From Oscillospiraceae bacterium (GTDB lineage: Bacteria > Bacillota > Clostridia > UMGS1810): a stretch of 64,000 bases of DNA. The translations under genes and the position numbers were made by a program. Under the pieces are notes generated by a model that saw only the letters and a list, made by a program, of their open reading frames with translations, was not told the DNA's origin and did no database searches. Positions within the stretch are counted from its first letter, which is position 1; every line of letters begins with the position of its first letter. Below, one piece after another: positions 1 to 64,000 of this stretch. The stretch covers positions 1 through 64,000 of the forward strand of contig SVJZ01000009.1 in NCBI GenBank assembly GCA_015068705.1, given 5' to 3'.

Positions 1-2
1 TT

Positions 3-248
3 GCCATACTGACCTTCCAGGGGTCGTGGAACGATTACCTGATGCCTACCATCTTTACCATCAATAACCCCGAGCAGCAAACCTTGATTGTGGGATTGAT
101 GGCACTCAAGAGTTCATCGGGCGCGGCGACCAACTGGAATATCATGCTTGCCGGTGCAGTGGTTGCACTGCTGCCGGTGCTGGTAGCCTACACCATCGGC
201 AACCGCTACTTTGTGGGCGGTATTGTAGAGGGGTCGGTAAAGGGATAA
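3..248 (+). CDS. Sugar ABC transporter permease, C-terminal fragment
   Basis: The reading frame is open from the window edge to the stop at 246-248, so only the last 81 residues are present. The piece reads from a SWNDYLMP segment through a hydrophobic final membrane segment to a short tail rich in Gly and Val (YFVGGIVEGSVKG). This ending is typical of MalG/LacG-type inner-membrane permeases of carbohydrate ABC importers (family knowledge). It lies about 70 bases upstream of the first large secreted-protein gene on the same strand, so the importer probably serves the glycan-degradation genes that follow. The EAA loop and the partner permease and binding protein lie outside the window. Substrate unknown. 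Confidence 0.8.
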   Translation, partial: AILTFQGSWNDYLMPTIFTINNPEQQTLIVGLMALKSSSGAATNWNIMLAGAVVALLPVLVAYTIGNRYFVGGIVEGSVKG

Positions 249-255
249 TGCACAG

Positions 256-288
256 CACACTGCGATAGGACAGATATTGCGCAGTGTG
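256..288 (+). other. Intergenic hairpin after the permease gene
   Basis: CACACTGCG (256-264) and CGCAGTGTG (280-288) form a 9-bp stem with a 15-base loop between the permease stop and the next gene. No T-run follows directly, so it is more likely an mRNA-stability or processing hairpin, or a weak terminator, than a full stop to transcription. Confidence 0.4.
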
Positions 289-319
289 AGTATATAAAAA
301 TTTTTAGGAGGTTTTATTT

Positions 320-2968
320 ATGAGCAAGAGGTTTTTAGCAGGATTGCTGATGCTGGTTATGGTACTGGGTACCATGTGCGTACCGGCATTTGCAGCAACG
401 GAGTACACCTTAAACACCGTGTTTGACATTGACAATTTTGAGGGTGCAACCAATGTAAGCGCGGAAAACAGTGCAGCGGGCGATACTACCATTGATATCA
501 ATGACGCCATCGCAAGTAACGCTTCTGACCGCAGAATCGTCTGGGGAGATGACTACTCCTGGGAGATTTCCAATGTGGGCAGTCAGGGTGCAACAAATGG
601 CTGGCACAAGGCTTATCTTGATGGCTATCTGTTGATTAAAGGCTCTAATGTAGATTACGGCGTGCTTAAGCTCAACCACAATGCATCTGCACGCATGAAC
701 CTCAAAACCATTACCGCAACCGGACGTTCTGCAAATATGCATACCGAGGTTGTGCGCTTTGCCATCAGCGCAGATGAATTGAGCTATTATGAGTTTGGTT
801 ATGTAGGCAACTATTTTGACGGCAGCAACAGCACAGTACCTGAAGGTTTGCAGAAAAACCGTCCCTTTATCGCTCGCGTGGATAATGGTGTTCGTACCGT
901 GATTGCGGCAGATACCAGCAGCGAAAGCAGTGATTGGGTGAAGTGGAAGGATAGCCAGTATAGTATCTCCATCAGCGGCGATACCATTACCTATAAGGCT
1001 TATCAGACTACTCAATGGACAACCGGTGAGGAAAACAAGACCAGTGCGATTTTCTCCGGTAGCTTTACCGATACCGATTTGCTGGATGATTTTGCATATC
1101 CGATGGGTCTTTGTGCAATGGCAGATGGTAACAACACTGCACAGTATCTGAATGCAGGCATTACCTTTACCAAAGACAAAGAGCCTGTACAGACTCCGCA
1201 GGTATTTAGCACTACTTTTAATTATGCAGATTACACCTATCCTACCACAACAAATATGACCGCAGAGGGTATCGGCAACGGATTTAATGCTGAAACCAAC
1301 AAAAATGATTTGCGTGTGGCTTGGGGTGATAACTACGCTTGGCACTTTACCGATGGTTACAGCACTTTAGGCTATCCCTCTCAAGACTATGTGGGCTTCA
1401 ATAGCGGAGGACGTCTGATTATGAAGGGCTCGAGTGCAGACCTGCTTGCACTTAACCTGGAGCATGATGATGCACCCTATATGAACCTGAAATCCGTCAA
1501 TGCGGTTGGACGTTTTGCAAACAGACACACCGAGATTGTCCGTGTGGCGTTGAGTGCAGATAAAAACAGTTATTATGAATTTGGTGTGGCGGGCGAGTAT
1601 TTTGACTCTAGCAGTACCATGCCCACCGGAATTACCAAGTACAGACCCTATGTGGCACGTGTGGTAAATGGCACTCGTACCGTACTTGCAGCAGCAAGTG
1701 GCAGTGAATATATCGATTATCCGAAGTGGAATGATAACCATTATGTAATCAGTATCAATGGCTCCGATATTAACTACACCATATTCCAGAGTGCACAGGG
1801 TGGTTCTACTGCAAATGAAAACACTACCTTTACCGGCACCATCAGTGACTCCGGATTCGGTTTGCTGAACACCTTTGCATATCCTGCTTCTTTGGGTGGT
1901 TATGTATCGTCCGGTGCAGAGGTACAGTACAATAGTTTCTCCATGTCCTACATCTACGGCGCAAAATCCAAGAGCTTTACCGAGGACTGGACTGCATTTA
2001 CTGAAGCAAGCGCAAAAACTGATAGCAACACCGACGGCAACTGCTTGAATTTCTTCAGTTCGGACAACAAACAGACAGTAGTTCCCGGCACCGAACTCAA
2101 TGTGGCATGGGCAGATGATTACACCTGGAAATTCCATGTAGACAGTACGCACGAGGCGGCTAGCAGTAAGATTTACATGCGTCCGAGTGATAACCCGCGC
2201 AGAACGGTTATCATCGGTGATGCAAAGGGTGGCGTTCTCACGCTGGTTCACAAGGACAACGGCTTTATGAACCTCGAAAACGTGGCTGTGGATTCCCTCT
2301 TCTCCAGAAGTGCAGGTCAGGGCATCCGTGTGGCTATCAACAGTGATGAAGATACCTACTATGAATTGGGAATGAACAACGATACACATCTTCCCTATGC
2401 AGCAGTTGTGGTAGATGGTGAAAAAACCATTCTTGCAACCGGCAGCACAGAATATACCGCTTGGGCACGTATTCACTATAGCTTCAGTGTGAATGGCAAT
2501 ACCATTACCTACAAGATGTATCAGACCGAGCAGAATGGCACTGCAGAAATTGCAAGCACCGAATTTACCGGCACCATCAATGATGGCACCTATAAGATTC
2601 TGGCAGGTACCGTATATCCCGTGGCACTGGTTGGCTACAACTCGGTAGAGGAATGCCAGTTTGAGGGCGTGTCTCTCGTTTATGGCACCGATATTGAGGT
2701 GATGGATGAAGGTACTTCCTACCGTGTAAGCGCAAATACCGCGGGCATGAATCTTTCCAACCCGACCATTACTCTGGTAATGGCAGCATATGTGGAAGAA
2801 GACGGCGTAGCTAAACTGGTAGATATCGATTATCAGGAGGGTGTGATTGGCAGCACTCCGGTAAGCTTTGACAAATCCTCCACCCCGGGTGTAACCTACA
2901 AAATCTTTGCACTGGACGGCGACATGGCAAATCTGTCTCCGGCTGCAAGTGCAAGAGTAGTTGAATAA
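320..2968 (+). CDS. Secreted protein with three internal repeats, function unknown
   Basis: 882 residues, preceded by AGGAGG at about 306. The N-terminus (MSKRFLAGLLMLVMVLGTMC...AFA) is a signal peptide, with likely cleavage after the AFA near residue 25. The rest holds three diverged copies of a module of about 260 residues. Each has a W-(G/A)-D-(D/N)-Y-(S/A/T)-W motif, an NLK/NLE strand followed by V-R-(F/V)-A-(I/L)-(S/N), a YYE-(F/L)-G motif and a closing (F/V)-(A)-YP segment. The modules look like beta-sandwich, possibly concanavalin/LamG-like domains. A different beta domain of about 85 residues closes the protein. No catalytic motif or cell-wall anchor is visible. The same module starts the next gene, so the two products may share a ligand. 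Inference: extracellular glycan-binding protein. Confidence 0.75.
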   Translation: MSKRFLAGLLMLVMVLGTMCVPAFAATEYTLNTVFDIDNFEGATNVSAENSAAGDTTIDINDAIASNASDRRIVWGDDYSWEISNVGSQGATNGWHKAYLDGYLLIKGSNVDYGVLKLNHNASARMNLKTITATGRSANMHTEVVRFAISADELSYYEFGYVGNYFDGSNSTVPEGLQKNRPFIARVDNGVRTVIAADTSSESSDWVKWKDSQYSISISGDTITYKAYQTTQWTTGEENKTSAIFSGSFTDTDLLDDFAYPMGLCAMADGNNTAQYLNAGITFTKDKEPVQTPQVFSTTFNYADYTYPTTTNMTAEGIGNGFNAETNKNDLRVAWGDNYAWHFTDGYSTLGYPSQDYVGFNSGGRLIMKGSSADLLALNLEHDDAPYMNLKSVNAVGRFANRHTEIVRVALSADKNSYYEFGVAGEYFDSSSTMPTGITKYRPYVARVVNGTRTVLAAASGSEYIDYPKWNDNHYVISINGSDINYTIFQSAQGGSTANENTTFTGTISDSGFGLLNTFAYPASLGGYVSSGAEVQYNSFSMSYIYGAKSKSFTEDWTAFTEASAKTDSNTDGNCLNFFSSDNKQTVVPGTELNVAWADDYTWKFHVDSTHEAASSKIYMRPSDNPRRTVIIGDAKGGVLTLVHKDNGFMNLENVAVDSLFSRSAGQGIRVAINSDEDTYYELGMNNDTHLPYAAVVVDGEKTILATGSTEYTAWARIHYSFSVNGNTITYKMYQTEQNGTAEIASTEFTGTINDGTYKILAGTVYPVALVGYNSVEECQFEGVSLVYGTDIEVMDEGTSYRVSANTAGMNLSNPTITLVMAAYVEEDGVAKLVDIDYQEGVIGSTPVSFDKSSTPGVTYKIFALDGDMANLSPAASARVVE

Positions 2969-2989
2969 GTTCATTACATTTCTTTCCTT

Positions 2990-3035
2990 TATATATGTGT
3001 GGTGCGCCCTTTCGTAGGGCGCATCGCATATATAA
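2990..3035 (+). other. Strong intergenic hairpin
   Basis: A long stem surrounds GTGCGCCCT (3002-3010) and AGGGCGCAT (3016-3024), extended by AT-rich flanks (TATATG and CATATA). It lies between two large secreted-protein genes and is not followed by a T-run. It may protect or process the mRNA, or partly attenuate it, which would let the upstream protein be made in excess. Confidence 0.5.
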
Positions 3036-3086
3036 TAATTCGCAGCAACCATTGTATCAACCTATAGAAAGGTATGGGTATTTCAT

Positions 3087-5897
3087 ATGAAAAAACGACT
3101 GATTAGCTTATTATTGGCAACACTTCTGGCAGTGAGCGGTTTATCCGCTTTTGCCGAAACTGCAGTAATCCGCGAAAGCGGCGGCGATTTTAATCCTGCA
3201 ACCGGCAAGGAAGGCACGGTTTCCAGCGGCAACACCACGGCGATTGGGTTTTCGGAGGAAACTGCAAACCGCGTGGTCTGGACGAGTGATTATGCCTGGG
3301 AAACCTCCAAAAAGTTTACCGATGGCGGCGGCGCAAGTGTGCAGATTATTGCCTACAATACCGGACGCCAGTGGAACAGATTAAACCTGGCTGCGCCCGG
3401 CAAAGCCGAAGCAGCAATCAATCTTAAGGTGGCAGATCCCACATTAGATGAGTATACCGAAATCACCCTGCGTGATGTTCGCTCGGATTCCTCCAACTCG
3501 GGTGTTCGCGTGGCAGTGAATGCCGACGAGGACACATTTTTGGAATTTGCGCTGGCGGCAAATGGCGTCAGCGATACCTTCGGCACTTATGCCGAGGCAC
3601 CTTATGTTACCAAATCAATCGATGGCGTACGCACCCAGATTTTTGCCGATGCTGAGGCATGGACGGGCAAGAGTGGTGCATCTAACATCAACTGGAAGCC
3701 GCATACCTGGATCATCCGTATTCTGGGCGATTCTGTGACATTTACCATCAAATTATCCAGCGGCTCACAGAATGACGACAATGTTTACACTGAAAGCTTC
3801 AGCTTTGTGGATAAGGACGTTTCCAGAATCATCAAGGAGAGCGCTTACCCGCTTTCGCTGTTTGTAAATAAAACTGCCCGTGCACAATTCCATTGGGCAA
3901 CCTATAAAACCGGTCCCGCCTACACCTCTGCCATTGCAGAGCCGGCAAACGTGATGTATGCAACGCTGACCCCAGAGGCAGTAGAGGGTCAGACCGGCGT
4001 ATATGACCTGGGCGGCAGCCATGCAATCCGCCGTACCGTTTCCACCGCAGGCGCAGAAACCGTAATCGGTCTGTCGGAGGATGGCGAAACCTTTACCAAC
4101 TACACCGTTGCAAATGGTGAGGCACTAAATACCACCGATGGCAAAAAATATTCTTATGTAAAATTCCCCGAGGGCGTGAGTGCGGACGACATTACCCTGC
4201 TTACCGATGCATCCTATGAAAATCAGATGGAGATTGCACAGCTCAACACTCTCAACCTGAAGGCGCGCTTAAACGGAGCGATAGCATCTGATGCAACCTG
4301 GAGTAGCAGCGCACCGTCTGTTGCCACGGTTGAAAATGGCGTGGTAAAGGGCTTGATGGGCGGTAATGTTACCATCACCGCAAAAAATGCCGCAGGCATT
4401 ATGGTAAGCACCAAAATCCGCGTGGTGGACGAGCTTACCGCAGCGGTAGAGGGCGACTATGTTGCCGAGTTCCTTGCAAGCAAGGCGCCGATTATGGCAA
4501 ACCTCAACACCCTTATTGCAAATGATGACACCGCAGGATTGCGCGCATTCCTGCTGGAGGATGGCGAAACCAATCTGTCCGCTTTCCCCTCCATCGACCG
4601 TTCGGCAGTGGAAACCTTTGCCGATGAGGATGCCGAGGGCTTTACCCGTTACCTCGACAAACTGGCTACCTATGAGCCGTTTACCCTGACCTCTTTGGAG
4701 GATATGGAAGCATTCCAGAGTGAATTGGTTGACATCATCAAGCTTTGCGGTCTGGACAACATCGCCGATGCAGATGACCTGGAGCAGGCGATTGCGGTCG
4801 ATAATGATTATTTTGAAATTGACCTGGAAAATGAGTATTACCTCGCCGAGCGCGAAGGCGTGCTGGGTGCGCTGACCAACTCGGTATTTGACAACAAAAA
4901 AGACCTGCAAACCCGTTTTGTGGAGCAGTATGTGATGCGAAACATCGCAAATGCAGAGTCGTATAGCTATGTGGGAGAGGTACTTTCCAACAATGCAGAA
5001 CTCATTGGCTATGATACCGACAAGGTGAATGGTCTTAAGAGTGTGACCAAGCTCTATCAGGCAATCTTTGCCGACAAGGCGGATATTGCCGATATGGAGG
5101 CGCTGTGCGATTATATCGACGATTACAGAGAAACCACACCCACCAAAAAGCCGAGCTATTCGTCCGGCGGTGGCGGTGGCGGTGGTTCCGGATTTTCGTC
5201 CACCATCGTGCTTGATCCCGTGGTGCCGGTAGAGCCGGAAACCCCTTCGGAAACAGAGGAATATCCCATTCCGATGGTAGAGAAAAACCACCTGTTCCCC
5301 GATGTACCGATGGATCACTGGGCATATGAGCCGGTAAGATATCTGACCGGTATCGGCGCAGTGAGCACCGAGAGCGAGGACGGCACATTCCGTCAGGGTG
5401 ACCCGGTTACCCGTGCGGAGTTTGTGAAAATGCTCCTGTTGGGCATGAAGATGGAGAATGAAGAAAGCATTGCAGCTCTTGCGGCTGCAGACGGTGCGCC
5501 CTCGTTTGACGATGTGGCAGGCGCCGAGTGGTACTACAATTATGTAACTGCAGCGGCATCTCTCGGCATTGTGTCGGGTGGCGGCGACGGTACCTTCCGT
5601 CCGGATGCACCCATCAGCCGTGAGGAAATGTGTCTGATGCTGACTCGTACCCTGGATAAGCTGGGTCTGGCGGCAGCATACATTGACAATCCGCCTGATT
5701 TTGCTGACCGCGATACCATCAGTGAATGGGCATTCCCGTCGGTTATCAAGTTGTCGCTCATGGGAATTGTAAATGGTGATACCGATGCACAGTTCCGTCC
5801 GCAGGACACCGCAACCCGTGCAGAGGTTGCGAAGGTGATTTACAAATCCTTCTATATGATTCCGGTGGAGGCAACTGCGGAGGTTGCCAATGAATAA
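3087..5897 (+). CDS. SLH-anchored surface protein with Ig-like domain
   Basis: 936 residues with signal peptide MKKRLISLLLATLLAVSGLS (cleavage likely after AFA, residue 24). Residues about 30-270 hold one copy of the module repeated in the previous gene (VVWTSDYAWE motif). Residues about 389-450 read as a bacterial Ig-like (BIG_2) domain (SAPSVATVENGVVKG, then VTITAKNAAG). Residues 460-690 look helical. A poly-Gly linker near 690-700 leads to three SLH domains starting near residues 735, 804 and 868 (FPDVPMDHWAYEPV, FDDVAGAEWYYNYV, FADRDTISEWAFPS). SLH triplets bind secondary cell-wall polymer, so the product should sit in the S-layer facing outward (family knowledge). No catalytic site is visible. 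The stop codon overlaps the start of the next gene, showing translational coupling. Confidence 0.8.
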   Translation: MKKRLISLLLATLLAVSGLSAFAETAVIRESGGDFNPATGKEGTVSSGNTTAIGFSEETANRVVWTSDYAWETSKKFTDGGGASVQIIAYNTGRQWNRLNLAAPGKAEAAINLKVADPTLDEYTEITLRDVRSDSSNSGVRVAVNADEDTFLEFALAANGVSDTFGTYAEAPYVTKSIDGVRTQIFADAEAWTGKSGASNINWKPHTWIIRILGDSVTFTIKLSSGSQNDDNVYTESFSFVDKDVSRIIKESAYPLSLFVNKTARAQFHWATYKTGPAYTSAIAEPANVMYATLTPEAVEGQTGVYDLGGSHAIRRTVSTAGAETVIGLSEDGETFTNYTVANGEALNTTDGKKYSYVKFPEGVSADDITLLTDASYENQMEIAQLNTLNLKARLNGAIASDATWSSSAPSVATVENGVVKGLMGGNVTITAKNAAGIMVSTKIRVVDELTAAVEGDYVAEFLASKAPIMANLNTLIANDDTAGLRAFLLEDGETNLSAFPSIDRSAVETFADEDAEGFTRYLDKLATYEPFTLTSLEDMEAFQSELVDIIKLCGLDNIADADDLEQAIAVDNDYFEIDLENEYYLAEREGVLGALTNSVFDNKKDLQTRFVEQYVMRNIANAESYSYVGEVLSNNAELIGYDTDKVNGLKSVTKLYQAIFADKADIADMEALCDYIDDYRETTPTKKPSYSSGGGGGGGSGFSSTIVLDPVVPVEPETPSETEEYPIPMVEKNHLFPDVPMDHWAYEPVRYLTGIGAVSTESEDGTFRQGDPVTRAEFVKMLLLGMKMENEESIAALAAADGAPSFDDVAGAEWYYNYVTAAASLGIVSGGGDGTFRPDAPISREEMCLMLTRTLDKLGLAAAYIDNPPDFADRDTISEWAFPSVIKLSLMGIVNGDTDAQFRPQDTATRAEVAKVIYKSFYMIPVEATAEVANE

Positions 5898-8133
5898 GAT
5901 GAAGAAATTACTCGCACTGGTTACTGCCGTTGCCCTGATGGGTGCGGCGGTGCCGGTGGGGGCAGAGGAAGAGTGGCAGGCTAAGGGTATCTGGGAAGAA
6001 AAACGTGTGTTTGAAGAAGCTCCTGCACCTACCATTCATCTGGATGCCACCATCAAAGTAAATGAAAATACCATTCAACATGCAGTGGAAAAACGCGTGT
6101 TGAGTATGCAAACAGAGCTTTCTGACCATAATGCGGCGGCATTTATGGATCTGGAAACCCATCAGATTAAACCCGAATTCAAGGAATTTGCCGAGGAATT
6201 GTACGATTATCCGGTATTTCGTTGGGGCGGCACCAGTGCAGAGGATAAAAACCTTGCAAATAACTTTGGATTGTTCAAAGACCGCAAGCCGACGGTGCAT
6301 CAGTTTACCGGTGCACCCGGTGCACAACCCCAGCATTTTGGTCTGGCGGAGTATCTGGGATGGATGTATTCCATCAACCCGAATGCAGAGATTATTCCCT
6401 GCCTTTCCATGACCTGCAACACCCCCGAGGACAGTGCGCACATTGCACAGTTTCTCTGTGACGAGGCAGACGAGTCGGAGTGGGGTGCAATGCGTGCACA
6501 GGCAGGTTATCCCGAGCCGGTCAAGGTATTTGCCTTTGAGATGGGCAACGAGGTGGACATCCACACCGGTCTTACCAACGAAAAAACCAATGCATACTGG
6601 CCCGAGTGGAATAACGAGGAAGAGTATGCAGAGTTTGGCGAATGGTATTCAGATGTGGCGCTCAAGCACTGCGAAGCAATCCGTGCGGTGGTGCCGGATG
6701 CAAAGTTTATCATTCTTGGAAAATCCGGTAATGAACGTAGCGGCATGACCGATTCCATGATGCGTGTGATTATCGACAGAATGCGAGATTATGTGAATTA
6801 TATCTCCCAGCACCGCTATTATGACGGTGTGGCGCTTTCTCACAATCTGGACCACAACAGACAGATTTTAGAGATTTGTGAGGAAGTATTGGGACCCGAC
6901 CATGGGATAAAAATTGCCGTAACCGAGCATGCGCGCTGGTTTTCTTCGGGTCCTTACTACAACCATGTAAGACCCATTGCACTGGGCGGCGCACTGTCGG
7001 TTGGCAAGTTTTTAAGCCGCAGTATTGAGGATGGCTACACGGCAGTTGCCAACTACCATGGTATTCAGGGTCACAATAACACCGGCTGGGCATCCTATTT
7101 TGCCACCGAGGAATTTGGCTATGCCAATGGTGTGATTGGACACATGTATAAATTCTTCGGAGCAGGTCTTGGTGACCGCGTGGTGGAATACAGCTTGGAA
7201 AGCGAACACGAGATTACCGACAAAACCAGTACGCAACAGAGATTTTCCGCGTTGGTAACTGCTACCGGCGACAAAGAACTGGATATCATCCTCATCAATG
7301 AAAAGGATGACCACGATTTTAATCTTACCTTTGAATTTGCAAATAATTACACACTGGTGGAGGAAGATATCTTCACCGCACCCAACCTGGATTCGTTTAT
7401 CACGGTGGAGTGTAATGGTGTAAACCCCTTGCAAATTACCCACAATCAGAAAAACGAGGCGAATTTCTCCTCTTATCACATGCCTGCAAAGAGCATTGTT
7501 CATCTGAAACTTCGGGGAAACAAGAGCATTCCCGGTCTTTCGAACGGAAAGGGCGGAGAAACGGTGGAAGAGTATGACGCAGCGTTTGCTGATATTACCT
7601 ATCACTGGGCAAAGAATCAGATTTCGGCACTGGCAGAGATGGGTCTGGTACAGGGCAACGAGGAGGGACTCTTCCTTCCCGAGGATGGCATCACCCGTGC
7701 TGAGTTTGCAGCAATGCTTACCCGCACGCTGGAACTGCCCACCGATTACCCCAATGCATACTTTGATGATGTATCTTCTGATGCGTGGTATGCAAAAGAA
7801 GTCAATGCAGTGTTCTGCAGTGGCCTGATGAAGGGCAAAGCGGCACGCACCTTTGACCCCGAGGCGCCCATTACCCTCGAAGAGGTGGTTGCAACGGTGG
7901 CGCGTACCCAACGCAGCAGGGGAGAGGCAATGCAAATTGATACCGATGCGGTGGTTGCCTCCATCGCCGATGCCAATGCCATTTCGCCCTGGGCGAGAAA
8001 TGATGTGGCGTATGCGGTTGGAACAGGCATGATGCGCAGAGTGAATTTTGGCGGCTGGAGTGCCGCAGCGCAATCTGCATCCCGTGCGCAGACCGCTGTG
8101 CTGATTTATGCAATGCACGGATTGCTCAACTAA
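5890..8133 (+). CDS. SLH-anchored glycoside hydrolase, clan GH-A-like (paralogue 1)
   Basis: 747 residues from ATG 5890, which overlaps the previous stop by 8 bases and has GGAGG upstream; a TTG two codons earlier is less likely. It has a signal peptide (MNKMKKLLALVTAVALMGAA). The catalytic region has the two signatures of a retaining TIM-barrel glycosidase: FEMGNEVDI with Glu221 as candidate acid/base, and AVTEHARW with Glu346 as candidate nucleophile. RWGGT and HRYYDG are further barrel strands. A beta-sandwich tail follows. Three SLH domains start near residues 563, 623 and 690. GNE plus a late Glu resembles GH39, GH51, GH79 and GH30, but no family assignment is safe. It is closely related to the next gene, so two surface enzymes probably act on related linkages of the same glycan. 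Confidence 0.75.
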   Translation: MNKMKKLLALVTAVALMGAAVPVGAEEEWQAKGIWEEKRVFEEAPAPTIHLDATIKVNENTIQHAVEKRVLSMQTELSDHNAAAFMDLETHQIKPEFKEFAEELYDYPVFRWGGTSAEDKNLANNFGLFKDRKPTVHQFTGAPGAQPQHFGLAEYLGWMYSINPNAEIIPCLSMTCNTPEDSAHIAQFLCDEADESEWGAMRAQAGYPEPVKVFAFEMGNEVDIHTGLTNEKTNAYWPEWNNEEEYAEFGEWYSDVALKHCEAIRAVVPDAKFIILGKSGNERSGMTDSMMRVIIDRMRDYVNYISQHRYYDGVALSHNLDHNRQILEICEEVLGPDHGIKIAVTEHARWFSSGPYYNHVRPIALGGALSVGKFLSRSIEDGYTAVANYHGIQGHNNTGWASYFATEEFGYANGVIGHMYKFFGAGLGDRVVEYSLESEHEITDKTSTQQRFSALVTATGDKELDIILINEKDDHDFNLTFEFANNYTLVEEDIFTAPNLDSFITVECNGVNPLQITHNQKNEANFSSYHMPAKSIVHLKLRGNKSIPGLSNGKGGETVEEYDAAFADITYHWAKNQISALAEMGLVQGNEEGLFLPEDGITRAEFAAMLTRTLELPTDYPNAYFDDVSSDAWYAKEVNAVFCSGLMKGKAARTFDPEAPITLEEVVATVARTQRSRGEAMQIDTDAVVASIADANAISPWARNDVAYAVGTGMMRRVNFGGWSAAAQSASRAQTAVLIYAMHGLLN

Positions 8134-8167
8134 TGGCAGTTGGTGCATTACAACAGGAGGTTATCCA

Positions 8168-10405
8168 ATGAAAAAAACAAAACGTATATTCGCATCTGTG
8201 TGTGCATTGGCGGTGCTGGTGACAGGGTTTTCTGCATCGGCAAAGCTGACCAAAGAGGACATGGATATTGTTTACACACCCAGCGTGGCAACCGAGGAAT
8301 TTGATGCCACGGTGGTGGTAAATGAAAACAATCCTCTCCATGCCGCAGAGCACCGTGTATTGAGTGCACAGTGTGAGCTTGCAGACGGTGCGGCACAGTA
8401 TTTTATGGATTTCGATTCGCTCACATTTAAGCCCGAATGGATGGATTTTGTGGACGAAATTCATGATTACCCGGTATTTCGCTGGGGCGGTGCGACGGCA
8501 GAGCACACCAATTTTATGAAAAACATCGGCCCCATGAGCCAGCGGAGCGGCTCGACCCATCAGTTTACGGGCGCGGCGGGCGCAACCGCTCAGCATTTCG
8601 GTTTGGTGGAATTTCTCAAATGGATGTATACCATTAATCCGGATGGCGAGTTTATGCCGAGTGTTACCATGACGTATGGTACGCCCGAAGACAGTGCGCA
8701 TCTTGCACAGTTTCTCTGTGACGAGGCAGGCGAATCGGAGTGGGGCGCACTGCGTGCGCAGTATGGCTTGATAGAACCGGTCAAGGTGTTTGCCTTTGAG
8801 ATGGGCAACGAGGTTGACATTGACTCGGGTTTTACCAATGAAGAGACCGGTGAATACTGGCCCAAATGGGAAAACAACGAGGAATATACCGATTTCGGCA
8901 ACTGGTATGCCGATGTGGCGATAGAACACTGCAAGGCAATCCGCGAGGTTTGCCCCGAGGCAAAATTTGTTATCCTGGGTAAATCCCACAACCTGCGTCA
9001 TCCGTCGGTTGAGGCGATGATGCGTCCGGTGATTGAAAAGCTGCAGGATTATATTGATTATATTTCCTGGCATGCCTACTATGATGGCGTATCGCAGGTG
9101 AGCAGCTATGACCATGCCTATCAGATATTGGAAATCTGTGAAGAGGTAATGGGCCCCGACCATGGGGTAAAGATGGCGGCAACCGAGCATGCACGCTGGT
9201 ATGACAGCAGTTCGGATGCAGGCTATCGCAGAGCATCGGCGTTAAAGGGTGCACTGTCCAACGCCAGATTTTTCTCCCGCGGTATCCGCGAGGATGTTCT
9301 TGCAGTTGCAAACTACCATGGTATTCAGGGTTCCAACCACAATCTGCGTGGTTGGGGAAGCTATTGGGCAACCGACCTCGGTTTCCGAAATGCCATGGTT
9401 GGCGAGATGATTAAAGTGTATGCAACCGGTCTGGGTGACCGTGTGGTAGAATATGAAGTGGAAAGTGAAAATCCCATTGGCGATATGTATACCCATGAGG
9501 CACGCTTTTCCGCTCTTGTGACTGCCAGAGGGGATAGGGAACTGGATATCATTCTGGTCAGTGAACGGGATGAATATGAAATCAACCTTACCTTCGATTT
9601 CAAAAACCAGTATACCTTAAAGGAAGAAACCATCTTCACCGCCCCCAACGGCAATTCTATCATCACCACCGACCCGGCGGATGAAAGTCCGTTGCAGGTT
9701 ACGGTAACCGAGAAGAATGAGGCAAATTTCACTTCCTATCGGATGCCTGCAAAGAGCATGGTAATCTTAAAACTGGAGTCCAACAAAAAGCTCCCGCAAC
9801 TGGGTGAAAATAAGGGTGGTACAGATATCGGCGCCGCCGAGCACGATGCGGCATTTGATGACATCACCTATCACTGGGCAAAAAATGAAGTGTCCGCACT
9901 GGCGGAGCTTGGACTGGTGCAGGGCAACGGAGAAGGCTTGTTCCTTCCCGAAGATGGCATTACCCGGGCAGAGTTTGCGGCTATGCTTACCCGTGCGCTC
10001 AACCTGAAAACCGATTATCCCAATGCATATTTTGATGATATTTCCCCCGATGCATGGTATGCAAAAGAGGTCAATGCAGTATTTTGTGAGGGCTTGATGA
10101 AAGGAAAGGGGAGCAGACAATTTGCCCCCGAAGACAATATCACCCTTGAAGAGGTAATCGCAGTGGCATCCCGTGCATATCGCGCAAGGAATTCTTCTGC
10201 TGAGGCAATCAACACTTCCGATGTACTGGCAGGTATGCCGGCATCTGAGCACATTTCTTCCTGGGCAAAGGAAGATGTGGCATATGCAGTGGGAGCAGGC
10301 TTGATGCAATCGGTCATTTATGGCGATTGGGGCAATGCACCCAAATCTGCAACAAGGGCACAGACAGCAGTGATGGTTTACACCATGCATAGTCTGTTAA
10401 ACTAA
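8168..10405 (+). CDS. SLH-anchored glycoside hydrolase, clan GH-A-like (paralogue 2)
   Basis: 745 residues from ATG 8168, chosen because AGGAGG lies at about 8155 and a signal peptide (MKKTKRIFASVCALAVLVTG) starts there; the frame is open further upstream. It matches the previous gene along its whole length. Candidate acid/base Glu215 lies in FEMGNEVDI and candidate nucleophile Glu340 in AATEHARW; RWGGAT and WHAYYDG correspond to the barrel strands. The C-terminus has three SLH domains from about residue 560. The gap to the previous gene is 34 bases, so they are co-transcribed. Divergence is greatest in surface loops, suggesting an old duplication and changed subsite preference (inference). 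Confidence 0.75.
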   Translation: MKKTKRIFASVCALAVLVTGFSASAKLTKEDMDIVYTPSVATEEFDATVVVNENNPLHAAEHRVLSAQCELADGAAQYFMDFDSLTFKPEWMDFVDEIHDYPVFRWGGATAEHTNFMKNIGPMSQRSGSTHQFTGAAGATAQHFGLVEFLKWMYTINPDGEFMPSVTMTYGTPEDSAHLAQFLCDEAGESEWGALRAQYGLIEPVKVFAFEMGNEVDIDSGFTNEETGEYWPKWENNEEYTDFGNWYADVAIEHCKAIREVCPEAKFVILGKSHNLRHPSVEAMMRPVIEKLQDYIDYISWHAYYDGVSQVSSYDHAYQILEICEEVMGPDHGVKMAATEHARWYDSSSDAGYRRASALKGALSNARFFSRGIREDVLAVANYHGIQGSNHNLRGWGSYWATDLGFRNAMVGEMIKVYATGLGDRVVEYEVESENPIGDMYTHEARFSALVTARGDRELDIILVSERDEYEINLTFDFKNQYTLKEETIFTAPNGNSIITTDPADESPLQVTVTEKNEANFTSYRMPAKSMVILKLESNKKLPQLGENKGGTDIGAAEHDAAFDDITYHWAKNEVSALAELGLVQGNGEGLFLPEDGITRAEFAAMLTRALNLKTDYPNAYFDDISPDAWYAKEVNAVFCEGLMKGKGSRQFAPEDNITLEEVIAVASRAYRARNSSAEAINTSDVLAGMPASEHISSWAKEDVAYAVGAGLMQSVIYGDWGNAPKSATRAQTAVMVYTMHSLLN

Positions 10406-10424
10406 TATCGATGGAGGAACGAAG

Positions 10425-13328
10425 ATGAAAAAACGAATTCTGGCACTGATACTGAGCATTTTGTGCATGCTGCCTGTGGTGTCCGGCGCGGTTGGAACAA
10501 CGGATATCGATACGGGCGCGAAGGTGCGTGATGTGCTCCAAACGGCGACAGCGGGATCCTCCTTTGAGGATATTGAAAGCGACCGCCTGAACATGGCGGC
10601 AGACCTGATGAATACATTGGGCATTATGGGTGGCACGGCAGATAAGACCTTTTCTCCGGATGCACCCATTACCCGTATCGATGCCATCTCGGCATTTTTG
10701 CGGTTGCTCAATGTAGATTCCAAAGCATTCTACACCGACCTGGAAGGTGTATTCTATGACGTGGAAAAGGATGACCCGTATTACAGTGATATCTGTGCGG
10801 CAGTAGCATACCGTTTGGTTTCAGGTTATTCGGACAACACGGTACGCCCCAACAATCCGCTCAGCTATGATGAACTGATGGTAATGGCTACGGTGGTGTT
10901 GGGTTACCGTGAATTTGCAGAGCAGAGTGGCGGTTATCCGACAGGTTACCTGCGTGCAATTGCAACGGCAGGACTGGCTTCTTACCTCACCCCTGCAAAT
11001 ACCGATTCCATCACCCGCGGTGAATTTTTGTGGTTTTTGTTTGGTATGGCAGACACCGAGGTGTATGCCGATGCGGCGCTGGGTAACCAGTATATCGAGC
11101 AGCCCACTGTGTTTGCAAAATACCATGATGTATACGCAGGTGAGGGCTTGATGCAGTCCACCCCGGTTACTGCGCTGGGCGGATTTGTTACCCGCGACAA
11201 CATGGTTACCATTGACGGGCTTAATTTTTCCATCAAAAACGATAAGTACAACAGCCTCATTGGTAATCGCGTAAAATACTGGTACCGCGATGAAAACGCA
11301 GACCTTCCGGTATTGCTTTTTGCCGGTATTTCGGACAAGGTGGAACGCGAATTTGTATCCCATGAGGATTATATCAATTATTCCAATCAGGTATTGGAAT
11401 ATTACACCGATACCAAAAAGGAAAGTGCAACAATCGCCACCGATGCAGAGTTTATTGTGAATGGTCTGGTGAGTGCGGTGAAGGATGTGAAGGCGCAGCT
11501 TTCTGCCCCCAATGCATTCATTACCCTCATCGATAATGACCAGAACGGCAACTACGAGGTGGTTTCCATCGACCGTTATACCAATCTGTGGATGAGAGGT
11601 GTTTCCTACACCGGTGATGGTTTGCGCTTTACCTGGAATTTTGACCTCGCAGCAACCGAAGTGCTCTTCGGCGGCGGTGTGCTGGTGGAGATGTTTGACA
11701 AGGACGGCAATAAGATTGAGTACAACAAACCGGCAGAGGGTCAGTATGATGCCGACGGCAATGTGGTAATGGTGTATGATTTGTCCATGATTCCGTCAAA
11801 CAGTATCGTTAGCGTATTTGCAGATAAGTATGTAGAACAACGTGGCTATTCCATCCCCTCCAAGGATGCAAGCTATATCAAGATGATTATCAGCGACAGC
11901 ATGGTGGAGGGAACTCTTAATGAGGAAAATGAGGACGGGATTGCCATTGACGATGTATTTTATCCGGTGTCAAACTCCAACTTCTTAAATGAAGCTTCTG
12001 GCAGAGCGAAAATCGGAAACACCGGTAAATTCTATCTGGATGCATTTGGCGAAGTGGTGGCATTTTCCAAAACAGACGGGACGGGTGCAGATTTTACTTA
12101 TGGATATCTTATTAACATCAATCCGGAAGGCGGTCTCACCAAGACATTGCAGATAAAACTGATGACCTACGACGGCGAAGTGAAGGTATTTGACTGTGTA
12201 GAAAGATTCCGTCTGAATGATAAACCCACCGAAGTAGATGAGGCGGTTACAAACCTGGGCACATCGGCAAAGATGCTCCGTCCTGATTTTACCATTTCCC
12301 AGCCGGTGCAGTATAAAATCAACGCAGAAGGAAAAATTTCTGACCTGCGCACGGTGTTGCAGAGAGATGGACTGCCGCTTGGTGCAGATCCCAATCATAT
12401 TCACCTTTCCGACCGTGATACCGATGGTAACCACGGTAATGACATCTTTGGTATTTTGTACTTTGAAAAGGGATATAATGACGGAACCGGCTTTTATTTC
12501 AAGCCCAGAAAGTACATGAATGTTCCCAATATTGAAACTTTTAAAGATGAAGACTATTTCAGCAAACAGTATGCAGACAGAGATGATCAATTCCACGACA
12601 AGGAAGTGGAAATCTACAATGTGGATATCTACCGCAAGCCCGATCTGGCAGTGATCTATTCGGCGGCAGGCGGCGGTCTGGAAGAAAAGGTATGGACAAA
12701 CTATACCAACTCCTACCCGGTAATGATTAAGAAAATCACCAAAAAGCTGGATGACGAGGGAATGAATGTTGCGGTTGCAACCGTAAATACCGGTGCAGTA
12801 GAACGTGAATATGTGGGCGAGGACATGAATGTATTTAATGGTCTGGTACCGGGAGATGTGGTATATCTCTACACCAAAAACCACAATACCGATATCATTT
12901 CCAAGTACGAGCGCATTTCGGTTCAGGGTACCATACTCGGTCCCAACGCAAAAATGCCAAATCTGGACGATTGCACCACCGTGCGTTATTACAATACCGG
13001 TGAGGCATACACTGCATATGGTGAGGTTTATGCCATCGACGGGTCAAATATTGTCATTCAGGCAGGCCCCATTGTGGATGCTACAACCGGCAGACGTCAG
13101 TTCCAGTCCACCGCATATCTGGAGGGTACCCGTTGGCAGGCAGGTGGTACACTGGTGTATGATTGCTCCGAATCCAAGACCAATCCCATGATTTTAAACG
13201 GTACGGTAAATAACATCAAGAGCGTATATCGCGATGGTGCAGAGAATGCTTCCCGTCTCTATGTGGATTTCCATTACGGCGCATCGCATGCGATACTCGT
13301 TTATAACGGAATGGAGGAAGCAGAATGA
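10425..13328 (+). CDS. Large SLH protein with SLH domains at the N-terminus, body unknown
   Basis: 967 residues; AGGAAC precedes the ATG, and a signal peptide (MKKRILALILSILCMLPVVS) is clear. SLH-like domains occupy residues about 45-210 (FEDIESDRLNMAADL, FYDVEKDDPYYSDI, then a weaker third with SITRGEFLWFLFG). This is the reverse of the neighbouring enzymes, which carry SLH at the C-terminus. The remaining 750 residues are beta-rich with no recognised catalytic motif and few Cys. An N-terminal SLH anchor followed by a long body is the arrangement of S-layer and S-layer-associated proteins (family knowledge). Its TGA overlaps the ATG of the next gene as ATGA. The last 46 bases of this gene are duplicated at 17067-17112. 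Confidence 0.7.
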   Translation: MKKRILALILSILCMLPVVSGAVGTTDIDTGAKVRDVLQTATAGSSFEDIESDRLNMAADLMNTLGIMGGTADKTFSPDAPITRIDAISAFLRLLNVDSKAFYTDLEGVFYDVEKDDPYYSDICAAVAYRLVSGYSDNTVRPNNPLSYDELMVMATVVLGYREFAEQSGGYPTGYLRAIATAGLASYLTPANTDSITRGEFLWFLFGMADTEVYADAALGNQYIEQPTVFAKYHDVYAGEGLMQSTPVTALGGFVTRDNMVTIDGLNFSIKNDKYNSLIGNRVKYWYRDENADLPVLLFAGISDKVEREFVSHEDYINYSNQVLEYYTDTKKESATIATDAEFIVNGLVSAVKDVKAQLSAPNAFITLIDNDQNGNYEVVSIDRYTNLWMRGVSYTGDGLRFTWNFDLAATEVLFGGGVLVEMFDKDGNKIEYNKPAEGQYDADGNVVMVYDLSMIPSNSIVSVFADKYVEQRGYSIPSKDASYIKMIISDSMVEGTLNEENEDGIAIDDVFYPVSNSNFLNEASGRAKIGNTGKFYLDAFGEVVAFSKTDGTGADFTYGYLININPEGGLTKTLQIKLMTYDGEVKVFDCVERFRLNDKPTEVDEAVTNLGTSAKMLRPDFTISQPVQYKINAEGKISDLRTVLQRDGLPLGADPNHIHLSDRDTDGNHGNDIFGILYFEKGYNDGTGFYFKPRKYMNVPNIETFKDEDYFSKQYADRDDQFHDKEVEIYNVDIYRKPDLAVIYSAAGGGLEEKVWTNYTNSYPVMIKKITKKLDDEGMNVAVATVNTGAVEREYVGEDMNVFNGLVPGDVVYLYTKNHNTDIISKYERISVQGTILGPNAKMPNLDDCTTVRYYNTGEAYTAYGEVYAIDGSNIVIQAGPIVDATTGRRQFQSTAYLEGTRWQAGGTLVYDCSESKTNPMILNGTVNNIKSVYRDGAENASRLYVDFHYGASHAILVYNGMEEAE

Positions 13329-15907
13329 GAACAATGGCAAAAACAGTTTGTGTAATGCTAGTTCTCGCACTGGCAGGACAGATATTGCCGGTCGGTGCTG
13401 CAAATGACATCAAAGATGCTGCCGTGAGGGTGAATACCACCCTCACGGTGGATGAAAGCACCGTAATCAAGCAGGCAGATAAGCGCCTGCTTGGTTTTAA
13501 TAATGATGCCAACTGGGTAATCGAGAGTCAGTTGGGTCTGGGTACGGCTTATCGTGATGATGAATGGGTGGATGCTTACCATGATTATGGCATGAAAGCG
13601 CCCTTGGTGCGTGGATTTTTTCACAATCTGGACTGGATGGACACGGTGGGCAAAAACCGTGATATTACGGGCGGAAGTGCCTTGTATACCTATGGCATGC
13701 CCGAGTGGATCAAGTCTGTTTTGAAAATTACCCCCGATGCACAGTTTTCCTTTTGTATCAATGTAGAAGATAGCGTGTTTGACCTGCAAAATCTGGTGCG
13801 TTATCTGCTTTTCACACCCGACGATCCGCGTGCAGTGGATGCAAATGGTGTCAACTGGGCGCAGGTGCGTGTGGACGATGGTCTGGTAGACCCTGTCCCG
13901 GTTGCCTGCCTGGAGCTTGGCAACGAAACCGACCTGCAACTATTTGCTCCAAGGGGCGGCATGGGAAACTACTCCAATCAGGAGATTGCCGAGTGTGCGC
14001 AGCAGTATGTAGATTGGTGTAACCCCATCATCGACGGCATCCGTCAGGTGAGCACAGATGTAAAACTTTCCGCATTGCTGATCAGTGGCGGAGCTGAAGA
14101 TTATTCCATATGTGCTTACTGGGACGAAAAAATCATGGGAGAACTTGGTGCTAAGGTGGATTACATTATACTGCACTGGTACCATGGGACTGGAAACGAC
14201 GGATCCCACAATGCGAACCTAAGTCTGCTTTTTGATCAATGGCGTCTTAATTATGCACTAAACCTGATGGAGGTTCTTCCTGAGGACAAGCGCCCCAAAC
14301 TATATATGTCTGAGCACGCTTGTTGGGTGGGACAGTATACTACCGATCCGGATACAGGATTGCTGTCGGGAATGGTAACCTCACTCAGAGGCACCCTTGC
14401 CACAGCGGAGCTCGTTAATCGTATGGCAAATACCCCTGCCATGGAACTTGCCAGCTATCATTCTCTGTCCGATTCCCTCAAAAACCGTCTGGATTTCGGC
14501 GGCAACTCCTGGGGGGCAATGCGTCGGTATGATCAGCAGGGTGAGGTACAGCTTACGGTGGTGGGAGAGTATTTCCGCATGGCATATGATGCCTTTGGCG
14601 ATCAGGTGGTAAAGTGCACCTTTAGTGAACCGGAACCACATCATTATGCAGTGCCGGAAGAACTATCATATGACAAACGTGAGACCACGCAGATAATCAC
14701 AGCAACGGCACATACCACCGAGGATGGCGGAATGCGGCTGATTTTTGCCAACCAGCATATCAATGTGGGACACAACATCACTTTTGTGGCAAACGGGGCG
14801 TATAAGTTGGAAAAAGAAGTAATTCTTACCGACGATAATACGTATGTGGATAACAACATGCTCACCCCCGATTCCTATTATGCAACCACTAATCTGGTGA
14901 ATGCAAACACGAAATTCCAAAATTATTATGTGCCGCCGCAGAGCGTGGTTGCACTGTATCTGGCACCGATGGATGCAGAATACACCGATCCTGACCGTGG
15001 GGTTGAAGTGACCATGCGGGATGACAACGGCACTGCCGTTACCTGCACCGATGGCGTGTTTTTTGCAGAGATTGAAGCACTGGAAGGACGTGCATTTGAA
15101 AAATCGACAGGTGCCATCATTTCGGTGGTCAATTCCGAAGGGGAAATTGTTGCCCTTGACTGGAAGGATTTCCTCCGTCAACGCACATCCTTTTCCTGTG
15201 TATTGCCCGAAAGCGGCAACTACACTTTGCGCATTTCGGACGGCACTACAACCTATGAGAAGAGTTTTAACGCACAGGTGGTAAAATCCAAACGCGCGCA
15301 TGTGAGTCTGATTTCCATAGACGGTTGCGACAACAACACCTATCAGGTGGATTACACGGTGGATTTCGGCGTGGATGCACGAGTAGGGGATACCTATACA
15401 GTCAGCATCGAGGATATGGACGGCGGGGTGCACTATTACACTGCCGGACAAAAAGAGGTTTCTGATACGGTGCAGGGCGAGGCACATATGCCCACCTGGG
15501 TGCCGGGAGGCAGATACAAACTGGTGGTTGCGTTTGGCGATTACCGGTATGAAAAGGAATTTTCCTTCCTCAAGGCAAGCGAGCTGGTGCGCATAAGTGC
15601 TGCACCCGTTAAGGGAAATGGCGATGTCTACACCTTGAATGATTATAAGTTGGGCGAGGATATGACGGTATCTCTTACCAACATCAGCGATCAACCGCAG
15701 ACTTTCCGGTTGTATGCCTCGGCATACGGACCGCAGGGCGGCATGATTGGTGCAAGCAATTCTGATACATCGGTTACTCTTGCAGTGGGTGAAACCAAAG
15801 AGGTTTCACTTGCGGTGAATGCAACGGGTACCGAGCCGGTGCTGATTAAATTTTTCACTTGGGCTGCAGGGTTGACACCGCTCAATGATATATACTTTAC
15901 CAAATAA
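13325..15907 (+). CDS. Secreted multidomain glycoside hydrolase, clan GH-A-like (copy 1)
   Basis: 860 residues with signal peptide (MRTMAKTVCVMLVLALAGQI, cleavage near GAA). The start overlaps the previous stop (ATGA). The catalytic module spans about residues 40-390. CLELGNETDL carries candidate acid/base Glu201 and LYMSEHACW candidate nucleophile Glu330; VRGFFHNLDWMDT and ILHWYHG are barrel strands. A beta-sandwich follows to about residue 550, then several Ig-like modules to the C-terminus (a final KFFTWAAGLTPLND segment is typical of clostridial secreted proteins). There is no SLH domain, so it is released or held by its modules. It shares the phrase DE(S/D)TVIKQADKRLLGFN with its copy and weakly resembles the N-terminus of the SLH-anchored enzymes. 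GH family not assigned. Confidence 0.75.
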   Translation: MRTMAKTVCVMLVLALAGQILPVGAANDIKDAAVRVNTTLTVDESTVIKQADKRLLGFNNDANWVIESQLGLGTAYRDDEWVDAYHDYGMKAPLVRGFFHNLDWMDTVGKNRDITGGSALYTYGMPEWIKSVLKITPDAQFSFCINVEDSVFDLQNLVRYLLFTPDDPRAVDANGVNWAQVRVDDGLVDPVPVACLELGNETDLQLFAPRGGMGNYSNQEIAECAQQYVDWCNPIIDGIRQVSTDVKLSALLISGGAEDYSICAYWDEKIMGELGAKVDYIILHWYHGTGNDGSHNANLSLLFDQWRLNYALNLMEVLPEDKRPKLYMSEHACWVGQYTTDPDTGLLSGMVTSLRGTLATAELVNRMANTPAMELASYHSLSDSLKNRLDFGGNSWGAMRRYDQQGEVQLTVVGEYFRMAYDAFGDQVVKCTFSEPEPHHYAVPEELSYDKRETTQIITATAHTTEDGGMRLIFANQHINVGHNITFVANGAYKLEKEVILTDDNTYVDNNMLTPDSYYATTNLVNANTKFQNYYVPPQSVVALYLAPMDAEYTDPDRGVEVTMRDDNGTAVTCTDGVFFAEIEALEGRAFEKSTGAIISVVNSEGEIVALDWKDFLRQRTSFSCVLPESGNYTLRISDGTTTYEKSFNAQVVKSKRAHVSLISIDGCDNNTYQVDYTVDFGVDARVGDTYTVSIEDMDGGVHYYTAGQKEVSDTVQGEAHMPTWVPGGRYKLVVAFGDYRYEKEFSFLKASELVRISAAPVKGNGDVYTLNDYKLGEDMTVSLTNISDQPQTFRLYASAYGPQGGMIGASNSDTSVTLAVGETKEVSLAVNATGTEPVLIKFFTWAAGLTPLNDIYFTK

Positions 15908-15919
15908 GGAGGCAGAGAA

Positions 15920-17038
15920 ATGAGAAAAATGAAAATGATAGTATCTTTGGTGCTCGTTCTGCTGATTCTGTTTGGTATGAGCGCGCAGGCAGTGCCCTTC
16001 AACCTATGGGAATACGGTACATTGCTTGCCATTCCCGCCACCATGGATGGTGGTCCAAAAGGAAATCCTTATTATTTATACAGAAACTATTTCAAAACCG
16101 AGCTGAGCGACGAAGAGGCACATGCAGGTGAGCTTTCGTTTAAGGTTTACCCGTGGGTGTACTTAAAAGAAGGAGTGGGGGATGCGCAGGAACTCTTTAT
16201 GCAAAACCTCTATTCGCCCCAGAATGCGCACAGAACGAATTCCATTCTATATGAATGTTTTATCAAGGGGGCAGATACGAATGGTACCCTTCACGCTTCT
16301 ATGATTATCAAAGCCAATCTTTATAAGGAAAATGGCGACGACAAGACGCTTGTTGCAGCTTATTCAGCACAGACCGAACCGGCAGAAAATGGTTGGGTAC
16401 GGGCATATACTTTGATTCCTGCTAGAAATGATTATGATTTTGTCATATTTTCAGTTGGATATTTTGGTTCCAAGGACCCTGAGCGTGAGGTGGGCGAATT
16501 TTATATCGATGATATCGCCGCATGGCTGGTTCCTGCAAAGATAAAAATCGACAATGTGGTCGCAGAGGGAAGGCTACTGGATTTACACAAACTGGTTGTC
16601 ACCGGTATGGATTCCAAAGAAGAGAAAAAAGAAGTCCGCGCCAAGGATAACATCAAATTCCGTGTGGTTTCGGGCGATGCGAAGATTGAGGATGGACGTT
16701 ATCTCAGGTACAATAGCAGCCGCAGTGGTCAGGTGACCTGCGAGGCGAATTTGTTTGGCATTACCACCACCTTCACTGTTGATTTCAAGGGAAGTGTTTC
16801 GGTTGGTGAGGTAACCAATTCGGGCGGTGTGTATCAGGTGTCTGCCACCAATAATGGCAGCACTGCGGCACAGGTGCAGTTGGTTACCTGCCTGTATGAC
16901 GGAACCCGTCTCTCGGCGATTGATATTGCCGTAAAAGAGGTTGCCGCAGGCGAGAGCGAAACAGTGCGTTCCAAGGATATGACCGCACCCTTTTATGTGG
17001 TAAATCCGGTAATCCAAACATATGTTCTGACAAAATAG
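15920..17038 (+). CDS. Secreted carbohydrate-binding-like companion protein (copy 1)
   Basis: 372 residues, signal peptide MRKMKMIVSLVLVLLILFGM, start 12 bases after the glycosidase stop with AAGGAGG upstream. Residues about 25-195 look like a jelly-roll carbohydrate-binding domain of CBM4/9 type: an opening LWEYGT strand, ELSFKVYPW, and a closing EFYIDDIAAW strand. Residues 200-290 form an Ig-like domain. The last 80 residues form a small beta domain (VSVGEVTNSGGVYQV to LTK) that is common at the ends of clostridial secreted proteins. No enzyme motif is seen. Being paired with the glycosidase in both copies of the duplication suggests that the two proteins act together, for example by holding substrate (inference). 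Confidence 0.6.
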   Translation: MRKMKMIVSLVLVLLILFGMSAQAVPFNLWEYGTLLAIPATMDGGPKGNPYYLYRNYFKTELSDEEAHAGELSFKVYPWVYLKEGVGDAQELFMQNLYSPQNAHRTNSILYECFIKGADTNGTLHASMIIKANLYKENGDDKTLVAAYSAQTEPAENGWVRAYTLIPARNDYDFVIFSVGYFGSKDPEREVGEFYIDDIAAWLVPAKIKIDNVVAEGRLLDLHKLVVTGMDSKEEKKEVRAKDNIKFRVVSGDAKIEDGRYLRYNSSRSGQVTCEANLFGITTTFTVDFKGSVSVGEVTNSGGVYQVSATNNGSTAAQVQLVTCLYDGTRLSAIDIAVKEVAAGESETVRSKDMTAPFYVVNPVIQTYVLTK

Positions 17039-17051
17039 AGAAGAGGGGCAA

Positions 17052-17112
17052 ATGAGCTATATCATAGCGCATCCCGCGCGATGCTCATTTATAACGGGAT
17101 GGAGGAAGCAGA
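17052..17112 (+). pseudogene. Duplication junction scar: phosphoesterase start fused to SLH-gene end
   Basis: ATGAGCTATATCAT (17052-17065) matches the start of the phosphoesterase gene at 20832-20845 with one base change. From 17067 the next 46 bases match the last 46 bases of the SLH gene (13279-13324), with six changes, and run into the second glycosidase start. The scar therefore joins the right edge of the duplicated unit to its left edge, as expected of a direct tandem duplication. Confidence 0.85.
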
Positions 17113-19686
17113 ATGAGAGCACTAACAAAAACAATTTGCGCCGCATTGACTCTTGCGTTGGCAATGCAGATATTGCCGGCAGGAGCTGCAAATGATATCA
17201 AAAATGCTACCGTGAGGGTGAATACCACCCTCACGGTGGATGAGGACACCGTAATCAAGCAGGCGGATAAACGCCTGCTTGGCTTCAATAATGATTCCAA
17301 CTGGGCGTATGAGGGACTTTTGGGCAAAGGGACGGCTTACCATGATGATGAATGGGTGGATGCCTACCATGATTATGGCATGAAAGCGCCCTTGGTGCGT
17401 GGATTTTTTCACAATCTGGACTGGATGGACACGGTGGGTAACAACCGCGCTGCTCTCGTGGGCGGTGGCTTGTATTCTTACGGCATGCCCGAGTGGATCA
17501 AATCGGTTTTGAAAATTACCCCCGATGCACAGTTTTCTATCTGTATCAATGTAGAAGATAGTGTATTTGACCTGCAAAATCTGGTGCGCTATTTGCTCCT
17601 TATGCCCGACGACCCGCGTGCAGTGGATGCCAATGGTGTCAACTGGGCGCAGGTGCGTGTGGATGACGGTCTGGTAGACCCTGTCCCGATTGCCTGCCTG
17701 GAGCTTGGCAACGAAACCGACCATCAATTGTGTAACGCAAAGGGTGGTTGGGATAATCTGACCGAGCAGGAGGTTGCCGATTGTGCGCAGCAATATGTTG
17801 ATTGGTGCAATCCTATCATCGACGGCATCCGTCTGGTGAGTACCGATGTGAAACTTGCCGCACTGGTTAACAGTGGCGGAAGCATAGAGGAGACCAAGAG
17901 CGTTTACTGGGATGAAAAAATTATCAATGAGCTTGGTGCCAAGGTAGATCTGATCGTATTGCACTACTATCAATGGCATGGCAATGACAATACCACCAAT
18001 GCAAATCAGGGTCTCAAGCTGGATGAATACCGCATCAATTATGTAATGAATCTGATGGCGGTTTTGCCCGAGGAAAGCAGACCCAAGCTATATATGTCCG
18101 AGCATGCCTGCTTGGTAAATGATTATGCAAAAGATCCGGATACCGGGCTTATGCTGGGGCAGGTTACTTCCCTCAAAGGCACCATTACCACTGCGGAAGT
18201 GATTATTCGCATGGCAAATAGCCCTGCGATGGCATTTGCCAGCTATCATTCCCTGTCCGATTCACTTAAAAATCGTCTGGATTTTGGTGGCAAATCCTGG
18301 GGCGCAATGCGTCGTTACAGTCAGCAGGGGGATGTACAACTTACGGTGGTGGGCGAATTTTTCCGAATGGCATACGATGTGTTCGGCGACCATGTGGTAA
18401 AGAGCACCTTTACCGAACCGCAGCCGCATCATTATGCGGTTCCGTCATACAACAACGGAAACTCCAATCAGATTATTACTGCAACGGCGCATACCACTAC
18501 TGATGGCGGAATGCGGTTGCTCTTTTCCAACCAGAATCCCAATGTAGGACACAACATCACCTTTGTGTCGGACGGGGAGTACAAGCTGGAAAAAGAGGTT
18601 ATCTTAACCGACGACAATCTGTATGTGGACAACAATATGCTCACTCCAGATGCGTATTATGTTACCACAAATGTGGTAAATTCTCAGAGCAAATTCCAAA
18701 GCTACTATGTGCCGCCGCAGAGCGTAGTTGCACTGTATCTGGCGCCCATGGATGCAGTATATACCGAGCCAGACCGTCCGCTTGAGGTCGTGCTGCGGGA
18801 TGACAACGGCACTGCCGTTACCTGTACCAATGGTGTGTTCTTTGCAGAGATTGAAGCACTGGAAGGACGCGCGTTTGAAAAATCGCAGGGGCTGATGCTT
18901 TCGGTGATCAATGCCGAAGGGGAAATTGTTGCCCTTGACTGGAAGGATTTGCTCCGTCAGCGTACATCCTTTTCCTGTGTATTGCCCGAAAGCGGAAATT
19001 ATACTCTGCGCATTTCGGACGGCACCACAACCTACGAGAAGAGTTTTAATGCACAGGTGGTAAAATCCAAGCGCGCGCATGTGAGCTTGATTTCCATAGA
19101 CGGTTGCGACAACAACACCTATCAGGTGGATTACACGGTACATTTTGGCGTGGATGCACGGCTAGGAAATACCTATTCGGTCAGCATTGAGGATATGGAC
19201 GGCGGCGTACACTATTACACCGCAGGGAAAAAAGGAGCAACCGATACGGTACAGGGCGAGGCACATATGCCAACCTGGGTACCGGGCGGCAGATATAAAC
19301 TGGTAGTTGCGTTTGGCGATTACCGCTATGAAAAGGAATTTTCCTTCCTCAAGGCGAGCGAACTGGTGCGCGTAAGTGCTGCACCCGTTAAGGGAAATGG
19401 TGATGTCTACACCCTGAATGATTATAAGACGGGCGAGGATATGACGGTATCCCTTACTAATATCAGCGATACACCGCAGACCTTTATGCTGTACGCTTCG
19501 GCATATGGAACGCAGGGCGACATGATTGGTGCAAGTGCCTCCAATACAACTGTTACCCTTGCAGTGGGTGAAACCAAGCAGGTGCCACTCACGGTCAATT
19601 CCACCGTAAATGCGCCCGTGCTGATTAAGTTCTTCACGTGGGATGGCAGTATGTCACCGCTCAACGATGTATACTTTACCAAATAA
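17113..19686 (+). CDS. Secreted multidomain glycoside hydrolase, clan GH-A-like (copy 2)
   Basis: 857 residues, signal peptide MRALTKTICAALTLALAMQI. It matches the copy at 13325 along its whole length. Candidate acid/base Glu201 (CLELGNETDH) and candidate nucleophile Glu330 (LYMSEHACL) are kept at identical positions. The two copies differ most in residues about 205-310 (for example DLQLFAPRGG against DHQLCNAKGG, and ILHWYHG against VLHYYQW), the region between the catalytic strands that would line the substrate cleft. The C-terminal Ig-like modules are nearly identical. This suggests the copies have diverged in substrate subsites while keeping the same chemistry (inference). No SLH anchor is present. 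Confidence 0.75.
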   Translation: MRALTKTICAALTLALAMQILPAGAANDIKNATVRVNTTLTVDEDTVIKQADKRLLGFNNDSNWAYEGLLGKGTAYHDDEWVDAYHDYGMKAPLVRGFFHNLDWMDTVGNNRAALVGGGLYSYGMPEWIKSVLKITPDAQFSICINVEDSVFDLQNLVRYLLLMPDDPRAVDANGVNWAQVRVDDGLVDPVPIACLELGNETDHQLCNAKGGWDNLTEQEVADCAQQYVDWCNPIIDGIRLVSTDVKLAALVNSGGSIEETKSVYWDEKIINELGAKVDLIVLHYYQWHGNDNTTNANQGLKLDEYRINYVMNLMAVLPEESRPKLYMSEHACLVNDYAKDPDTGLMLGQVTSLKGTITTAEVIIRMANSPAMAFASYHSLSDSLKNRLDFGGKSWGAMRRYSQQGDVQLTVVGEFFRMAYDVFGDHVVKSTFTEPQPHHYAVPSYNNGNSNQIITATAHTTTDGGMRLLFSNQNPNVGHNITFVSDGEYKLEKEVILTDDNLYVDNNMLTPDAYYVTTNVVNSQSKFQSYYVPPQSVVALYLAPMDAVYTEPDRPLEVVLRDDNGTAVTCTNGVFFAEIEALEGRAFEKSQGLMLSVINAEGEIVALDWKDLLRQRTSFSCVLPESGNYTLRISDGTTTYEKSFNAQVVKSKRAHVSLISIDGCDNNTYQVDYTVHFGVDARLGNTYSVSIEDMDGGVHYYTAGKKGATDTVQGEAHMPTWVPGGRYKLVVAFGDYRYEKEFSFLKASELVRVSAAPVKGNGDVYTLNDYKTGEDMTVSLTNISDTPQTFMLYASAYGTQGDMIGASASNTTVTLAVGETKQVPLTVNSTVNAPVLIKFFTWDGSMSPLNDVYFTK

Positions 19687-19698
19687 GGAGGCAGAGAA

Positions 19699-20817
19699 AT
19701 GAGAAGAATGAAAACAATATTGTCTTTGGTGTTCGCTCTGCTACTCCTGTTTGGCATGAGCGCGCAGGCAGTGCCACTTACCCTATGGGAATACGGTACA
19801 ATGCTGGCAAGTCCAGCCTCTATGGATGGTGGCAGATACGGGAATCCATATTATCTGTATCGCAACTCTTTCAAAACTGAATTAAGTGATGAGGAGGCGC
19901 ATGGTGGCAATCTTTCGTTTAAGGTTTACCCGTGGGTGTACCTGAATGAAGGTGTGGGTGATGCGCAGGAACTCTATATGCAAAACCTCTATCCGCCCCA
20001 GGGTGTACACAAAACCAACCAGATTGCGTATGAATGCTTCCTCAAGGGGGCAGATACGAATGGTACCCTTCACGATTCTATGATTATCAAAGCCAATCTT
20101 TATAAGGAAAATGGCGACGATAAGACGCTTGTTACAGCTTATTCAGCCCAGACCGAGTCGGTAGAAAACGGTTGGGTGCGGGCATATGCCGTGATTCCAC
20201 CTGAATTGGATTATGATTATATCCTGTTTTCGGTAGGATATTTCGGCTCGCGGGATGCCAATCGCGAGGTGGGCGAATTTTATATCGATGATATCGCCGC
20301 ATGGCTGATTCCTGCAAAGATAAAAATCGACAACGTGACTGCAGAGGATACCCTGTTGGATTTGCACAAACTTGTTGTTACCGGTATGGATTCCCAAGGT
20401 GAGAAAAAAGAAGTCCGCGCCAAGGATAACATCAGATTCCGTGTGGTTTCGGGCGATGCTCAACTGGAAAATGGTCGCTATCTGATACATGGCAATAGCC
20501 GCAGTGAGCAGATTGTCTGCGAGGCGAATTTGTTTGGTATTACCACCACCTTCACTGTTGATTTCAAGGGAAGTGTTTCGGTTGGTGAGGTAACCAATTC
20601 GGGCGGTGTGTATCAGGTGTCTGCCACCAATAATGGCGACAGCGCGGCGCAGGTGCAGTTGGTTACCTGTCTATATGACGGGTCCCGTCTCTCGGCAATT
20701 GATATTGCCGTAAAGGAGCTTGCCGTAGGCGAGAGCGCAACAGTGCGCTCCAAGGATATGACGGCTCCCTTTTATGTGAAAAATCCGGTTATTCAAACAT
20801 ATGTTCTGACAAAATAA
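19699..20817 (+). CDS. Secreted carbohydrate-binding-like companion protein (copy 2)
   Basis: 372 residues, the same length as its copy at 15920, with signal peptide MRRMKTILSLVFALLLLFGM and AAGGAGG 12 bases after the glycosidase stop. The domain order is unchanged: jelly-roll (to EFYIDDIAAWL), Ig-like, then a small C-terminal beta domain whose sequence is almost identical to copy 1. Changes cluster in the jelly-roll between residues 25 and 100 and near residue 160. No catalytic residues can be recognised. The exact gene pairing is conserved after duplication, which argues for joint function with the adjacent glycosidase. Confidence 0.6.
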   Translation: MRRMKTILSLVFALLLLFGMSAQAVPLTLWEYGTMLASPASMDGGRYGNPYYLYRNSFKTELSDEEAHGGNLSFKVYPWVYLNEGVGDAQELYMQNLYPPQGVHKTNQIAYECFLKGADTNGTLHDSMIIKANLYKENGDDKTLVTAYSAQTESVENGWVRAYAVIPPELDYDYILFSVGYFGSRDANREVGEFYIDDIAAWLIPAKIKIDNVTAEDTLLDLHKLVVTGMDSQGEKKEVRAKDNIRFRVVSGDAQLENGRYLIHGNSRSEQIVCEANLFGITTTFTVDFKGSVSVGEVTNSGGVYQVSATNNGDSAAQVQLVTCLYDGSRLSAIDIAVKELAVGESATVRSKDMTAPFYVKNPVIQTYVLTK

Positions 20818-20831
20818 AGGAGATGAGCAAG

Positions 20832-21944
20832 ATGGGCTATATCATGGGTGACAGTGCAGTTTATCTGGCGGATAATGCCTACTATATCATGTTTCACACC
20901 TATGCACCGGGCATTGGCTGGGTGCGTATCGGCGACAAGGATTACCATGACCATGTGTGTGGTATGGTGCGCTCGGAAGATACGGTACATAAAATCAAGG
21001 TGCCTGCCCATGTACTGGACGAGGTAGGTGCATATACCATCAATTTCCGAAAGATTATCGACCGTTGCCCCTATTTCCCCAAGAGCGAGGAAGAGGTTGA
21101 GTCGAGGGATTACACCTTCCGTAGCCCCAAAGGCAGGGAAAAGACCAACCTCTACCTGCTTGGTGATGTGCACGACAGACACCAGCCGGGCGTTGATGTG
21201 GGCAGTTATTTTGGGGATGATCTGGACATTCTGGTGCTACTGGGCGATACCTCCGAAAATGGTACCCGTGATGGTGCAATGGATGCCCAACGCATTGCGG
21301 CAGACATTACCCGTGGCGAAGTAGCAACCTTGTATGTACACGGTAACCACGAGGCACGCGGAAGATTTTCTACCGAACTGCGCCATTATGTGGGAGTGGG
21401 AGATGTATTCCACTACACATTCCACACCGATAATATCTATGGCATCGTGCTCGATGCCGGCGAGGATAAGTTTGACCAATCGCGCGAATACGGCGGGCTG
21501 GCAGTATTTGACGAGTATCGCCGGGAGCAGATTGCATTTCTGGATGAGGTAATTGCCAAGGGCGAGTACAAAAATTACGAGCATGTGCTGGTGTTTTTAC
21601 ATATTCCGCTCATTCAGAAACGAAACGAACCCATGAAGGACATCTATTATGAATGGATTAAACGCCTCAATCACATTGCCCCTGAGGTGATGCTCTGTGC
21701 ACATGAGCATGTAGTGCAGTTTATCGAACCGGGCAGTGATTTCTTTGGCATGAAGCAGGAGTACCCGGTTGTTGCCGTTTCGGTGCATGAGGGCGAGTGG
21801 GTGGACGATATGCGTTGCCGCCTGCTTGACCTTGCCGGCATGGCAATGACAGTTACCAAGGATAAGCTGGATTTTGTGGTAACTGATATGGAGCATAAAG
21901 AACGGGAACGCTACAGCATTGATTTAACCGGGAGGAACCCATAA
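20832..21944 (+). CDS. Calcineurin-like metallophosphoesterase, cytoplasmic
   Basis: 370 residues from ATG 20832. The in-frame ATG at 20823 directly abuts the AAGGAG motif, whereas 20832 lies 9 bases from it. The metallophosphoesterase motifs appear in order: GDVHD near residue 115, LGDTSENGT, HGNHEARG, a single His in FLHIPL and a CAHEHV variant of the final GHxH. These residues bind two metal ions and cleave phosphate mono- or diesters (family knowledge). The first 100 residues are a separate beta-rich domain. There is no signal peptide, so it works inside the cell, unlike the preceding gene products. Its stop overlaps the start of the alpha-galactosidase, so it belongs to the glycan operon. 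It may act on a phosphorylated substituent of the imported glycan; substrate unknown. Confidence 0.8.
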   Translation: MGYIMGDSAVYLADNAYYIMFHTYAPGIGWVRIGDKDYHDHVCGMVRSEDTVHKIKVPAHVLDEVGAYTINFRKIIDRCPYFPKSEEEVESRDYTFRSPKGREKTNLYLLGDVHDRHQPGVDVGSYFGDDLDILVLLGDTSENGTRDGAMDAQRIAADITRGEVATLYVHGNHEARGRFSTELRHYVGVGDVFHYTFHTDNIYGIVLDAGEDKFDQSREYGGLAVFDEYRREQIAFLDEVIAKGEYKNYEHVLVFLHIPLIQKRNEPMKDIYYEWIKRLNHIAPEVMLCAHEHVVQFIEPGSDFFGMKQEYPVVAVSVHEGEWVDDMRCRLLDLAGMAMTVTKDKLDFVVTDMEHKERERYSIDLTGRNP

Positions 21945-24097
21945 TGGCAATTCAAGTACAAGGAACTCAGTTTCACTTAAAGGGTAAACATGTCAGCTAT
22001 ATTTTTTCTCTTTACAAAGAACGCTTTTTAACCCACATTTACTGGGGAAAACGCTTTGAATCCGATTGTGATTTGTCTTATTTTCCGGATGAATTTATCT
22101 ATTCCCGTGCAAATGCCGTACATGTGCGTCTGGATGAAACCAACCATATGTTTATGAGTGATTTGCAGTTGGAATTTTCGGTGTTTGGCGGCGGTGACTA
22201 CCGCCTGCCCACCTTCCATGCGCGGTATGCAGATGGCTCCACTGTGAGTGAATTTACCTATGAGGGCTACCGCATTATGGATGGAAAACCCCAATTAAAA
22301 GGGCTTCCCTCCACCTATGACGAGGGAGATGCGCAGACGCTGGAAATCACCTTCCGCGATTCGCGTACCGGTATCAGGGCGGTTTTACTTTACACCATTT
22401 TTGAGGAGTATGATGTAATTACCCGTAGCATCCGTTACGAAAACTGCGGCACCGAGCGTGCGGATATTCTCTCTGCACAATCAACCACGGTGGATTTTTA
22501 CGGGCAGGATTATAAAATGCTTACCCTGGAGGGAGATTGGCTGCGGGAACGCAGTATGGAATGGCGTAAGGTGGGGCACAACACCATGACGGTGGAATCA
22601 CGCCGTGGTATGAGCAGCCATATGTGCAACCCGTTTATTGCCCTTGCCGAAACAAACGCCACCGAAAATGGCGGCGATGTGTACGGCTTTTCGCTGGTTT
22701 ACAGCGGTAATTTTGCCGCATCCGCCGAGGGTAACTCGTGCGGCGGTACCCGTGTTACCATGGGTATCAATCCATTTAATTTTGAATATCCGTTATCTCC
22801 GGGGGAGCAGTTCCAGACCCCCGAGGTGGTGATGGTGTATTCGGATACCGGCTTAAATGGCATGAGTAATCGCTATCACCGTATTTACCGCGAGCGGCTT
22901 TGCAAAGGGATTTATCGGGATGCCGAACGCCCCATGCTCATCAACAACTGGGAGGGCACCGGCACCCATTTTACCAAGGAAAAACTTGCCGAGATTGCCA
23001 GGGGTGGCAAAGCACTGGGACTGGAACTTTTTGTGCTTGACGATGGTTGGTTTGGCAAGCGAAATATTGCCGGCTCGCTGGGTGATTGGTATGTTAACCG
23101 CGACCTTCTGCCCGACGGGCTGGAGGGAATTGCAAATGAAACCAAGGCACTGGATATGAAATTCGGTTTGTGGATTGAGCCGGAAATGATTTCGCCCGAG
23201 AGCGAACTTTACCGCGCACATCCCGATTGGTGTATCCATGCCGAGGGTAGAAATCGTACCCTTTGCCGTGACCAGTTGGTGCTGGATCTGACCCGCGCCG
23301 AGGTACGCGATTATGTGGTGGATGTGATTTGCAAGGTCATCCGCAGTGCTGATATATCTTATATCAAATGGGATTGCAACCGAAACATCACCGAAACCGC
23401 GTCCATGCGCCAGACACACGACTTTGTGATGGGTCTGTATGATATTTTGGATCGCATCACCGGCGCATTCCCCGAAATTTTGTTTGAGGGTTGCAGTGGT
23501 GGTGGCGGAAGATTTGACCCCGGTATGTTGTATTATATGCCCCAGACATGGACGAGCGATGATACCAACCCCATCCGGCGCTTAAAAATTCAGCATGGCA
23601 CATCGGTGGTGTATCCGCCCGTTACCATGACGGCACATGTGGGCAAAATTGATGTGGGCAAAGAGGGATACAACCATTTCTTGAATACCTGTGCGATGGT
23701 TGCCATGGCGGGAAATTTCGGATATGAGATGGATTTGAGCCTGCTTTCGGAGGATGAGTTGGAGCAGGCGCGCGAATATGTGGAAATGTATCGGGAAATC
23801 CGTCCGACCGTTCAGTTTGGCGCATTTTACCGGATTGAAAGTCCCTTTGAGGGACGGTTTGTATCATGGGAGTTTGTAGACGATACCCGTGCAGTACTCT
23901 TTGTATACCAGACCGAAAAAGAATCCAATGGTGCCGAACGCAAGATTAAACTTTCCGGGCTTGATCCCAATGCAAACTACCGTTGCCGCGATAGGGTATA
24001 TTCGGGCGAAGCGCTCATGAAGGTGGGGCTTCGTGTTCCTCTTCAGCGGTATGAGTATTTTGCCGATTGCTATGTAATGGAAAAACTGGAGGGGTAA
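21944..24097 (+). CDS. Alpha-galactosidase, family GH36
   Basis: 717 residues, close to the usual length of about 720-740 for bacterial GH36 enzymes. It hydrolyses terminal alpha-1,6-galactose from oligosaccharides such as melibiose and raffinose, or from galactomannan fragments (family knowledge). Family signatures are present: LFVLDDGWFGKRN, GLWIEPEMISP, YIKWDCNR with nucleophile Asp477, and TWTSDDTNP with acid/base Asp539. No signal peptide is present, so it acts on imported oligosaccharides. The start codon overlaps the phosphoesterase stop by one base, and the esterase gene follows after 3 bases. Its presence suggests that the glycan handled by this locus carries alpha-galactosyl side groups (inference). 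Confidence 0.92.
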   Translation: MAIQVQGTQFHLKGKHVSYIFSLYKERFLTHIYWGKRFESDCDLSYFPDEFIYSRANAVHVRLDETNHMFMSDLQLEFSVFGGGDYRLPTFHARYADGSTVSEFTYEGYRIMDGKPQLKGLPSTYDEGDAQTLEITFRDSRTGIRAVLLYTIFEEYDVITRSIRYENCGTERADILSAQSTTVDFYGQDYKMLTLEGDWLRERSMEWRKVGHNTMTVESRRGMSSHMCNPFIALAETNATENGGDVYGFSLVYSGNFAASAEGNSCGGTRVTMGINPFNFEYPLSPGEQFQTPEVVMVYSDTGLNGMSNRYHRIYRERLCKGIYRDAERPMLINNWEGTGTHFTKEKLAEIARGGKALGLELFVLDDGWFGKRNIAGSLGDWYVNRDLLPDGLEGIANETKALDMKFGLWIEPEMISPESELYRAHPDWCIHAEGRNRTLCRDQLVLDLTRAEVRDYVVDVICKVIRSADISYIKWDCNRNITETASMRQTHDFVMGLYDILDRITGAFPEILFEGCSGGGGRFDPGMLYYMPQTWTSDDTNPIRRLKIQHGTSVVYPPVTMTAHVGKIDVGKEGYNHFLNTCAMVAMAGNFGYEMDLSLLSEDELEQAREYVEMYREIRPTVQFGAFYRIESPFEGRFVSWEFVDDTRAVLFVYQTEKESNGAERKIKLSGLDPNANYRCRDRVYSGEALMKVGLRVPLQRYEYFADCYVMEKLEG

Positions 24098-24100
24098 GAG

Positions 24101-24886
24101 ATGGAGATTACCACAACGCCCCTTTGGCAGGGGCAGGATAATGGGCTTAACATCACCTATTACCCACCGCAGGGAGAGGCGAGAAGCAGTGCGGTGATTG
24201 TATTTCCCGGCGGGGGATATCGTGTGATGGCAGAGCACGAGGCAAGACCGTATGGCGAATTTTTTGCCGGACACGGGTTTCACGCCTTTGTGGCGGACTA
24301 TCGCACCAACCCGAACCACTTTCCGTTACCGCTTGCAGATGCGCGCCGTGCAGTACGCTATGTGCGGCTCAATGCCGCGCGCTATGGTATCTCCCCCGAA
24401 AAAATTGCGGTAATTGGCTCGTCGGCGGGCGGTCACCTTGCGGCATTGCTTTCCACCTATCGGGAGAAAATCGACTTTGAAATGAACGGCGATGCGGCAG
24501 ATGAGCAGGATTATCTGCCCAACGCACAGATTTTGTGTTATCCCGTTATCCGGCTGACAGGGGAGATTGCCCATGTCGGTTCGGGTGAAAAGCTATTGGG
24601 TGAGGGCTGGCAGGAGAGGGGCGATGCACTTTCACCCGATGTGCTGGTGACACCCGATACGCCGCCTGCATTTATGTGGCACACGGCGGAGGACAGCTGT
24701 GTGGATGTGCGCAACAGCCTCACCTATGGTGCGGCACTCAAGGCAGCAGGTGTGCCGTTTGAGATGCACATTTATCCGGACGGCTTTCACGGTCTGGGCA
24801 TGTGTGCACGGGAGGAAACCTTCGCGGTGCACGATGCCGCGTGGAAGAATGCAGTAGTTTCCTGGCTGAATTATATCGGATTTTAA
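24101..24886 (+). CDS. Alpha/beta-hydrolase esterase, carbohydrate-esterase-like
   Basis: 261 residues, beginning 3 bases after the alpha-galactosidase stop. It has the features of small lipase/esterase-type hydrolases (BD-FAE and acetylxylan-esterase-like): FPGGGY oxyanion region, GSSAGG with catalytic Ser108, EDSCVDV as the acid position and DGFHGLG with the catalytic His. No signal peptide is present, so it acts in the cytoplasm. In this setting it probably removes acetyl or similar ester groups from imported oligosaccharides (inference from context). It is the last gene of the block, followed directly by a strong terminator. Confidence 0.82.
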   Translation: MEITTTPLWQGQDNGLNITYYPPQGEARSSAVIVFPGGGYRVMAEHEARPYGEFFAGHGFHAFVADYRTNPNHFPLPLADARRAVRYVRLNAARYGISPEKIAVIGSSAGGHLAALLSTYREKIDFEMNGDAADEQDYLPNAQILCYPVIRLTGEIAHVGSGEKLLGEGWQERGDALSPDVLVTPDTPPAFMWHTAEDSCVDVRNSLTYGAALKAAGVPFEMHIYPDGFHGLGMCAREETFAVHDAAWKNAVVSWLNYIGF

Positions 24887-24891
24887 AGAAA

Positions 24892-24921
24892 AAAGGCGTG
24901 TGCCATATGGCACACGCCTTT
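24892..24921. terminator. Bidirectional terminator between glycan block and two-component system
   Basis: Perfect 13-bp stem AAAGGCGTGTGCC / GGCACACGCCTTT with an ATAT loop, flanked by A-rich and T-rich bases. It ends both the plus-strand block and the minus-strand response-regulator gene that stops at 24932. Confidence 0.85.
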
Positions 24922-24931
24922 GAGTTTGCTT

Positions 24932-25618
24932 TTAAAAATTTTCAAAAAACCGCACATCTTTGAGCGCTGTTATGATGTCCTTCATGGATTTTGCCTCAAA
25001 CTTTTTGATGATGCGCGCCGCCTGCGTTTTGATGGTACCTTCCTCCACCACGCGTTTTTCTGCAATCTGGCGGTAGGTCATGCCGTTGTAGATGTCACGC
25101 AGGATATCATATTCGGTGCCCGAAAGCTTTACCACATACCCAATCAGGTGCAAAAGACTGGCCTGAGAGCGATACATATTGCCTGCCTCCGAGATAAACA
25201 TCTTCATGATGTCGCCGTTTTCCTCGCTTGCTTTGGGGGCTTTGTCCAGATAAATCTGCTTGATGTTGTCAAACAGTTCTTTCAGGTCAATGTCCTTGAT
25301 CACATAACCGATGGCGCCATTTACAATGGATAAAAACACATATTCACTGTCTTTATGCCCGGTGAGCATAATGATCGGTTGACCGGGTTGTTGCTCCATC
25401 AACCGACGCAATAGCGAGATGCCCGACATATTGGTTTCCATCTGGATGTCCAGCAAAATCAGGTCGGGGCGTATGGCCGCTGCCATTTTAAGACAATCTT
25501 CTGTGTTGTGTGCCGCACCCACCCAGGTAAAATCAGGGCGCATATCCAGATACATATGCAAACCTTCGCAATATTCTACCGAATCATCGCAGATCATTAC
25601 TTTGATTGTTTGCTCCAT
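24932..25618 (-). CDS. Two-component response regulator, NarL/LuxR-like output
   Basis: 228 residues from the ATG at 25618, chosen because AAGGAG sits about 9 bases upstream and the receiver domain begins there (MEQTIKVMICDDSVEYC). Receiver features are the acidic pair Asp11-Asp12 and phospho-acceptor Asp57 in LILLDIQME. The C-terminal domain (about residues 155-225) has a helix-turn-helix of LuxR type (LSGTEYDILRDIYNGMTYRQIAEKR split across two helices). It binds DNA once phosphorylated by the histidine kinase encoded 13 bases upstream. Being convergent with the glycan block makes it a candidate regulator of that block, but no binding site can be proven here. Confidence 0.85.
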   Translation of the reverse strand: MEQTIKVMICDDSVEYCEGLHMYLDMRPDFTWVGAAHNTEDCLKMAAAIRPDLILLDIQMETNMSGISLLRRLMEQQPGQPIIMLTGHKDSEYVFLSIVNGAIGYVIKDIDLKELFDNIKQIYLDKAPKASEENGDIMKMFISEAGNMYRSQASLLHLIGYVVKLSGTEYDILRDIYNGMTYRQIAEKRVVEEGTIKTQAARIIKKFEAKSMKDIITALKDVRFFENF

Positions 25619-25631
25619 TTTAATCGGCTCC

Positions 25632-27092
25632 TTATTCAAAGTATGCCACCGGAAAGACCAGGGCAACATTTGTGCTTTCTCCAAGTCGGCTGGTAATGCG
25701 CATATTTCCATGGTGTTGTTTTACAATGGTATGTACATAACTCAACCCCAGACCACGCACCATGTTTGCTTTTTTGGTGGAGTAAAACGGCTCGGTGATG
25801 TGCTTGAGTACCTCGGGCGGAATCCCTGTTGCATTATCCCGGAAACTAACCATACACAAGTCATCCTCCGAGATGATGCTGCATTCGAGCATGGGATGGC
25901 GCTCCAACCCCTCGCACGCTTCCATGGCATTATGAATCAGGTTGACAAAGGTTTCGGTAATGCATTCTTCGATGCCGTTGATGCACAGGTCGCTTCGCTC
26001 ATACAGGCGAATAACCTCCGCTTTTTCACTCACACCGGTAATGGAAAGCGCATTTTCCAGACAGTTTTTCAGGTTAATCCGCTCAAACTGTCCCCTTGCA
26101 CCGCGCAACAGTTTGAGCAGACGATTGTTGTAGTCGGTATATTTGTTGACAGTTTTAAGAGATAATTCGGTGATATCACCGATTTTGTCATAATTTCCTG
26201 CTGACAGATTTTCTTTGATGAGGAAGGTCTGTTGTCCAAACATGAGAAATACATTTTTGTAAAGATGCAGTACACTGCTCAGGCTATGATAGAGTGCACG
26301 GGGGCTTTCCCGGTCCCTGCCAATAAATTCAAACAGGTTAAACGGGCGATAGGCAACCAGAAGTACACCCGAAAGACAACACATAATCATAATCAGAATT
26401 GCCGCAAACAGATAACTCGCTACAGACGGGCTGGCAAGCGGTGTTTTGGCAATGGTTACATTACAAAACCAGATACAGGAGAAACTACCGTGTACAAACA
26501 GATAGTAGAGCACCGAATTTACCACCAGCAGATAAATCGAAATGACTACGGCAGACCGTTTTTTAAAGAAAATCCGACTTTTTAGCATTACATAGCCTGC
26601 CCGGAGCAAGGGCAACAACATATAAACCCCAAACATCAGCTCCCAGAATTGATTTCCAATTTCCAAAGCGTTTTTGCCAAATATCAAATCAGATTCGGAA
26701 GCGGCAAATACGGCAATCTGGGTAAACTGATCTGTCCATACCGCAAAGCCGATACAAGGCAGGAGTAGTAAAAACTGGAAGATTCGCTTGGTGGGTTTTA
26801 TCATGTGGTATTGCCATACCGAAACTGCCATCAGCAGGGCAAAACATAGGTTGTAGGTGCGGGTAATCCAGATAAGAGGTACCCGGACTCCGTAAAACAT
26901 GCGGTAAATTTCATAGTCCTTTGTCAAAGGGAACTGGTATGACCCTGCCTTGGACAGGTAGAGCATACAAACAAATACCAGTAATGTTTCTGCAAATAAC
27001 TGTGCAATGAGTGCGTATGCCATTTTGTTTCGATAGTTGAACACCGCAAACAAAAACAACAGACACAGCATAACAAACAATGCAATAATCAA
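25632..27092 (-). CDS. Membrane sensor histidine kinase
   Basis: 486 residues. The start is TTG 27092, supported by AGGTGA about 7 bases upstream; an in-frame ATG seven codons later is possible. The first 250 residues contain about seven membrane helices resembling a 7TM sensing region, with no large extracellular domain. The probable phospho-accepting His276 lies in VLHLYKNVF. The ATPase domain has the N box (NLIHNAMEACE), G1 box (DNATGIP) and a GLGLSYVHTIV segment. It phosphorylates the adjacent response regulator. Its signal is unknown; a 7TM sensor without an outer domain suggests a small or membrane-borne ligand (inference). Confidence 0.85.
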   Translation of the reverse strand: MIIALFVMLCLLFLFAVFNYRNKMAYALIAQLFAETLLVFVCMLYLSKAGSYQFPLTKDYEIYRMFYGVRVPLIWITRTYNLCFALLMAVSVWQYHMIKPTKRIFQFLLLLPCIGFAVWTDQFTQIAVFAASESDLIFGKNALEIGNQFWELMFGVYMLLPLLRAGYVMLKSRIFFKKRSAVVISIYLLVVNSVLYYLFVHGSFSCIWFCNVTIAKTPLASPSVASYLFAAILIMIMCCLSGVLLVAYRPFNLFEFIGRDRESPRALYHSLSSVLHLYKNVFLMFGQQTFLIKENLSAGNYDKIGDITELSLKTVNKYTDYNNRLLKLLRGARGQFERINLKNCLENALSITGVSEKAEVIRLYERSDLCINGIEECITETFVNLIHNAMEACEGLERHPMLECSIISEDDLCMVSFRDNATGIPPEVLKHITEPFYSTKKANMVRGLGLSYVHTIVKQHHGNMRITSRLGESTNVALVFPVAYFE

Positions 27093-27189
27093 AAAAATTC
27101 ACCTGCCCGGTTGGGAATTTTACGCATCCGATGCAATGCGCTCGGTAAAATTATATCATAAAAAACAAGTCAGGGCAATCAAAGAAAAG

Positions 27190-28026
27190 TTAAATCCGCA
27201 CACAATCACGCGGAGGAATGGCATATTCCTGTCCTTCGATGCAGGCGTGAATGGTGTGGGCGGTCGGATTGATGACCAATGTTCCGTCCACGCTGATTTG
27301 CAGTTGTTCGAAGGAGTGCACATAATCGTATATTTCAATGTTGGTGGCATACCAGATGTCATCTTTTCCGCCGACTTTTGCGGCAAACTCTTCTATGATG
27401 TGCCAATTGTCCGATTCTTCAAATTCGTAGCTGTGCCCCCACACATAGAACAACCATGGGGTTTTGGGGGGTGTATCGTTGACAAAACGGTCGGTCAGTT
27501 CGGGCAGTGCTTCGTCCTTGTGGTGACAGGTGGCAGGAAGCTCCAACCAGTTTTGTGGTATGGTAAAACTGTGGGTAGAACGCACCGTGCGTGCATACAC
27601 CAGACCGCACGCTTTCATGCAGTCGAGCACGGTCTGGTTGTAGGTGCCGTAAGGATAGGCGCCCCCCCGTGTTACCGTGCCAAACATCTGCTCTATATTT
27701 CTTCGGTCGTCCAGTAGTTCACGGGTAATCAGATGCGGAGGTAAAATCTCCAGCTGCGGATGGGTAAGGCTATGCACCGCCACCTCATGGGGAGAATCTT
27801 TCCATAAGTCCAAACATTGTTGCTTTGTCATAACCCGGTGTATTTTCCCTTTTGGGTGAACCGTTCCTTCAGGAGAGAGGAGACCGCTGTTGATATTAAA
27901 AGTGCCTTTCAGCCCGTGGCGATTTAGAATTTCCACCAAACGGATATCTTGCTCCACCCCATCATCATAGCTTAAGGTAAGTGCTTTTTTCTTTCCGCCG
28001 GGAAACCGCATGAATATATTTGCCAT
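27190..28026 (-). CDS. Polysaccharide deacetylase (NodB-like, CE4)
   Basis: 278 residues from ATG 28026, which has GGAGGT seven bases upstream; the open frame extends further 5' without a ribosome site. The NodB fold is shown by LTLSYDDGVEQD (catalytic and metal-binding Asp pair), VAVHSLTHPQLE (two metal-binding His) and GAYPYGTYN. Such enzymes remove N- or O-acetyl groups from polysaccharides using a divalent metal (family knowledge). No signal peptide is visible, which is unusual for wall-acting members and suggests a cytoplasmic oligosaccharide substrate or a non-classical route. It stands alone between the kinase and a divergent dehydrogenase gene. Confidence 0.8.
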   Translation of the reverse strand: MANIFMRFPGGKKKALTLSYDDGVEQDIRLVEILNRHGLKGTFNINSGLLSPEGTVHPKGKIHRVMTKQQCLDLWKDSPHEVAVHSLTHPQLEILPPHLITRELLDDRRNIEQMFGTVTRGGAYPYGTYNQTVLDCMKACGLVYARTVRSTHSFTIPQNWLELPATCHHKDEALPELTDRFVNDTPPKTPWLFYVWGHSYEFEESDNWHIIEEFAAKVGGKDDIWYATNIEIYDYVHSFEQLQISVDGTLVINPTAHTIHACIEGQEYAIPPRDCVRI

Positions 28027-28173
28027 GTTTGTACCTCCGTCCTTGCTAGTGTTCAAATACAATTTTCCTATTATATAGTATACCACACGAAAAGATAGAT
28101 TGAAAAGTAGATTATCCGTCAACCCTTCTGGTACATTTTGTCAACAAACGGTTACTTTTTTGCTGCAAACAGG

Positions 28174-28202
28174 TTGACAGCAGATGGCAACTGTGCTAAA
28201 AT
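28174..28202 (+). promoter_or_regulatory. Sigma-A promoter for the dehydrogenase pair
   Basis: TTGACA (28174-28179), a 17-base spacer and TAAAAT (28197-28202), 36 bases upstream of the dehydrogenase start. Confidence 0.75.
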
Positions 28203-28237
28203 ACGGGAAGAACCAAAAAAATTAAGGGGGATACACC

Positions 28238-29278
28238 ATGAAACCGAAAATTTTAATCACCATTCCGGAAGGGTCTGCTACACAGGAATTTTTGCCGCAG
28301 TTTGTGCGGGACCGTCTGGAAGAGGTTGGTGATATTGAATATTACAATCCACCTGAAAAAGACTTTGACCTTGATATTTTGCGCGAAAAGCTAAAAGAAA
28401 AAGTGGCAGTGTTTACCGCAGGCGGCAGCCCCAAATTTGATGAGCGGGTGCTGGCAGGCAATGATACACTCAAGGTGCTTGTGCACGCCGGTGGTTCGGT
28501 TGCATCGGTGGTCAGTGACTACCTTTATGACAGCGGTATTAAGGTAATGAGCGGCAATAATGCGTTTGCTGAATCGGTTGCCGAATCAGTAATTGCCTAT
28601 GCGCTTACCGCACTTCGCAAAATCCCCGATTATAATAGCCTGGTCAAGGGCGGCGGTTGGAAAAAGGGTTGGGACGAGCATAAAAACGAAGGTTTGCTCG
28701 AACAAAAAATTGGTTTGGTGGACTATGGCTCGGTGGCACGCCATTTGGTTCGTATGTTAAAACCCTTCCGCAATGAAATTTTGGTGTATTCCTCTTATAT
28801 CACCGATGAAGAGATCAAGCAAAACGGTATGCGTCGGGCAACCTTAGAGGAGATTTTCTCCGAGTGTAAGATTATCTCCATTCATTCAGCACTGACCGAG
28901 GCGAACATTCATCTGGTTACCCGTGAACTGATGGAACTCATCCGCCCCGATGCGTTGCTCATCAATACCGCCCGTGGTCTTGTGATTGATGAAGAGGCAA
29001 TGACCGACCTTCTGGCGCAAAACAGATTCCGTGCGGTACTGGACGTGTTTGAGGTGGAGCCGCTTCCGTTGGAGAGCCGGTTGCGTTCTCTGGATAATGT
29101 ATACCTCATTCCGCATATGGGCGGTCCGACCTTTGACCGTTATCCTATGGTGACCATGGGGTTAATCAACGATTTGCTGCATTTCCTGGATGGAGAAAAG
29201 GTACCCAGTGAAATCACCAAGGAACATTTTAAGAATATGACAAGCCATGCAGTGGCAATGAGGGGGAGAAAGGCATGA
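28238..29278 (+). CDS. D-2-hydroxyacid dehydrogenase family protein
   Basis: 346 residues with AGGGGG upstream. It has the layout of NAD-dependent D-isomer 2-hydroxyacid dehydrogenases: a substrate domain, a Rossmann domain starting at IGLVDYGSVARHLV (an altered GxGxxG), catalytic Arg in INTARGLVID, Glu in VFEVEPLP and His in LIPHMGG. The reaction is reversible oxidation of a 2-hydroxyacid to the 2-oxoacid. The true substrate cannot be read from sequence. It overlaps the following Gfo/Idh/MocA gene by 4 bases (ATGA), so the two form a pathway pair, perhaps in sugar-acid metabolism (inference). Confidence 0.82.
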   Translation: MKPKILITIPEGSATQEFLPQFVRDRLEEVGDIEYYNPPEKDFDLDILREKLKEKVAVFTAGGSPKFDERVLAGNDTLKVLVHAGGSVASVVSDYLYDSGIKVMSGNNAFAESVAESVIAYALTALRKIPDYNSLVKGGGWKKGWDEHKNEGLLEQKIGLVDYGSVARHLVRMLKPFRNEILVYSSYITDEEIKQNGMRRATLEEIFSECKIISIHSALTEANIHLVTRELMELIRPDALLINTARGLVIDEEAMTDLLAQNRFRAVLDVFEVEPLPLESRLRSLDNVYLIPHMGGPTFDRYPMVTMGLINDLLHFLDGEKVPSEITKEHFKNMTSHAVAMRGRKA

Positions 29279-30048
29279 AAATCGGCATCATTGGTATCGA
29301 AAACAGTCATGCCGCCGCATTTTCAGAGATTTTAGCCGGAATGGGTATTGAGGCGGTGGTGGATGACAATCTCAAACCATCTGCCGATTTGGACGGGCTT
29401 ATGGTGGTCAGACGGGACGGAAAATTCCACAAGGAAATTGCCATGCCGTTTATCCGGGCGAAAATCCCCGTTTGGTTGGATAAACCCATCACGGTTGACC
29501 CTGCCGAGGCAGAGGAATTGCTCGCGGTTGCCCAAGAATTGGGTGTTCCGGTTACCGGTGGTTCTACCGCAAAATTCGATCCGTTTTTTGTTCATATTGC
29601 TGAGCGGATTGCAAATGGTGAGTTCGGGGATGTGCTTTCCGCTATGATGAATTTGTCGGGTATGCCGGAAAGTCCGTATAGTGGTATTCATTTTTATGCA
29701 CATCATTTGAGTGAGATTATGCTCACCCTGTTTGGATATGAGGTGCGTTCCCTCCGGGCGATTCGCCGTGGAAACAATATCGTCTGTCAGGTGCACTATG
29801 ACAATGTGAATGTAGTACTCAATTTTCAGGACCATATCTATCAATGCTGTCTTTCGGTATTGGGTACTGCAGACAGTCTGATTGCGAAAACAACATTGGA
29901 CGATGGCTATCGGCATGGCGTGGAGGCATTTGTGGAAATGATTCAAACGGGCAAGCCGCCTGTGGAATACGACAAACTGATCTATCCCATTCATCTGGTC
30001 AATGCCATCCGGCAATCCTATCTTACCGACAAAGAAATCGTATTATAA
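29275..30048 (+). CDS. Short Gfo/Idh/MocA-family oxidoreductase
   Basis: 257 residues, shorter than the usual 330-390. The N-terminal Rossmann strand is MKIGIIGIENSHAAAF, an altered nucleotide-binding motif with no clean GxGxxG. The family EKP motif appears as WLDKPITVDPAEAEEL. The second domain is reduced and ends with SYLTDKEIVL. Family members oxidise or reduce sugars or their derivatives with NAD(P) (family knowledge). The reduced size and altered motif leave open a changed cofactor or a non-catalytic role. Co-transcribed with the preceding dehydrogenase and followed by a terminator. Confidence 0.78.
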   Translation: MKIGIIGIENSHAAAFSEILAGMGIEAVVDDNLKPSADLDGLMVVRRDGKFHKEIAMPFIRAKIPVWLDKPITVDPAEAEELLAVAQELGVPVTGGSTAKFDPFFVHIAERIANGEFGDVLSAMMNLSGMPESPYSGIHFYAHHLSEIMLTLFGYEVRSLRAIRRGNNIVCQVHYDNVNVVLNFQDHIYQCCLSVLGTADSLIAKTTLDDGYRHGVEAFVEMIQTGKPPVEYDKLIYPIHLVNAIRQSYLTDKEIVL

Positions 30049-30051
30049 GAA

Positions 30052-30084
30052 AAAAGGAGAAACGAACATCGCGTTTCTCCTTTT
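30052..30084 (+). terminator. Intrinsic terminator of the dehydrogenase pair
   Basis: AAAAGGAGAAACG / CGTTTCTCCTTTT, a 13-bp perfect stem with a 7-base loop, directly after the stop at 30048. Confidence 0.85.
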
Positions 30085-30110
30085 CTGTGGAGTTTTGGTG
30101 CAAGCACAAA

Positions 30111-30140
30111 AAAAGAAGATGCCATAACGCATCTTCTTTT
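30111..30140 (-). terminator. Terminator downstream of tRNA-Asp
   Basis: AAAAGAAGATGC / GCATCTTCTTTT with a 6-base loop; read on the minus strand it lies 5 bases after the tRNA 3' end and is followed by T residues. Confidence 0.8.
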
Positions 30141-30145
30141 TTGTC

Positions 30146-30222
30146 TGGCGACCCGGAACGGGCTCGAACCGTCGACCTCCAGCGTGACAGGCTGGCATTC
30201 TAACCAACTGAACTACCGGGCC
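30146..30222 (-). tRNA. tRNA-Asp (anticodon GTC)
   Basis: 77 bases including an encoded CCA. The acceptor stem is GGCCCGG / CCGGGTC with one G-T pair. The anticodon stem is CCAGC / GCTGG around a CTGTCAC loop, giving anticodon GTC. The T-arm GGTTCGAGCC is intact. It has its own promoter and terminator. Confidence 0.96.
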
Positions 30223-30240
30223 ATTTCAAAAGACCTAATT

Positions 30241-30269
30241 AGTATATCATGGCTCCCGTCGTATGTCAA
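30241..30269 (-). promoter_or_regulatory. Promoter of tRNA-Asp
   Basis: On the minus strand: TTGACA (30264-30269), a 17-base spacer and TATACT (30241-30246), ending 18 bases before the tRNA 5' end. Confidence 0.85.
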
Positions 30270-30296
30270 GTATTTTTTGAAAAAACCAGATAAAAA

Positions 30297-30773
30297 CTAT
30301 CTGTCTGTCCGTTGCATAGCTTTATAGGTCTGATACCGCTGTTGCCCCTGCTCAAACGCCTGCCGTTGCTGGTCGGTTTCCAACTCTAATCCGGGTACCG
30401 GACGGGGCCGTCCGTGGTGGTCCAGTGCCACAAAAGTAAAATATGCCGAAAGCGCGGTTCTTGCCGGCTCATCCATGGTTAAATCCTCCACCTTTAAGGT
30501 AACCCGTATTTCCATGGAGGTACGTCCCACAAAGGTAAGCTCGGCCTCGCAAAGGACCAGTTGCCCCACATATACCGGGCTGTGAAATACCATCCCGTCC
30601 ACCCGCAGGGTTACTACATTGCAGTTGGCATGGCGCATTGCCGCTACGCCGGCACAGGTGTCCATGATTTTCATAATTTCGCCGCCGTGCACATTTCCTG
30701 CAGGGTTTGCCTGACTGGGCAGCATCATATCCGAAATGACAGAACGGGATTGTGCAGGTGTTTTACGTTTCAT
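30297..30773 (-). CDS. Acyl-CoA thioesterase, hotdog fold
   Basis: 158 residues; GGAGGAG precedes the ATG. The hotdog acyl-CoA hydrolase signature is clear: NPAGNVHGGEIMKIMD, with the conserved Asn, Gly-Gly and catalytic Asp, then VTLRVDGMVFHSPVYVGQL and a closing YFTFVALDHHGRPRPVPG. The YciA/BACH group cleaves acyl-CoA to free acid and CoA in the cytoplasm, adjusting acyl-CoA pools (family knowledge). The gene stands alone between the two tRNA genes and is transcribed with neither. Confidence 0.9.
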   Translation of the reverse strand: MKRKTPAQSRSVISDMMLPSQANPAGNVHGGEIMKIMDTCAGVAAMRHANCNVVTLRVDGMVFHSPVYVGQLVLCEAELTFVGRTSMEIRVTLKVEDLTMDEPARTALSAYFTFVALDHHGRPRPVPGLELETDQQRQAFEQGQQRYQTYKAMQRTDR

Positions 30774-30852
30774 CCAATCTCCTCCGTTTATAATATGTCA
30801 CGGCGGTGTGGTGGCTATTCGTAAATTTTTTCGATTTTTTTGAAAATAGGGG

Positions 30853-30881
30853 TTGACATTCCTATTGGTTTGTTGTATACT
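30853..30881 (+). promoter_or_regulatory. Promoter of tRNA-Leu
   Basis: TTGACA (30853-30858), a 17-base spacer and TATACT (30876-30881), 24 bases before the tRNA. Confidence 0.85.
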
Positions 30882-30905
30882 ATCATAGTCAGTTGAATAT
30901 CATAT

Positions 30906-30992
30906 GCGGATATGGCGGAATTGGCAGACGCGCATGGTTCAGGTCCATGTGAGAGCAATCTCATGGAGGTTCAAGTCCTCTTATCCGCACCA
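30906..30992 (+). tRNA. tRNA-Leu (anticodon CAG)
   Basis: 87 bases including encoded CCA, a class II tRNA with a long variable arm. The acceptor starts GCGGATA and ends TATCCGC. The anticodon stem is CATGG / CCATG around TTCAGGT, giving anticodon CAG. The variable arm pairs GAG with CTC around CAAT (GTGAGAGCAATCTCAT). The T-arm is GGAGGTTCAAGTCCTC. The last 18 bases of the gene are duplicated 200 bases downstream. Confidence 0.96.
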
Positions 30993-31058
30993 AAAAATAA
31001 GATACACATTTGTGTATCTTATTTTTTTATTTTGCGAGGACTTGAACCTTATGAAGGC
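30975..31058 (+). repeat. tRNA-Leu 3' end plus terminator, repeat copy 1
   Basis: Starts in the T-arm (GTCCTC), covers the tRNA 3' end and CCA, the terminator stem and a segment containing GAGGACTTGAACC, an inverted copy of the T-arm. The same unit recurs at 31175-31259. Confidence 0.85.
30996..31023 (+). terminator. Terminator of tRNA-Leu
   Basis: AATAAGATACAC / GTGTATCTTATT with an ATTT loop, followed by a run of T. Confidence 0.85.
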
Positions 31059-31174
31059 TCGTCGGGGAAAAGCAAAGGTGCCGGTGGCACGTTTGCTCCG
31101 ACGTGGTGCGCAGACGGGTACCGAAAGGCAACGCCTTTGGGTCGGCAAGCACGGTAGCTTGCGAAGCAAGATGC
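31059..31174 (+). other. Spacer between the two tRNA-tail repeats
   Basis: 116 bases that are GC-rich compared with their flanks. They hold short palindromes such as GGTGCCGGTGGCAC, AAAGGCAACGCCTTT and AGCTTGCGAAGCAAG. No gene is supported here; open frames through it are repeat-derived and start inside the tRNA. Confidence 0.6.
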
Positions 31175-31259
31175 GTCCTCTTATCCGCACCAAAAAATAA
31201 GATACACATTTGTGTATCTTATTTTTTTTATTTTGCGAGGACTTGAACCTTATGAAGGC
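31175..31259 (+). repeat. tRNA-Leu 3' end plus terminator, repeat copy 2
   Basis: Matches 30975-31058 apart from one extra T in the terminator T-run. It contains TTATCCGCACCA without the rest of a tRNA, so it is a tail fragment and not a second gene. A further copy of the terminator hairpin is included. Confidence 0.85.
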
Positions 31260-31270
31260 GGGTTTTAAAA

Positions 31271-31298
31271 AAAGAGATGCACATCAGTGCATCTCTTT
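31271..31298. terminator. Terminator downstream of desulfoferrodoxin
   Basis: AAAGAGATGCA / TGCATCTCTTT with a 6-base loop and A/T runs on both sides; it serves the minus-strand gene ending at 31311 and could stop read-through from the tRNA-Leu side. Confidence 0.8.
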
Positions 31299-31310
31299 TT
31301 TTCTCTTTTT

Positions 31311-31685
31311 TTATTTTTTCCACAATCCATGGAGATTGCAGTAGGCATATACTGCTTCTACCTCGTCTCCCTCGCACAGTGCAAAGCACATTTTGGGGGC
31401 ATCACCCGGAGCAAGCGCTTTTCTCTGGTTGCCCTGCTTGGTCTGTACCGAAATCCATTCGATATAGTGCTCCTCAGCCATGGGGTGCTCTACATCGCCC
31501 ACCGTAACATATACCTTGTTGCCCTTTACCTCATATACCGGAAGATGCTTTTCTACAGCGGCATCCACCGAGCCGGGGATGATTTCTCCCATCTTTTCAC
31601 CACAACACATCATGGGCACGCCCATGTCCTTTACCATGGCAACGATATTGCCGCAGTGGTTACACTTAAAAAATCTCTGTTCCAT
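31311..31685 (-). CDS. dfx: Desulfoferrodoxin (2Fe superoxide reductase)
   Basis: 124 residues; AGGAGGAAGG precedes the ATG. The N-terminal domain has the four Cys of a rubredoxin-like centre I: CNHCGN and MCCGEK. The C-terminal superoxide-reductase domain has the centre II ligands: His in EKHLPVYE, EHPMAEEHYIEWI, and Cys and His in YCNLHGLW. It reduces superoxide to hydrogen peroxide without releasing oxygen, the usual defence of strict anaerobes (family knowledge). Cytoplasmic. It is transcribed alone from its own promoter. Confidence 0.96.
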   Translation of the reverse strand: MEQRFFKCNHCGNIVAMVKDMGVPMMCCGEKMGEIIPGSVDAAVEKHLPVYEVKGNKVYVTVGDVEHPMAEEHYIEWISVQTKQGNQRKALAPGDAPKMCFALCEGDEVEAVYAYCNLHGLWKK

Positions 31686-31764
31686 TTTTCCTTCCTCCTG
31701 TCTGAATTATTTTTGTAGAATTTTTTGTCTTGGGTAAACCGGTCATATCTGCCGGTTAATTATT

Positions 31765-31793
31765 ATGATATCATCAAATCCGTTTCGTGTCAA
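31765..31793 (-). promoter_or_regulatory. Promoter of desulfoferrodoxin
   Basis: On the minus strand: TTGACA (31788-31793), 17-base spacer, TATCAT (31765-31770), about 80 bases before the gene. Confidence 0.7.
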
Positions 31794-31858
31794 TATACAG
31801 TCCTTGCCACCGCTACATATAATAAGTAAAAACAAGTAGGGAATTTTGTAAAAATATC

Positions 31859-31887
31859 TTGACAATACAGGGGAAAGGGAATATAAT
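31859..31887 (+). promoter_or_regulatory. Promoter of the regulator-potABCD operon
   Basis: Perfect consensus TTGACA (31859-31864), 17-base spacer and TATAAT (31882-31887). Confidence 0.85.
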
Positions 31888-31904
31888 AATTCATGTCGCA
31901 TTTT

Positions 31905-31921
31905 GTTTAGTAATTCTAAAC
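31905..31921. promoter_or_regulatory. Candidate operator, inverted repeat
   Basis: GTTTAG-TAATT-CTAAAC lies 18 bases after the -10 box and 37 bases before the regulator start. A dyad here fits autoregulation by the XRE-family product (inference). Confidence 0.5.
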
Positions 31922-31957
31922 AAGAAATTTACTATTAAATACAGGCGGTGATGTTGT

Positions 31958-32497
31958 TTGGAAATCGGAGCCAAAATTAAGCGATTGAGAATTAAGAATA
32001 ATCTCACCCAGGAAGAGCTTGCAGACCGATGCGAACTGTCCAAGGGATTTATCTCCCAGATTGAACGCGATCTGGCATCGCCGTCCATTTCCACACTGTC
32101 CGACCTGCTCCAGTGTCTTGGCACGGACTTGAAGGATTTTTTCAATGATGCCATTGACGAAGATGTGGTCTTTCAGTCGGACGATGTATTTGTAAAGGAA
32201 AACCGCGAGATGGGGCATACCATCAACTGGATTGTTCCAAATTCGCAGAAAAACACCATGGAGCCCATCATCCTCGAATTGGAGGAGGGGGGCGAGTCGG
32301 TGCAGGATGATCCGCACGAGGGCGAGGAATTTGGTTATGTGCTTTCGGGTCGCATCAAAATCTGCATCGGCAATAAAGTGTATAAGGCAAAACGCGGCGA
32401 GAGTTTTTATTTCAAACCCGGTCAGCCGCATTGCATCAAAAACGCGGCAAAGGGTCGCGCAGTGGTACTGTGGGTTTGCACCCCACCTAATTTTTAA
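31958..32497 (+). CDS. XRE-family regulator with cupin domain
   Basis: 179 residues starting at TTG 31958; AGGCGGTGAT, one change from the ideal ribosome site, lies 6-7 bases upstream. Residues about 5-60 are an XRE-type helix-turn-helix (IKRLRIKNNLTQEELADRC, then SKGFISQIER). Residues 105-179 are a cupin sensor domain (EGEEFGYVLSGRIK, then YFKPGQPHCIKN). This architecture is that of PuuR-like repressors. The polyamine transport genes follow after 21 bases, so the cupin probably senses polyamines and controls the operon (inference from context and family). Confidence 0.88.
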   Translation: MEIGAKIKRLRIKNNLTQEELADRCELSKGFISQIERDLASPSISTLSDLLQCLGTDLKDFFNDAIDEDVVFQSDDVFVKENREMGHTINWIVPNSQKNTMEPIILELEEGGESVQDDPHEGEEFGYVLSGRIKICIGNKVYKAKRGESFYFKPGQPHCIKNAAKGRAVVLWVCTPPNF

Positions 32498-32518
32498 TGG
32501 AAAAGGAGGTCTTGCCCG

Positions 32519-33580
32519 ATGGGTGAGCATCTGATTGAATTTATAGACGTTTCCAAACAGTTTGATACCACCGAGGCATTGTCGCACATCAATTTATATG
32601 TAGACCGCAATGAATTTGTGACCCTGCTTGGTCCGTCCGGTTGCGGAAAATCCACCCTGCTTCGTATCATTGCCGGCTTTGAGGAGCCGAGTAACGGGCA
32701 GGTACTCTTTGAGGGGAAGGACCTGGTGTCCATTCCGCCCTATCAGCGCAGGGTAAATACTGTGTTTCAAAAATATGCACTTTTTCCGCATATGGACGTG
32801 TATGAAAACATTGCGTTCGGTTTGAAAATTGCCAAAAAAGATAAAAAAGAGATAGATTATGAGGTAAGCCGTGTGCTGGAACTGGTCAACCTCAAGGGTT
32901 ACGCACATCGCGCTACCGATTCCCTTTCGGGCGGACAGCAGCAGCGTGTTGCCATTGCCCGTGCTATTGTCAATAAACCCCATGTGCTCTTGCTGGACGA
33001 GCCGCTTGCTGCACTTGACCTGAAACTGCGCAAAGGCATGCAGGTGGAGTTGAAAAATATGCAACGCGAGCTGGGAATTACCTTCATCTATGTAACCCAC
33101 GACCAGGAGGAGGCACTCACCATGAGTGATACGGTTGTGGTCATGCGCGAGGGTACCATTCAGCAGATAGGCAGACCCATTGATATCTATAATGAGCCGA
33201 AAAATGCTTATGTGGCAGATTTTATCGGCGAGAGCAATATCATAGATGGTGTGATGAAACGTGACTGTCTGGCAGAATTTTGTGGCGTGGAATTTGAGTG
33301 TGTGGATTCGGGGTTTGCACCAAATGAACCTGTGGATGTGGTCATCCGTCCGGAGGACTTGTATCTGGTACCTGCCGAAAACGGCAAGATTGTGGGTATA
33401 GTGGAGTCGGTTACCTTTAAGGGCGTGCACTATGAGATGCTGGTGAAGTCCGAAGGATATACCTGGATGATTCACGATACCCAGATGTTTGAGGAGGGTA
33501 GCCAGGTCGGATTGTTGGTAAAACCCTTTGATATTCATATTATGAAGAAATCGGCAGGGGAGGCGGATGCAGTTGTATAA
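32519..33580 (+). CDS. potA: Spermidine/putrescine ABC transporter ATP-binding protein
   Basis: 353 residues; AAAGGAGG precedes the ATG. ABC ATPase motifs are complete: Walker [11 protein letters not shown]-loop [11 protein letters not shown], signature LSGGQQQR, Walker [13 protein letters not shown] and switch His in [10 protein letters not shown]. The last 110 residues form the TOBE regulatory domain. It drives polyamine import through PotBC. It overlaps potB by 14 bases, so synthesis of ATPase and permease is coupled. Confidence 0.94.
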
Positions 33581-34415
33581 AAAATCCCTGTCGTATGTAC
33601 ATTTGATCTGGATGGCACTGTTTGTGCTTGCGCCCATCCTGATGGTGCTGGTATACAGCCTTACCACCAAGGATGCAAATGGCAATTCGGTGCTCACTTT
33701 TGCACACTATGCAAAGTTTGTCAATCCCGCCTATATCGGCATTTTGTGGAAATCGGTTTGGATTGCGGCATTGGCTTCGGCAGTGTGCCTGCTGCTGGGT
33801 TTTCCGGCTGCAATGATTTTGTGCAACCGTGATCGCCGCAGGGCACAGCTGGGTAAAAAAGGCAGTGTACTATTGCTTTTTGTGATGCCCATGTGGATGA
33901 ATATGTTGCTTCGCACCTATTCGTGGCTTACCATACTGGAGAAAAATGGTCTGCTCAACAATTTGCTGGAGGCATTGCATCTGCCGCCGGTACAGTTGCT
34001 TTATACCACCGGTGCGGTGGTACTGGGTATGGTGTACAATTTTATCCCGTTTATGATCCTGCCCATCTATTCGGTGCTGGTCAAGATAGACCGCAGTGTG
34101 ATTGAGGCGGCGGAGGATTTGGGAGCCAATTCCTTTTGCGTGTATACCAGAATTATCATCCCGCTTTCTCTGCCGGGTGTCATTTCGGGTATCACCATGG
34201 TGTTTCTGCCTGCCATCACCACCTTTATCATTTCGCAGTTGTTGGGTGGCGGACAGTATATGCTCTTTGGTAACCTCATCGAGCAGCAGTTTTTGAAGGC
34301 AGATAACTGGAATTTTGGTTCGGCATTGTCCATTGTAATGATGATTTTGATTTTCCTGGCAATGCGGATTATGAATTTGTTTAATAAAAACGGCCAACAG
34401 GTCGCCATGTTCTGA
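33567..34415 (+). CDS. potB: Polyamine ABC transporter permease
   Basis: 282 residues with about six membrane helices. The start ATG 33567 lies inside the end of potA and has GGGGAGG upstream. The EAA-type contact loop for the ATPase is visible as [20 protein letters not shown]. It forms the membrane channel with PotC. Confidence 0.93.
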
Positions 34416-34429
34416 AGGGGGGAGAGACC

Positions 34430-35236
34430 ATGCGCGAAAAACTCAAACATGGAGCGGAATCGGCATATTTGTTTTTACTGGTGCTTTTTCTGTATGCGCC
34501 GGTTGTTGTGTTGATGGTCTACTCCTTTAATGCTTCAAAATCCCGTGGGAGATGGGGCGGATTCAGCTTAAAATGGTATGCCGAGCTATTTTCGGACAGT
34601 GCTCTGATGAGTGCTCTTTATTACACGCTTGCAGTGGCAGTGCTTTCGGCGGTAATTGCCTGTGTCATTGGCACAGCAGCGGCAATCGGTATTCAGGCAT
34701 TCAAGAGCAAAGGCGTCAAGGGAGCGATTATGGCGGTGACCAATATCCCGGTTGTCAGCTCCGAGCTGGTAACGGGTGTGTCACTGATGATTCTGTTTGC
34801 GGCGGTAAATATTCCGCTTGGATTTCCAACCCTGCTTTTGGCACATATTACCTTTAATATTCCCTATGTGGTATTGTCGGTGCAACCAAAACTAACCCAG
34901 CTCAACCGTGATTTGTATGAGGCGGCACTGGATTTGGGTGCGCATCCGTTTCTGGCGTTCCGAAAGGTGGTTTTTCCCGAGATTATGCCGGGCATCATCA
35001 ATGGCTTGCTGCTTTCGTTCACCCTGTCGCTGGACGATTTTATCATCAGCTTTTTTACCACCGGAAATGGAGTATCCAATCTGTCCATCTATGTATATTC
35101 CATGGCACGACGGGGAATCAACCCGAAAATCAACGCATTGTCCACCATCATGTTTGGTGCGGTGATGTTGTTGCTCATTCTGATTAACCGCCGCTCGGGC
35201 AAGGATAAAGACAAAAATATACTCATGCAGGGTTAA
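34430..35236 (+). CDS. potC: Polyamine ABC transporter permease
   Basis: 268 residues with about six membrane helices; GGGGGGAGAG precedes the ATG and the gap to potB is 14 bases. The EAA loop is EAALDLGAHPFLAFRKVVFP. The order A-B-C-D is the standard one for spermidine-preferring importers. Confidence 0.93.
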   Translation: MREKLKHGAESAYLFLLVLFLYAPVVVLMVYSFNASKSRGRWGGFSLKWYAELFSDSALMSALYYTLAVAVLSAVIACVIGTAAAIGIQAFKSKGVKGAIMAVTNIPVVSSELVTGVSLMILFAAVNIPLGFPTLLLAHITFNIPYVVLSVQPKLTQLNRDLYEAALDLGAHPFLAFRKVVFPEIMPGIINGLLLSFTLSLDDFIISFFTTGNGVSNLSIYVYSMARRGINPKINALSTIMFGAVMLLLILINRRSGKDKDKNILMQG

Positions 35237-35262
35237 AATAAAGAAAAAAGGAGAAAATGGAT

Positions 35263-36312
35263 ATGATCAAAAAAATTGTTGCAGTATTGATTTCATGTAT
35301 GATGTTGTGCGCCCTTCTCGCCGGTTGTGGCGAGGGCGGGGATAAGGTTGTCTTAAATGTTTATAACGTAGGCGACTACATTGACGAACAGGTACTGGAT
35401 ATGTTTGAAGAGGAAAACCCCGGCATTAAAATCAACTATGAAACCTATTACACCAACGAGGAGATGTATGTCAAGGTTGCCAATTCCGGCTCCTCCTATG
35501 ATGTGGTTTTCCCCTCTGATTATATGGTACAAAAGATGATTGCTACCGGTCAGCTCAATAAGATCAACACCGCAAACATCCCCAATCTGAGCAACATCGG
35601 AGCACAGTATCTGGGCAAAGACTATGATCCTGCCGACGAGTATTCGGTACCGTATATGTGGGGCACCATGGGTATTTTGTATAATAAAACCATGGTGGAA
35701 GAGCCGGTAACCAGTTGGAAAATTCTCTGGGATGAGAAATACGAGAAAAACATTTTCATGCTCAATTCCGAGCGTGACAGCATTGGTATCACTCTCAAAA
35801 TGCTCGGCTATTCTTTAAACTCCATGCAAGAAACCGAGCTGGAAGCGGCAAAAAATGCCCTCATCGAGCAAAAACCTCTGGTGTTGGCGTATGCTGAGGA
35901 TGATGTGAAGGATAAGATGATTAACGGGGAGGCAGCCATGACGGTTGCATGGTCGGGCGATGCATTTTATTGCATGGCTGAAAATCCTGATCTTGCCTAT
36001 GCAATCCCCCAAGAAGGATCCAATCTGTGGTTTGACGCAATGGCAATCCCGGCTTCCTCCAAACATCAGGCAGAGGCAGAAAAGTTTATCGACTTTATGT
36101 GCCGCCCCGACATTGCTAAAATGAATGCAGAATACATCGGTTATTCCACCGCAAATGTAACCGCACAGCAGATGCTGGAAGACGGAGTAAAGAATGATCC
36201 GTTGCGTTATCCGGACCTGTCTACCTTGCAAGGACTCGAAGTTTTTTCCTATAATGAGGCACTTACCGAGCGGTATTCGGCACTCTGGCAGGAGTTAAAG
36301 ATTGCAGGATAA
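35263..36312 (+). CDS. potD: Polyamine-binding lipoprotein
   Basis: 349 residues from ATG 35263, which lies 9 bases from AAGGAG; the ATG two codons earlier is too close. A lipoprotein signal (MIKKIVAVLISCMMLCALLA then GC) puts the lipid-modified Cys at residue 22, anchoring the protein on the outer face of the membrane. The mature part resembles PotD/PotF (LNVYNVGDYIDEQVLDMFEE, then YDVVFPSDYMVQKM and YMWGTMGILYNK). It delivers spermidine or putrescine to PotBC. Last gene of the operon. Confidence 0.92.
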   Translation: MIKKIVAVLISCMMLCALLAGCGEGGDKVVLNVYNVGDYIDEQVLDMFEEENPGIKINYETYYTNEEMYVKVANSGSSYDVVFPSDYMVQKMIATGQLNKINTANIPNLSNIGAQYLGKDYDPADEYSVPYMWGTMGILYNKTMVEEPVTSWKILWDEKYEKNIFMLNSERDSIGITLKMLGYSLNSMQETELEAAKNALIEQKPLVLAYAEDDVKDKMINGEAAMTVAWSGDAFYCMAENPDLAYAIPQEGSNLWFDAMAIPASSKHQAEAEKFIDFMCRPDIAKMNAEYIGYSTANVTAQQMLEDGVKNDPLRYPDLSTLQGLEVFSYNEALTERYSALWQELKIAG

Positions 36313-36429
36313 AGTTGAATTTTTTGGAATTTATTGGCAAATATAACAATTTATTTGTTGAATATGTCGCAGATGTGCCCGTTTTTTTGGAAAATTCCTA
36401 CAAAAATGCGGAAAAGCCCTTGAAAGGGC

Positions 36430-36458
36430 TTGAAAAGGCGGATTTTATCTGCTAAAAT
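36430..36458 (+). promoter_or_regulatory. Promoter of the HU gene
   Basis: TTGAAA (36430-36435), 17-base spacer, TAAAAT (36453-36458), 37 bases before the start codon. Confidence 0.65.
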
Positions 36459-36495
36459 AAATATGTTCCATAATATTCTAGGAGGTTGTGTTATA

Positions 36496-36768
36496 ATGAA
36501 CAAAAGTGATTTGGTTGCAAAGATCGCTGAGAAAGCTGATCTCACCAAGAAAGACGCAGAGAAAGCATTGAACGCATTTGTTGAGAGTGTTACCGAAGGC
36601 CTGAAGAAGGGCGACAAGATCTCCCTGGTTGGTTTTGGTACCTTCGAAACCAAAAAGCGTGCTGCAAGAAAGGGTAAGAACCCCCAGACCGGCGCTGTAA
36701 TCAACATCCCCGCAGCTACCGTTCCCGCGTTTAAAGTAGGCAAAGGCCTCAAAGACGCTGTGAAATAA
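36496..36768 (+). CDS. hup: HU-type nucleoid DNA-binding protein
   Basis: 90 residues, exactly the usual HU length. The start is ATG 36496, preceded by AGGAGG; the frame is open further upstream but without a start site. It reads [20 protein letters not shown], then [21 protein letters not shown] and the DNA-binding arm [21 protein letters not shown] bends and compacts DNA as a dimer and takes part in replication and repair. Single gene with its own promoter and terminator, as often in clostridia. Confidence 0.97.
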
Positions 36769-36781
36769 GTTTTGCTTTTTC

Positions 36782-36817
36782 AAAGCCCCCTGTTCCGTTA
36801 AGGAGCAGGGGGCTTTT
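36782..36817 (+). terminator. Terminator of the HU gene
   Basis: AAAGCCCCCTG / CAGGGGGCTTTT stem with a 13-base loop and T-run. Confidence 0.88.
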
Positions 36818-36914
36818 GCGGTCTGTTTGATAAGTGTGCGCAGACCAGGGCGATGTCCATGCCGAATATATAAATGGTCTGCGTTCTCCATGGTTTATTC
36901 AAATATTACTTATG

Positions 36915-36944
36915 TTGACAATATATTTTTGCTTATGGTATAAT
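36915..36944 (+). promoter_or_regulatory. Promoter with overlapping inverted repeat
   Basis: TTGACA (36915-36920), 18-base spacer, TATAAT (36939-36944). TGGTAT-AATGAATC-ATACCA spans the -10 box, so a repressor could block this promoter. Confidence 0.65.
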
Positions 36945-36979
36945 GAATCATACCAAAAAAGAGGAAGGAGGGGGCTTTT

Positions 36980-37321
36980 ATGGTAGAAAAGAGAAACATT
37001 GCCACTGCCATCGTTTTGTCCATTGTCACTTGTGGAATCTATGGTATCTTTTGGTTTATAAAACTTACAGATGAAATCAATACAGTGTCCGAAAATCCCA
37101 ATGACACATCGGGCGGAATGGCATTTCTGTTCACCCTGATTACCTGTGGAATCTATGGTTGGTTCTGGTATTATAAGATGGGTGAAAAGCTGGATCATGC
37201 TGCAGAGAACAAGGGAATGCCCACACAGTCCAGAGGTATTTTGTATCTTGTATTGGGGTTGCTTGGATTTGGCATTGTATCCTATGCACTGATGCAGGAT
37301 TCGTTAAACAAATTTGCTTGA
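36980..37321 (+). CDS. DUF4234-like small membrane protein
   Basis: 113 residues; GGAGGGGG precedes the ATG. It has three hydrophobic segments. The first two share the pattern S/T-hydrophobic-TCGIYGxFWF/Y (residues about 12-26 and 52-66), the hallmark of DUF4234 and related superinfection-immunity-like small membrane proteins. The loop between them is acidic. Function unknown; family members are often found with zinc-ribbon or toxin-like genes, but here it stands alone under its own promoter. Confidence 0.7.
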   Translation: MVEKRNIATAIVLSIVTCGIYGIFWFIKLTDEINTVSENPNDTSGGMAFLFTLITCGIYGWFWYYKMGEKLDHAAENKGMPTQSRGILYLVLGLLGFGIVSYALMQDSLNKFA

Positions 37322-37388
37322 TTGATTTGATATACTGCATTGTCCGGGATGGCAATGCAGTATATTTTTGATTTGTGGAGATATGGAA

Positions 37389-37772
37389 ATGAAAAAGAGA
37401 TTGATTTCGGAATTAAAAAAATGTTTGCTCGTTGGTGCCATTGGGCTTACATATTATCTGTGGGTCAGGATGACAAATCTTTATATTCCCTGCATCTTCA
37501 AAAGACTAACCGGGTTTCGTTGTCCCGGCTGTGGCATCACACATATGATTATGGCGGTTTGCCGTCTGGATTTTTTAACCGCATGGAATGAAAACCCGTT
37601 TCTTTTTGTGGCGCTGCCCGTTATGGGAATTGTTTATGCGGTTAATGCAGTTTTTTATATACAAAAGGGAGTGAAAAAGCAATACGGAAAGGGGATGCGC
37701 GTATTGGAATACACCATGCTCCTCCTTACGGTAATCTTTTGGGTGGTAAGAAATATTCCGGGATGGGGGTAA
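37389..37772 (+). CDS. DUF2752-like membrane protein
   Basis: 127 residues from ATG 37389, which lies 8 bases after GGAG; earlier in-frame TTG 37368 and ATG 37383 are less well placed. It has three likely membrane helices and the DUF2752 signature CPGCGITHMIMAVCRLDFLTA, here quoted in two parts around residue 40 (CPGCGIT and then RLDFL with a conserved Asn-Pro in NENPF). Function unknown. It follows the DUF4234-like gene by 67 bases on the same strand and may share its transcript. Confidence 0.7.
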   Translation: MKKRLISELKKCLLVGAIGLTYYLWVRMTNLYIPCIFKRLTGFRCPGCGITHMIMAVCRLDFLTAWNENPFLFVALPVMGIVYAVNAVFYIQKGVKKQYGKGMRVLEYTMLLLTVIFWVVRNIPGWG

Positions 37773-37822
37773 AGCGCTTTTTTCTCTTTGATATGCTATG
37801 GTGAGACAATGATAACAAACGC

Positions 37823-37858
37823 AAAAGAGCAAAGCCTTGAAATCGGCTCTGCTCTTTT
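37823..37858. terminator. Bidirectional terminator
   Basis: AAAAGAGCAAAGCC / GGCTCTGCTCTTTT (one mismatch) with an 8-base loop lies between the convergent DUF2752 and spoIVA genes. Confidence 0.8.
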
Positions 37859-37861
37859 TTA

Positions 37862-39340
37862 TTATAATATAATGCAAATAAGTCCTCCGCTACCCTCGTT
37901 AATGATTTTTTGCAGGGTTTCCTGTAATTTATACTGCGCATCTTCCGGCATGCGGTAGAGTTTATTATGCAATCCTTCGCTCACCAGTTCATGCAGGGAC
38001 TTTCCAAAAATATTGGATTGCCAGATTTGCTTGGGGTCCTGGTCAAATTCCTGGAGTAGATAGTGTACCAGTTCTTCCGATTGCTTTTCGGTTCCCACCA
38101 GCGGTGAAACTTCTGTTTCAATATCGGCACGAATCATATGGATGGAGGGGGCGGATGCGCGCAGGCGAACCCCAAAGCGGTTGCCCTGCTTGACAATTTC
38201 CGGCTCTTCCAGACTCAGCTCGTCAATGGTGGGGGATACGATTCCGTAACCCGTTGCAGCAACCTCTTTGAGCGCATAGGATACCTTGTCATATTCCCGT
38301 TTGATTTGTGAAAGAGATGTCATCAGTTCAATGAGGGTATCTTTTCCGTCAATCTCAAAGCCCGATTGTTCCCCTAAAATTTTATAGAATAAATTCTCAT
38401 CGGTGTGCAATTCCAGTTTTACCGTTCCCTCGCCCAGGTTGATGCCTGTTGTATCAACCGATGCCACATTTTCATATTCGCACACACGGGCGGCAATCGT
38501 TTTTACCTCCCGGATGCAGTGCACATCCGAGATGGACGCAAGGATGTTGTCATAAATTCCTTTTTTGAGCCAGTGGTCGGACGAAAGCACATCAATCCAA
38601 TCGGGAATGTTGATGGCAATTTCCTGTAGCGGAAATTCAAACAACACCTGTTCGATGATGGCGTTGATATCATCCGCCTCCAATTGTTGACAGTTGACCG
38701 GAAGAACCGAAACCCCATGCCGTGACTCAATTTCTGCCTTTACAGCCTGCGCCCGTTCGCCGGAGGGGTTCATGCAGTTGAGCAGTACCACAAAAGGTTT
38801 GCCCAGGGTTTTGAGCTCGGTGATGACACGGCTTTCTGCTTCCGTGTAATCCTCGCGGGGGATATCACTGATGCTTCCGTCGGTGGTCACCACTAATCCA
38901 ATGGTGGAATGGTCGCTTATGACCTTTTTGGTACCCAGTTCTGCCGCCTGCGCAAAGGGAATTTCCTCGTTGTACCACGGGGTTTTCACCATACGGGGAA
39001 CCTCGTTTTCGATATGCCCCAGTGCCGAATCTACAATATATCCCACACAGTCTATCATACGCACGTTAAAACTTGCCCCGTCCGACAGGGAGATGTTTAC
39101 CGCCTCATTTGGGATAAATTTTGGCTCGGTTGTCATGATGGTTTTGCCTGCCGCACTTTGCGGAAGTTCGTCGCGGGCGCGTTCCCGTTTGAATGCGTTG
39201 TCGATATGGGGAATGACCAGCAAATCCATAAACCGCTTGATAAAGGTGGATTTGCCGGTCCGTACCGGTCCAACAACGCCGATGTAGATATCTCCGCCCG
39301 TTCGGGTGGAGATGTCCTGATATATGTTATAGCCGTCCAT
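37862..39340 (-). CDS. spoIVA: Stage IV sporulation protein A
   Basis: 492 residues, the normal length, with GGAGG ahead of the ATG. The N-terminal ATPase domain has Walker A GPVRTGKST (residues about 24-32) and a Walker-B-like region at VRMIDCVGYIVD. The protein ends in the hydrophobic tail GGLICIIL, which is needed for anchoring at the forespore surface (family knowledge). SpoIVA polymerises with ATP hydrolysis to form the base layer of the spore coat. Its presence shows that the host belongs to an endospore-forming lineage. It is a single gene. Confidence 0.97.
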   Translation of the reverse strand: MDGYNIYQDISTRTGGDIYIGVVGPVRTGKSTFIKRFMDLLVIPHIDNAFKRERARDELPQSAAGKTIMTTEPKFIPNEAVNISLSDGASFNVRMIDCVGYIVDSALGHIENEVPRMVKTPWYNEEIPFAQAAELGTKKVISDHSTIGLVVTTDGSISDIPREDYTEAESRVITELKTLGKPFVVLLNCMNPSGERAQAVKAEIESRHGVSVLPVNCQQLEADDINAIIEQVLFEFPLQEIAINIPDWIDVLSSDHWLKKGIYDNILASISDVHCIREVKTIAARVCEYENVASVDTTGINLGEGTVKLELHTDENLFYKILGEQSGFEIDGKDTLIELMTSLSQIKREYDKVSYALKEVAATGYGIVSPTIDELSLEEPEIVKQGNRFGVRLRASAPSIHMIRADIETEVSPLVGTEKQSEELVHYLLQEFDQDPKQIWQSNIFGKSLHELVSEGLHNKLYRMPEDAQYKLQETLQKIINEGSGGLICIIL

Positions 39341-39417
39341 CCAATTTTCCTCCTTCTACTTGTACATGTTTTTGTATATGTATATTTCACAAAAAAGAGG
39401 AATATGACAGGAAGTTA

Positions 39418-39450
39418 AAAACACCCCTTTCCTTAAAAAAGGGGCGTTTT
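39418..39450 (-). terminator. Terminator of the AraC-family gene
   Basis: AAAACACCCCTTT / AAAGGGGCGTTTT (one mismatch) with a 7-base loop, starting 3 bases after the minus-strand stop. Confidence 0.8.
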
Positions 39451-39453
39451 ACA

Positions 39454-40329
39454 TCAGTCGGGACGCACCGAACGGCGGTATTGCTTTGGTGACATATGTA
39501 CATATTTCTGGAATGCGTGGGAAAAGTAGTGCGGATTACAAAAGGAAAGCTTGTCGGAAATCTGGGTGATGGTCATGCTGCCATCCCGCAATAGCCTTTT
39601 TGCCTCCTCCAGGCGCAGACGATTATAATATTGCATGATTCCCATTCCGGCAGATTGACCGAATGCGGTACACAGGTAGGTTTTACTGTAATTGAAATGT
39701 GTGCATACCGTGTCAATGCTCGCTCCGTCATATAAGTGCTCTTCCAGATAGTGCACCACCTGCTGGGTAAGGTGGTCGTTGAGCAATGCCTGGTTGGAAA
39801 AAATACGGTTTTGGGTGTCCGAACGCATGAGCTGAATGAGAAGAATCTGCAGATAATTGCGGATGAGCTGCTGACCGCCCAAAATGGGATTTTCTTTGAA
39901 AGAAGGACGATGGTCGGCGGTGGAGAGAAACTGGTCGCCGAATGTGGCGTTGCGTTCTTTGATGATTTCCCGTATGAGAGGGCGAAGCGGTGCCGGCAGA
40001 TGGGTGTGAAGGCCGCGGAAATAACGGATGGCAGGGGAGGGGCATACAAAGGTGATGATAAATACCGACGGCTTGATTTGTCCGCTGGAGCGCAGACTAT
40101 GAAATTCGTTCGGCTTGTGAAAGATGATTTCTCCCTCGTGCAGGAGAAATTCTTCTTTTTTTGTTGCTGCGACAACGCTGCCCTTGTCCACATATACCAG
40201 CTCCCAGAAATTGTGCGATTCTCCTGATGTGGTGTGGGTAAGAGGTAATTCCATATACAGAATACTGACAACCTTTTCGATTTTGAGTACCGTTTCCAGC
40301 TTATAATGGATAAATTGCGGTCGTTCCAT
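39454..40329 (-). CDS. AraC-family transcriptional regulator with cupin-like sensor
   Basis: 291 residues from ATG 40329, chosen because GGAGG lies 6 bases upstream; an ATG four codons earlier overlaps that site. Residues about 15-150 are the AraC-type cupin ligand-binding domain (HNFWELVYVDKG, EGEIIFHKPNEFHSL). The last 100 residues carry two helix-turn-helix motifs (SIDTVCTHFNYSKTYLCTAF and TITQISDKLSFCNPHYFSHA). It is divergent from a sugar oxidoreductase-isomerase pair and is likely their activator (inference). Confidence 0.9.
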   Translation of the reverse strand: MERPQFIHYKLETVLKIEKVVSILYMELPLTHTTSGESHNFWELVYVDKGSVVAATKKEEFLLHEGEIIFHKPNEFHSLRSSGQIKPSVFIITFVCPSPAIRYFRGLHTHLPAPLRPLIREIIKERNATFGDQFLSTADHRPSFKENPILGGQQLIRNYLQILLIQLMRSDTQNRIFSNQALLNDHLTQQVVHYLEEHLYDGASIDTVCTHFNYSKTYLCTAFGQSAGMGIMQYYNRLRLEEAKRLLRDGSMTITQISDKLSFCNPHYFSHAFQKYVHMSPKQYRRSVRPD

Positions 40330-40388
40330 TTTTTCCTCCATAAAAATATATTTTGAACAAAAGCGTACGTTTGTTGTAAAAAAACACA

Positions 40389-40417
40389 TGGACAGTGCAT
40401 GTATTTACAGATATAAT
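40389..40417 (+). promoter_or_regulatory. Promoter of the oxidoreductase-isomerase pair
   Basis: TGGACA (40389-40394), 17-base spacer, TATAAT (40412-40417). It lies in the region shared with the divergent AraC-family gene; the weak -35 box suits activator dependence. Confidence 0.65.
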
Positions 40418-40459
40418 CATTGTATCATAAAACATTCGGATTGAAAAGGGGTAATTTGT

Positions 40460-41464
40460 ATGATAAAATTGGGGTTGATTGGCTTTGGCGGCATGGGCGA
40501 AGTTCACGCAAACTGCTATAAGAAAATGCCCGATTTGGTGCAGGTGACGGCGATCGCCGATTTGCGTGCCGAACGTCGCGACAGAGGAGAGGAGCTGCTG
40601 GGAGCAAAGGTGTATGAATCCGCACAGGAGCTTTTGGATAATGCCGAGCTGGACGCGGTGGACATTTGCCTCCCTACCTATTTGCACGCCGAATATGCCA
40701 TCAAGGCTATGGAAAAAGGATTGGCGGTGTTTGTGGAAAAACCCGTTTGCATCAATAGCGCCGAGGGAGAACAGATGTTGGAAGCCCAAAAACGCACCGG
40801 CGCAACCTTGCAGGTGGGGCATGTTATCCGTTTCTGGGATGAATATATGTATCTAAAGCAGGTAAAAGACAGCGGCATTTACGGTAAATTGCTTTCGGGC
40901 AGTTTTTATCGCCTTTCCGCTAACCCTGATTGCGGTTGGGAAAACTGGTTCAACGACCCCCAAAAAAGTGGCTCGGCAGCATTGGATTTGCACATCCATG
41001 ATGCGGATTTTATCCGTTATCTGATGGGTGAGCCGGATGGTTTGGAAACGGTTGCACGTCGGTGTGATAATGGTGTGATTTCGGGTATTACTGCAAAATA
41101 TTACTATGGTGATACACAAATTGTTGCCGAGGGTGCATGGGATTTTCCCAAAAGCTTTCCCTTCCGGATGGAATTTATCGTAAGATTTGAAGGGGCAACC
41201 GTGGCATATGAACAGAAAAAGCTGGTGGTATATCCGGTTAACGGCGAAGCATTTACCCCCGAATTTTCTGTAATGGCGGCGGATGAAAAAAAGGATAGCG
41301 GTATCAGTGTGCCGGGTGGCGATGGCTATGAGCGTGAGTTGCGTTATTTTGTCGAGCATCTTTCTGGGGGCGAAGAGATTGCGGTTGCAACCCTCCCCGA
41401 TAGTGTGGAATCGGTTCGATTGGTGGAAAAAGAAATGAATCTTGCAGGAGGTATTATAAAATGA
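40460..41464 (+). CDS. Gfo/Idh/MocA-family sugar oxidoreductase
   Basis: 334 residues, normal length; AAAAGGGG precedes the ATG. The Rossmann motif is LGLIGFGGMGEVHANCY and the family EKP motif is FVEKPVCINSAEGEQM. Catalytic-type His residues occur in ALDLHIHDADFIRYLMG. NAD(P)-dependent oxidation of a sugar, inositol or amino sugar is expected. It overlaps the following isomerase gene by 4 bases. Such pairs convert unusual sugars or inositols, consistent with the AraC-type sugar sensor next door (inference). Confidence 0.88.
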   Translation: MIKLGLIGFGGMGEVHANCYKKMPDLVQVTAIADLRAERRDRGEELLGAKVYESAQELLDNAELDAVDICLPTYLHAEYAIKAMEKGLAVFVEKPVCINSAEGEQMLEAQKRTGATLQVGHVIRFWDEYMYLKQVKDSGIYGKLLSGSFYRLSANPDCGWENWFNDPQKSGSAALDLHIHDADFIRYLMGEPDGLETVARRCDNGVISGITAKYYYGDTQIVAEGAWDFPKSFPFRMEFIVRFEGATVAYEQKKLVVYPVNGEAFTPEFSVMAADEKKDSGISVPGGDGYERELRYFVEHLSGGEEIAVATLPDSVESVRLVEKEMNLAGGIIK

Positions 41465-42276
41465 AATTAGGTGTTTTGGTAGGCTTGAAAGAGGATATGC
41501 GGGAGGATTTTTCCCGCTTAAATGAGATGGGTATTTTTACCTGTCAGCTTTGTGGGTGGAACACGGCACTGTATACCGATGAGGTTGCCCAAAATGTAGT
41601 TTCCGCCGCAAAGGAATACGGGATCGAGATTACTGCTTTCTGGTGCGGTTGGTCGGGACCTATGGCATGGAATTTTGTGGATGGTCCTGCCACACTGGGT
41701 CTGGTTCCGGCGGCATATCGTTATGCGCGGATGGATGAACTGAAGCAGGGCAGTGATTTTACCAAAAAAATCGGTGTTACCGATATGATTACCCATGTGG
41801 GATTCCTGCCCGAAAACCCCTCCACCTCCGAATATGGTGAGGTGGTAGCGGCAATCCGCTATGTTGCTGAATATTGCAGGGCAAATGGTCAGTATTTTCT
41901 CTTTGAAACCGGACAGGAAACCCCCGTTACCCTGCTCCGTACCATCGAACGTGTGGGTACCGGAAATTTGGGCATCAATTTAGACCCCGCCAACCTGATT
42001 CTGTATGGCAAGGGCAATCCGGTGGATGCGCTGGATGTATTTGGCAAGTATGTTCGCAATATCCACGGAAAGGATGGATGTTATCCCACCGATGGCGAGC
42101 ATCTGGGCGAGGAAACCCCGTTGGGCGAGGGCAAGGTAAATTACCCTGCATTCATCGCAAAACTGAAAGAAATCGGCTATCAGGGACCCATTACCATCGA
42201 GCGTGAGATTTCGGGGGATCAGCAGATTGCAGACATCAAAGCGGCAAAGAAAATGCTGGAAGAATTGATTGGCTAA
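41461..42276 (+). CDS. Sugar phosphate isomerase/epimerase-like TIM barrel
   Basis: 271 residues of the xylose-isomerase-like TIM-barrel superfamily. Metal-binding acidic and His positions are seen in FLFETGQETP, GINLDPANLILYG, NIHGKDGC and ITIEREISGD. Family members isomerise or epimerise sugars, or dehydrate inositol intermediates, with a divalent metal (family knowledge). It is translationally coupled to the preceding oxidoreductase through ATGA and followed by a terminator. Confidence 0.87.
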   Translation: MKLGVLVGLKEDMREDFSRLNEMGIFTCQLCGWNTALYTDEVAQNVVSAAKEYGIEITAFWCGWSGPMAWNFVDGPATLGLVPAAYRYARMDELKQGSDFTKKIGVTDMITHVGFLPENPSTSEYGEVVAAIRYVAEYCRANGQYFLFETGQETPVTLLRTIERVGTGNLGINLDPANLILYGKGNPVDALDVFGKYVRNIHGKDGCYPTDGEHLGEETPLGEGKVNYPAFIAKLKEIGYQGPITIEREISGDQQIADIKAAKKMLEELIG

Positions 42277-42286
42277 CAAAACAAAA

Positions 42287-42330
42287 GGGCAGTGCATTCA
42301 TCTTTTTGGGTGCACTGCTTCACTTTTTTT
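42287..42330 (+). terminator. Terminator of the isomerase operon
   Basis: GCAGTGCA / TGCACTGC stem with a 14-base loop, followed by TTCACTTTTTTT. Confidence 0.75.
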
Positions 42331-42400
42331 GAAAAAATACTGGTAATTTTTAAAAAATTGTGATAAGATAATATTACATTTCATATAGGAGGTATGTTTC

Positions 42401-43123
42401 ATGAGAGTTATTGTTTGCGAAAACTACGAAGAGATGTCAAAAGTTGCGGCAAATATGGTTGCTGGTCAGCTTTTGTTGAAACCCGAGAGTGTGCTTGGTC
42501 TTGCCACCGGCTCTACCCCCATCGGCATGTATGAGGAACTGGTGCGGATGAACAAGGCAGGGGAGGCAGATTTTTCCAAGGCAAAGAGCTTTAATCTGGA
42601 CGAATATTATCCTTTGGCACCTGATAATGATCAGAGCTATCACTATTTCATGAATGAGCATTTGTTTTCCAAGGTAAATATCAAGCCGGAAAACATCAAT
42701 ATTCCCGACGGAACGGCAAAAGACGTGCAGGCAGAGTGCGATTCCTATGAGCAGCGGATTGCACAGGCGGGTGGCATTGATTTGCAGATTCTCGGCATCG
42801 GCAATAATGGTCATATCGGTTTTAACGAGCCGGAAGAGGCACTGCATAGCCGTACCCATTTAACCGACCTCACCGAGGATACCATCGAGGCAAACGCACG
42901 CTTCTTTGCATCCCGTGACGAGGTGCCCCGTCAGGCATTGACCATGGGTATGGCAAGTATCATGGGCGCACGCAAAATTCTCCTGCTCATCAGCGGAAAG
43001 GGTAAGCATGCTCCTCTTAAAGCAGTTCTCTCGGGCAAAATCACCACTTCGGTGCCCGCATCCCTGCTCAATCTCCACGCCGACACGGTGGTAATCACTG
43101 ACCGTGCCGCATACGAGGGCTAA
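42401..43123 (+). CDS. nagB: Glucosamine-6-phosphate deaminase
   Basis: 240 residues, the usual short Gram-positive length; AGGAGG precedes the ATG. Motifs: LGLATGSTPIGMY (phosphate binding), FNLDEYYPL (catalytic Asp), and LGIGNNGHIGFNEP (catalytic His and Glu region). It converts glucosamine 6-phosphate to fructose 6-phosphate and ammonia, linking amino-sugar use to glycolysis. It stands alone; nagA is not in the window. It may receive amino sugars from the deacetylase at 27190 or from wall recycling (inference). Confidence 0.96.
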   Translation: MRVIVCENYEEMSKVAANMVAGQLLLKPESVLGLATGSTPIGMYEELVRMNKAGEADFSKAKSFNLDEYYPLAPDNDQSYHYFMNEHLFSKVNIKPENINIPDGTAKDVQAECDSYEQRIAQAGGIDLQILGIGNNGHIGFNEPEEALHSRTHLTDLTEDTIEANARFFASRDEVPRQALTMGMASIMGARKILLLISGKGKHAPLKAVLSGKITTSVPASLLNLHADTVVITDRAAYEG

Positions 43124-43141
43124 AAAATTATATCAAAATAG

Positions 43142-43171
43142 ATATGCCGCAGACCTTTGTCTGCGGCATAT
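43142..43171 (+). terminator. Terminator of nagB
   Basis: Perfect 13-bp stem ATATGCCGCAGAC / GTCTGCGGCATAT with a CTTT loop; T-rich sequence follows. Confidence 0.82.
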
Positions 43172-43204
43172 GTTGTCTTTCTGCTCAAAAAAGCCCGGGA
43201 GGGT

Positions 43205-43233
43205 TTGACAAGCCCATTCCCCTGTGCTATACT
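43205..43233 (+). promoter_or_regulatory. Promoter of the SulP transporter gene
   Basis: TTGACA (43205-43210), 17-base spacer, TATACT (43228-43233). Confidence 0.8.
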
Positions 43234-43287
43234 GATTCGGGATTGGCGCTCTGCCACCCTTACAAACGATAAGAGAGAAGGAAAAAC

Positions 43288-44949
43288 ATGAAACTGTTTC
43301 AACCAAAAATCTGTACGGTATTTCGGGGATACGGTGCAAAACAATTGGGAAGTGATCTGGTAGCAGGTCTGATTGTGGCAATTATCGCCCTGCCCCTTTC
43401 CATTGCACTTGCCATTGCATCGGGTGTTGCTCCCGAAAAAGGTCTGTATACTGCCATTGTAGCGGGCTTTGTGATTGCTCTGCTGGGTGGTAGCCGGGTA
43501 AACATCTCGGGTCCTACCGCTGCATTTGCCACCATTGTGGCAGGCATTGTGGCACAGTTTGGCACCGAGGGGCTGGTCATTGCCACCATCATGGCAGGTC
43601 TGATGCTCGTTGTCATGGGTCTTTGCCAGTTTGGCTCGCTCATCAAATACATACCCCATACCATCACCACCGGCTTTACCTCGGGTATCGCCATCACCAT
43701 TGTCATTGGTCAGATTAAGGATTTTATGGGACTTACCTTTGCAGAGGGAACCCACGCAGTGGAAACCATGGAAAAGCTTTCGGCAGTTGCCGCATCCATT
43801 GCCACCATCAACTGGCAGGCAATACTGGTGGGACTGATTGGTCTTGCAATCCTCATTGTGTGGCCAAAAATCAACAAAAAAATCCCCGGCTCGCTCATTG
43901 CGGTTGTGGTGGGCGTGATTGTGGTAAAGGTATTTGATATGCAGGTCAATACCATTGGAGATTTGTATACCATTTCCAGCTCTGCACCACAGTTTGCAGT
44001 GCCTGCGATTGATTTTAACGCAATCCGTCAGTTGCTCCCCAGTGCATTTACCATCGCCATTCTTGCGGCAATTGAATCACTGCTCTCCTGCGTGGTATCG
44101 GATGGCATGATTTCGGATAGACATAACTCCAATACCGAGTTGATTGCGCAGGGTGTGGGTAATATCTGTTCGGGTTTGTTTGGCGGCATCCCTGCAACCG
44201 GTGCTATCGCCAGAACGGCGGCAAATGTAAAAAACGGCGGACGTACCCCTGTGTCGGGTATGGTGCATGCAGTGGTACTGTTGCTCATCCTGGTAGTGCT
44301 CATGCCGTATGCGGCTTGGATTCCCATGCCCATCATTGCGGCAATTTTGTTTATGGTTGCCTACAATATGAGCGAGTGGCGCGCATTTGTTCGCATTTGT
44401 AAGACCGCACCCAAGAGTGATATCTGGGTATTGGTGCTTACCTTTGTACTCACGGTGGTATTTGATTTGGTGGTTGCCATCGAAGTGGGTCTGCTTGCGG
44501 CGGTCATTCTCTTTATGAAACGAATGGCAGATGTAACCCATATCCGTCCGTGGACCAAAGGAGACGAACTGTGCGCGGATGATAACGGACGTCTGAAAGC
44601 AATTCCGCCCAAAACACAGGTGTATGAGATAGAAGGCTCCATGTTTTTTGCCACCACCGACAAACTCAATGCCATCCCCGTCAAAGAGGGTACCAAGGTA
44701 ATTATTCTGCGCATGAGAAGTGTGGCGGCACTGGATGTATCTGCGTTGGGCGCATTGGAATCGGTGTGTGCACTCTGTCGGAAAAAAGGCATCACCGTGC
44801 TCTTCTCCCATGTGAATAAGCAACCCCTTTCGGTGATGGTGAAGGCAGGCTTTTTTGAGGCGCAGGGCGAGGAAAACTTCAGGGATAACATCGATGATGC
44901 GCTCGCATATGCAAAACGTCTTTGCACCCCGAAAAGCACACAGGAATAA
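43288..44949 (+). CDS. SulP-family inorganic anion transporter with STAS domain
   Basis: 553 residues; AGAGAAGGA precedes the ATG. About 11-12 membrane helices fill the first 420 residues, with the SulP hallmarks LVAGLIVAIIALPLSIALAI, GSRVNISGPTAAF and ESLLSCVVSDGM. Residues about 440-545 are a cytoplasmic STAS domain (VYEIEGSMFFATTDKL, then LRMRSVAALDVSALGALES). The family carries sulfate, bicarbonate or other anions, often as symport with sodium or protons. The exact anion cannot be told. Own promoter and terminator. Confidence 0.93.
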   Translation: MKLFQPKICTVFRGYGAKQLGSDLVAGLIVAIIALPLSIALAIASGVAPEKGLYTAIVAGFVIALLGGSRVNISGPTAAFATIVAGIVAQFGTEGLVIATIMAGLMLVVMGLCQFGSLIKYIPHTITTGFTSGIAITIVIGQIKDFMGLTFAEGTHAVETMEKLSAVAASIATINWQAILVGLIGLAILIVWPKINKKIPGSLIAVVVGVIVVKVFDMQVNTIGDLYTISSSAPQFAVPAIDFNAIRQLLPSAFTIAILAAIESLLSCVVSDGMISDRHNSNTELIAQGVGNICSGLFGGIPATGAIARTAANVKNGGRTPVSGMVHAVVLLLILVVLMPYAAWIPMPIIAAILFMVAYNMSEWRAFVRICKTAPKSDIWVLVLTFVLTVVFDLVVAIEVGLLAAVILFMKRMADVTHIRPWTKGDELCADDNGRLKAIPPKTQVYEIEGSMFFATTDKLNAIPVKEGTKVIILRMRSVAALDVSALGALESVCALCRKKGITVLFSHVNKQPLSVMVKAGFFEAQGEENFRDNIDDALAYAKRLCTPKSTQE

Positions 44950-44953
44950 ATCC

Positions 44954-44985
44954 AAAGAGCAGGCAGAAATCCTGCTCTTTTTTGC
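44954..44985 (+). terminator. Terminator of the SulP gene
   Basis: AAAGAGCAGG / CCTGCTCTTT with a 7-base loop and T-run. The next promoter begins at 44986, so the two signals abut. Confidence 0.85.
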
Positions 44986-45014
44986 TTGACAACCCAAAGA
45001 TGCGATGATAAAAT
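44986..45014 (+). promoter_or_regulatory. Promoter of the CE7 esterase gene
   Basis: TTGACA (44986-44991), 17-base spacer, TAAAAT (45009-45014). Confidence 0.75.
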
Positions 45015-45052
45015 GAATTTGAATTTTATTTGTAAAAAGGAGTGTATTCAAT

Positions 45053-46018
45053 ATGCCCATGATAGATATGCCTATAGAGCAGCTGCGGGAGTATCGGGGA
45101 ATCAACCCCCGCCCTTCGGATTTTGATGCGTACTGGGACAGAGCACTTGCCGAACTGGATGCCACCGACCTGCAGGTGAGCATTACCGAAAGTGAGTTTC
45201 AGATGCCCAATGTGGAGTGCTATGACTTATATTTTACCGGTGTGAAGGGCGGCAGAATTTATGCCAAGCTCTTAAAGCCTGCGCATATTGCAGGGCGCGC
45301 TCCTGCGATACTCAAATTTCATGGTTACGGTGGCTCAAGCGGAGATTGGTCCGCCCATATGGGGCTGGTTGCTTCCGGCTTTGTGGTTGCAGCGTTAGAC
45401 ACCCGCGGTCAGGGAGGAAAGTCAGAGGATAAAAATCCGGTGAGTGGCATTACGCGCGCGGGGCACATTATTCGCGGTCTGGATGACCCGAATCCTGACA
45501 ATCTGTTTTACCGGCAGAGCTTTCTGGATACTGCAGCGTTGGCGCGCATTGTGATGGGGCTGGAGTATGTGGATGAAGGACGAGTAGCGGCAATGGGTGG
45601 TTCGCAGGGCGGTGCATTGACCCTGGCATGTGCTGCACTGGTACCGGAAATTGTAAAGCTTGCACCGGTACATCCCTTCCTGAGCGACTATAAACGGGTG
45701 TGGGAGATGGATTTGGCAAAGGATGCCTACGTTGAATTGCGCGAGTATTTTCGCGATTTTGACCCTTGTCATGAGCGGGAGGAGGAAACCTTTACCAAGC
45801 TCGGCTACATTGATATGCACCATCTTGCTCCTCGCATCAGGGGAGAAGTATTCCTCACGACCGGTCTAATGGATAATATCTGTCCGCCCTCTACCGTGTT
45901 TGCAGCGTACAATCATATCGTGTCAAAAAAGAATATTCGCATTTATCCCGATTATGGTCACGAAAGTATGCCCGATTTGGATGATGGAAATTATCTGTTT
46001 ATGAAAGATTTGTTGTAA
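45053..46018 (+). CDS. Acetyl xylan esterase / cephalosporin-C deacetylase, family CE7
   Basis: 321 residues, the normal CE7 length; AAAGGAG lies upstream. CE7 features: the N-terminal FDAYWDRALAEL segment, KFHGYGGSSGDW, the RGQGG motif (DTRGQGGKSED), GGSQGG with nucleophile Ser184, the acid in GLMDNICPPSTVFAAYN and a terminal His in YPDYGHE. These cytoplasmic hexamers remove acetyl groups from imported xylo-oligosaccharides and other small acetates (family knowledge). It is separate from the glycan block but could support the same metabolism. Confidence 0.93.
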   Translation: MPMIDMPIEQLREYRGINPRPSDFDAYWDRALAELDATDLQVSITESEFQMPNVECYDLYFTGVKGGRIYAKLLKPAHIAGRAPAILKFHGYGGSSGDWSAHMGLVASGFVVAALDTRGQGGKSEDKNPVSGITRAGHIIRGLDDPNPDNLFYRQSFLDTAALARIVMGLEYVDEGRVAAMGGSQGGALTLACAALVPEIVKLAPVHPFLSDYKRVWEMDLAKDAYVELREYFRDFDPCHEREEETFTKLGYIDMHHLAPRIRGEVFLTTGLMDNICPPSTVFAAYNHIVSKKNIRIYPDYGHESMPDLDDGNYLFMKDLL

Positions 46019-46023
46019 AAGAA

Positions 46024-46057
46024 AAAACGGCGTATGCATGGTTGCATATGCCGTTTT
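46024..46057. terminator. Bidirectional terminator
   Basis: AAAACGGCGTATGCA / TGCATATGCCGTTTT, a 15-bp stem with one G-T pair and a TGGT loop, between the convergent CE7 and lipoprotein genes. Confidence 0.88.
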
Positions 46058-46067
46058 ATGTTATGTG

Positions 46068-46415
46068 TTATTGGGGACCAACGCCTGCCTGTTCCAGGAT
46101 TTTCTCCAGCTGCTGTCGGAGTTCTTCCTTGCGGTCACCCTCCTCGGCGGAATTAAACTCGTTAATCATGCTCTCCAGTTCTTCCATGGAGTTTACCACC
46201 GGAGCCTGATTGCTACCTGCCTCGGGCGCAGATGCAGGCTGTTTTTTCTCTGCTTGTTCCGGTTTGGATGCAGGTTGTTCCTTTTTCTGCTCGACAGCTC
46301 CGTTTTCGGTCTGGCTCTGGGAAGAAACGGGCTGGTCATTTGCCTGTTTCTTTTTGCCACATCCTGACGAAAGTACCAACAACGCCACCATTAAAAAAAT
46401 CAAAGTACGTTTCAT
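46068..46415 (-). CDS. Small lipoprotein, function unknown
   Basis: 115 residues from ATG 46415, preceded by GAGGAG at 7 bases. The lipobox LSSGC puts the lipid-modified Cys at residue 19. The mature part is a low-complexity Gln-, Glu-, Lys-, Pro- and Ser-rich stalk, then a short helical end (VNSMEELESMINEFNSAEE, then RKEELRQQLEKILEQAG) that could form a coiled coil. No known domain. It should sit on the outer face of the membrane. Single gene. Confidence 0.75.
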   Translation of the reverse strand: MKRTLIFLMVALLVLSSGCGKKKQANDQPVSSQSQTENGAVEQKKEQPASKPEQAEKKQPASAPEAGSNQAPVVNSMEELESMINEFNSAEEGDRKEELRQQLEKILEQAGVGPQ

Positions 46416-46609
46416 AATTTCACTCCTCAAGATTCATTCTGGGACAATTATACTATACCTTTTCCCAAAAATCAAGGGGGAATGGGTGGTGTATACACGA
46501 AAGCTATGGTTAAAAGAGTAATGGAAAAACAAATCATTAGTCAAAAGGGCAAGAACTTGTGTTGTTGCCATACTTTCGCAGGTTGTTTTATGAAAATATA
46601 TCGAAAATC

Positions 46610-46638
46610 TTGAATTGGCAGGGTTTGTGTGATATAAT
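46610..46638 (+). promoter_or_regulatory. Promoter of the LysR-family gene
   Basis: TTGAAT (46610-46615), 17-base spacer, and extended -10 TGATATAAT (46630-46638). Confidence 0.7.
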
Positions 46639-46671
46639 AATCAAAAATCAGCCGGCAGGAAGGTGGGCGCT

Positions 46672-47598
46672 ATGATGAATATATTACACATGAAATATGC
46701 AGTTGAGGTCGCAAAGGCAGGCTCTCTTAACAAAGCCTCAAAGACTTTGCTCATTGCGGTACCCAATCTTAGCCGCTCCATCAAAGAACTGGAATTGGAT
46801 TTGGGGATCGCCATTTTCGATCGAACAAATATAGGCATGTGCCTGACTCCCGAAGGGGAAGAATTTATAAATTTTGCCAAGGGAATATTGAGCCGGATAG
46901 AAGCGGTTGAAAAGTATTATAAAGATGGCGCAGCCAACAGACAGCGGTTTTCTATTTCTGTTCCCCGTGCATGCTATATATCCGAAGCTTTTTCCGAGTT
47001 TTCCAAAACATTAACCAAGGACGCAGCCGAGGTTTTTTATAAAGAAACCAATTCTCAGCGAACCATCCACAATATGCTCAATCACGATTACAAGCTGGGA
47101 ATTATCCGGTATGCAGAAAATTACGATATGTATTTTAAGGCAATGCTTGAGGAAAAAGGATTTGTGTATGAGATTGTAACAGAGTTTACCTATTCACTTA
47201 TTATGAATGCCGACAACCCGCTTGCACAAAAAGAAGAGGTTACCTTTGATGATCTGACAAACTATATCGAAATTGCCCATGCAGACCCCTTTGTTCCTTC
47301 CATGCCCATGTCAAAGGTAATGAAGGAAGAATTGCCCGATAACATAGATCGAAGAATTTATATTTTCGAGCGGGCAAGTCAGTTTGATTTGCTTGAAAAA
47401 AATCCGGAAACATTTATGTGGGTATCGCCTGTGCCCGAGCGATTGCTGAAAAAATACCACCTTGTCCAGAAGAAATGCAGCGAAAACAAAAAAGTATATA
47501 AGGATGTGCTAATCTACAAAAAAGGGTACAAACCCACCGAGCTTGACCATAGATTTATTGAGCAATTGTGGGATTCCAAAAGAAAAATATTTCAGTAA
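46672..47598 (+). CDS. LysR-family transcriptional regulator
   Basis: 308 residues from ATG 46672, placed 5 bases after AGGTGG; a GTG three codons earlier overlaps that site. The N-terminal winged helix-turn-helix is typical (MKYAVEVAKAGSLNKASKTL, VPNLSRSIKELE, FDRTNIGMCLTPEGEEF). The effector domain is less conserved. It reads toward adhE, 180 bases upstream of it, on the same strand and separated by a terminator. A perfect dyad in the gap could be its target. Control of adhE is possible but not shown. Confidence 0.88.
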   Translation: MMNILHMKYAVEVAKAGSLNKASKTLLIAVPNLSRSIKELELDLGIAIFDRTNIGMCLTPEGEEFINFAKGILSRIEAVEKYYKDGAANRQRFSISVPRACYISEAFSEFSKTLTKDAAEVFYKETNSQRTIHNMLNHDYKLGIIRYAENYDMYFKAMLEEKGFVYEIVTEFTYSLIMNADNPLAQKEEVTFDDLTNYIEIAHADPFVPSMPMSKVMKEELPDNIDRRIYIFERASQFDLLEKNPETFMWVSPVPERLLKKYHLVQKKCSENKKVYKDVLIYKKGYKPTELDHRFIEQLWDSKRKIFQ

Positions 47599-47602
47599 TG
47601 AA

Positions 47603-47640
47603 AACAAGCCTGATTTTATCGGAAGTCCGGCTTGTTTTTG
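47603..47640 (+). terminator. Terminator of the LysR-family gene
   Basis: AACAAGCC / GGCTTGTT stem with an 18-base loop and T-run. Confidence 0.75.
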
Positions 47641-47655
47641 TCATATATCAGGGGG

Positions 47656-47671
47656 TTATCAATATTGATAA
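47656..47671. promoter_or_regulatory. Perfect 16-bp palindrome upstream of adhE
   Basis: TTATCAATATTGATAA reads the same on both strands. It lies 107 bases before adhE and 58 bases after the LysR gene, so it is a candidate operator for that LysR protein or another dimeric regulator. Confidence 0.5.
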
Positions 47672-47712
47672 TACTGCTGAAACATTTTAAGAATTCCCAA
47701 TCGGAAAATATG

Positions 47713-47730
47713 ATGTTAAAATTTTAACAA
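47713..47730. promoter_or_regulatory. Rex operator upstream of adhE
   Basis: ATGTTAAAATTTTAACAA differs at one of 14 defined positions from the clostridial Rex box TTGTTAANNNNTTAACAA. Rex is a redox repressor that leaves DNA when the NADH/NAD ratio rises and commonly controls adhE in clostridia (established knowledge). Confidence 0.75.
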
Positions 47731-47778
47731 AGAGTAAATGTAAAGAGCCACTATAAATTTTTTTGGGAGGATCATAAA

Positions 47779-50469
47779 ATGGTCAAAAACAATTACGAAA
47801 TCATAGATAGCGTTGAAAAGCTCGAAGAGGCGATTCTTCGCATAAGAGAGGCACAGAAAATCTTTGCAACCTACACGCAGGAACAGGTTGACAAAATTTT
47901 CCTGGCAGCCGCATCGGCAGCAAACAAAGCAAGAATTCCGCTTGCAAAAATGGCAGTGGAAGAAACCGGTATGGGCATTGTGGAGGATAAAGTAATCAAA
48001 AATAACTATGCTTCCGAATATATCTACAATGCATACAAACAGACCAAAACCTGCGGTATTATCGAAGAAGACAAGGCATATGGTACAAAGAAAATTGCCG
48101 AGCCAATCGGTGTGGTTGCTGCGGTGATTCCCACCACCAACCCCACATCTACAGCGATTTTCAAATGCCTGCTTGCATTAAAGACCAGAAATGCCATCAT
48201 TATTTCCCCTCATCCGAGAGCAAAGGACTGCACCATTGCGGCGGCAAAGCTGGTTCTGGAGGCAGCAGTCGGAGCAGGTGCTCCTGAGGGCATTATCGAT
48301 TGGATAGACGTTCCCAGCCTCGAGATGACAAACACTGTGATGAAAGAGGCGGACATCATCCTCGCAACGGGCGGTCCCGGCATGGTGAAGGCTGCATATT
48401 CGAGCGGTAAACCGGCTCTGGGCGTTGGCGCCGGAAACACCCCTGCAATCATTGATGACAGTGCAGATATTCTTTTGGCAGTCAACTCCATCATCCATTC
48501 AAAGACATTTGACAATGGTATGATTTGCGCATCTGAGCAATCGGTAATCGTTCTCGAAAGTATATATGATACAGTAAAACAAGAATTTGCGGCACGCGGT
48601 TGCTATTTCTTGGATGAAAGCGAAACCGAGCAGGTCAGAAAGACCATCATCATCAACGGCGCATTAAATGCCAAAATCGTTGGTCAGCCGGCTGCTAAAA
48701 TCGCGGCACTTGCAGGTGTTGATGTTCCCGAGGGAACAAAAATCCTGATTGGCGAGGTTGAGTCGGTGGAACTTTCGGAAGAATTCGCACACGAAAAGCT
48801 TTCGCCTGTTCTTGCAATGTATAAGGTAAAAAGCTTTGATGAAGCACTGGATAAGGCAGAAAAGCTGGTGGAAGACGGTGGTTTCGGGCACACATCTTCG
48901 GTGTATCTCAACCAGGTTACAGAAACAGAAAAATTAAACCGCTTTGCATCTCGCATGAAAACCTGCCGAATCCTGGTAAACACTCCTTCTTCGCATGGCG
49001 GTATCGGTGACCTGTATAACTTCAAGCTTGCCCCTTCGCTCACACTCGGTTGCGGTTCTTGGGGCGGTAACTCGGTATCGGAAAATGTTGGTGTAAAACA
49101 TCTTTTAAATATCAAAACAGTAGCAGAAAGAAGGGAAAATATGCTTTGGTTCCGTGCACCTGAAAAGGTATATATCAAAAAAGGTTGCCTGCCGGTGGCA
49201 CTTGATGAACTGAAAAATGTATTGGGCAAAAAGAGAGCGTTTATCGTAACAGACACATTCCTCTATGAAAACGGTTATACCAAACCCATTACAGACAAAC
49301 TGGACGAAATGGGTATTGTGCACACCACATTCTTTGATGTGCAGCCTGACCCCACGCTCCTGAATGCAAAAAATGGTGCCGCGCAGATGGCTGCATTCAA
49401 GCCCGACACCATCATCGCACTGGGCGGTGGCTCTGCAATGGATGCGGCGAAAATCATGTGGGTTCTTTACGAGCATCCCGAAGCGGATTTTATGGATATG
49501 GCAATGAGATTTATCGACATCAGAAAGAGAGTATACACCTTCCCCAAGATGGGCGAAAAAGCTTACTTCATTGCAATCCCCACCTCTGCAGGTACCGGCT
49601 CGGAGGTTACCCCGTTTGCCGTTATCACAGACGAGCAAACCGGCGTAAAGTATCCGCTTGCAGATTATGAGCTGATGCCTGATATGGCAATCATCGATAC
49701 CGACTTCCATATGTCGGCTCCCAAGGGTCTGACCGCCGCTTCCGGTATTGATGCGGTAACCCATGCAGTGGAGGCATATGCTGCAATGCTTGCCACCGAC
49801 TATACAGATGGTCTGGCACTCAAAGCACTCAAAACAATTTTCGAATATCTGCCCAGAGCATACGAAAACGGGCAGACAGATGTTGTTGCGCGTGAAAAAA
49901 TGGCAAATGCAGCGACCATGGCAGGTATGGCATTTGCAAATGCATTCCTGGGTGTATGCCACTCTATGGCACACAAGCTCGGTGCCTTCCACCACTTGCC
50001 ACACGGCGTTGCCAATGCGCTGATGATTGAAGAAGTTTTACGCTTTAATGCAAGCGAGGCTCCTGCCAAGATGGGTACCTTCTCGCAGTATGACCATCCG
50101 CACACCCTTGCGCGATACGCAGAAATTGCAGATTATCTTGGTGTAAAGGGCAACACGGATGCAGAAAAACTGGAAGGATTGATTGGGCTTATCAATGACC
50201 TCAAAGCAAAGGTCGGTATCAAAGAAACCATCAAAGACTATGGCGTGGATGAAAAGGTGTTCCTGGACAATCTCGATGAAATGGTTGAGCAGGCATTTGA
50301 TGATCAGTGCACAGGAGCAAACCCCCGATATCCGCTGATGGCTGAAATCAAGCAGATGTACCTGAATGCATACTATGGCAAGCACTTTGTCGAGCCGGCA
50401 ATGCCCACAGCAAAAGACATGAAATCCAATGCAACCAAAATGGTAGGTAATAAAGGGAAAAAATCCTGA
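47779..50469 (+). CDS. adhE: Bifunctional acetaldehyde-CoA/alcohol dehydrogenase
   Basis: 896 residues, normal for AdhE; GGGAGG precedes the ATG. The N-terminal half is a CoA-acylating aldehyde dehydrogenase with nucleophile Cys250 in NGMICASEQS. The C-terminal half is an iron-dependent alcohol dehydrogenase with GGGSAMDAAK, DAVTHAVEAYAA and HSMAHKLGAFHHLPHG supplying the metal-binding His. Together they reduce acetyl-CoA to ethanol with two NADH, disposing of fermentation electrons, usually as long filaments called spirosomes (family knowledge). The Rex operator upstream predicts induction by high NADH. A phosphotransferase gene follows 25 bases later. Confidence 0.97.
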   Translation: MVKNNYEIIDSVEKLEEAILRIREAQKIFATYTQEQVDKIFLAAASAANKARIPLAKMAVEETGMGIVEDKVIKNNYASEYIYNAYKQTKTCGIIEEDKAYGTKKIAEPIGVVAAVIPTTNPTSTAIFKCLLALKTRNAIIISPHPRAKDCTIAAAKLVLEAAVGAGAPEGIIDWIDVPSLEMTNTVMKEADIILATGGPGMVKAAYSSGKPALGVGAGNTPAIIDDSADILLAVNSIIHSKTFDNGMICASEQSVIVLESIYDTVKQEFAARGCYFLDESETEQVRKTIIINGALNAKIVGQPAAKIAALAGVDVPEGTKILIGEVESVELSEEFAHEKLSPVLAMYKVKSFDEALDKAEKLVEDGGFGHTSSVYLNQVTETEKLNRFASRMKTCRILVNTPSSHGGIGDLYNFKLAPSLTLGCGSWGGNSVSENVGVKHLLNIKTVAERRENMLWFRAPEKVYIKKGCLPVALDELKNVLGKKRAFIVTDTFLYENGYTKPITDKLDEMGIVHTTFFDVQPDPTLLNAKNGAAQMAAFKPDTIIALGGGSAMDAAKIMWVLYEHPEADFMDMAMRFIDIRKRVYTFPKMGEKAYFIAIPTSAGTGSEVTPFAVITDEQTGVKYPLADYELMPDMAIIDTDFHMSAPKGLTAASGIDAVTHAVEAYAAMLATDYTDGLALKALKTIFEYLPRAYENGQTDVVAREKMANAATMAGMAFANAFLGVCHSMAHKLGAFHHLPHGVANALMIEEVLRFNASEAPAKMGTFSQYDHPHTLARYAEIADYLGVKGNTDAEKLEGLIGLINDLKAKVGIKETIKDYGVDEKVFLDNLDEMVEQAFDDQCTGANPRYPLMAEIKQMYLNAYYGKHFVEPAMPTAKDMKSNATKMVGNKGKKS

Positions 50470-50494
50470 GTTGAAATGGGAGGAGGAATCAATC

Positions 50495-51244
50495 ATGAAA
50501 CTTGATAAAGTAATTGCGGTAAGAAATAACAAAACCATATATCGCGACGGCGAAAAATGTGTAAAAGTTTTTGACCAGAACTATTCTAAGGCAGATGTGC
50601 TCAATGAAGCCTTAAACCAGGCAAGAATTGAAGAAACGGGGCTTTGCATCCCCAAAATTTTAGAGGTTACAATGGTGGACGGCAAATGGGCGATTGTAAC
50701 GGAATATATCGAGGGAAAAACCCTTGCCCAACTGATGGAGGAATCTCCCGAACGCAAGAGTGAATATCTTGCGTTGCTAGTTGATTTGCAGTTGGAGGTG
50801 CATTCCAAAAAGTCGCCTCTGCTCAATAAGCTCAAGGACAAGATGAACCGAAAAATCAGCGCATCTGATCTTGATGCAACCACTCGTTATGACCTGCACA
50901 CCCGTTTGGAGGGAATGCCAAAGCACACGAAAGTTTGCCATGGCGATTTTAATCCTTCAAACATTATCATTGCAGAGGATGGTACCCCCTATATCCTGGA
51001 CTGGTCGCATGCCACACAGGGCAATGCATCGGCAGATGCGGCAAGAACCTATCTGCTCTTTTGCCTGGGCGGCGACAACGACGACGCAAAAACCTATCTG
51101 GATTTATTTTGTAAAAAGAGCAATACCGCAAAGCAGTATGTGCAAAAGTGGATGCCCATTGTGGCGGCATCTCAGTCGGTAAAAGGCAATGCCGAAGAAC
51201 GCGAATTTCTGCTCTCGTGGGTGGATGTTGTGGATTACGAATAG
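50495..51244 (+). CDS. Aminoglycoside phosphotransferase/choline-kinase-like enzyme
   Basis: 249 residues from ATG 50495, preceded by GGAGGAGG. The kinase-like fold is shown by the catalytic loop VCHGDFNPSNIII and the metal-binding ILDWSHATQGN; the N-lobe has YIEGKTLAQLMEE. The APH/ChoK superfamily phosphorylates small alcohols such as choline, homoserine, sugars or aminoglycosides. The substrate is not predictable here. The gene starts 25 bases after adhE with no terminator between, so the two are probably co-transcribed, which would place this kinase under Rex control (inference). Confidence 0.8.
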   Translation: MKLDKVIAVRNNKTIYRDGEKCVKVFDQNYSKADVLNEALNQARIEETGLCIPKILEVTMVDGKWAIVTEYIEGKTLAQLMEESPERKSEYLALLVDLQLEVHSKKSPLLNKLKDKMNRKISASDLDATTRYDLHTRLEGMPKHTKVCHGDFNPSNIIIAEDGTPYILDWSHATQGNASADAARTYLLFCLGGDNDDAKTYLDLFCKKSNTAKQYVQKWMPIVAASQSVKGNAEEREFLLSWVDVVDYE

Positions 51245-51254
51245 CAGAGGGATG

Positions 51255-51306
51255 GGAGCGTTTTCTCCTCTGTACCTTAAGTAAATGATGATGAAATGGC
51301 ATTTTG
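51255..51306 (+). repeat. Direct repeat, left copy
   Basis: The last 26 bases (51281-51306) match 51914-51939 at 23 positions, and both are preceded by TTCTCCT. The pair brackets the fossil region. Confidence 0.55.
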
Positions 51307-51363
51307 ATAAATTTCCTATAGCCAATATCACGTCGGATTATCACTGGGCCATCATATCAAAAC

Positions 51364-51597
51364 ATGATGCACCTTGGAACGATTAAAAAAGCGGAAAGAA
51401 GCGACGAACTTGTTTTCAGATTGTTTGAAACCCACGGTAGCCGTGCTTGTGCAAAAATAACTACCGCTTTTGAAATTAAAGAGGCATATATCACCGACAT
51501 GCTTGAAAACAAACTGCAGCAAATTGAACTGGTTGACGGACAGATACAGCTTGATTTTAGTCCGTATGAAATTTGCACGATTTTGTTGAAGTATTGA
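51364..51597 (+). pseudogene. C-terminal fragment of a GH38 alpha-mannosidase
   Basis: An open stretch of 77 codons matches, from memory, the end of GH38 alpha-mannosidases: LGTIKKAERSDELVFRLFE, THGSRACAKI, TDMLENKLQQIEL and a final SPYEICTILLKY. Intact enzymes are around 850-1,050 residues, and this tail has no catalytic part. Codons upstream in the same frame do not look like the family. A start with a ribosome site is missing. It is therefore a remnant left after deletion or insertion, lying among mobile-element debris. Confidence 0.75.
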
Positions 51598-51639
51598 AGT
51601 ATATGTGGGTAAACTTTGAGGTGTGAAGTAGTAAAATAA

Positions 51640-51850
51640 AAGCAGGCACATGGAAAATCACTATGTGTCTACTTTTTTGTGTTAAAATAATTGTGGAGGT
51701 GTTCAAGTTGAAAAAATGACAAACAAAAAGAATTTGGACAAAGGAACAAAAGTTATCATTGTTTAAATGTTTTGATAGAAAAGACAAAAGAGCAGAGCTG
51801 CCCAGTCACTTTGCACACAGACCAAGGTAGTGTCTACTTTTACTTGACAA
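51640..51850 (+). mobile_element. Fossil of an IS3-family insertion sequence
   Basis: After GGAGGTGTTCAAG (51695-51707) the sequence reads as a damaged IS3 orfA start: with one base restored and one removed it gives KKMTNKKNWTKEQKLSLF. At 51814-51843 the frame reads HTDQGSVYFY, matching the HSDQGSxY signature around the second catalytic Asp of IS3-family orfB. The 70-odd bases between them replace over a kilobase of transposase. GTGTCTACTTTT occurs both near 51665 and near 51831. It is non-functional and cut off by the next element. Confidence 0.65.
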
Positions 51851-51913
51851 GTTCACTAAGTTGGTGGTTTTAAAGAGGCTTTTGCCGTTGAGAAGATAGA
51901 GCCTTCTCCTGGA

Positions 51914-51939
51914 GTAAACGATGATTAAATGGTATTTTG
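51914..51939 (+). repeat. Direct repeat, right copy
   Basis: Matches 51281-51306 at 23 of 26 positions; it lies inside the IS200-type remnant and abuts the palindromic repeat. Confidence 0.55.
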
Positions 51940-51997
51940 CAGGGGACGGCTTCCCGGTCGTTTCGTATTTTGGGCTATCGAGGACGCCAGCCCCTAC
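51939..51997. repeat. Short palindromic intergenic repeat (MITE-like)
   Basis: The left end GCAGGGGACGGCTTCC and the reverse complement of the right end, GTAGGGGCTGGCGTCC, agree at 12 of 16 positions. The 59-bp unit is GC-rich compared with its flanks and resembles dispersed intergenic palindromes of gut Clostridia. Confidence 0.5.
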
Positions 51998-52210
51998 ATT
52001 TTTAGATTAAATCAATATTTACTAGAGAGGAAACCGTTGGGCAAGATTACAAGTGTTAGATGATTCAGTGGGCTTTCAGTCCAGCCAGCAACAACGGCTT
52101 ATAGCCGCAGAGAAAACTACCGATTTGACCGGTAGTCATGATTGTTTGCCGATGGGGCTGGGTGTACGCAGTTTCAAAAAATCCTTTACAAACAACACTA
52201 ATTCGTGGTA

Positions 52211-52219
52211 TGATATAAT
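52211..52219 (+). promoter_or_regulatory. Extended -10 promoter of nfnAB
   Basis: TGATATAAT matches the extended -10 form; no good -35 box is present at the right distance. It lies 72 bases before the nfnA start and 64 bases after the IS remnant. Confidence 0.55.
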
Positions 52220-52290
52220 GTAAATGTATTGATTGGTTATGTCGGGCAATTTGCCGGCATTTTTGGAATAAGCAGGAGGGGAAGAAAGGC

Positions 52291-53142
52291 ATGTTTGAAA
52301 TAGTACGCAAACGGGAGCTAAATGATGCGGTGAAGCTGATGGAGATTGATGCGCCGCTCATTGCAAAGAAAGCACAACCAGGGCAGTTTATCATTTTGCG
52401 CATAGATGAAAAGGGGGAGAGGATTCCCCTTACCATTGCTGATTTTAACCCCGAGAAGGGAACGGTTACCATCATCTTTCAGGAGGTGGGTGCGACAACC
52501 AAACGCCTGGGGCAGCTCAATGAGGGAGATGCGTTGCTGGATTTTGTGGGGCCGCTTGGCACCGCATCCCATCTGGACGGATACAAAAAAGTTGCGGTAA
52601 TCGGCGGCGGCTTGGGATGTGCCATTGCATATCCGCAGGCAAAAAAACTGCACGTCATGGGTGCGCAGGTGGATAGCATTATCGGTTTCCGGAATCGTGA
52701 TCTTATTATATTGGAAGAAGAAATCAACGCCGTCAGCGACCGGGTGTTTGTTGCCACCGATGATGGTTCGGCAGGGGAGAAGGGCTTTGTGTCGGATGTA
52801 TTGCGCCGGCTGATTGATGAGGGTAATGCATATGATCTGGTGATTGCCATTGGTCCTTTGATGATGATGAAGGTGGTGTGCGATGTTACCAGGGAATACG
52901 GCATCAAAACCATCGTAAGCATGAATCCTGTGATGATAGATGGCACCGGTATGTGTGGCGGTTGCCGTGTGCAGGTGGGTGGAGAAACCAAGTTTGCCTG
53001 TGTGGACGGACCGGATTTTGACGGCCATCTGGTGGATTTTGATGCGGCAATGAGCCGCCAACGGATGTTTCGCCGTGCAGAGCAGGAGGCGGATCACCGC
53101 TGCAGAATCGGGCTCACCCACGGGAAGGACGGAGTGAAATAA
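52291..53142 (+). CDS. nfnA: NADH-dependent ferredoxin:NADP oxidoreductase, small subunit
   Basis: 283 residues; GGAGGGGAAG precedes the ATG. It has the FAD/NAD layout of the dihydroorotate-dehydrogenase electron-transfer family: PGQFIILR, RIPLTIADFN, a nucleotide site at KVAVIGGGLGCAIAYP, and [2Fe-2S] ligands in MCGGCRVQV and FACVDGPDFDGH. NfnA carries the FAD that bifurcates electrons between NAD and ferredoxin in the NfnAB complex (family knowledge). It overlaps nfnB by one base, the usual arrangement. SudB is the alternative name in some lineages. Confidence 0.93.
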   Translation: MFEIVRKRELNDAVKLMEIDAPLIAKKAQPGQFIILRIDEKGERIPLTIADFNPEKGTVTIIFQEVGATTKRLGQLNEGDALLDFVGPLGTASHLDGYKKVAVIGGGLGCAIAYPQAKKLHVMGAQVDSIIGFRNRDLIILEEEINAVSDRVFVATDDGSAGEKGFVSDVLRRLIDEGNAYDLVIAIGPLMMMKVVCDVTREYGIKTIVSMNPVMIDGTGMCGGCRVQVGGETKFACVDGPDFDGHLVDFDAAMSRQRMFRRAEQEADHRCRIGLTHGKDGVK

Positions 53143-54533
53143 TGGCAAATATGTCACCAAATAAAGTAAAAATGAAAGAGCAGGACCCTCAGGTGAGAAA
53201 CCAAAACTTTCTTGAAGTGAGCCTTGGCTATACACCCGAAGAGGCAATGGAAGAAGCACAGCGGTGCTTAAATTGTAAAAACCCCATGTGCGTCAAGGGT
53301 TGCCCGGTCAATGTGCAAATTCCTGATTTCATTGCGAGGATTGTCCAAGGGGATTTTGCAGGTGCGTATCATAAGATTACCGAAACCAATTCCTTCCCTG
53401 CAGTTTGCGGAAGAGTGTGTCCGCAGGAAAACCAGTGTGAGGGAAAGTGTGTTCGTGCCATCAAGGGAGAGAGTGTGGGCATCGGCAGGTTGGAGCGATT
53501 TGCCGCAGACTGGTACCGCGAAAATGGAGATACGCCCAAAGTGGAAATTGCCAAAAAAGGAAAGAAAGCCGCAGTGGTGGGTGCAGGCCCTGCATCCCTT
53601 GCGTGTGCAGGCGATCTGGCAAAGCGTGGCTATGATGTGACGGTTTTTGAGGCATTTCATACCCCCGGCGGTGTGCTGATGTATGGCATTCCGGAATTTC
53701 GCCTGCCCAAGGAAATTGTTCGCAAGGAGATTGAAGGCCTGGAGGCGCTTGGGGTGGAAATTCGCCGTGACATGGTAATCGGCAAGATTTTGTCCATTGA
53801 CGAGCTTCGCGCAGATGGCTATGAAACGGTATTTATTGGCACCGGTGCAGGATTGCCCCGTTTCATGGGAATCGAGGGCGAAAGCCTCAATGGCGTGTAT
53901 AGTGCAAATGAATTTTTGACCCGTATCAACCTGATGAAAGCATATCAGTTTCCCGAATATGATACTCCCATTGAGGTGGGCAGAAATGTTGCAGTGATTG
54001 GCGGCGGAAATGTGGCAATGGATGCCGCACGCAGTGCAAAACGCCTTGGCGCGGAAAATGTGTATATCGTCTACCGCCGTTCGGAGGAGGAAATGCCTGC
54101 CCGATTGGAGGAGGTACACCATGCCAAGGAAGAGGGAATCATCTTCCGTGTATTGGAAAACCCTACCCGCATTTTGGGTGAGGACGGTTGGGTGACCGGT
54201 ATGGAATGTGTAAGCATGGAACTGGGTGAGCCGGATGAATCGGGACGCCGCAGGCCTGTGGAAAAGGCAGGATCGGAGCATGTGTTGGATGTGCAGACGG
54301 TAATTGTGGCGGTGGGACAGTCGCCCAATCCGCTCATCAAAGCAACCACCAAAGACCTGCAAACCCAGAAGTGGGGCGGTATCGTTGCCGATGAAACGGG
54401 TGCCACCAGTATTCCTGGTGTGTATGCAGGAGGCGATGCGGTTACCGGTGCGGCAACGGTAATTCTTGCCATGGGTGCCGGTAAACGGGCAGCCGCTGCA
54501 ATGGATGAATATATGAGCAAAGACCATCAGTAA
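53142..54533 (+). CDS. nfnB: NADH-dependent ferredoxin:NADP oxidoreductase, large subunit
   Basis: 463 residues, GltD-like. The N-terminus has the Cys clusters CLNCKNPMCVKGCPVNV and CGRVCPQENQCEGKC for two [4Fe-4S] centres. An FAD site follows (AVVGAGPASLACAGDLAKRG) and an NADP site (VIGGGNVAMDAARSAKRLG). NfnAB makes NADPH from NADH and reduced ferredoxin (family knowledge). This matches the hydrogenase maturases next door, which also belong to ferredoxin metabolism. The terminator hairpin includes the stop codon in its loop. NADPH-glutamate synthase small subunit is a less likely reading because nfnA precedes it. Confidence 0.93.
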   Translation: MANMSPNKVKMKEQDPQVRNQNFLEVSLGYTPEEAMEEAQRCLNCKNPMCVKGCPVNVQIPDFIARIVQGDFAGAYHKITETNSFPAVCGRVCPQENQCEGKCVRAIKGESVGIGRLERFAADWYRENGDTPKVEIAKKGKKAAVVGAGPASLACAGDLAKRGYDVTVFEAFHTPGGVLMYGIPEFRLPKEIVRKEIEGLEALGVEIRRDMVIGKILSIDELRADGYETVFIGTGAGLPRFMGIEGESLNGVYSANEFLTRINLMKAYQFPEYDTPIEVGRNVAVIGGGNVAMDAARSAKRLGAENVYIVYRRSEEEMPARLEEVHHAKEEGIIFRVLENPTRILGEDGWVTGMECVSMELGEPDESGRRRPVEKAGSEHVLDVQTVIVAVGQSPNPLIKATTKDLQTQKWGGIVADETGATSIPGVYAGGDAVTGAATVILAMGAGKRAAAAMDEYMSKDHQ

Positions 54534-54548
54534 GATGGTCTTTTTCCA
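54519..54548 (+). terminator. Terminator of nfnAB, overlapping the stop codon
   Basis: AAAGACCATC / GATGGTCTTT with loop AGTAA. The nfnB stop TAA (54531-54533) lies in the loop, and a T-run follows. Confidence 0.88.
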
Positions 54549-54550
54549 TA

Positions 54551-54579
54551 TTGACATTTGGGGGAGAGGAAGGTATAAT
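54551..54579 (+). promoter_or_regulatory. Promoter of the hydrogenase-maturation operon
   Basis: Perfect TTGACA (54551-54556), 17-base spacer, TATAAT (54574-54579), placed only 3 bases after the nfnB terminator T-run. A transcript from it has a leader of about 150 bases. Confidence 0.85.
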
Positions 54580-54586
54580 AAAAGTA

Positions 54587-54735
54587 TATCAAACAAATGA
54601 ATATCCCATTTCATTGTACCTGACATGAAGATATGGTGTTTTAACCAATCCGGGTGAAAGGTGACAAACGGAATTTTTTCGTGTGTTTTGTCATGCCTTG
54701 AACCGGCATGGCATTTTTTGTTTTGAAAGGAGGGC
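54587..54735 (+). promoter_or_regulatory. Structured 5' leader with terminator-like hairpin (candidate attenuator or riboswitch)
   Basis: The leader has hairpin A, TGACAAA (54662-54668) / TTTGTCA (54687-54693), and hairpin B, CATGCC (54692-54697) / GGCATG (54705-54710), followed by GCATTTTTTG. Hairpin B looks like an intrinsic terminator 20 bases before the ribosome site. The two hairpins share bases 54692-54693. Conserved-looking purine-rich stretches (CCGGGTGAAAGGTGACAAAC) lie upstream. I do not recognise a known riboswitch class. Confidence 0.5.
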
Positions 54736-54739
54736 GTAA

Positions 54740-54991
54740 ATGGAAACCAGAGTGGCAGTTTTGGGCATTATTGTAGAGGATGTGGATGCGGTGGAACTTC
54801 TCAATGCGGTGTTGCATGATTATGGTCCTTACATCATCGGCAGGATGGGTATCCCTTATCGGGAGAAGGGAATTTATGTAATCAGCATCGCCATTGATGC
54901 GCCGCAGGATACCATTTCTACTCTTTCGGGCAAGATTGGAAAGATTGCAGGAGTAAGTGTAAAAACCGCATATTCCAACGTAATTTCATAA
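54740..54991 (+). CDS. TM1266-family iron-only hydrogenase system regulator
   Basis: 83 residues; AAAGGAGGG precedes the ATG. The small alpha/beta ACT/NikR-C-like fold of the TM1266 family is recognisable (TRVAVLGIIVEDVDAVELLN, then IIGRMGIPYREKGIYVISIA). Members are found beside hydE, hydF and hydG and are proposed to regulate the [FeFe]-hydrogenase system; no DNA-binding domain is present. It begins the operon with hydG and hydF. Confidence 0.87.
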   Translation: METRVAVLGIIVEDVDAVELLNAVLHDYGPYIIGRMGIPYREKGIYVISIAIDAPQDTISTLSGKIGKIAGVSVKTAYSNVIS

Positions 54992-55028
54992 ATGATAAAC
55001 GGGAAAGACCCCGGGAAAGGAAACCGAT

Positions 55029-56477
55029 ATGGCTATATATGATCCGAAATCCAGAAAGGCAGAAGAATTTATCAATGATGGCGAAATCCGCGCAACCCTT
55101 GCGTATGCGGAGGAAAACAAGCGAAATGTAGAGCTGATTGACCAGATTCTCGAAAAAGCACGTCCGCACAAAACCGAAACGGGTGTGGCGTGCAGTGGGC
55201 TGACCCACCGGGAGGCGTTGGTGTTGCTGGCGTGCGATATTCCCGAAAAGGTAGAGGAAATTTATAAAATCGCAGAGGAAATCAAGCTTGCATTTTACGG
55301 AAATCGCATTGTGATGTTTGCACCGCTGTATCTTTCCAACTACTGCGTAAACGGGTGTGTGTATTGCCCGTATCACCACCAGAACAAGCACATTTGTCGC
55401 AAAAAGCTCACCCAGGAAGAGGTGCGACAGGAAGTAATTGCTCTGCAGGATATGGGGCACAAGCGTCTTGCCATCGAGGCAGGGGAGGACCCGGTGAATA
55501 ACCCCATCGAGTATATTCTGGAATGTATCGACACCATCTATTCCATCAAGCATAAAAACGGTGCCATTCGCCGTGTGAATGTGAACATTGCCGCAACCAC
55601 GGTGGAAAATTACCGTAAGCTCAAAGAGGCTGGCATCGGCACCTATATTCTGTTTCAGGAAACCTATCACAAGCAGAGTTATCTGGAATTGCACCCAACC
55701 GGTCCCAAGCACGATTATGATTACCACACCGAGGCAATGGACCGCGCCATGGATGGCGGCATTGACGATGTTGGTCTGGGCGTTTTGTTTGGGTTGGAAC
55801 TGTATAAGTACGAATTTGCAGGGTTAATCATGCACGCAGAGCACTTGGAAGCAGTGCACGGGGTAGGGCCGCACACCATCAGTGTGCCTCGCATCAAGCG
55901 TGCAGACGACATCGACCCGGATGTGTTTGACAATTCCATCCCGGATGATGAATTTGAGAAAATCATTGCCTGCATCCGTTTGGCGGTCCCGTATACCGGC
56001 ATGATTATCTCCACCCGTGAATCGGAAGAGGTACGTGGCAGAGCTTTGAAACGGGGCATTTCGCAAATCAGCGGTGCATCCCGTACCTCGGTGGGCGGTT
56101 ATACCGAAGAAGAACGTCCGCACGACAGTGAGCAGTTTGATGTGTCGGATCAGCGCACCCTTGATGAAGTGGTGCGGTGGTTGATGGAAATGGGACACAT
56201 TCCGTCCTTCTGCACGGCATGTTACCGCGAAGGACGCACGGGCGACCGGTTTATGAGCCTTTGCAAAACGGGGCAGATTATCAATTGCTGTCATCCCAAT
56301 GCGCTCATGACCCTCACCGAATATCTGGTGGATTATGCATCGGAGGAAACACAAAAAGTAGGGTTTGCATTGATTGAACGGGAGTTGGATAAGATTACCA
56401 ATGAAAAGGTAAGGGGGATTGCGGCGAAAAATATTGCCGACATCCGTTCGTCCAACCGGCGCGATTTTCGTTTTTGA
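55029..56477 (+). CDS. hydG: [FeFe]-hydrogenase maturase HydG, radical SAM tyrosine lyase
   Basis: 482 residues, the usual length; GGGAAAGGA precedes the ATG. The radical-SAM [4Fe-4S] motif CxxxCxxC is at Cys106, Cys110 and Cys113 (NYCVNGCVYCPY). The C-terminal Cys group CTACYREGRTGDRFMSLC binds the second, dangler-iron cluster. HydG splits tyrosine into CO, cyanide and p-cresol and builds the Fe(CO)2CN unit of the H-cluster (family knowledge). hydF follows after 24 bases. HydE and the hydrogenase itself are not in the window. Confidence 0.97.
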   Translation: MAIYDPKSRKAEEFINDGEIRATLAYAEENKRNVELIDQILEKARPHKTETGVACSGLTHREALVLLACDIPEKVEEIYKIAEEIKLAFYGNRIVMFAPLYLSNYCVNGCVYCPYHHQNKHICRKKLTQEEVRQEVIALQDMGHKRLAIEAGEDPVNNPIEYILECIDTIYSIKHKNGAIRRVNVNIAATTVENYRKLKEAGIGTYILFQETYHKQSYLELHPTGPKHDYDYHTEAMDRAMDGGIDDVGLGVLFGLELYKYEFAGLIMHAEHLEAVHGVGPHTISVPRIKRADDIDPDVFDNSIPDDEFEKIIACIRLAVPYTGMIISTRESEEVRGRALKRGISQISGASRTSVGGYTEEERPHDSEQFDVSDQRTLDEVVRWLMEMGHIPSFCTACYREGRTGDRFMSLCKTGQIINCCHPNALMTLTEYLVDYASEETQKVGFALIERELDKITNEKVRGIAAKNIADIRSSNRRDFRF

Positions 56478-56501
56478 TGAAAGAGTGAAGGAGGGGAAGG
56501 T

Positions 56502-57707
56502 ATGGGACTCAATCAAACTGCATCGGCAGAGCGGATTCATATTGGTTTTTTCGGTTTGCGCAACGCGGGAAAATCCAGTTTGGTCAATGCCGTGACGGGG
56601 CAGGAAACGGCGGTGGTTTCGCAGGTGAAGGGTACCACCACCGACCCGGTGAAAAAAGCGATGGAGCTGCTCCCGTTGGGACCGGTGGTAATCATTGATA
56701 CGCCCGGTCTGGACGATGAGGGCGATTTGGGACAAAAGCGTGTGGAACGGGCGATAAAAGTGCTCAATTATACCGATATTGCAGTGCTTGTGGTGGATGC
56801 CAAGCGTGGCATGCAAGATGCCGACCGTGCCTTGCTGACGCGTTTGCAGGACAAGAATATTCCCTATGTAATTGCATACAACAAGGCAGATTTGCTGGAA
56901 AACCATCCCCAAAATACGCCGGACAGTGTTTATGTAAGTGCACAGTCGGGGGAGGGGGTGGATGCCCTCAAAGAGATGCTTGGTCGCATTGCAACGGGGA
57001 CGGAAAACCAAAAACGGGTGGTGGCAGATCTATTGAAACCAGGGGATACGGTGGTGCTGGTGGTGCCCATCGATTCTGCCGCTCCCAAGGGAAGGCTCAT
57101 CCTGCCCCAGCAACAGACCATCCGTGATATTTTAGAGGCAGGGGCAACTGCGGTGGTTACCCGTGAAACCGAATTGGCGTGCACCTTAACAAAGCTTTCG
57201 AAAAAGCCCAAGCTGGTGATCACCGACTCGCAAGTGTTTGGCAAGGTGGCAGGCATTGTTCCGGAAGACATTTTGCTCACCTCATTTTCCATCCTGTTTG
57301 CTCGTTACAAGGGCAATCTTGCCGAGGCAGTGCGTGGTGCGGCGCAACTGGACAAGCTGAAGGACGGCGATACGGTGCTCATTTCGGAAGGGTGTACCCA
57401 CCACCGTCAATGCGAGGACATCGGCACGGTAAAACTGCCCGGTTGGGTAGGTGAATACACCGGTAGGAAAATTTCATTTGCGTTCACCTCGGGTGGGGAT
57501 TTTCCGGAGGAAGTATCATCCTATGCATTGGTAATTCATTGTGGCGGATGTATGCTTAATGAACGGGAAATGCTCTACCGCATCCGTCATTGCGGTGATG
57601 GTGGTGTTCCCATCACCAATTATGGAATTGCCATTGCGCATATGAACGGCATTTTGCGGCGTTCGCTGGCACCATTTCCGGTGGTGCAGGCTTTATTGGA
57701 CGAATAA
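56502..57707 (+). CDS. hydF: [FeFe]-hydrogenase H-cluster maturation GTPase HydF
   Basis: 401 residues; GGAGGGGAAGG precedes the ATG. The GTPase domain has P-loop GLRNAGKSS, switch DTPGLDDEGD and NKAD. The C-terminal cluster-binding domain has the ligands in EGCTHHRQCED and HCGGCML. HydF is the scaffold that assembles the 2Fe subcluster made with HydE and HydG and hands it to the hydrogenase (family knowledge). Last gene of the operon; a terminator follows. Confidence 0.96.
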   Translation: MGLNQTASAERIHIGFFGLRNAGKSSLVNAVTGQETAVVSQVKGTTTDPVKKAMELLPLGPVVIIDTPGLDDEGDLGQKRVERAIKVLNYTDIAVLVVDAKRGMQDADRALLTRLQDKNIPYVIAYNKADLLENHPQNTPDSVYVSAQSGEGVDALKEMLGRIATGTENQKRVVADLLKPGDTVVLVVPIDSAAPKGRLILPQQQTIRDILEAGATAVVTRETELACTLTKLSKKPKLVITDSQVFGKVAGIVPEDILLTSFSILFARYKGNLAEAVRGAAQLDKLKDGDTVLISEGCTHHRQCEDIGTVKLPGWVGEYTGRKISFAFTSGGDFPEEVSSYALVIHCGGCMLNEREMLYRIRHCGDGGVPITNYGIAIAHMNGILRRSLAPFPVVQALLDE

Positions 57708-57724
57708 TATATATAATAATGAAG

Positions 57725-57754
57725 AAGTGCGGTTGAAATACCGTGCTTTTTCTT
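57725..57754 (+). terminator. Terminator of the hydrogenase-maturation operon
   Basis: AAGTGCGGT / ACCGTGCTT with two G-T pairs, a 6-base loop and T-rich sequence. Confidence 0.7.
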
Positions 57755-57789
57755 TTTGACAAAAAAATCACAACAAAGCAAAAAAACAC

Positions 57790-57818
57790 TTGACAAGGCG
57801 GAAAGCTTGTTTTATAAT
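57790..57818 (+). promoter_or_regulatory. Promoter of the str operon
   Basis: Perfect TTGACA (57790-57795), 17-base spacer, TATAAT (57813-57818), 78 bases before the first gene. Confidence 0.85.
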
Positions 57819-57895
57819 TGAATAGTATGTGTGGGAGTATGGGCACATATTGGAACGGATAAGATTTGGTTTGGATGAAAGGATGACTTAACCGG

Positions 57896-58138
57896 ATGGA
57901 AATCCCCCGACGAGAGCACGCCGTAGTGGGCGTGCGGCAATCTCTGCGCCTAATTGCGGCAAATGGTGCCGAAAAGGCGTATGTGGCGCGTGATGTTGAC
58001 CCCGCCATCGCACAACCCTTTGTGCAGATGTGCAACGACTATCATGTGGAAATTGAGTATGTGGACAGCAAGAAACACCTCGGCAGGCTCTGCGGCATTG
58101 ATGTGGATGCCTCTGTGGTGGTAATCAAAAAAGGTTGA
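57896..58138 (+). CDS. rplGB: L7Ae-family kink-turn RNA-binding protein
   Basis: 80 residues; AAAGGA lies about 12 bases upstream, a rather long spacing. It matches the YbxF/RplGB type of bacterial L7Ae homologue: REHAVVGVRQSLRLIAANGA, KAYVARDVDPAI, VDSKKHLGRLCGIDV. The family binds kink-turn RNA and may join ribosomes (family knowledge). Its position directly before rpsL is the usual one in Firmicutes, but rpoBC, normally just upstream, is replaced here by hydF. Confidence 0.9.
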   Translation: MEIPRREHAVVGVRQSLRLIAANGAEKAYVARDVDPAIAQPFVQMCNDYHVEIEYVDSKKHLGRLCGIDVDASVVVIKKG

Positions 58139-58194
58139 TATTATGCAGGACATCCTGCTTAATATAAATTTATTCAGTTGGAGGTGAAAAAGAA

Positions 58195-58608
58195 TTGCCT
58201 ACGTTTAACCAGTTAGTCAGAAAGGGAAGACAGACCTCTGTAAAGAAGTCGACGGCTCCCGCACTCCAGGTTGGATTTAACTCCCTGAAGAAGCGGCCTA
58301 CGGCTCAGAATGCTCCGCAAAAGCGTGGTGTTTGCACAGCGGTCAAGACCATGACCCCGAAAAAGCCTAACTCCGCACTCCGTAAGATGGCCAGAGTTCG
58401 TCTTACCAATGGTGTTGAGGTATCGGCATACATTCCGGGCGTTGGTCACAATCTGCAGGAGCACAGTGTCGTGCTGATTCGCGGCGGTAGAATTAAGGAC
58501 CTCCCCGGTGTTAGATACCACATCATCCGTGGTTCTCTGGACGCATCCGGCGTGGCCGACAGAAAGCAGTCGAGAAGTAAGTACGGTGCAAAGCGGCCGA
58601 AGAAGTAA
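58195..58608 (+). CDS. rpsL: Ribosomal protein S12
   Basis: 137 residues, starting at TTG 58195 with GGAGGTGA seven bases upstream. It is the longer Firmicute form, with an insertion before [20 protein letters not shown]. The streptomycin-site lysines are kept (TPKKPNS and [12 protein letters not shown]). S12 lies at the decoding centre of the 30S subunit. Confidence 0.98.
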
Positions 58609-58712
58609 TCTTGTTTCGGTTTGTTGGACACTTACCAACGCGTAAGGAGTGCGGCAATACGGAAATTTTATATATAGAATTTGACGTATGCGGCACAAAC
58701 GGGCGGAAGTAA

Positions 58713-59228
<516 letters not shown>

Positions 59229-59300
59229 TCGCGTATATTTGCTCAAGATTGTGCAAATATTGTACCTTGTAATAAACGATTGGAGAAAGGAGGCAATATT

Positions 59301-61382
59301 GTGCCAAGAGAATTTTCGTTAGAAAAAACCAGAAATATTGGTATCATGGCTCACATTGACGCAGGTAAAACCACCACGACCGAACGTATTCTGTTTTACA
59401 CCGGTCGTATCCATAAGATTGGCGACACCCACGATGGCGACGCTACCATGGACTGGATGGAACAAGAGGCAGAACGTGGTATTACCATTACCTCGGCTGC
59501 TACCACTGCGCACTGGAAGAACCATAGAATAAACATCATCGACACACCGGGTCACGTTGACTTTACCGTTGAGGTAGAACGCTCACTGCGTGTACTTGAC
59601 GGCTCGGTTACCGTGTTCTGCGCAAAAGGCGGCGTTGAGCCCCAGTCCGAAACTGTTTGGCGTCAGGCGGATAAATACAATGTACCCCGTATGGCATTTG
59701 TAAACAAGATGGACATCATGGGCGCAGATTTCTACCGTGTTGTTGATATGATGAAAGACCGTTTGAAATGTAATGCGGTTCCGTTGCAGCTCCCCATCGG
59801 AGCAGAGGATACCTTCAAAGGCATCATTGACCTGATCAATATGAAGGCAATCGTATACTACGATGACCTCGGCACTGACGTTCGCGAGGAGGAAATCCCC
59901 GCAGATATGATGGATCAGGCAGAGGAGTATCGTGCTGCAATGCTTGAGGCAATTGCCGAAACCGACGAGGAGCTCATGGAGAAATACCTCGAGGGTGAGG
60001 AATTGACCATCGACGAAATCAAAAAGGGTATCCGTAAGGCTACCGTAAACGTAGAGATGATCCCGGTACTGTGCGGTACTGCATACCGCAACAAGGGTGT
60101 TCAGCCGCTGCTTGACGCAGTAGTTGATTATATGCCTTCTCCGTTGGATATCCCTGCAATCAAGGGTGTAAAACCCGGTACCGACGAAGAGGACGAGCGT
60201 CATAGCGACGACAATGCTCCTTTCTCGGCACTTGCATTCAAGATTATGACCGACCCGTTTGTCGGAAAGCTTTGCTTCTTCCGTGTATATTCGGGCAAGC
60301 TGGATAAAGGTTCCTCTGTGCTCAACTCTACCAAGGGAAGCAAAGAGCGAATCGGTCGTATTCTGCAGATGCACGCAAATCATCGTGAGGACATCGAAAC
60401 CTGCTACTCTGGCGATATCGCTGCAGCAGTAGGCTTGAAGAATGTTACCACCGGTGATACACTGTGTGCTGAAAACGCTCCTATCGTGCTGGAGTCTATG
60501 GAGTTCCCCGAACCGGTTATCCGTGTTGCCATCGAACCCAAGACCAAAGCAGGTCAGGAGAAAATGGGTATTGCTCTGTCCAAGCTGGCAGAGGAGGACC
60601 CCACCTTCAAAACCTATACCGATGAAGAGACCGGTCAGACCATCATCGCCGGCATGGGCGAGCTCCATCTGGAGATTATCGTAGACCGTCTGCTCCGTGA
60701 GTTTAAGGTAGAGGCTAATGTTGGTAAACCTCAGGTTTCCTACAAGGAAGCTATCCGCAAGCCGGTTAAGCAGGAATACAAATATGCTCGTCAGTCCGGT
60801 GGTCGTGGTCAGTATGGTCACGTATTCATCGAACTGGAGCCCAACGAGTCCGGTAAGGGCTATGAATTCCTCAACAAAATTGTTGGTGGTGCGATTCCGA
60901 AGGAATATATCCCCGCAGTTGATGCAGGTATTCAGGGCGCAATGCAGAATGGTATTCTGGCAGGCTACAATGTTGTTGACGTAAAAGTTACCCTCTATGA
61001 CGGTTCTTACCACGAGGTTGACTCGTCCGAAATGGCATTTAAGCTGGCTGGCTCGATGGCATTCAAAGAGGCATGCAAGAAGGCTGATCCCGTGCTGATG
61101 GAGCCCATCATGCAGGTTGACGTTATCGTTCCTGAGGATTACATGGGCGACGTTATGGGCGACCTGAACTCCCGTCGTGGACAGATTCAGGGTATGGAAT
61201 CCCGCGCAGGTGCACAGGCAATTTCCGCATTTGTTCCCCTGTCCGAGATGTTTGGTTATGCAACCGAGCTGCGTTCCCGTACTCAGGGTCGTGGTCAGTA
61301 CACCATGCAGCCGAGTCACTATGAAGAAGTACCCAAGAGCATTCAGGAGAAAATTATCTCTGCTCGTGCGAAAACCGAATAA
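59301..61382 (+). CDS. fusA: Translation elongation factor G
   Basis: 693 residues from GTG 59301, placed 7 bases after AAGGAGG; the frame is open from an ATG seven codons earlier. GTPase motifs [23 protein letters not shown] and NKMD are present, followed by domains II-V. EF-G moves tRNA and mRNA on the ribosome after peptide transfer. A hairpin with T-rich sequence spans its stop codon. Confidence 0.98.
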
Positions 61383-61409
61383 TCACACTTTTGAAAAAAA
61401 TTCGGTTTT
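61371..61409 (+). terminator. Hairpin across the fusA stop codon
   Basis: AAAACCGAAT (61371-61380) / ATTCGGTTTT (61400-61409), 10-bp perfect stem with a 19-base loop containing the rest of the stop region. It may partly terminate or attenuate transcription before tuf. Confidence 0.6.
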
Positions 61410-61482
61410 CCTATTGCTTTTTTGGCAAAAAAAATGTAAAATATAAATAATTAATTTTTATTTAAGAGGAGGAAGATTAACA

Positions 61483-62682
61483 ATGGCAAAAGCTAAGTTT
61501 GAAAGAAGCAAGCCGCACGTAAACATTGGTACCATCGGTCACGTTGACCATGGTAAAACCACTCTGACCGCTGCTATCACCAAAACTCTGGGTCTGAAAG
61601 GTCAGGCAGACTACACCGCTTATGATCAGATTGACAAAGCTCCCGAGGAGAGAGAAAGAGGTATCACCATCTCCACCGCACACGTTGAGTATGAGACCGA
61701 CGCTCGTCACTACGCTCATGTTGACTGCCCGGGTCACGCCGACTACGTTAAAAACATGATCACCGGTGCTGCTCAGATGGACGGTGCAATCCTGGTTGTA
61801 TCCGCAGCTGACGGTCCGATGCCCCAGACTCGCGAGCACATCCTGCTCTCCCGTCAGGTAGGCGTTCCCTACATTGTTGTATTCATGAACAAATCCGACC
61901 AGGTTGACGACCCCGAGTTGCTCGAGCTGGTTGAGATGGAAATCCGTGAACTGCTCAGCGAGTATGAGTTCCCCGGAGATGATATTCCGATCGTAAAAGG
62001 TAGCGCTCTGCAGGCTCTGGAAGCAGCTGACGATGTTAGCCTGCCCGCATACGCTCCTATCCTCGAGCTCATGGATGCAGTTGACAGCTACATTCCCTCT
62101 CCTGAGAGAAGCACTGACCTGCCCTTCCTGATGCCCGTCGAGGACGTATTCTCCATCACCGGTCGTGGTACTGTTGCTACCGGTCGTGTTGAGAGAGGTC
62201 AGCTCAAGATGAGTGACGAGGTTGAGATCGTTGGTCTGACTGACGAGAGCAGAAAAGTTGTTGTTACCGGTATCGAGATGTTCCGTAAGCTCCTCGACTA
62301 TGCAGAAGCTGGCGATAACATCGGTGCACTGCTCCGTGGTATCCAGAGAAACGAGATCGAGCGCGGTCAGGTTCTCGCAAAACCCGGCAGCATCAACCCC
62401 CACACCAAGTTTAAGGGTGAGATCTACGTTCTGACCAAGGAAGAGGGCGGTCGTCACACTCCGTTCTTCAACAACTATCGTCCCCAGTTCTATTTCAGAA
62501 CTACCGACGTTACCGGCGTAATCGAGTTGCCCGAGGGCACCGAGATGTGCATGCCTGGTGATAACGTTTCTATTTCGGTTGAGCTGATCACCCCGATCGC
62601 TATCGAGGAAGGTCTGCGTTTCGCTATCCGTGAGGGTGGCAGAACCGTTGGTTCCGGCGTTGTTTCCCAGATTAACGCTTAA
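61483..62682 (+). CDS. tuf: Translation elongation factor Tu
   Basis: 399 residues; GAGGAGGAAG precedes the ATG. Motifs: [34 protein letters not shown] and NKSD (the Cys of the common NKCD is Ser here). EF-Tu delivers aminoacyl-tRNA to the ribosome. The 100-base AT-rich gap after fusA could hold its own promoter. Strong terminator after the gene. Confidence 0.98.
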
Positions 62683-62697
62683 TTTTAGCAAAACCTC

Positions 62698-62739
62698 AAA
62701 ATCCGACTGTACGGTTTTTCCGTTCAGTCGGATTTTTTT
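62698..62739 (+). terminator. Terminator of tuf and the str operon
   Basis: AAAATCCGACTG / CAGTCGGATTTT stem with a 15-base loop and seven T. The IS element starts within a few bases of the T-run. Confidence 0.9.
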
Positions 62740-62745
62740 GTATAA

Positions 62746-63477
62746 CGAAAACCACCAGCTAAGCTGGTGGTTCCAAAGAGGCTTTTGCCGATGAACAAAA
62801 AACTCCTATGATATAATGCAAGAGGTCTGCCAACCACAAGCAAGAAAACATAGGAGGTCAAAATGAAAATTGACAAAAGTAGTATAGCACATACAACATG
62901 GAATTGCAAATATCACATAGTATTTGCGCCGAAATACAGAAGGCAAGTAATATACGGAAAGATAAAAGGAGACATAGGACAGACGCTGAGGAAATTATGT
63001 GAATGGAAGGGGGTAGAAATAATAGAGGCGGAGGCATGCAGTGATCATATTCATTTATTGGTATCAATACCACCAAAGATAAGTGTATCAAGTTTTATGG
63101 GATATTTAAAAGGGAAAAGCAGTTTAATGATATTTGATAAACATGCAAATTTAAAGTATCGGTATGGGAATCGAGAATTTTGGTGCAGAGGATATTATGT
63201 GGATACCGTGGGAAAGAATAAAAAGGCAATAGCGGAATACATAAGAAATCAGCTGCAAGAGGATTTGGCATACGAACAAATGAGCATAAAAGAATTAGTA
63301 GACCCGTTTACGGGTGAGCCGGTTAAGGCAAGCAAAAAATAGCCAACCGCTTTAGCGGTAGCTAAGAGTCCGCTTGCGGTTGGCAGATTATTCGGTGGGC
63401 TTTCAGCCCAGCCAGTAACAGCGGCTTACAGCCGCAGAGCAAACTACCGGCTTAGCCGGTAGTCATGATTGTATAAC
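62746..63477 (+). mobile_element. IS200/IS605-type insertion sequence, apparently intact
   Basis: About 730 bases with one transposase gene. The left end has hairpin ACCACCAG / CTGGTGGT (62751-62758 and 62764-62771). The right end has hairpin ACTACCGGC / GCCGGTAGT (63443-63463). There are no terminal inverted repeats, as normal for this family, which moves as single-stranded DNA. Both outer edges carry TTGTATAAC (62739-62747 and 63469-63477). Exact cleavage sites cannot be fixed without an empty site. Confidence 0.85.
62863..63342 (+). CDS. tnpA: IS200/IS605-family transposase TnpA (Y1 type)
   Basis: 159 residues; AGGAGG lies 7 bases upstream. It matches the Y1 single-stranded-DNA transposases: a start of the type WNCKYHIVFAPKYRR, the HUH metal motif in ACSDHIHLLVSIPP, and the catalytic Tyr in WCRGYYVDTVG. 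An extended -10 (TGATATAAT near 62809) is carried by the element. No tnpB gene is present, so this is an IS200-type unit. The frame is unbroken and likely active. Confidence 0.93.
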   Translation: MKIDKSSIAHTTWNCKYHIVFAPKYRRQVIYGKIKGDIGQTLRKLCEWKGVEIIEAEACSDHIHLLVSIPPKISVSSFMGYLKGKSSLMIFDKHANLKYRYGNREFWCRGYYVDTVGKNKKAIAEYIRNQLQEDLAYEQMSIKELVDPFTGEPVKASKK

Positions 63478-63497
63478 AAAAATCACCAGCTTAGTGA
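63471..63497 (+). repeat. Partial left end of a second IS200-type copy
   Basis: GTATAACAAAAATCACCAGC resembles the left edge of the intact element (62740-62759, GTATAACGAAAACCACCAGC) with two changes, but the match then stops and no transposase follows. It suggests an older insertion at the same place. Confidence 0.6.
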
Positions 63498-63576
63498 AGT
63501 AGTAGAATACTATTATGGTATGCCTATAGATTTGTCTGGAAATTAAACTATAATTTTAGACTATGAGGTGATGTAT

Positions 63577-63978
63577 ATGATGTGGAATGAAATTAACACG
63601 GAACAAGAACTAAATGAATTTCTAGAATTGTACGGAAATTTTCATGATAGTTGTTTAAAGGAACTGCGATACATAAGTGGGGCTTTTGTAAATAAAAACT
63701 TGGGAATGCACCCAATAAATGACAAAAGAAAGCTATATGTTGTATTTCAAAGGCAATGCGAAAAGAATCCAACTATTGAGATTGAATTTTCAGGATTGCT
63801 AAAATTGAATTTATTGCCCAATGATGAGACATATACCTGTGAAATACTTGATGTAGCAATGTTTTTTGAAAATGGGGAATTTTATTGGGGTGATTCAATT
63901 TGGTTTAAGGAAGAAAGAGAACAGTATGACGGAACATGGATATGTGCAAAAAGAGTCAGATGGAGAATTGCTGAATAA
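63577..63978 (+). CDS. Small hypothetical protein, AT-rich
   Basis: 133 residues from ATG 63577, which lies 5 bases after GAGGTGA; GTG 63568 and ATG 63571 are also in frame but too close. It is acidic with many aromatic residues and no signal peptide. A segment NFHDSCLKELRYISG is followed by a beta-rich region (KLYVVFQRQCE, TIEIEFSGLLKLNL). I recall similar small proteins in Firmicute accessory regions, but no function can be named. Base composition is clearly more AT-rich than in neighbouring genes, pointing to transfer. It lies just past the IS element. TATAAT at 63549 could be its -10 box. Confidence 0.65.
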   Translation: MMWNEINTEQELNEFLELYGNFHDSCLKELRYISGAFVNKNLGMHPINDKRKLYVVFQRQCEKNPTIEIEFSGLLKLNLLPNDETYTCEILDVAMFFENGEFYWGDSIWFKEEREQYDGTWICAKRVRWRIAE

Positions 63979-64000
63979 ACGGTTCGTAAGGACAAATGGG

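Follow-up and report, generated by a model that had tools for sequence, protein, structure and literature searches.

A probable Gram-positive glycan-utilization locus with GH51-like glycosidases and a pair of SLH proteins in an Oscillospiraceae bacterium

We describe a gene cluster from an Oscillospiraceae bacterium, one of the gut-type Clostridia, which probably is a Gram-positive glycan-utilization locus, combining cutting of a glycan at the cell surface, ABC import, finishing in the cytosol and a pair of SLH proteins. It lies in the window, the stretch of 64,000 nucleotides that was analysed, and consists of twelve complete genes and one cut permease gene within positions 1-24886 (Table 1), all on the plus strand as a first-pass annotation of the same DNA had reported. 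By sequence and predicted structure its four glycosidases are distant, undescribed relatives of arabinose-releasing enzymes which form a separate clade next to GH51.

Table 1: Features of the cluster with their positions in the window.
Feature	Position	Strand	Assignment	Evidence
g0	1..243	+	C-terminal end (80 aa) of an ABC sugar permease of MalG type	contig overlap of 149 bp (98.7%); 68% to G003 permease r9
g1	320..2968	+	secreted protein with three repeats of ~250 aa, no known family	profile searches, repeat comparison
g2 (Y)	3087..5897	+	one g1-type repeat, Big_2, helical region, three C-terminal SLH	Pfam SLH 8.9e-34, Big_2 3.6e-5
g3	5890..8133	+	type I GH51-like glycosidase, C-terminal SLH	Pfam SLH, homology, tree
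g4	8168..10405	+	type I GH51-like glycosidase, C-terminal SLH	59% to g3
g5 (X)	10425..13328	+	two N-terminal SLH, beta-rich region of ~750 aa	large family without Pfam/NCBIfam model
g6	13325..15907	+	type II GH51-like secreted glycosidase without SLH	homology, PDB profile, tree
g7	15920..17038	+	secreted companion of no known family, looks beta-sandwich/Ig-like	homologues adjoin type II enzymes in G482, G527
repeat segment	17067..17118	+	copy of g5 3' end and first g6 codons, in front of and into g8	52-bp alignment to g5 3' end
g8	17113..19686	+	tandem copy of g6, 80% aa	dN/dS 0.20
g9	19699..20817	+	tandem copy of g7, 83% aa	dN/dS 0.23
g10	20823..21944	+	cytosolic protein with metallophosphoesterase motifs	motifs GDVH, LGD, GNHE, HIP, AHEH
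g11	21944..24097	+	GH36 alpha-galactosidase, cytosolic	PF02065 5.3e-136
g12	24101..24886	+	alpha/beta-hydrolase carbohydrate esterase, cytosolic	BD-FAE 6e-26
hairpin	24892-24921	.	strong hairpin, 13-bp stem	after g12, end of cluster

Results and Discussion

Computed with the likeliest start codons, the gaps from g0 to g12 are 76, 118, -8, 34, 19, -4, 12, 74, 12, 5, -1 and 3 bp. The range is thus -8 to 118 bp. The 26-bp overlap of g3 and g4 is an effect of the ORF caller, as the ATG of g4 behind AGGAGG is located at position 8168. The genes beyond the hairpin lie on the opposite strand, and g0 to g12 are probably co-transcribed. The gaps of 76 and 118 bp offer room for internal promoters. Signal peptides were recognized by eye in the translations of g1-g9 and SLH domains by Pfam in g2-g5, so the number of SLH proteins is four instead of the three counted earlier, with C-terminal SLH domains in g2, g3 and g4 and N-terminal ones in g5. 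As g3 and g4 carry both a signal peptide and SLH domains, as expected for SLH-anchored surface enzymes, and are glycosidases at the same time, the categories of SLH proteins and glycosidases overlap.

The 5' side of the locus is cut by the contig end at which the window starts. A second contig, C33, overlaps this start and carries the remainder of g0 (L180:10185-10934) as well as AraC, a ROK kinase, a SIS isomerase, a solute-binding protein and both ABC permeases, which completes a Gram-positive glycan-utilization locus and ties ABC import to it, as had been proposed. A Gram-positive polysaccharide utilization locus (gpPUL) is defined as a contiguous set of regulator, transporter and polysaccharide-degrading enzyme, and here AraC, the solute-binding protein and the two permeases are joined to g1-g12. 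The gpPULs of gut Firmicutes likewise cluster a regulator and an ABC transporter with glycosidases both secreted and cytosolic, whereas the locus described here additionally shows an expanded SLH pair, the GH51-like clade and the non-enzymatic repeat protein g1.

The glycosidases g3, g4, g6 and g8 are mutually homologous and align over their catalytic part, which rules out four unrelated new GH families. They had been annotated as four independent unassigned GH-A enzymes, but all belong to one family with GH51 as nearest relative by profile and fold. In the phylogenetic tree they fall into a clade of 13 members that adjoins the GH51 arabinofuranosidases and is separated, with a support of 100/100 and a stem of 1.94, from the 16 Clostridia GH51 which made up the whole GH51 sample. 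A PDB profile search gave an E-value of 7.7e-41 for GH51 compared to 4e-6 for GH79, and hhalign to GH51 reached 99.9% (E 1.9e-32). The AF2 model of a GH51-like enzyme (pLDDT 88.5, pTM 0.91) shows the GH51 fold, a clan GH-A barrel with a beta domain, and with this model the top 46 PDB matches in Foldseek are all GH51 (E 1.8e-27, TM up to 0.74). Of the four families suggested for superposition, GH51 is therefore the nearest, GH79 is second by profile and fold but far behind, and GH39 and GH30 are absent from the matches listed by both methods.

Both catalytic glutamic acids, the acid/base in xGNE and the nucleophile behind strand 7, noticed before as paired Glu motifs, are invariant in 13/13 clade members and align with E174 and E293 of the A6 GH51; in g4 the acid/base would be the glutamic acid in MGNE and the nucleophile that in TEHA, judged by the alignment. 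All four enzymes of the cluster are likely to be retaining glycosidases. Among the sugar-site residues R68, N73, H243, Y245 and Q350 of A6, the arginine and tyrosine are found in all members and the histidine in 12/13, but the asparagine following the PGG motif (N73) is replaced in most of them and the glutamine of the last strand (Q350) is not kept; a clade-specific histidine and tryptophan are conserved in this site. The clade shares with GH51 alpha-L-arabinofuranosidases such as 3ug3, 1pz3 and 2c7f the (beta/alpha)8 barrel with its C-terminal beta domain, the retaining Glu pair and the conserved Arg, Asn-Glu, His and Tyr, but differs from them in its identity of only ~18%, its separate position, its secretion, the SLH anchoring of some members and the changed asparagine and glutamine. 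No GH51-type Pfam model scored above cut-off for the four glycosidases of the window, and the NCBIfam model ArfA gave 52 bits, below its cut-off of 625. Because the clade is deep and separate, missed by Pfam and below the NCBIfam cut-offs, the earlier term of a poorly described group is fair, but its predicted fold is that of GH51 and not a new one. Types I (g3/g4) and II (g6/g8) recur together in another family. Named carriers of the clade were found only among the contigs of the MAG Ct408_bin46; a match from Paenibacillus paeoniae in the same search covers the SLH part only.

The segments g6-g7 and g8-g9 share 82.9% DNA identity over 3785 bp and the corresponding gene pairs show the dN/dS values given in Table 1, indicating a tandem duplication under purifying selection, of which the repeat segment in front of and into g8 is the footprint. 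The two CBM-like companions described previously do exist as g7 and g9, but together with their glycosidases they represent one tandem duplication. Neither g7/g9 nor the g1 repeats matched a PDB profile. The three repeats reported for g1 were confirmed, and the N-terminus of g2 is one more copy, these four being the only ones found genome-wide. The non-SLH part of g2 is common only to the proteins of the same cassette in G003, Ct408_bin46 and G482. In these three the cassette recurs, and this recurrence and the parts found on C33 uphold the initial view of one co-directional locus for a surface glycan, with products that are imported and then completed in the cytosol.

The family of g5, named X here, occurs in 76 of 245 Clostridia genomes and comprises two kinds: slow-evolving solitary proteins encoded near housekeeping genes such as mreB and RNase Y, and divergent ones encoded mostly right downstream of a C-terminal-SLH gene in glycan loci. 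Such a gene is located directly 5' of X in 31 of 60 cases and in about 20 of the 23 sampled within this bacterial family, where the three exceptions (L115, L120 and the solitary L123) are all from this genome; solitary X thus exclude the coupling as an absolute rule. The X of three cassettes form one clade with 99% support although they derive from two families, and the X relatives of this cassette group by cassette and not by species. The AF2 model of g5 is weak (pLDDT 69.7, pTM 0.49), and a fold search with it returned only SLH and poor OB-like or propeller matches. From these sequence data g5 and its neighbouring C-terminal-SLH proteins, g2 and the directly upstream g4, are probably the form taken in this cassette by a recurring two-gene surface module, which we suggest to be a glycan-capture pair.

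It is rather unlikely that the SLH pair is instead an S-layer or envelope structure serving surface variation or adhesion, whose position near glycan genes would reflect envelope biology. The widespread, slow-evolving solitary X near mreB would fit a structural surface protein and the high copy number of X resembles surface-protein repertoires, but it is the paired X, and not the solitary ones, whose neighbours are sugar transporters, glycosidases and lyases of polysaccharides (among them ABC permeases, heparinase II/III, GH43, GH36, GH2, GH20, PL8, GH106, GH78 and GH88), and the X subtype tracks the enzyme cassette across families. In being a recurring and diverging pair with many copies per genome and a subtype that tracks the cassette, the proposed capture pair is similar in pattern to SusC/SusD from the PULs of Bacteroidota. 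The likeness is in pattern only, as no homology was found (Pfam matches of g2 and g5 above cut-off were SLH and Big_2 only, and the g5 fold search gave none), the pair is SLH-anchored without a TonB channel, and import is by an ABC transporter. A literature search on the X/C-terminal-SLH pair found no paper, its matches being general SLH, pectin, PUL and termite work.

Regarding the cytosolic enzymes, clear families had been stated for phosphoesterase, GH36 and esterase. This is true for GH36 and the esterase-type matches of g12, which also include PaeX (2.9e-44, under the PaeX cut-off), but g10 is assigned by motifs alone and has no Pfam, NCBIfam or PDB match. A substrate with alpha-galactosyl and ester groups is possible, but it is not fixed as the cytosolic enzymes vary between cassette versions, with GH36 here, GH42 in G482 and GH65 in G003. 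One conceivable explanation, to which we give some but not the greater weight, is an ordinary SLH-anchored system for pectin/arabinan or arabinogalactan with divergent GH51 alpha-L-arabinofuranosidases and g2 and g5 as inert anchors that share no role. It would agree with the nearest relatives by sequence and fold and, as GH36 here and GH42 in G482 fit a galactose-containing polymer, also with the cytosolic enzymes. Moreover, Paenibacillus sp. JDR-2 is known to possess cell-wall-anchored secreted glycosidases with an adjoining ABC transporter and regulator and final hydrolysis in the cytosol (PMC4765114), an arrangement which resembles the present one, although there SLH and CBM reside on the enzyme itself while here a separate SLH gene pair and another enzyme family are found. 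The replaced sugar-site residues argue against such a system, as does the fact that the g2 and g5 types track the cassette, a behaviour not required of inert anchors. It is improbable that the target is an acetylated galacto(gluco)mannan-like polymer, with GH36, the esterase and a GH2 on C33 serving its backbone and the GH51-like enzymes altered in specificity: GH36 and the BD-FAE-type esterase in the operon and a divergent GH2 gene adjoining AraC on C33 would fit, but this GH2 has no clear subfamily, no GH26, GH5, GH113 or GH130 match was found among the cluster genes and other cassette versions bear GH42 or GH65 instead.

Conclusion

For the glycan-utilization locus that we favour, AraC would sense the substrate, and the anchored g3 and g4 and the freely secreted g6 and g8 would cut the glycan on the outside of the cell, where g1, g7 and g9 would assist as putative non-catalytic binding proteins. 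The ABC transporter would then take up the cleavage products, to be finished in the cytosol by GH36, esterase, phosphoesterase, ROK kinase and SIS isomerase. Meanwhile g5 and its C-terminal-SLH partners would probably hold the glycan or the enzymes of the cassette to the cell wall. Gene layout, domains, homology, recurrence and the kept catalytic residues are direct observations, while co-transcription, the substrate, the binding roles and the partnership of the SLH pair are deduced from them.

More tentatively, the X/C-terminal-SLH pair could be a general, cassette-specific glycan-capture module of several Clostridia families, a functional Gram-positive counterpart of SusCD that arose from a single-copy envelope protein and is found here together with a GH51-derived clade of changed specificity. 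The Sus systems of Bacteroidota are far better understood than the ways in which Gram-positive gut bacteria keep complex glycans on their surface, and if this proposal is true the X pairs of each genome would report its glycan repertoire. The GH51-like clade adds enzymes that are overlooked by current annotation, and the SLH family without a model, in which one housekeeping form stands beside many that are bound to loci, may serve as a marker by which glycan loci of uncultured Clostridia can be detected and classified.

Results and Discussion

The first-pass annotation had described a large surface-glycan locus, and the layout, gaps, hairpin and domains of g1–g12 confirm the locus and most of that description. 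The window opens contig C2 (65,345 bp), and the gaps between successive genes from g0 to g12 are 76, 118, −8, 34, 19, −4, 12, 74, 12, 5, −1 and 3 bp, computed with the likeliest start codons. By eye, signal-peptide-like N-termini are present in g1–g9 and absent from g10–g12. The GC content is 48–51% across the locus against 45–48% outside, and no foreign-island signature was seen in this comparison. As g0 is cut, a relative's partner permease was used as query against the genome, and it matched close to the end of contig C33 (10,935 bp). As would be expected for two overlapping contigs of one assembly, window bases 1–149 show 98.7% identity to the final 147 bases of C33 with one 2-base gap, and from this overlap we infer that both contigs join.

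Layout of the locus, its putative upstream part and related cassettes
Feature	Location	Strand	Content
GH2 glycosidase, amino-acid carrier	C33		divergent from the AraC-to-permease genes
Upstream genes	C33 (L180), 5020–10934		AraC regulator, ROK kinase, SIS (GmhA-like) isomerase, solute-binding protein (SBP), two permeases (the second as 5′ part of g0), running into the window
g0	1–243	+	ABC permease, last 80 codons; cut by contig start
g1–g12	up to 24886	+	twelve complete genes (gene reading of the window)
g6–g7 stretch	from ~13,279	+	first copy
g8–g9 stretch	from ~17,067	+	second copy
Hairpin	24892–24921		13-bp stem, past g12
Histidine kinase, polysaccharide deacetylase	24932–28122	−	directly past the terminal hairpin of the g1–g12 cluster
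Cassette in G003	same family, other genus		SBP, g1-like, type I GH with SLH, g5 orthologue (29%), second type I GH, g2 orthologue (31%), two permeases (one 68% to g0), SBP; then sensor kinase, Gfo/Idh oxidoreductases, epimerase, glycyl-radical enzyme, phosphoesterase, GH65
Cassette in Ct408_bin46	MAG		g2-GH; repeat protein-GH-g2-like
Cassette in G482	another family		permeases, g1-like, type II GH, g7-like, g2-like, type I GH with SLH, g5-like, GH42

The glycosidases g3, g4, g6 and g8 had been regarded as an unplaced group; profile, fold and tree instead place them in a GH51-adjacent clade. Above the Pfam cut-off only SLH was found in g3/g4 and nothing in g6/g8, and NCBIfam ArfA (GH51) scored 52 bits on g4 at a cut-off of 625. 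The identity is 59% for g3/g4, 80% for g6/g8 and 21–24% between the pairs. In a 13-member alignment with relatives from the genomes G003, Ct408_bin46, G482, G528 and G693, every sequence keeps the Glu of xGxE and that of [TSD]E[HWF]. Its profile is nearest to GH51 structures, matched over the full length (7.7e-41), followed by GH79 or GH44-type entries (~4e-6), and profile–profile comparison with Clostridia GH51 gave 99.9% (E 1.9e-32, 18% identity). In the tree one branch (100/100, stem 1.94 substitutions per site) separates the 13 members from 16 GH51, and the clade comprises two types: type I, mostly SLH-anchored, includes g3 and g4, and type II includes g6 and g8. Close members among 391 genomes of the class were found in G003, G482, G527, G528 and G693; the remaining profile matches in 399 genomes of the phylum are canonical GH51.

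All 46 best PDB matches of the AlphaFold model of the g4 catalytic part (pLDDT 88.5, pTM 0.91) are GH51, with GH79 next, and the 17 GH51 sequences inside the model's alignment may bias it towards GH51. The canonical invariants Arg, Asn-Glu, His, Tyr and nucleophile are kept in the clade (one exception each for His and Asn); its alignment does not retain the Asn following PGG or the Gln close to the last strand, and a clade-conserved His and Trp are found there instead. According to the model the fold is that of GH51, the retaining mechanism is probably also the same and the sugar specificity may be different. Because of the score below the cut-off, the separate tree position and the altered sugar site, we do not claim GH51 membership.

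The g6–g7 and g8–g9 stretches are a duplication with 82.9% identity over 3785 bp, and the second copy opens with the final ~50 bp of g5. The pairs g6/g8, g7/g9 and g3/g4 are all under purifying selection (dN/dS 0.20, 0.23 and 0.18, the dS of 1.79 for g3/g4 being near saturation). As type I and type II enzymes co-occur again in G482, retention of both looks selected. The cassette recurs in G003, Ct408_bin46 and G482, its surface part being conserved and its cytosolic part varying. The non-SLH part of g2 is common only to proteins of the same cassette. Behind the G003 version (L019:746-7208), genes for Gfo/Idh-type oxidoreductases, a glycyl-radical enzyme and a protein resembling sugar isomerases point to a possible unusual sugar pathway.

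Apart from SLH, the g5 family (X) has no Pfam or NCBIfam match. A search with g5 matched 16/16 genomes of the host's family with up to 47 matches per genome, some of which depend on SLH; a profile without the SLH part matched 76 of 245 Clostridia genomes from ~20 families. A same-strand C-terminal-SLH gene, often with overlapping ends, lies directly 5′ of X in 31 of 60 loci (~20/23 in the host's family), compared with C-terminal SLH in ~26 of the 712 remaining genes of these loci, in a sample that is mostly the best match per genome, so that these proportions are not genome-wide rates. In the window, G003 and G482 this 5′ gene is the type I glycosidase, and the g2-type protein is encoded at another place in the cluster. 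Paired X have among their neighbours ABC permeases, heparinase II/III, GH43, GH36, GH2, GH20, PL8, GH106, GH78, GH88 and GDSL esterases, whereas a sample of the 25 solitary X is flanked by mreB, RNase Y, heptaprenyl synthase and similar genes. In a quick X tree with long branches 20 solitary X fall into a single group with short branches (SH-aLRT 94), the cassette X of the window, G003 and G482 cluster together (support 99), and the paired or solitary state changes 4 times versus 19.6 in shuffles. Solitary X resemble an envelope protein present once in each genome.

Slowly evolving solitary X stand beside housekeeping genes (mreB, RNase Y) in L123:6889-9489 and L135-L150. Of 79 genes neighbouring X pairs (L108:1-3705 and others), 10 encode Cu_amine_oxidN1 domains; heparinase II/III-like and F5/8 type C domains also occur, and some of these domains lie in very large proteins. 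An X-like ORF of 215 aa (L111:6006-6653), next to a 540-aa gene, has the N-terminal SLH part alone and is perhaps a truncated X.

SLH-anchored glycosidases with an ABC transporter are an established strategy, e.g. in Paenibacillus sp. JDR-2, where 29 of 77 SLH proteins are carbohydrate-related (PMC4765114), and the window locus is alike in this combination. The genome (1.77 Mb, 93% complete, 36 contigs) has 84 SLH domain matches. A cockroach-gut preprint describes an Oscillospiraceae group whose transcription of SLH domains exceeds that of glycoside hydrolases (PMC12871809); this agrees with the abundance of SLH proteins in genomes of this kind. In the open-access literature, neither the X family nor its pairing was found to be described.

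Conclusion

The SLH pair is a more surprising part of the locus than the enzymes. Beside the observed layout, domains, homology, retained catalytic residues and recurrence we propose a model in which AraC would induce the locus, g1, g7/g9 and the SLH proteins would hold the glycan, and g3/g4 would cut it at the wall, with g6/g8 cutting in the cell's surroundings. The products would enter via ABC import and be completed in the cytosol by GH36, esterase, phosphoesterase, ROK and SIS. Galactomannan is the weaker option as substrate; because of the GH51 kinship and GH36/GH42, a branched polymer of plant origin containing arabinose or galactose, e.g. RG-I or arabinogalactan, appears likeliest.
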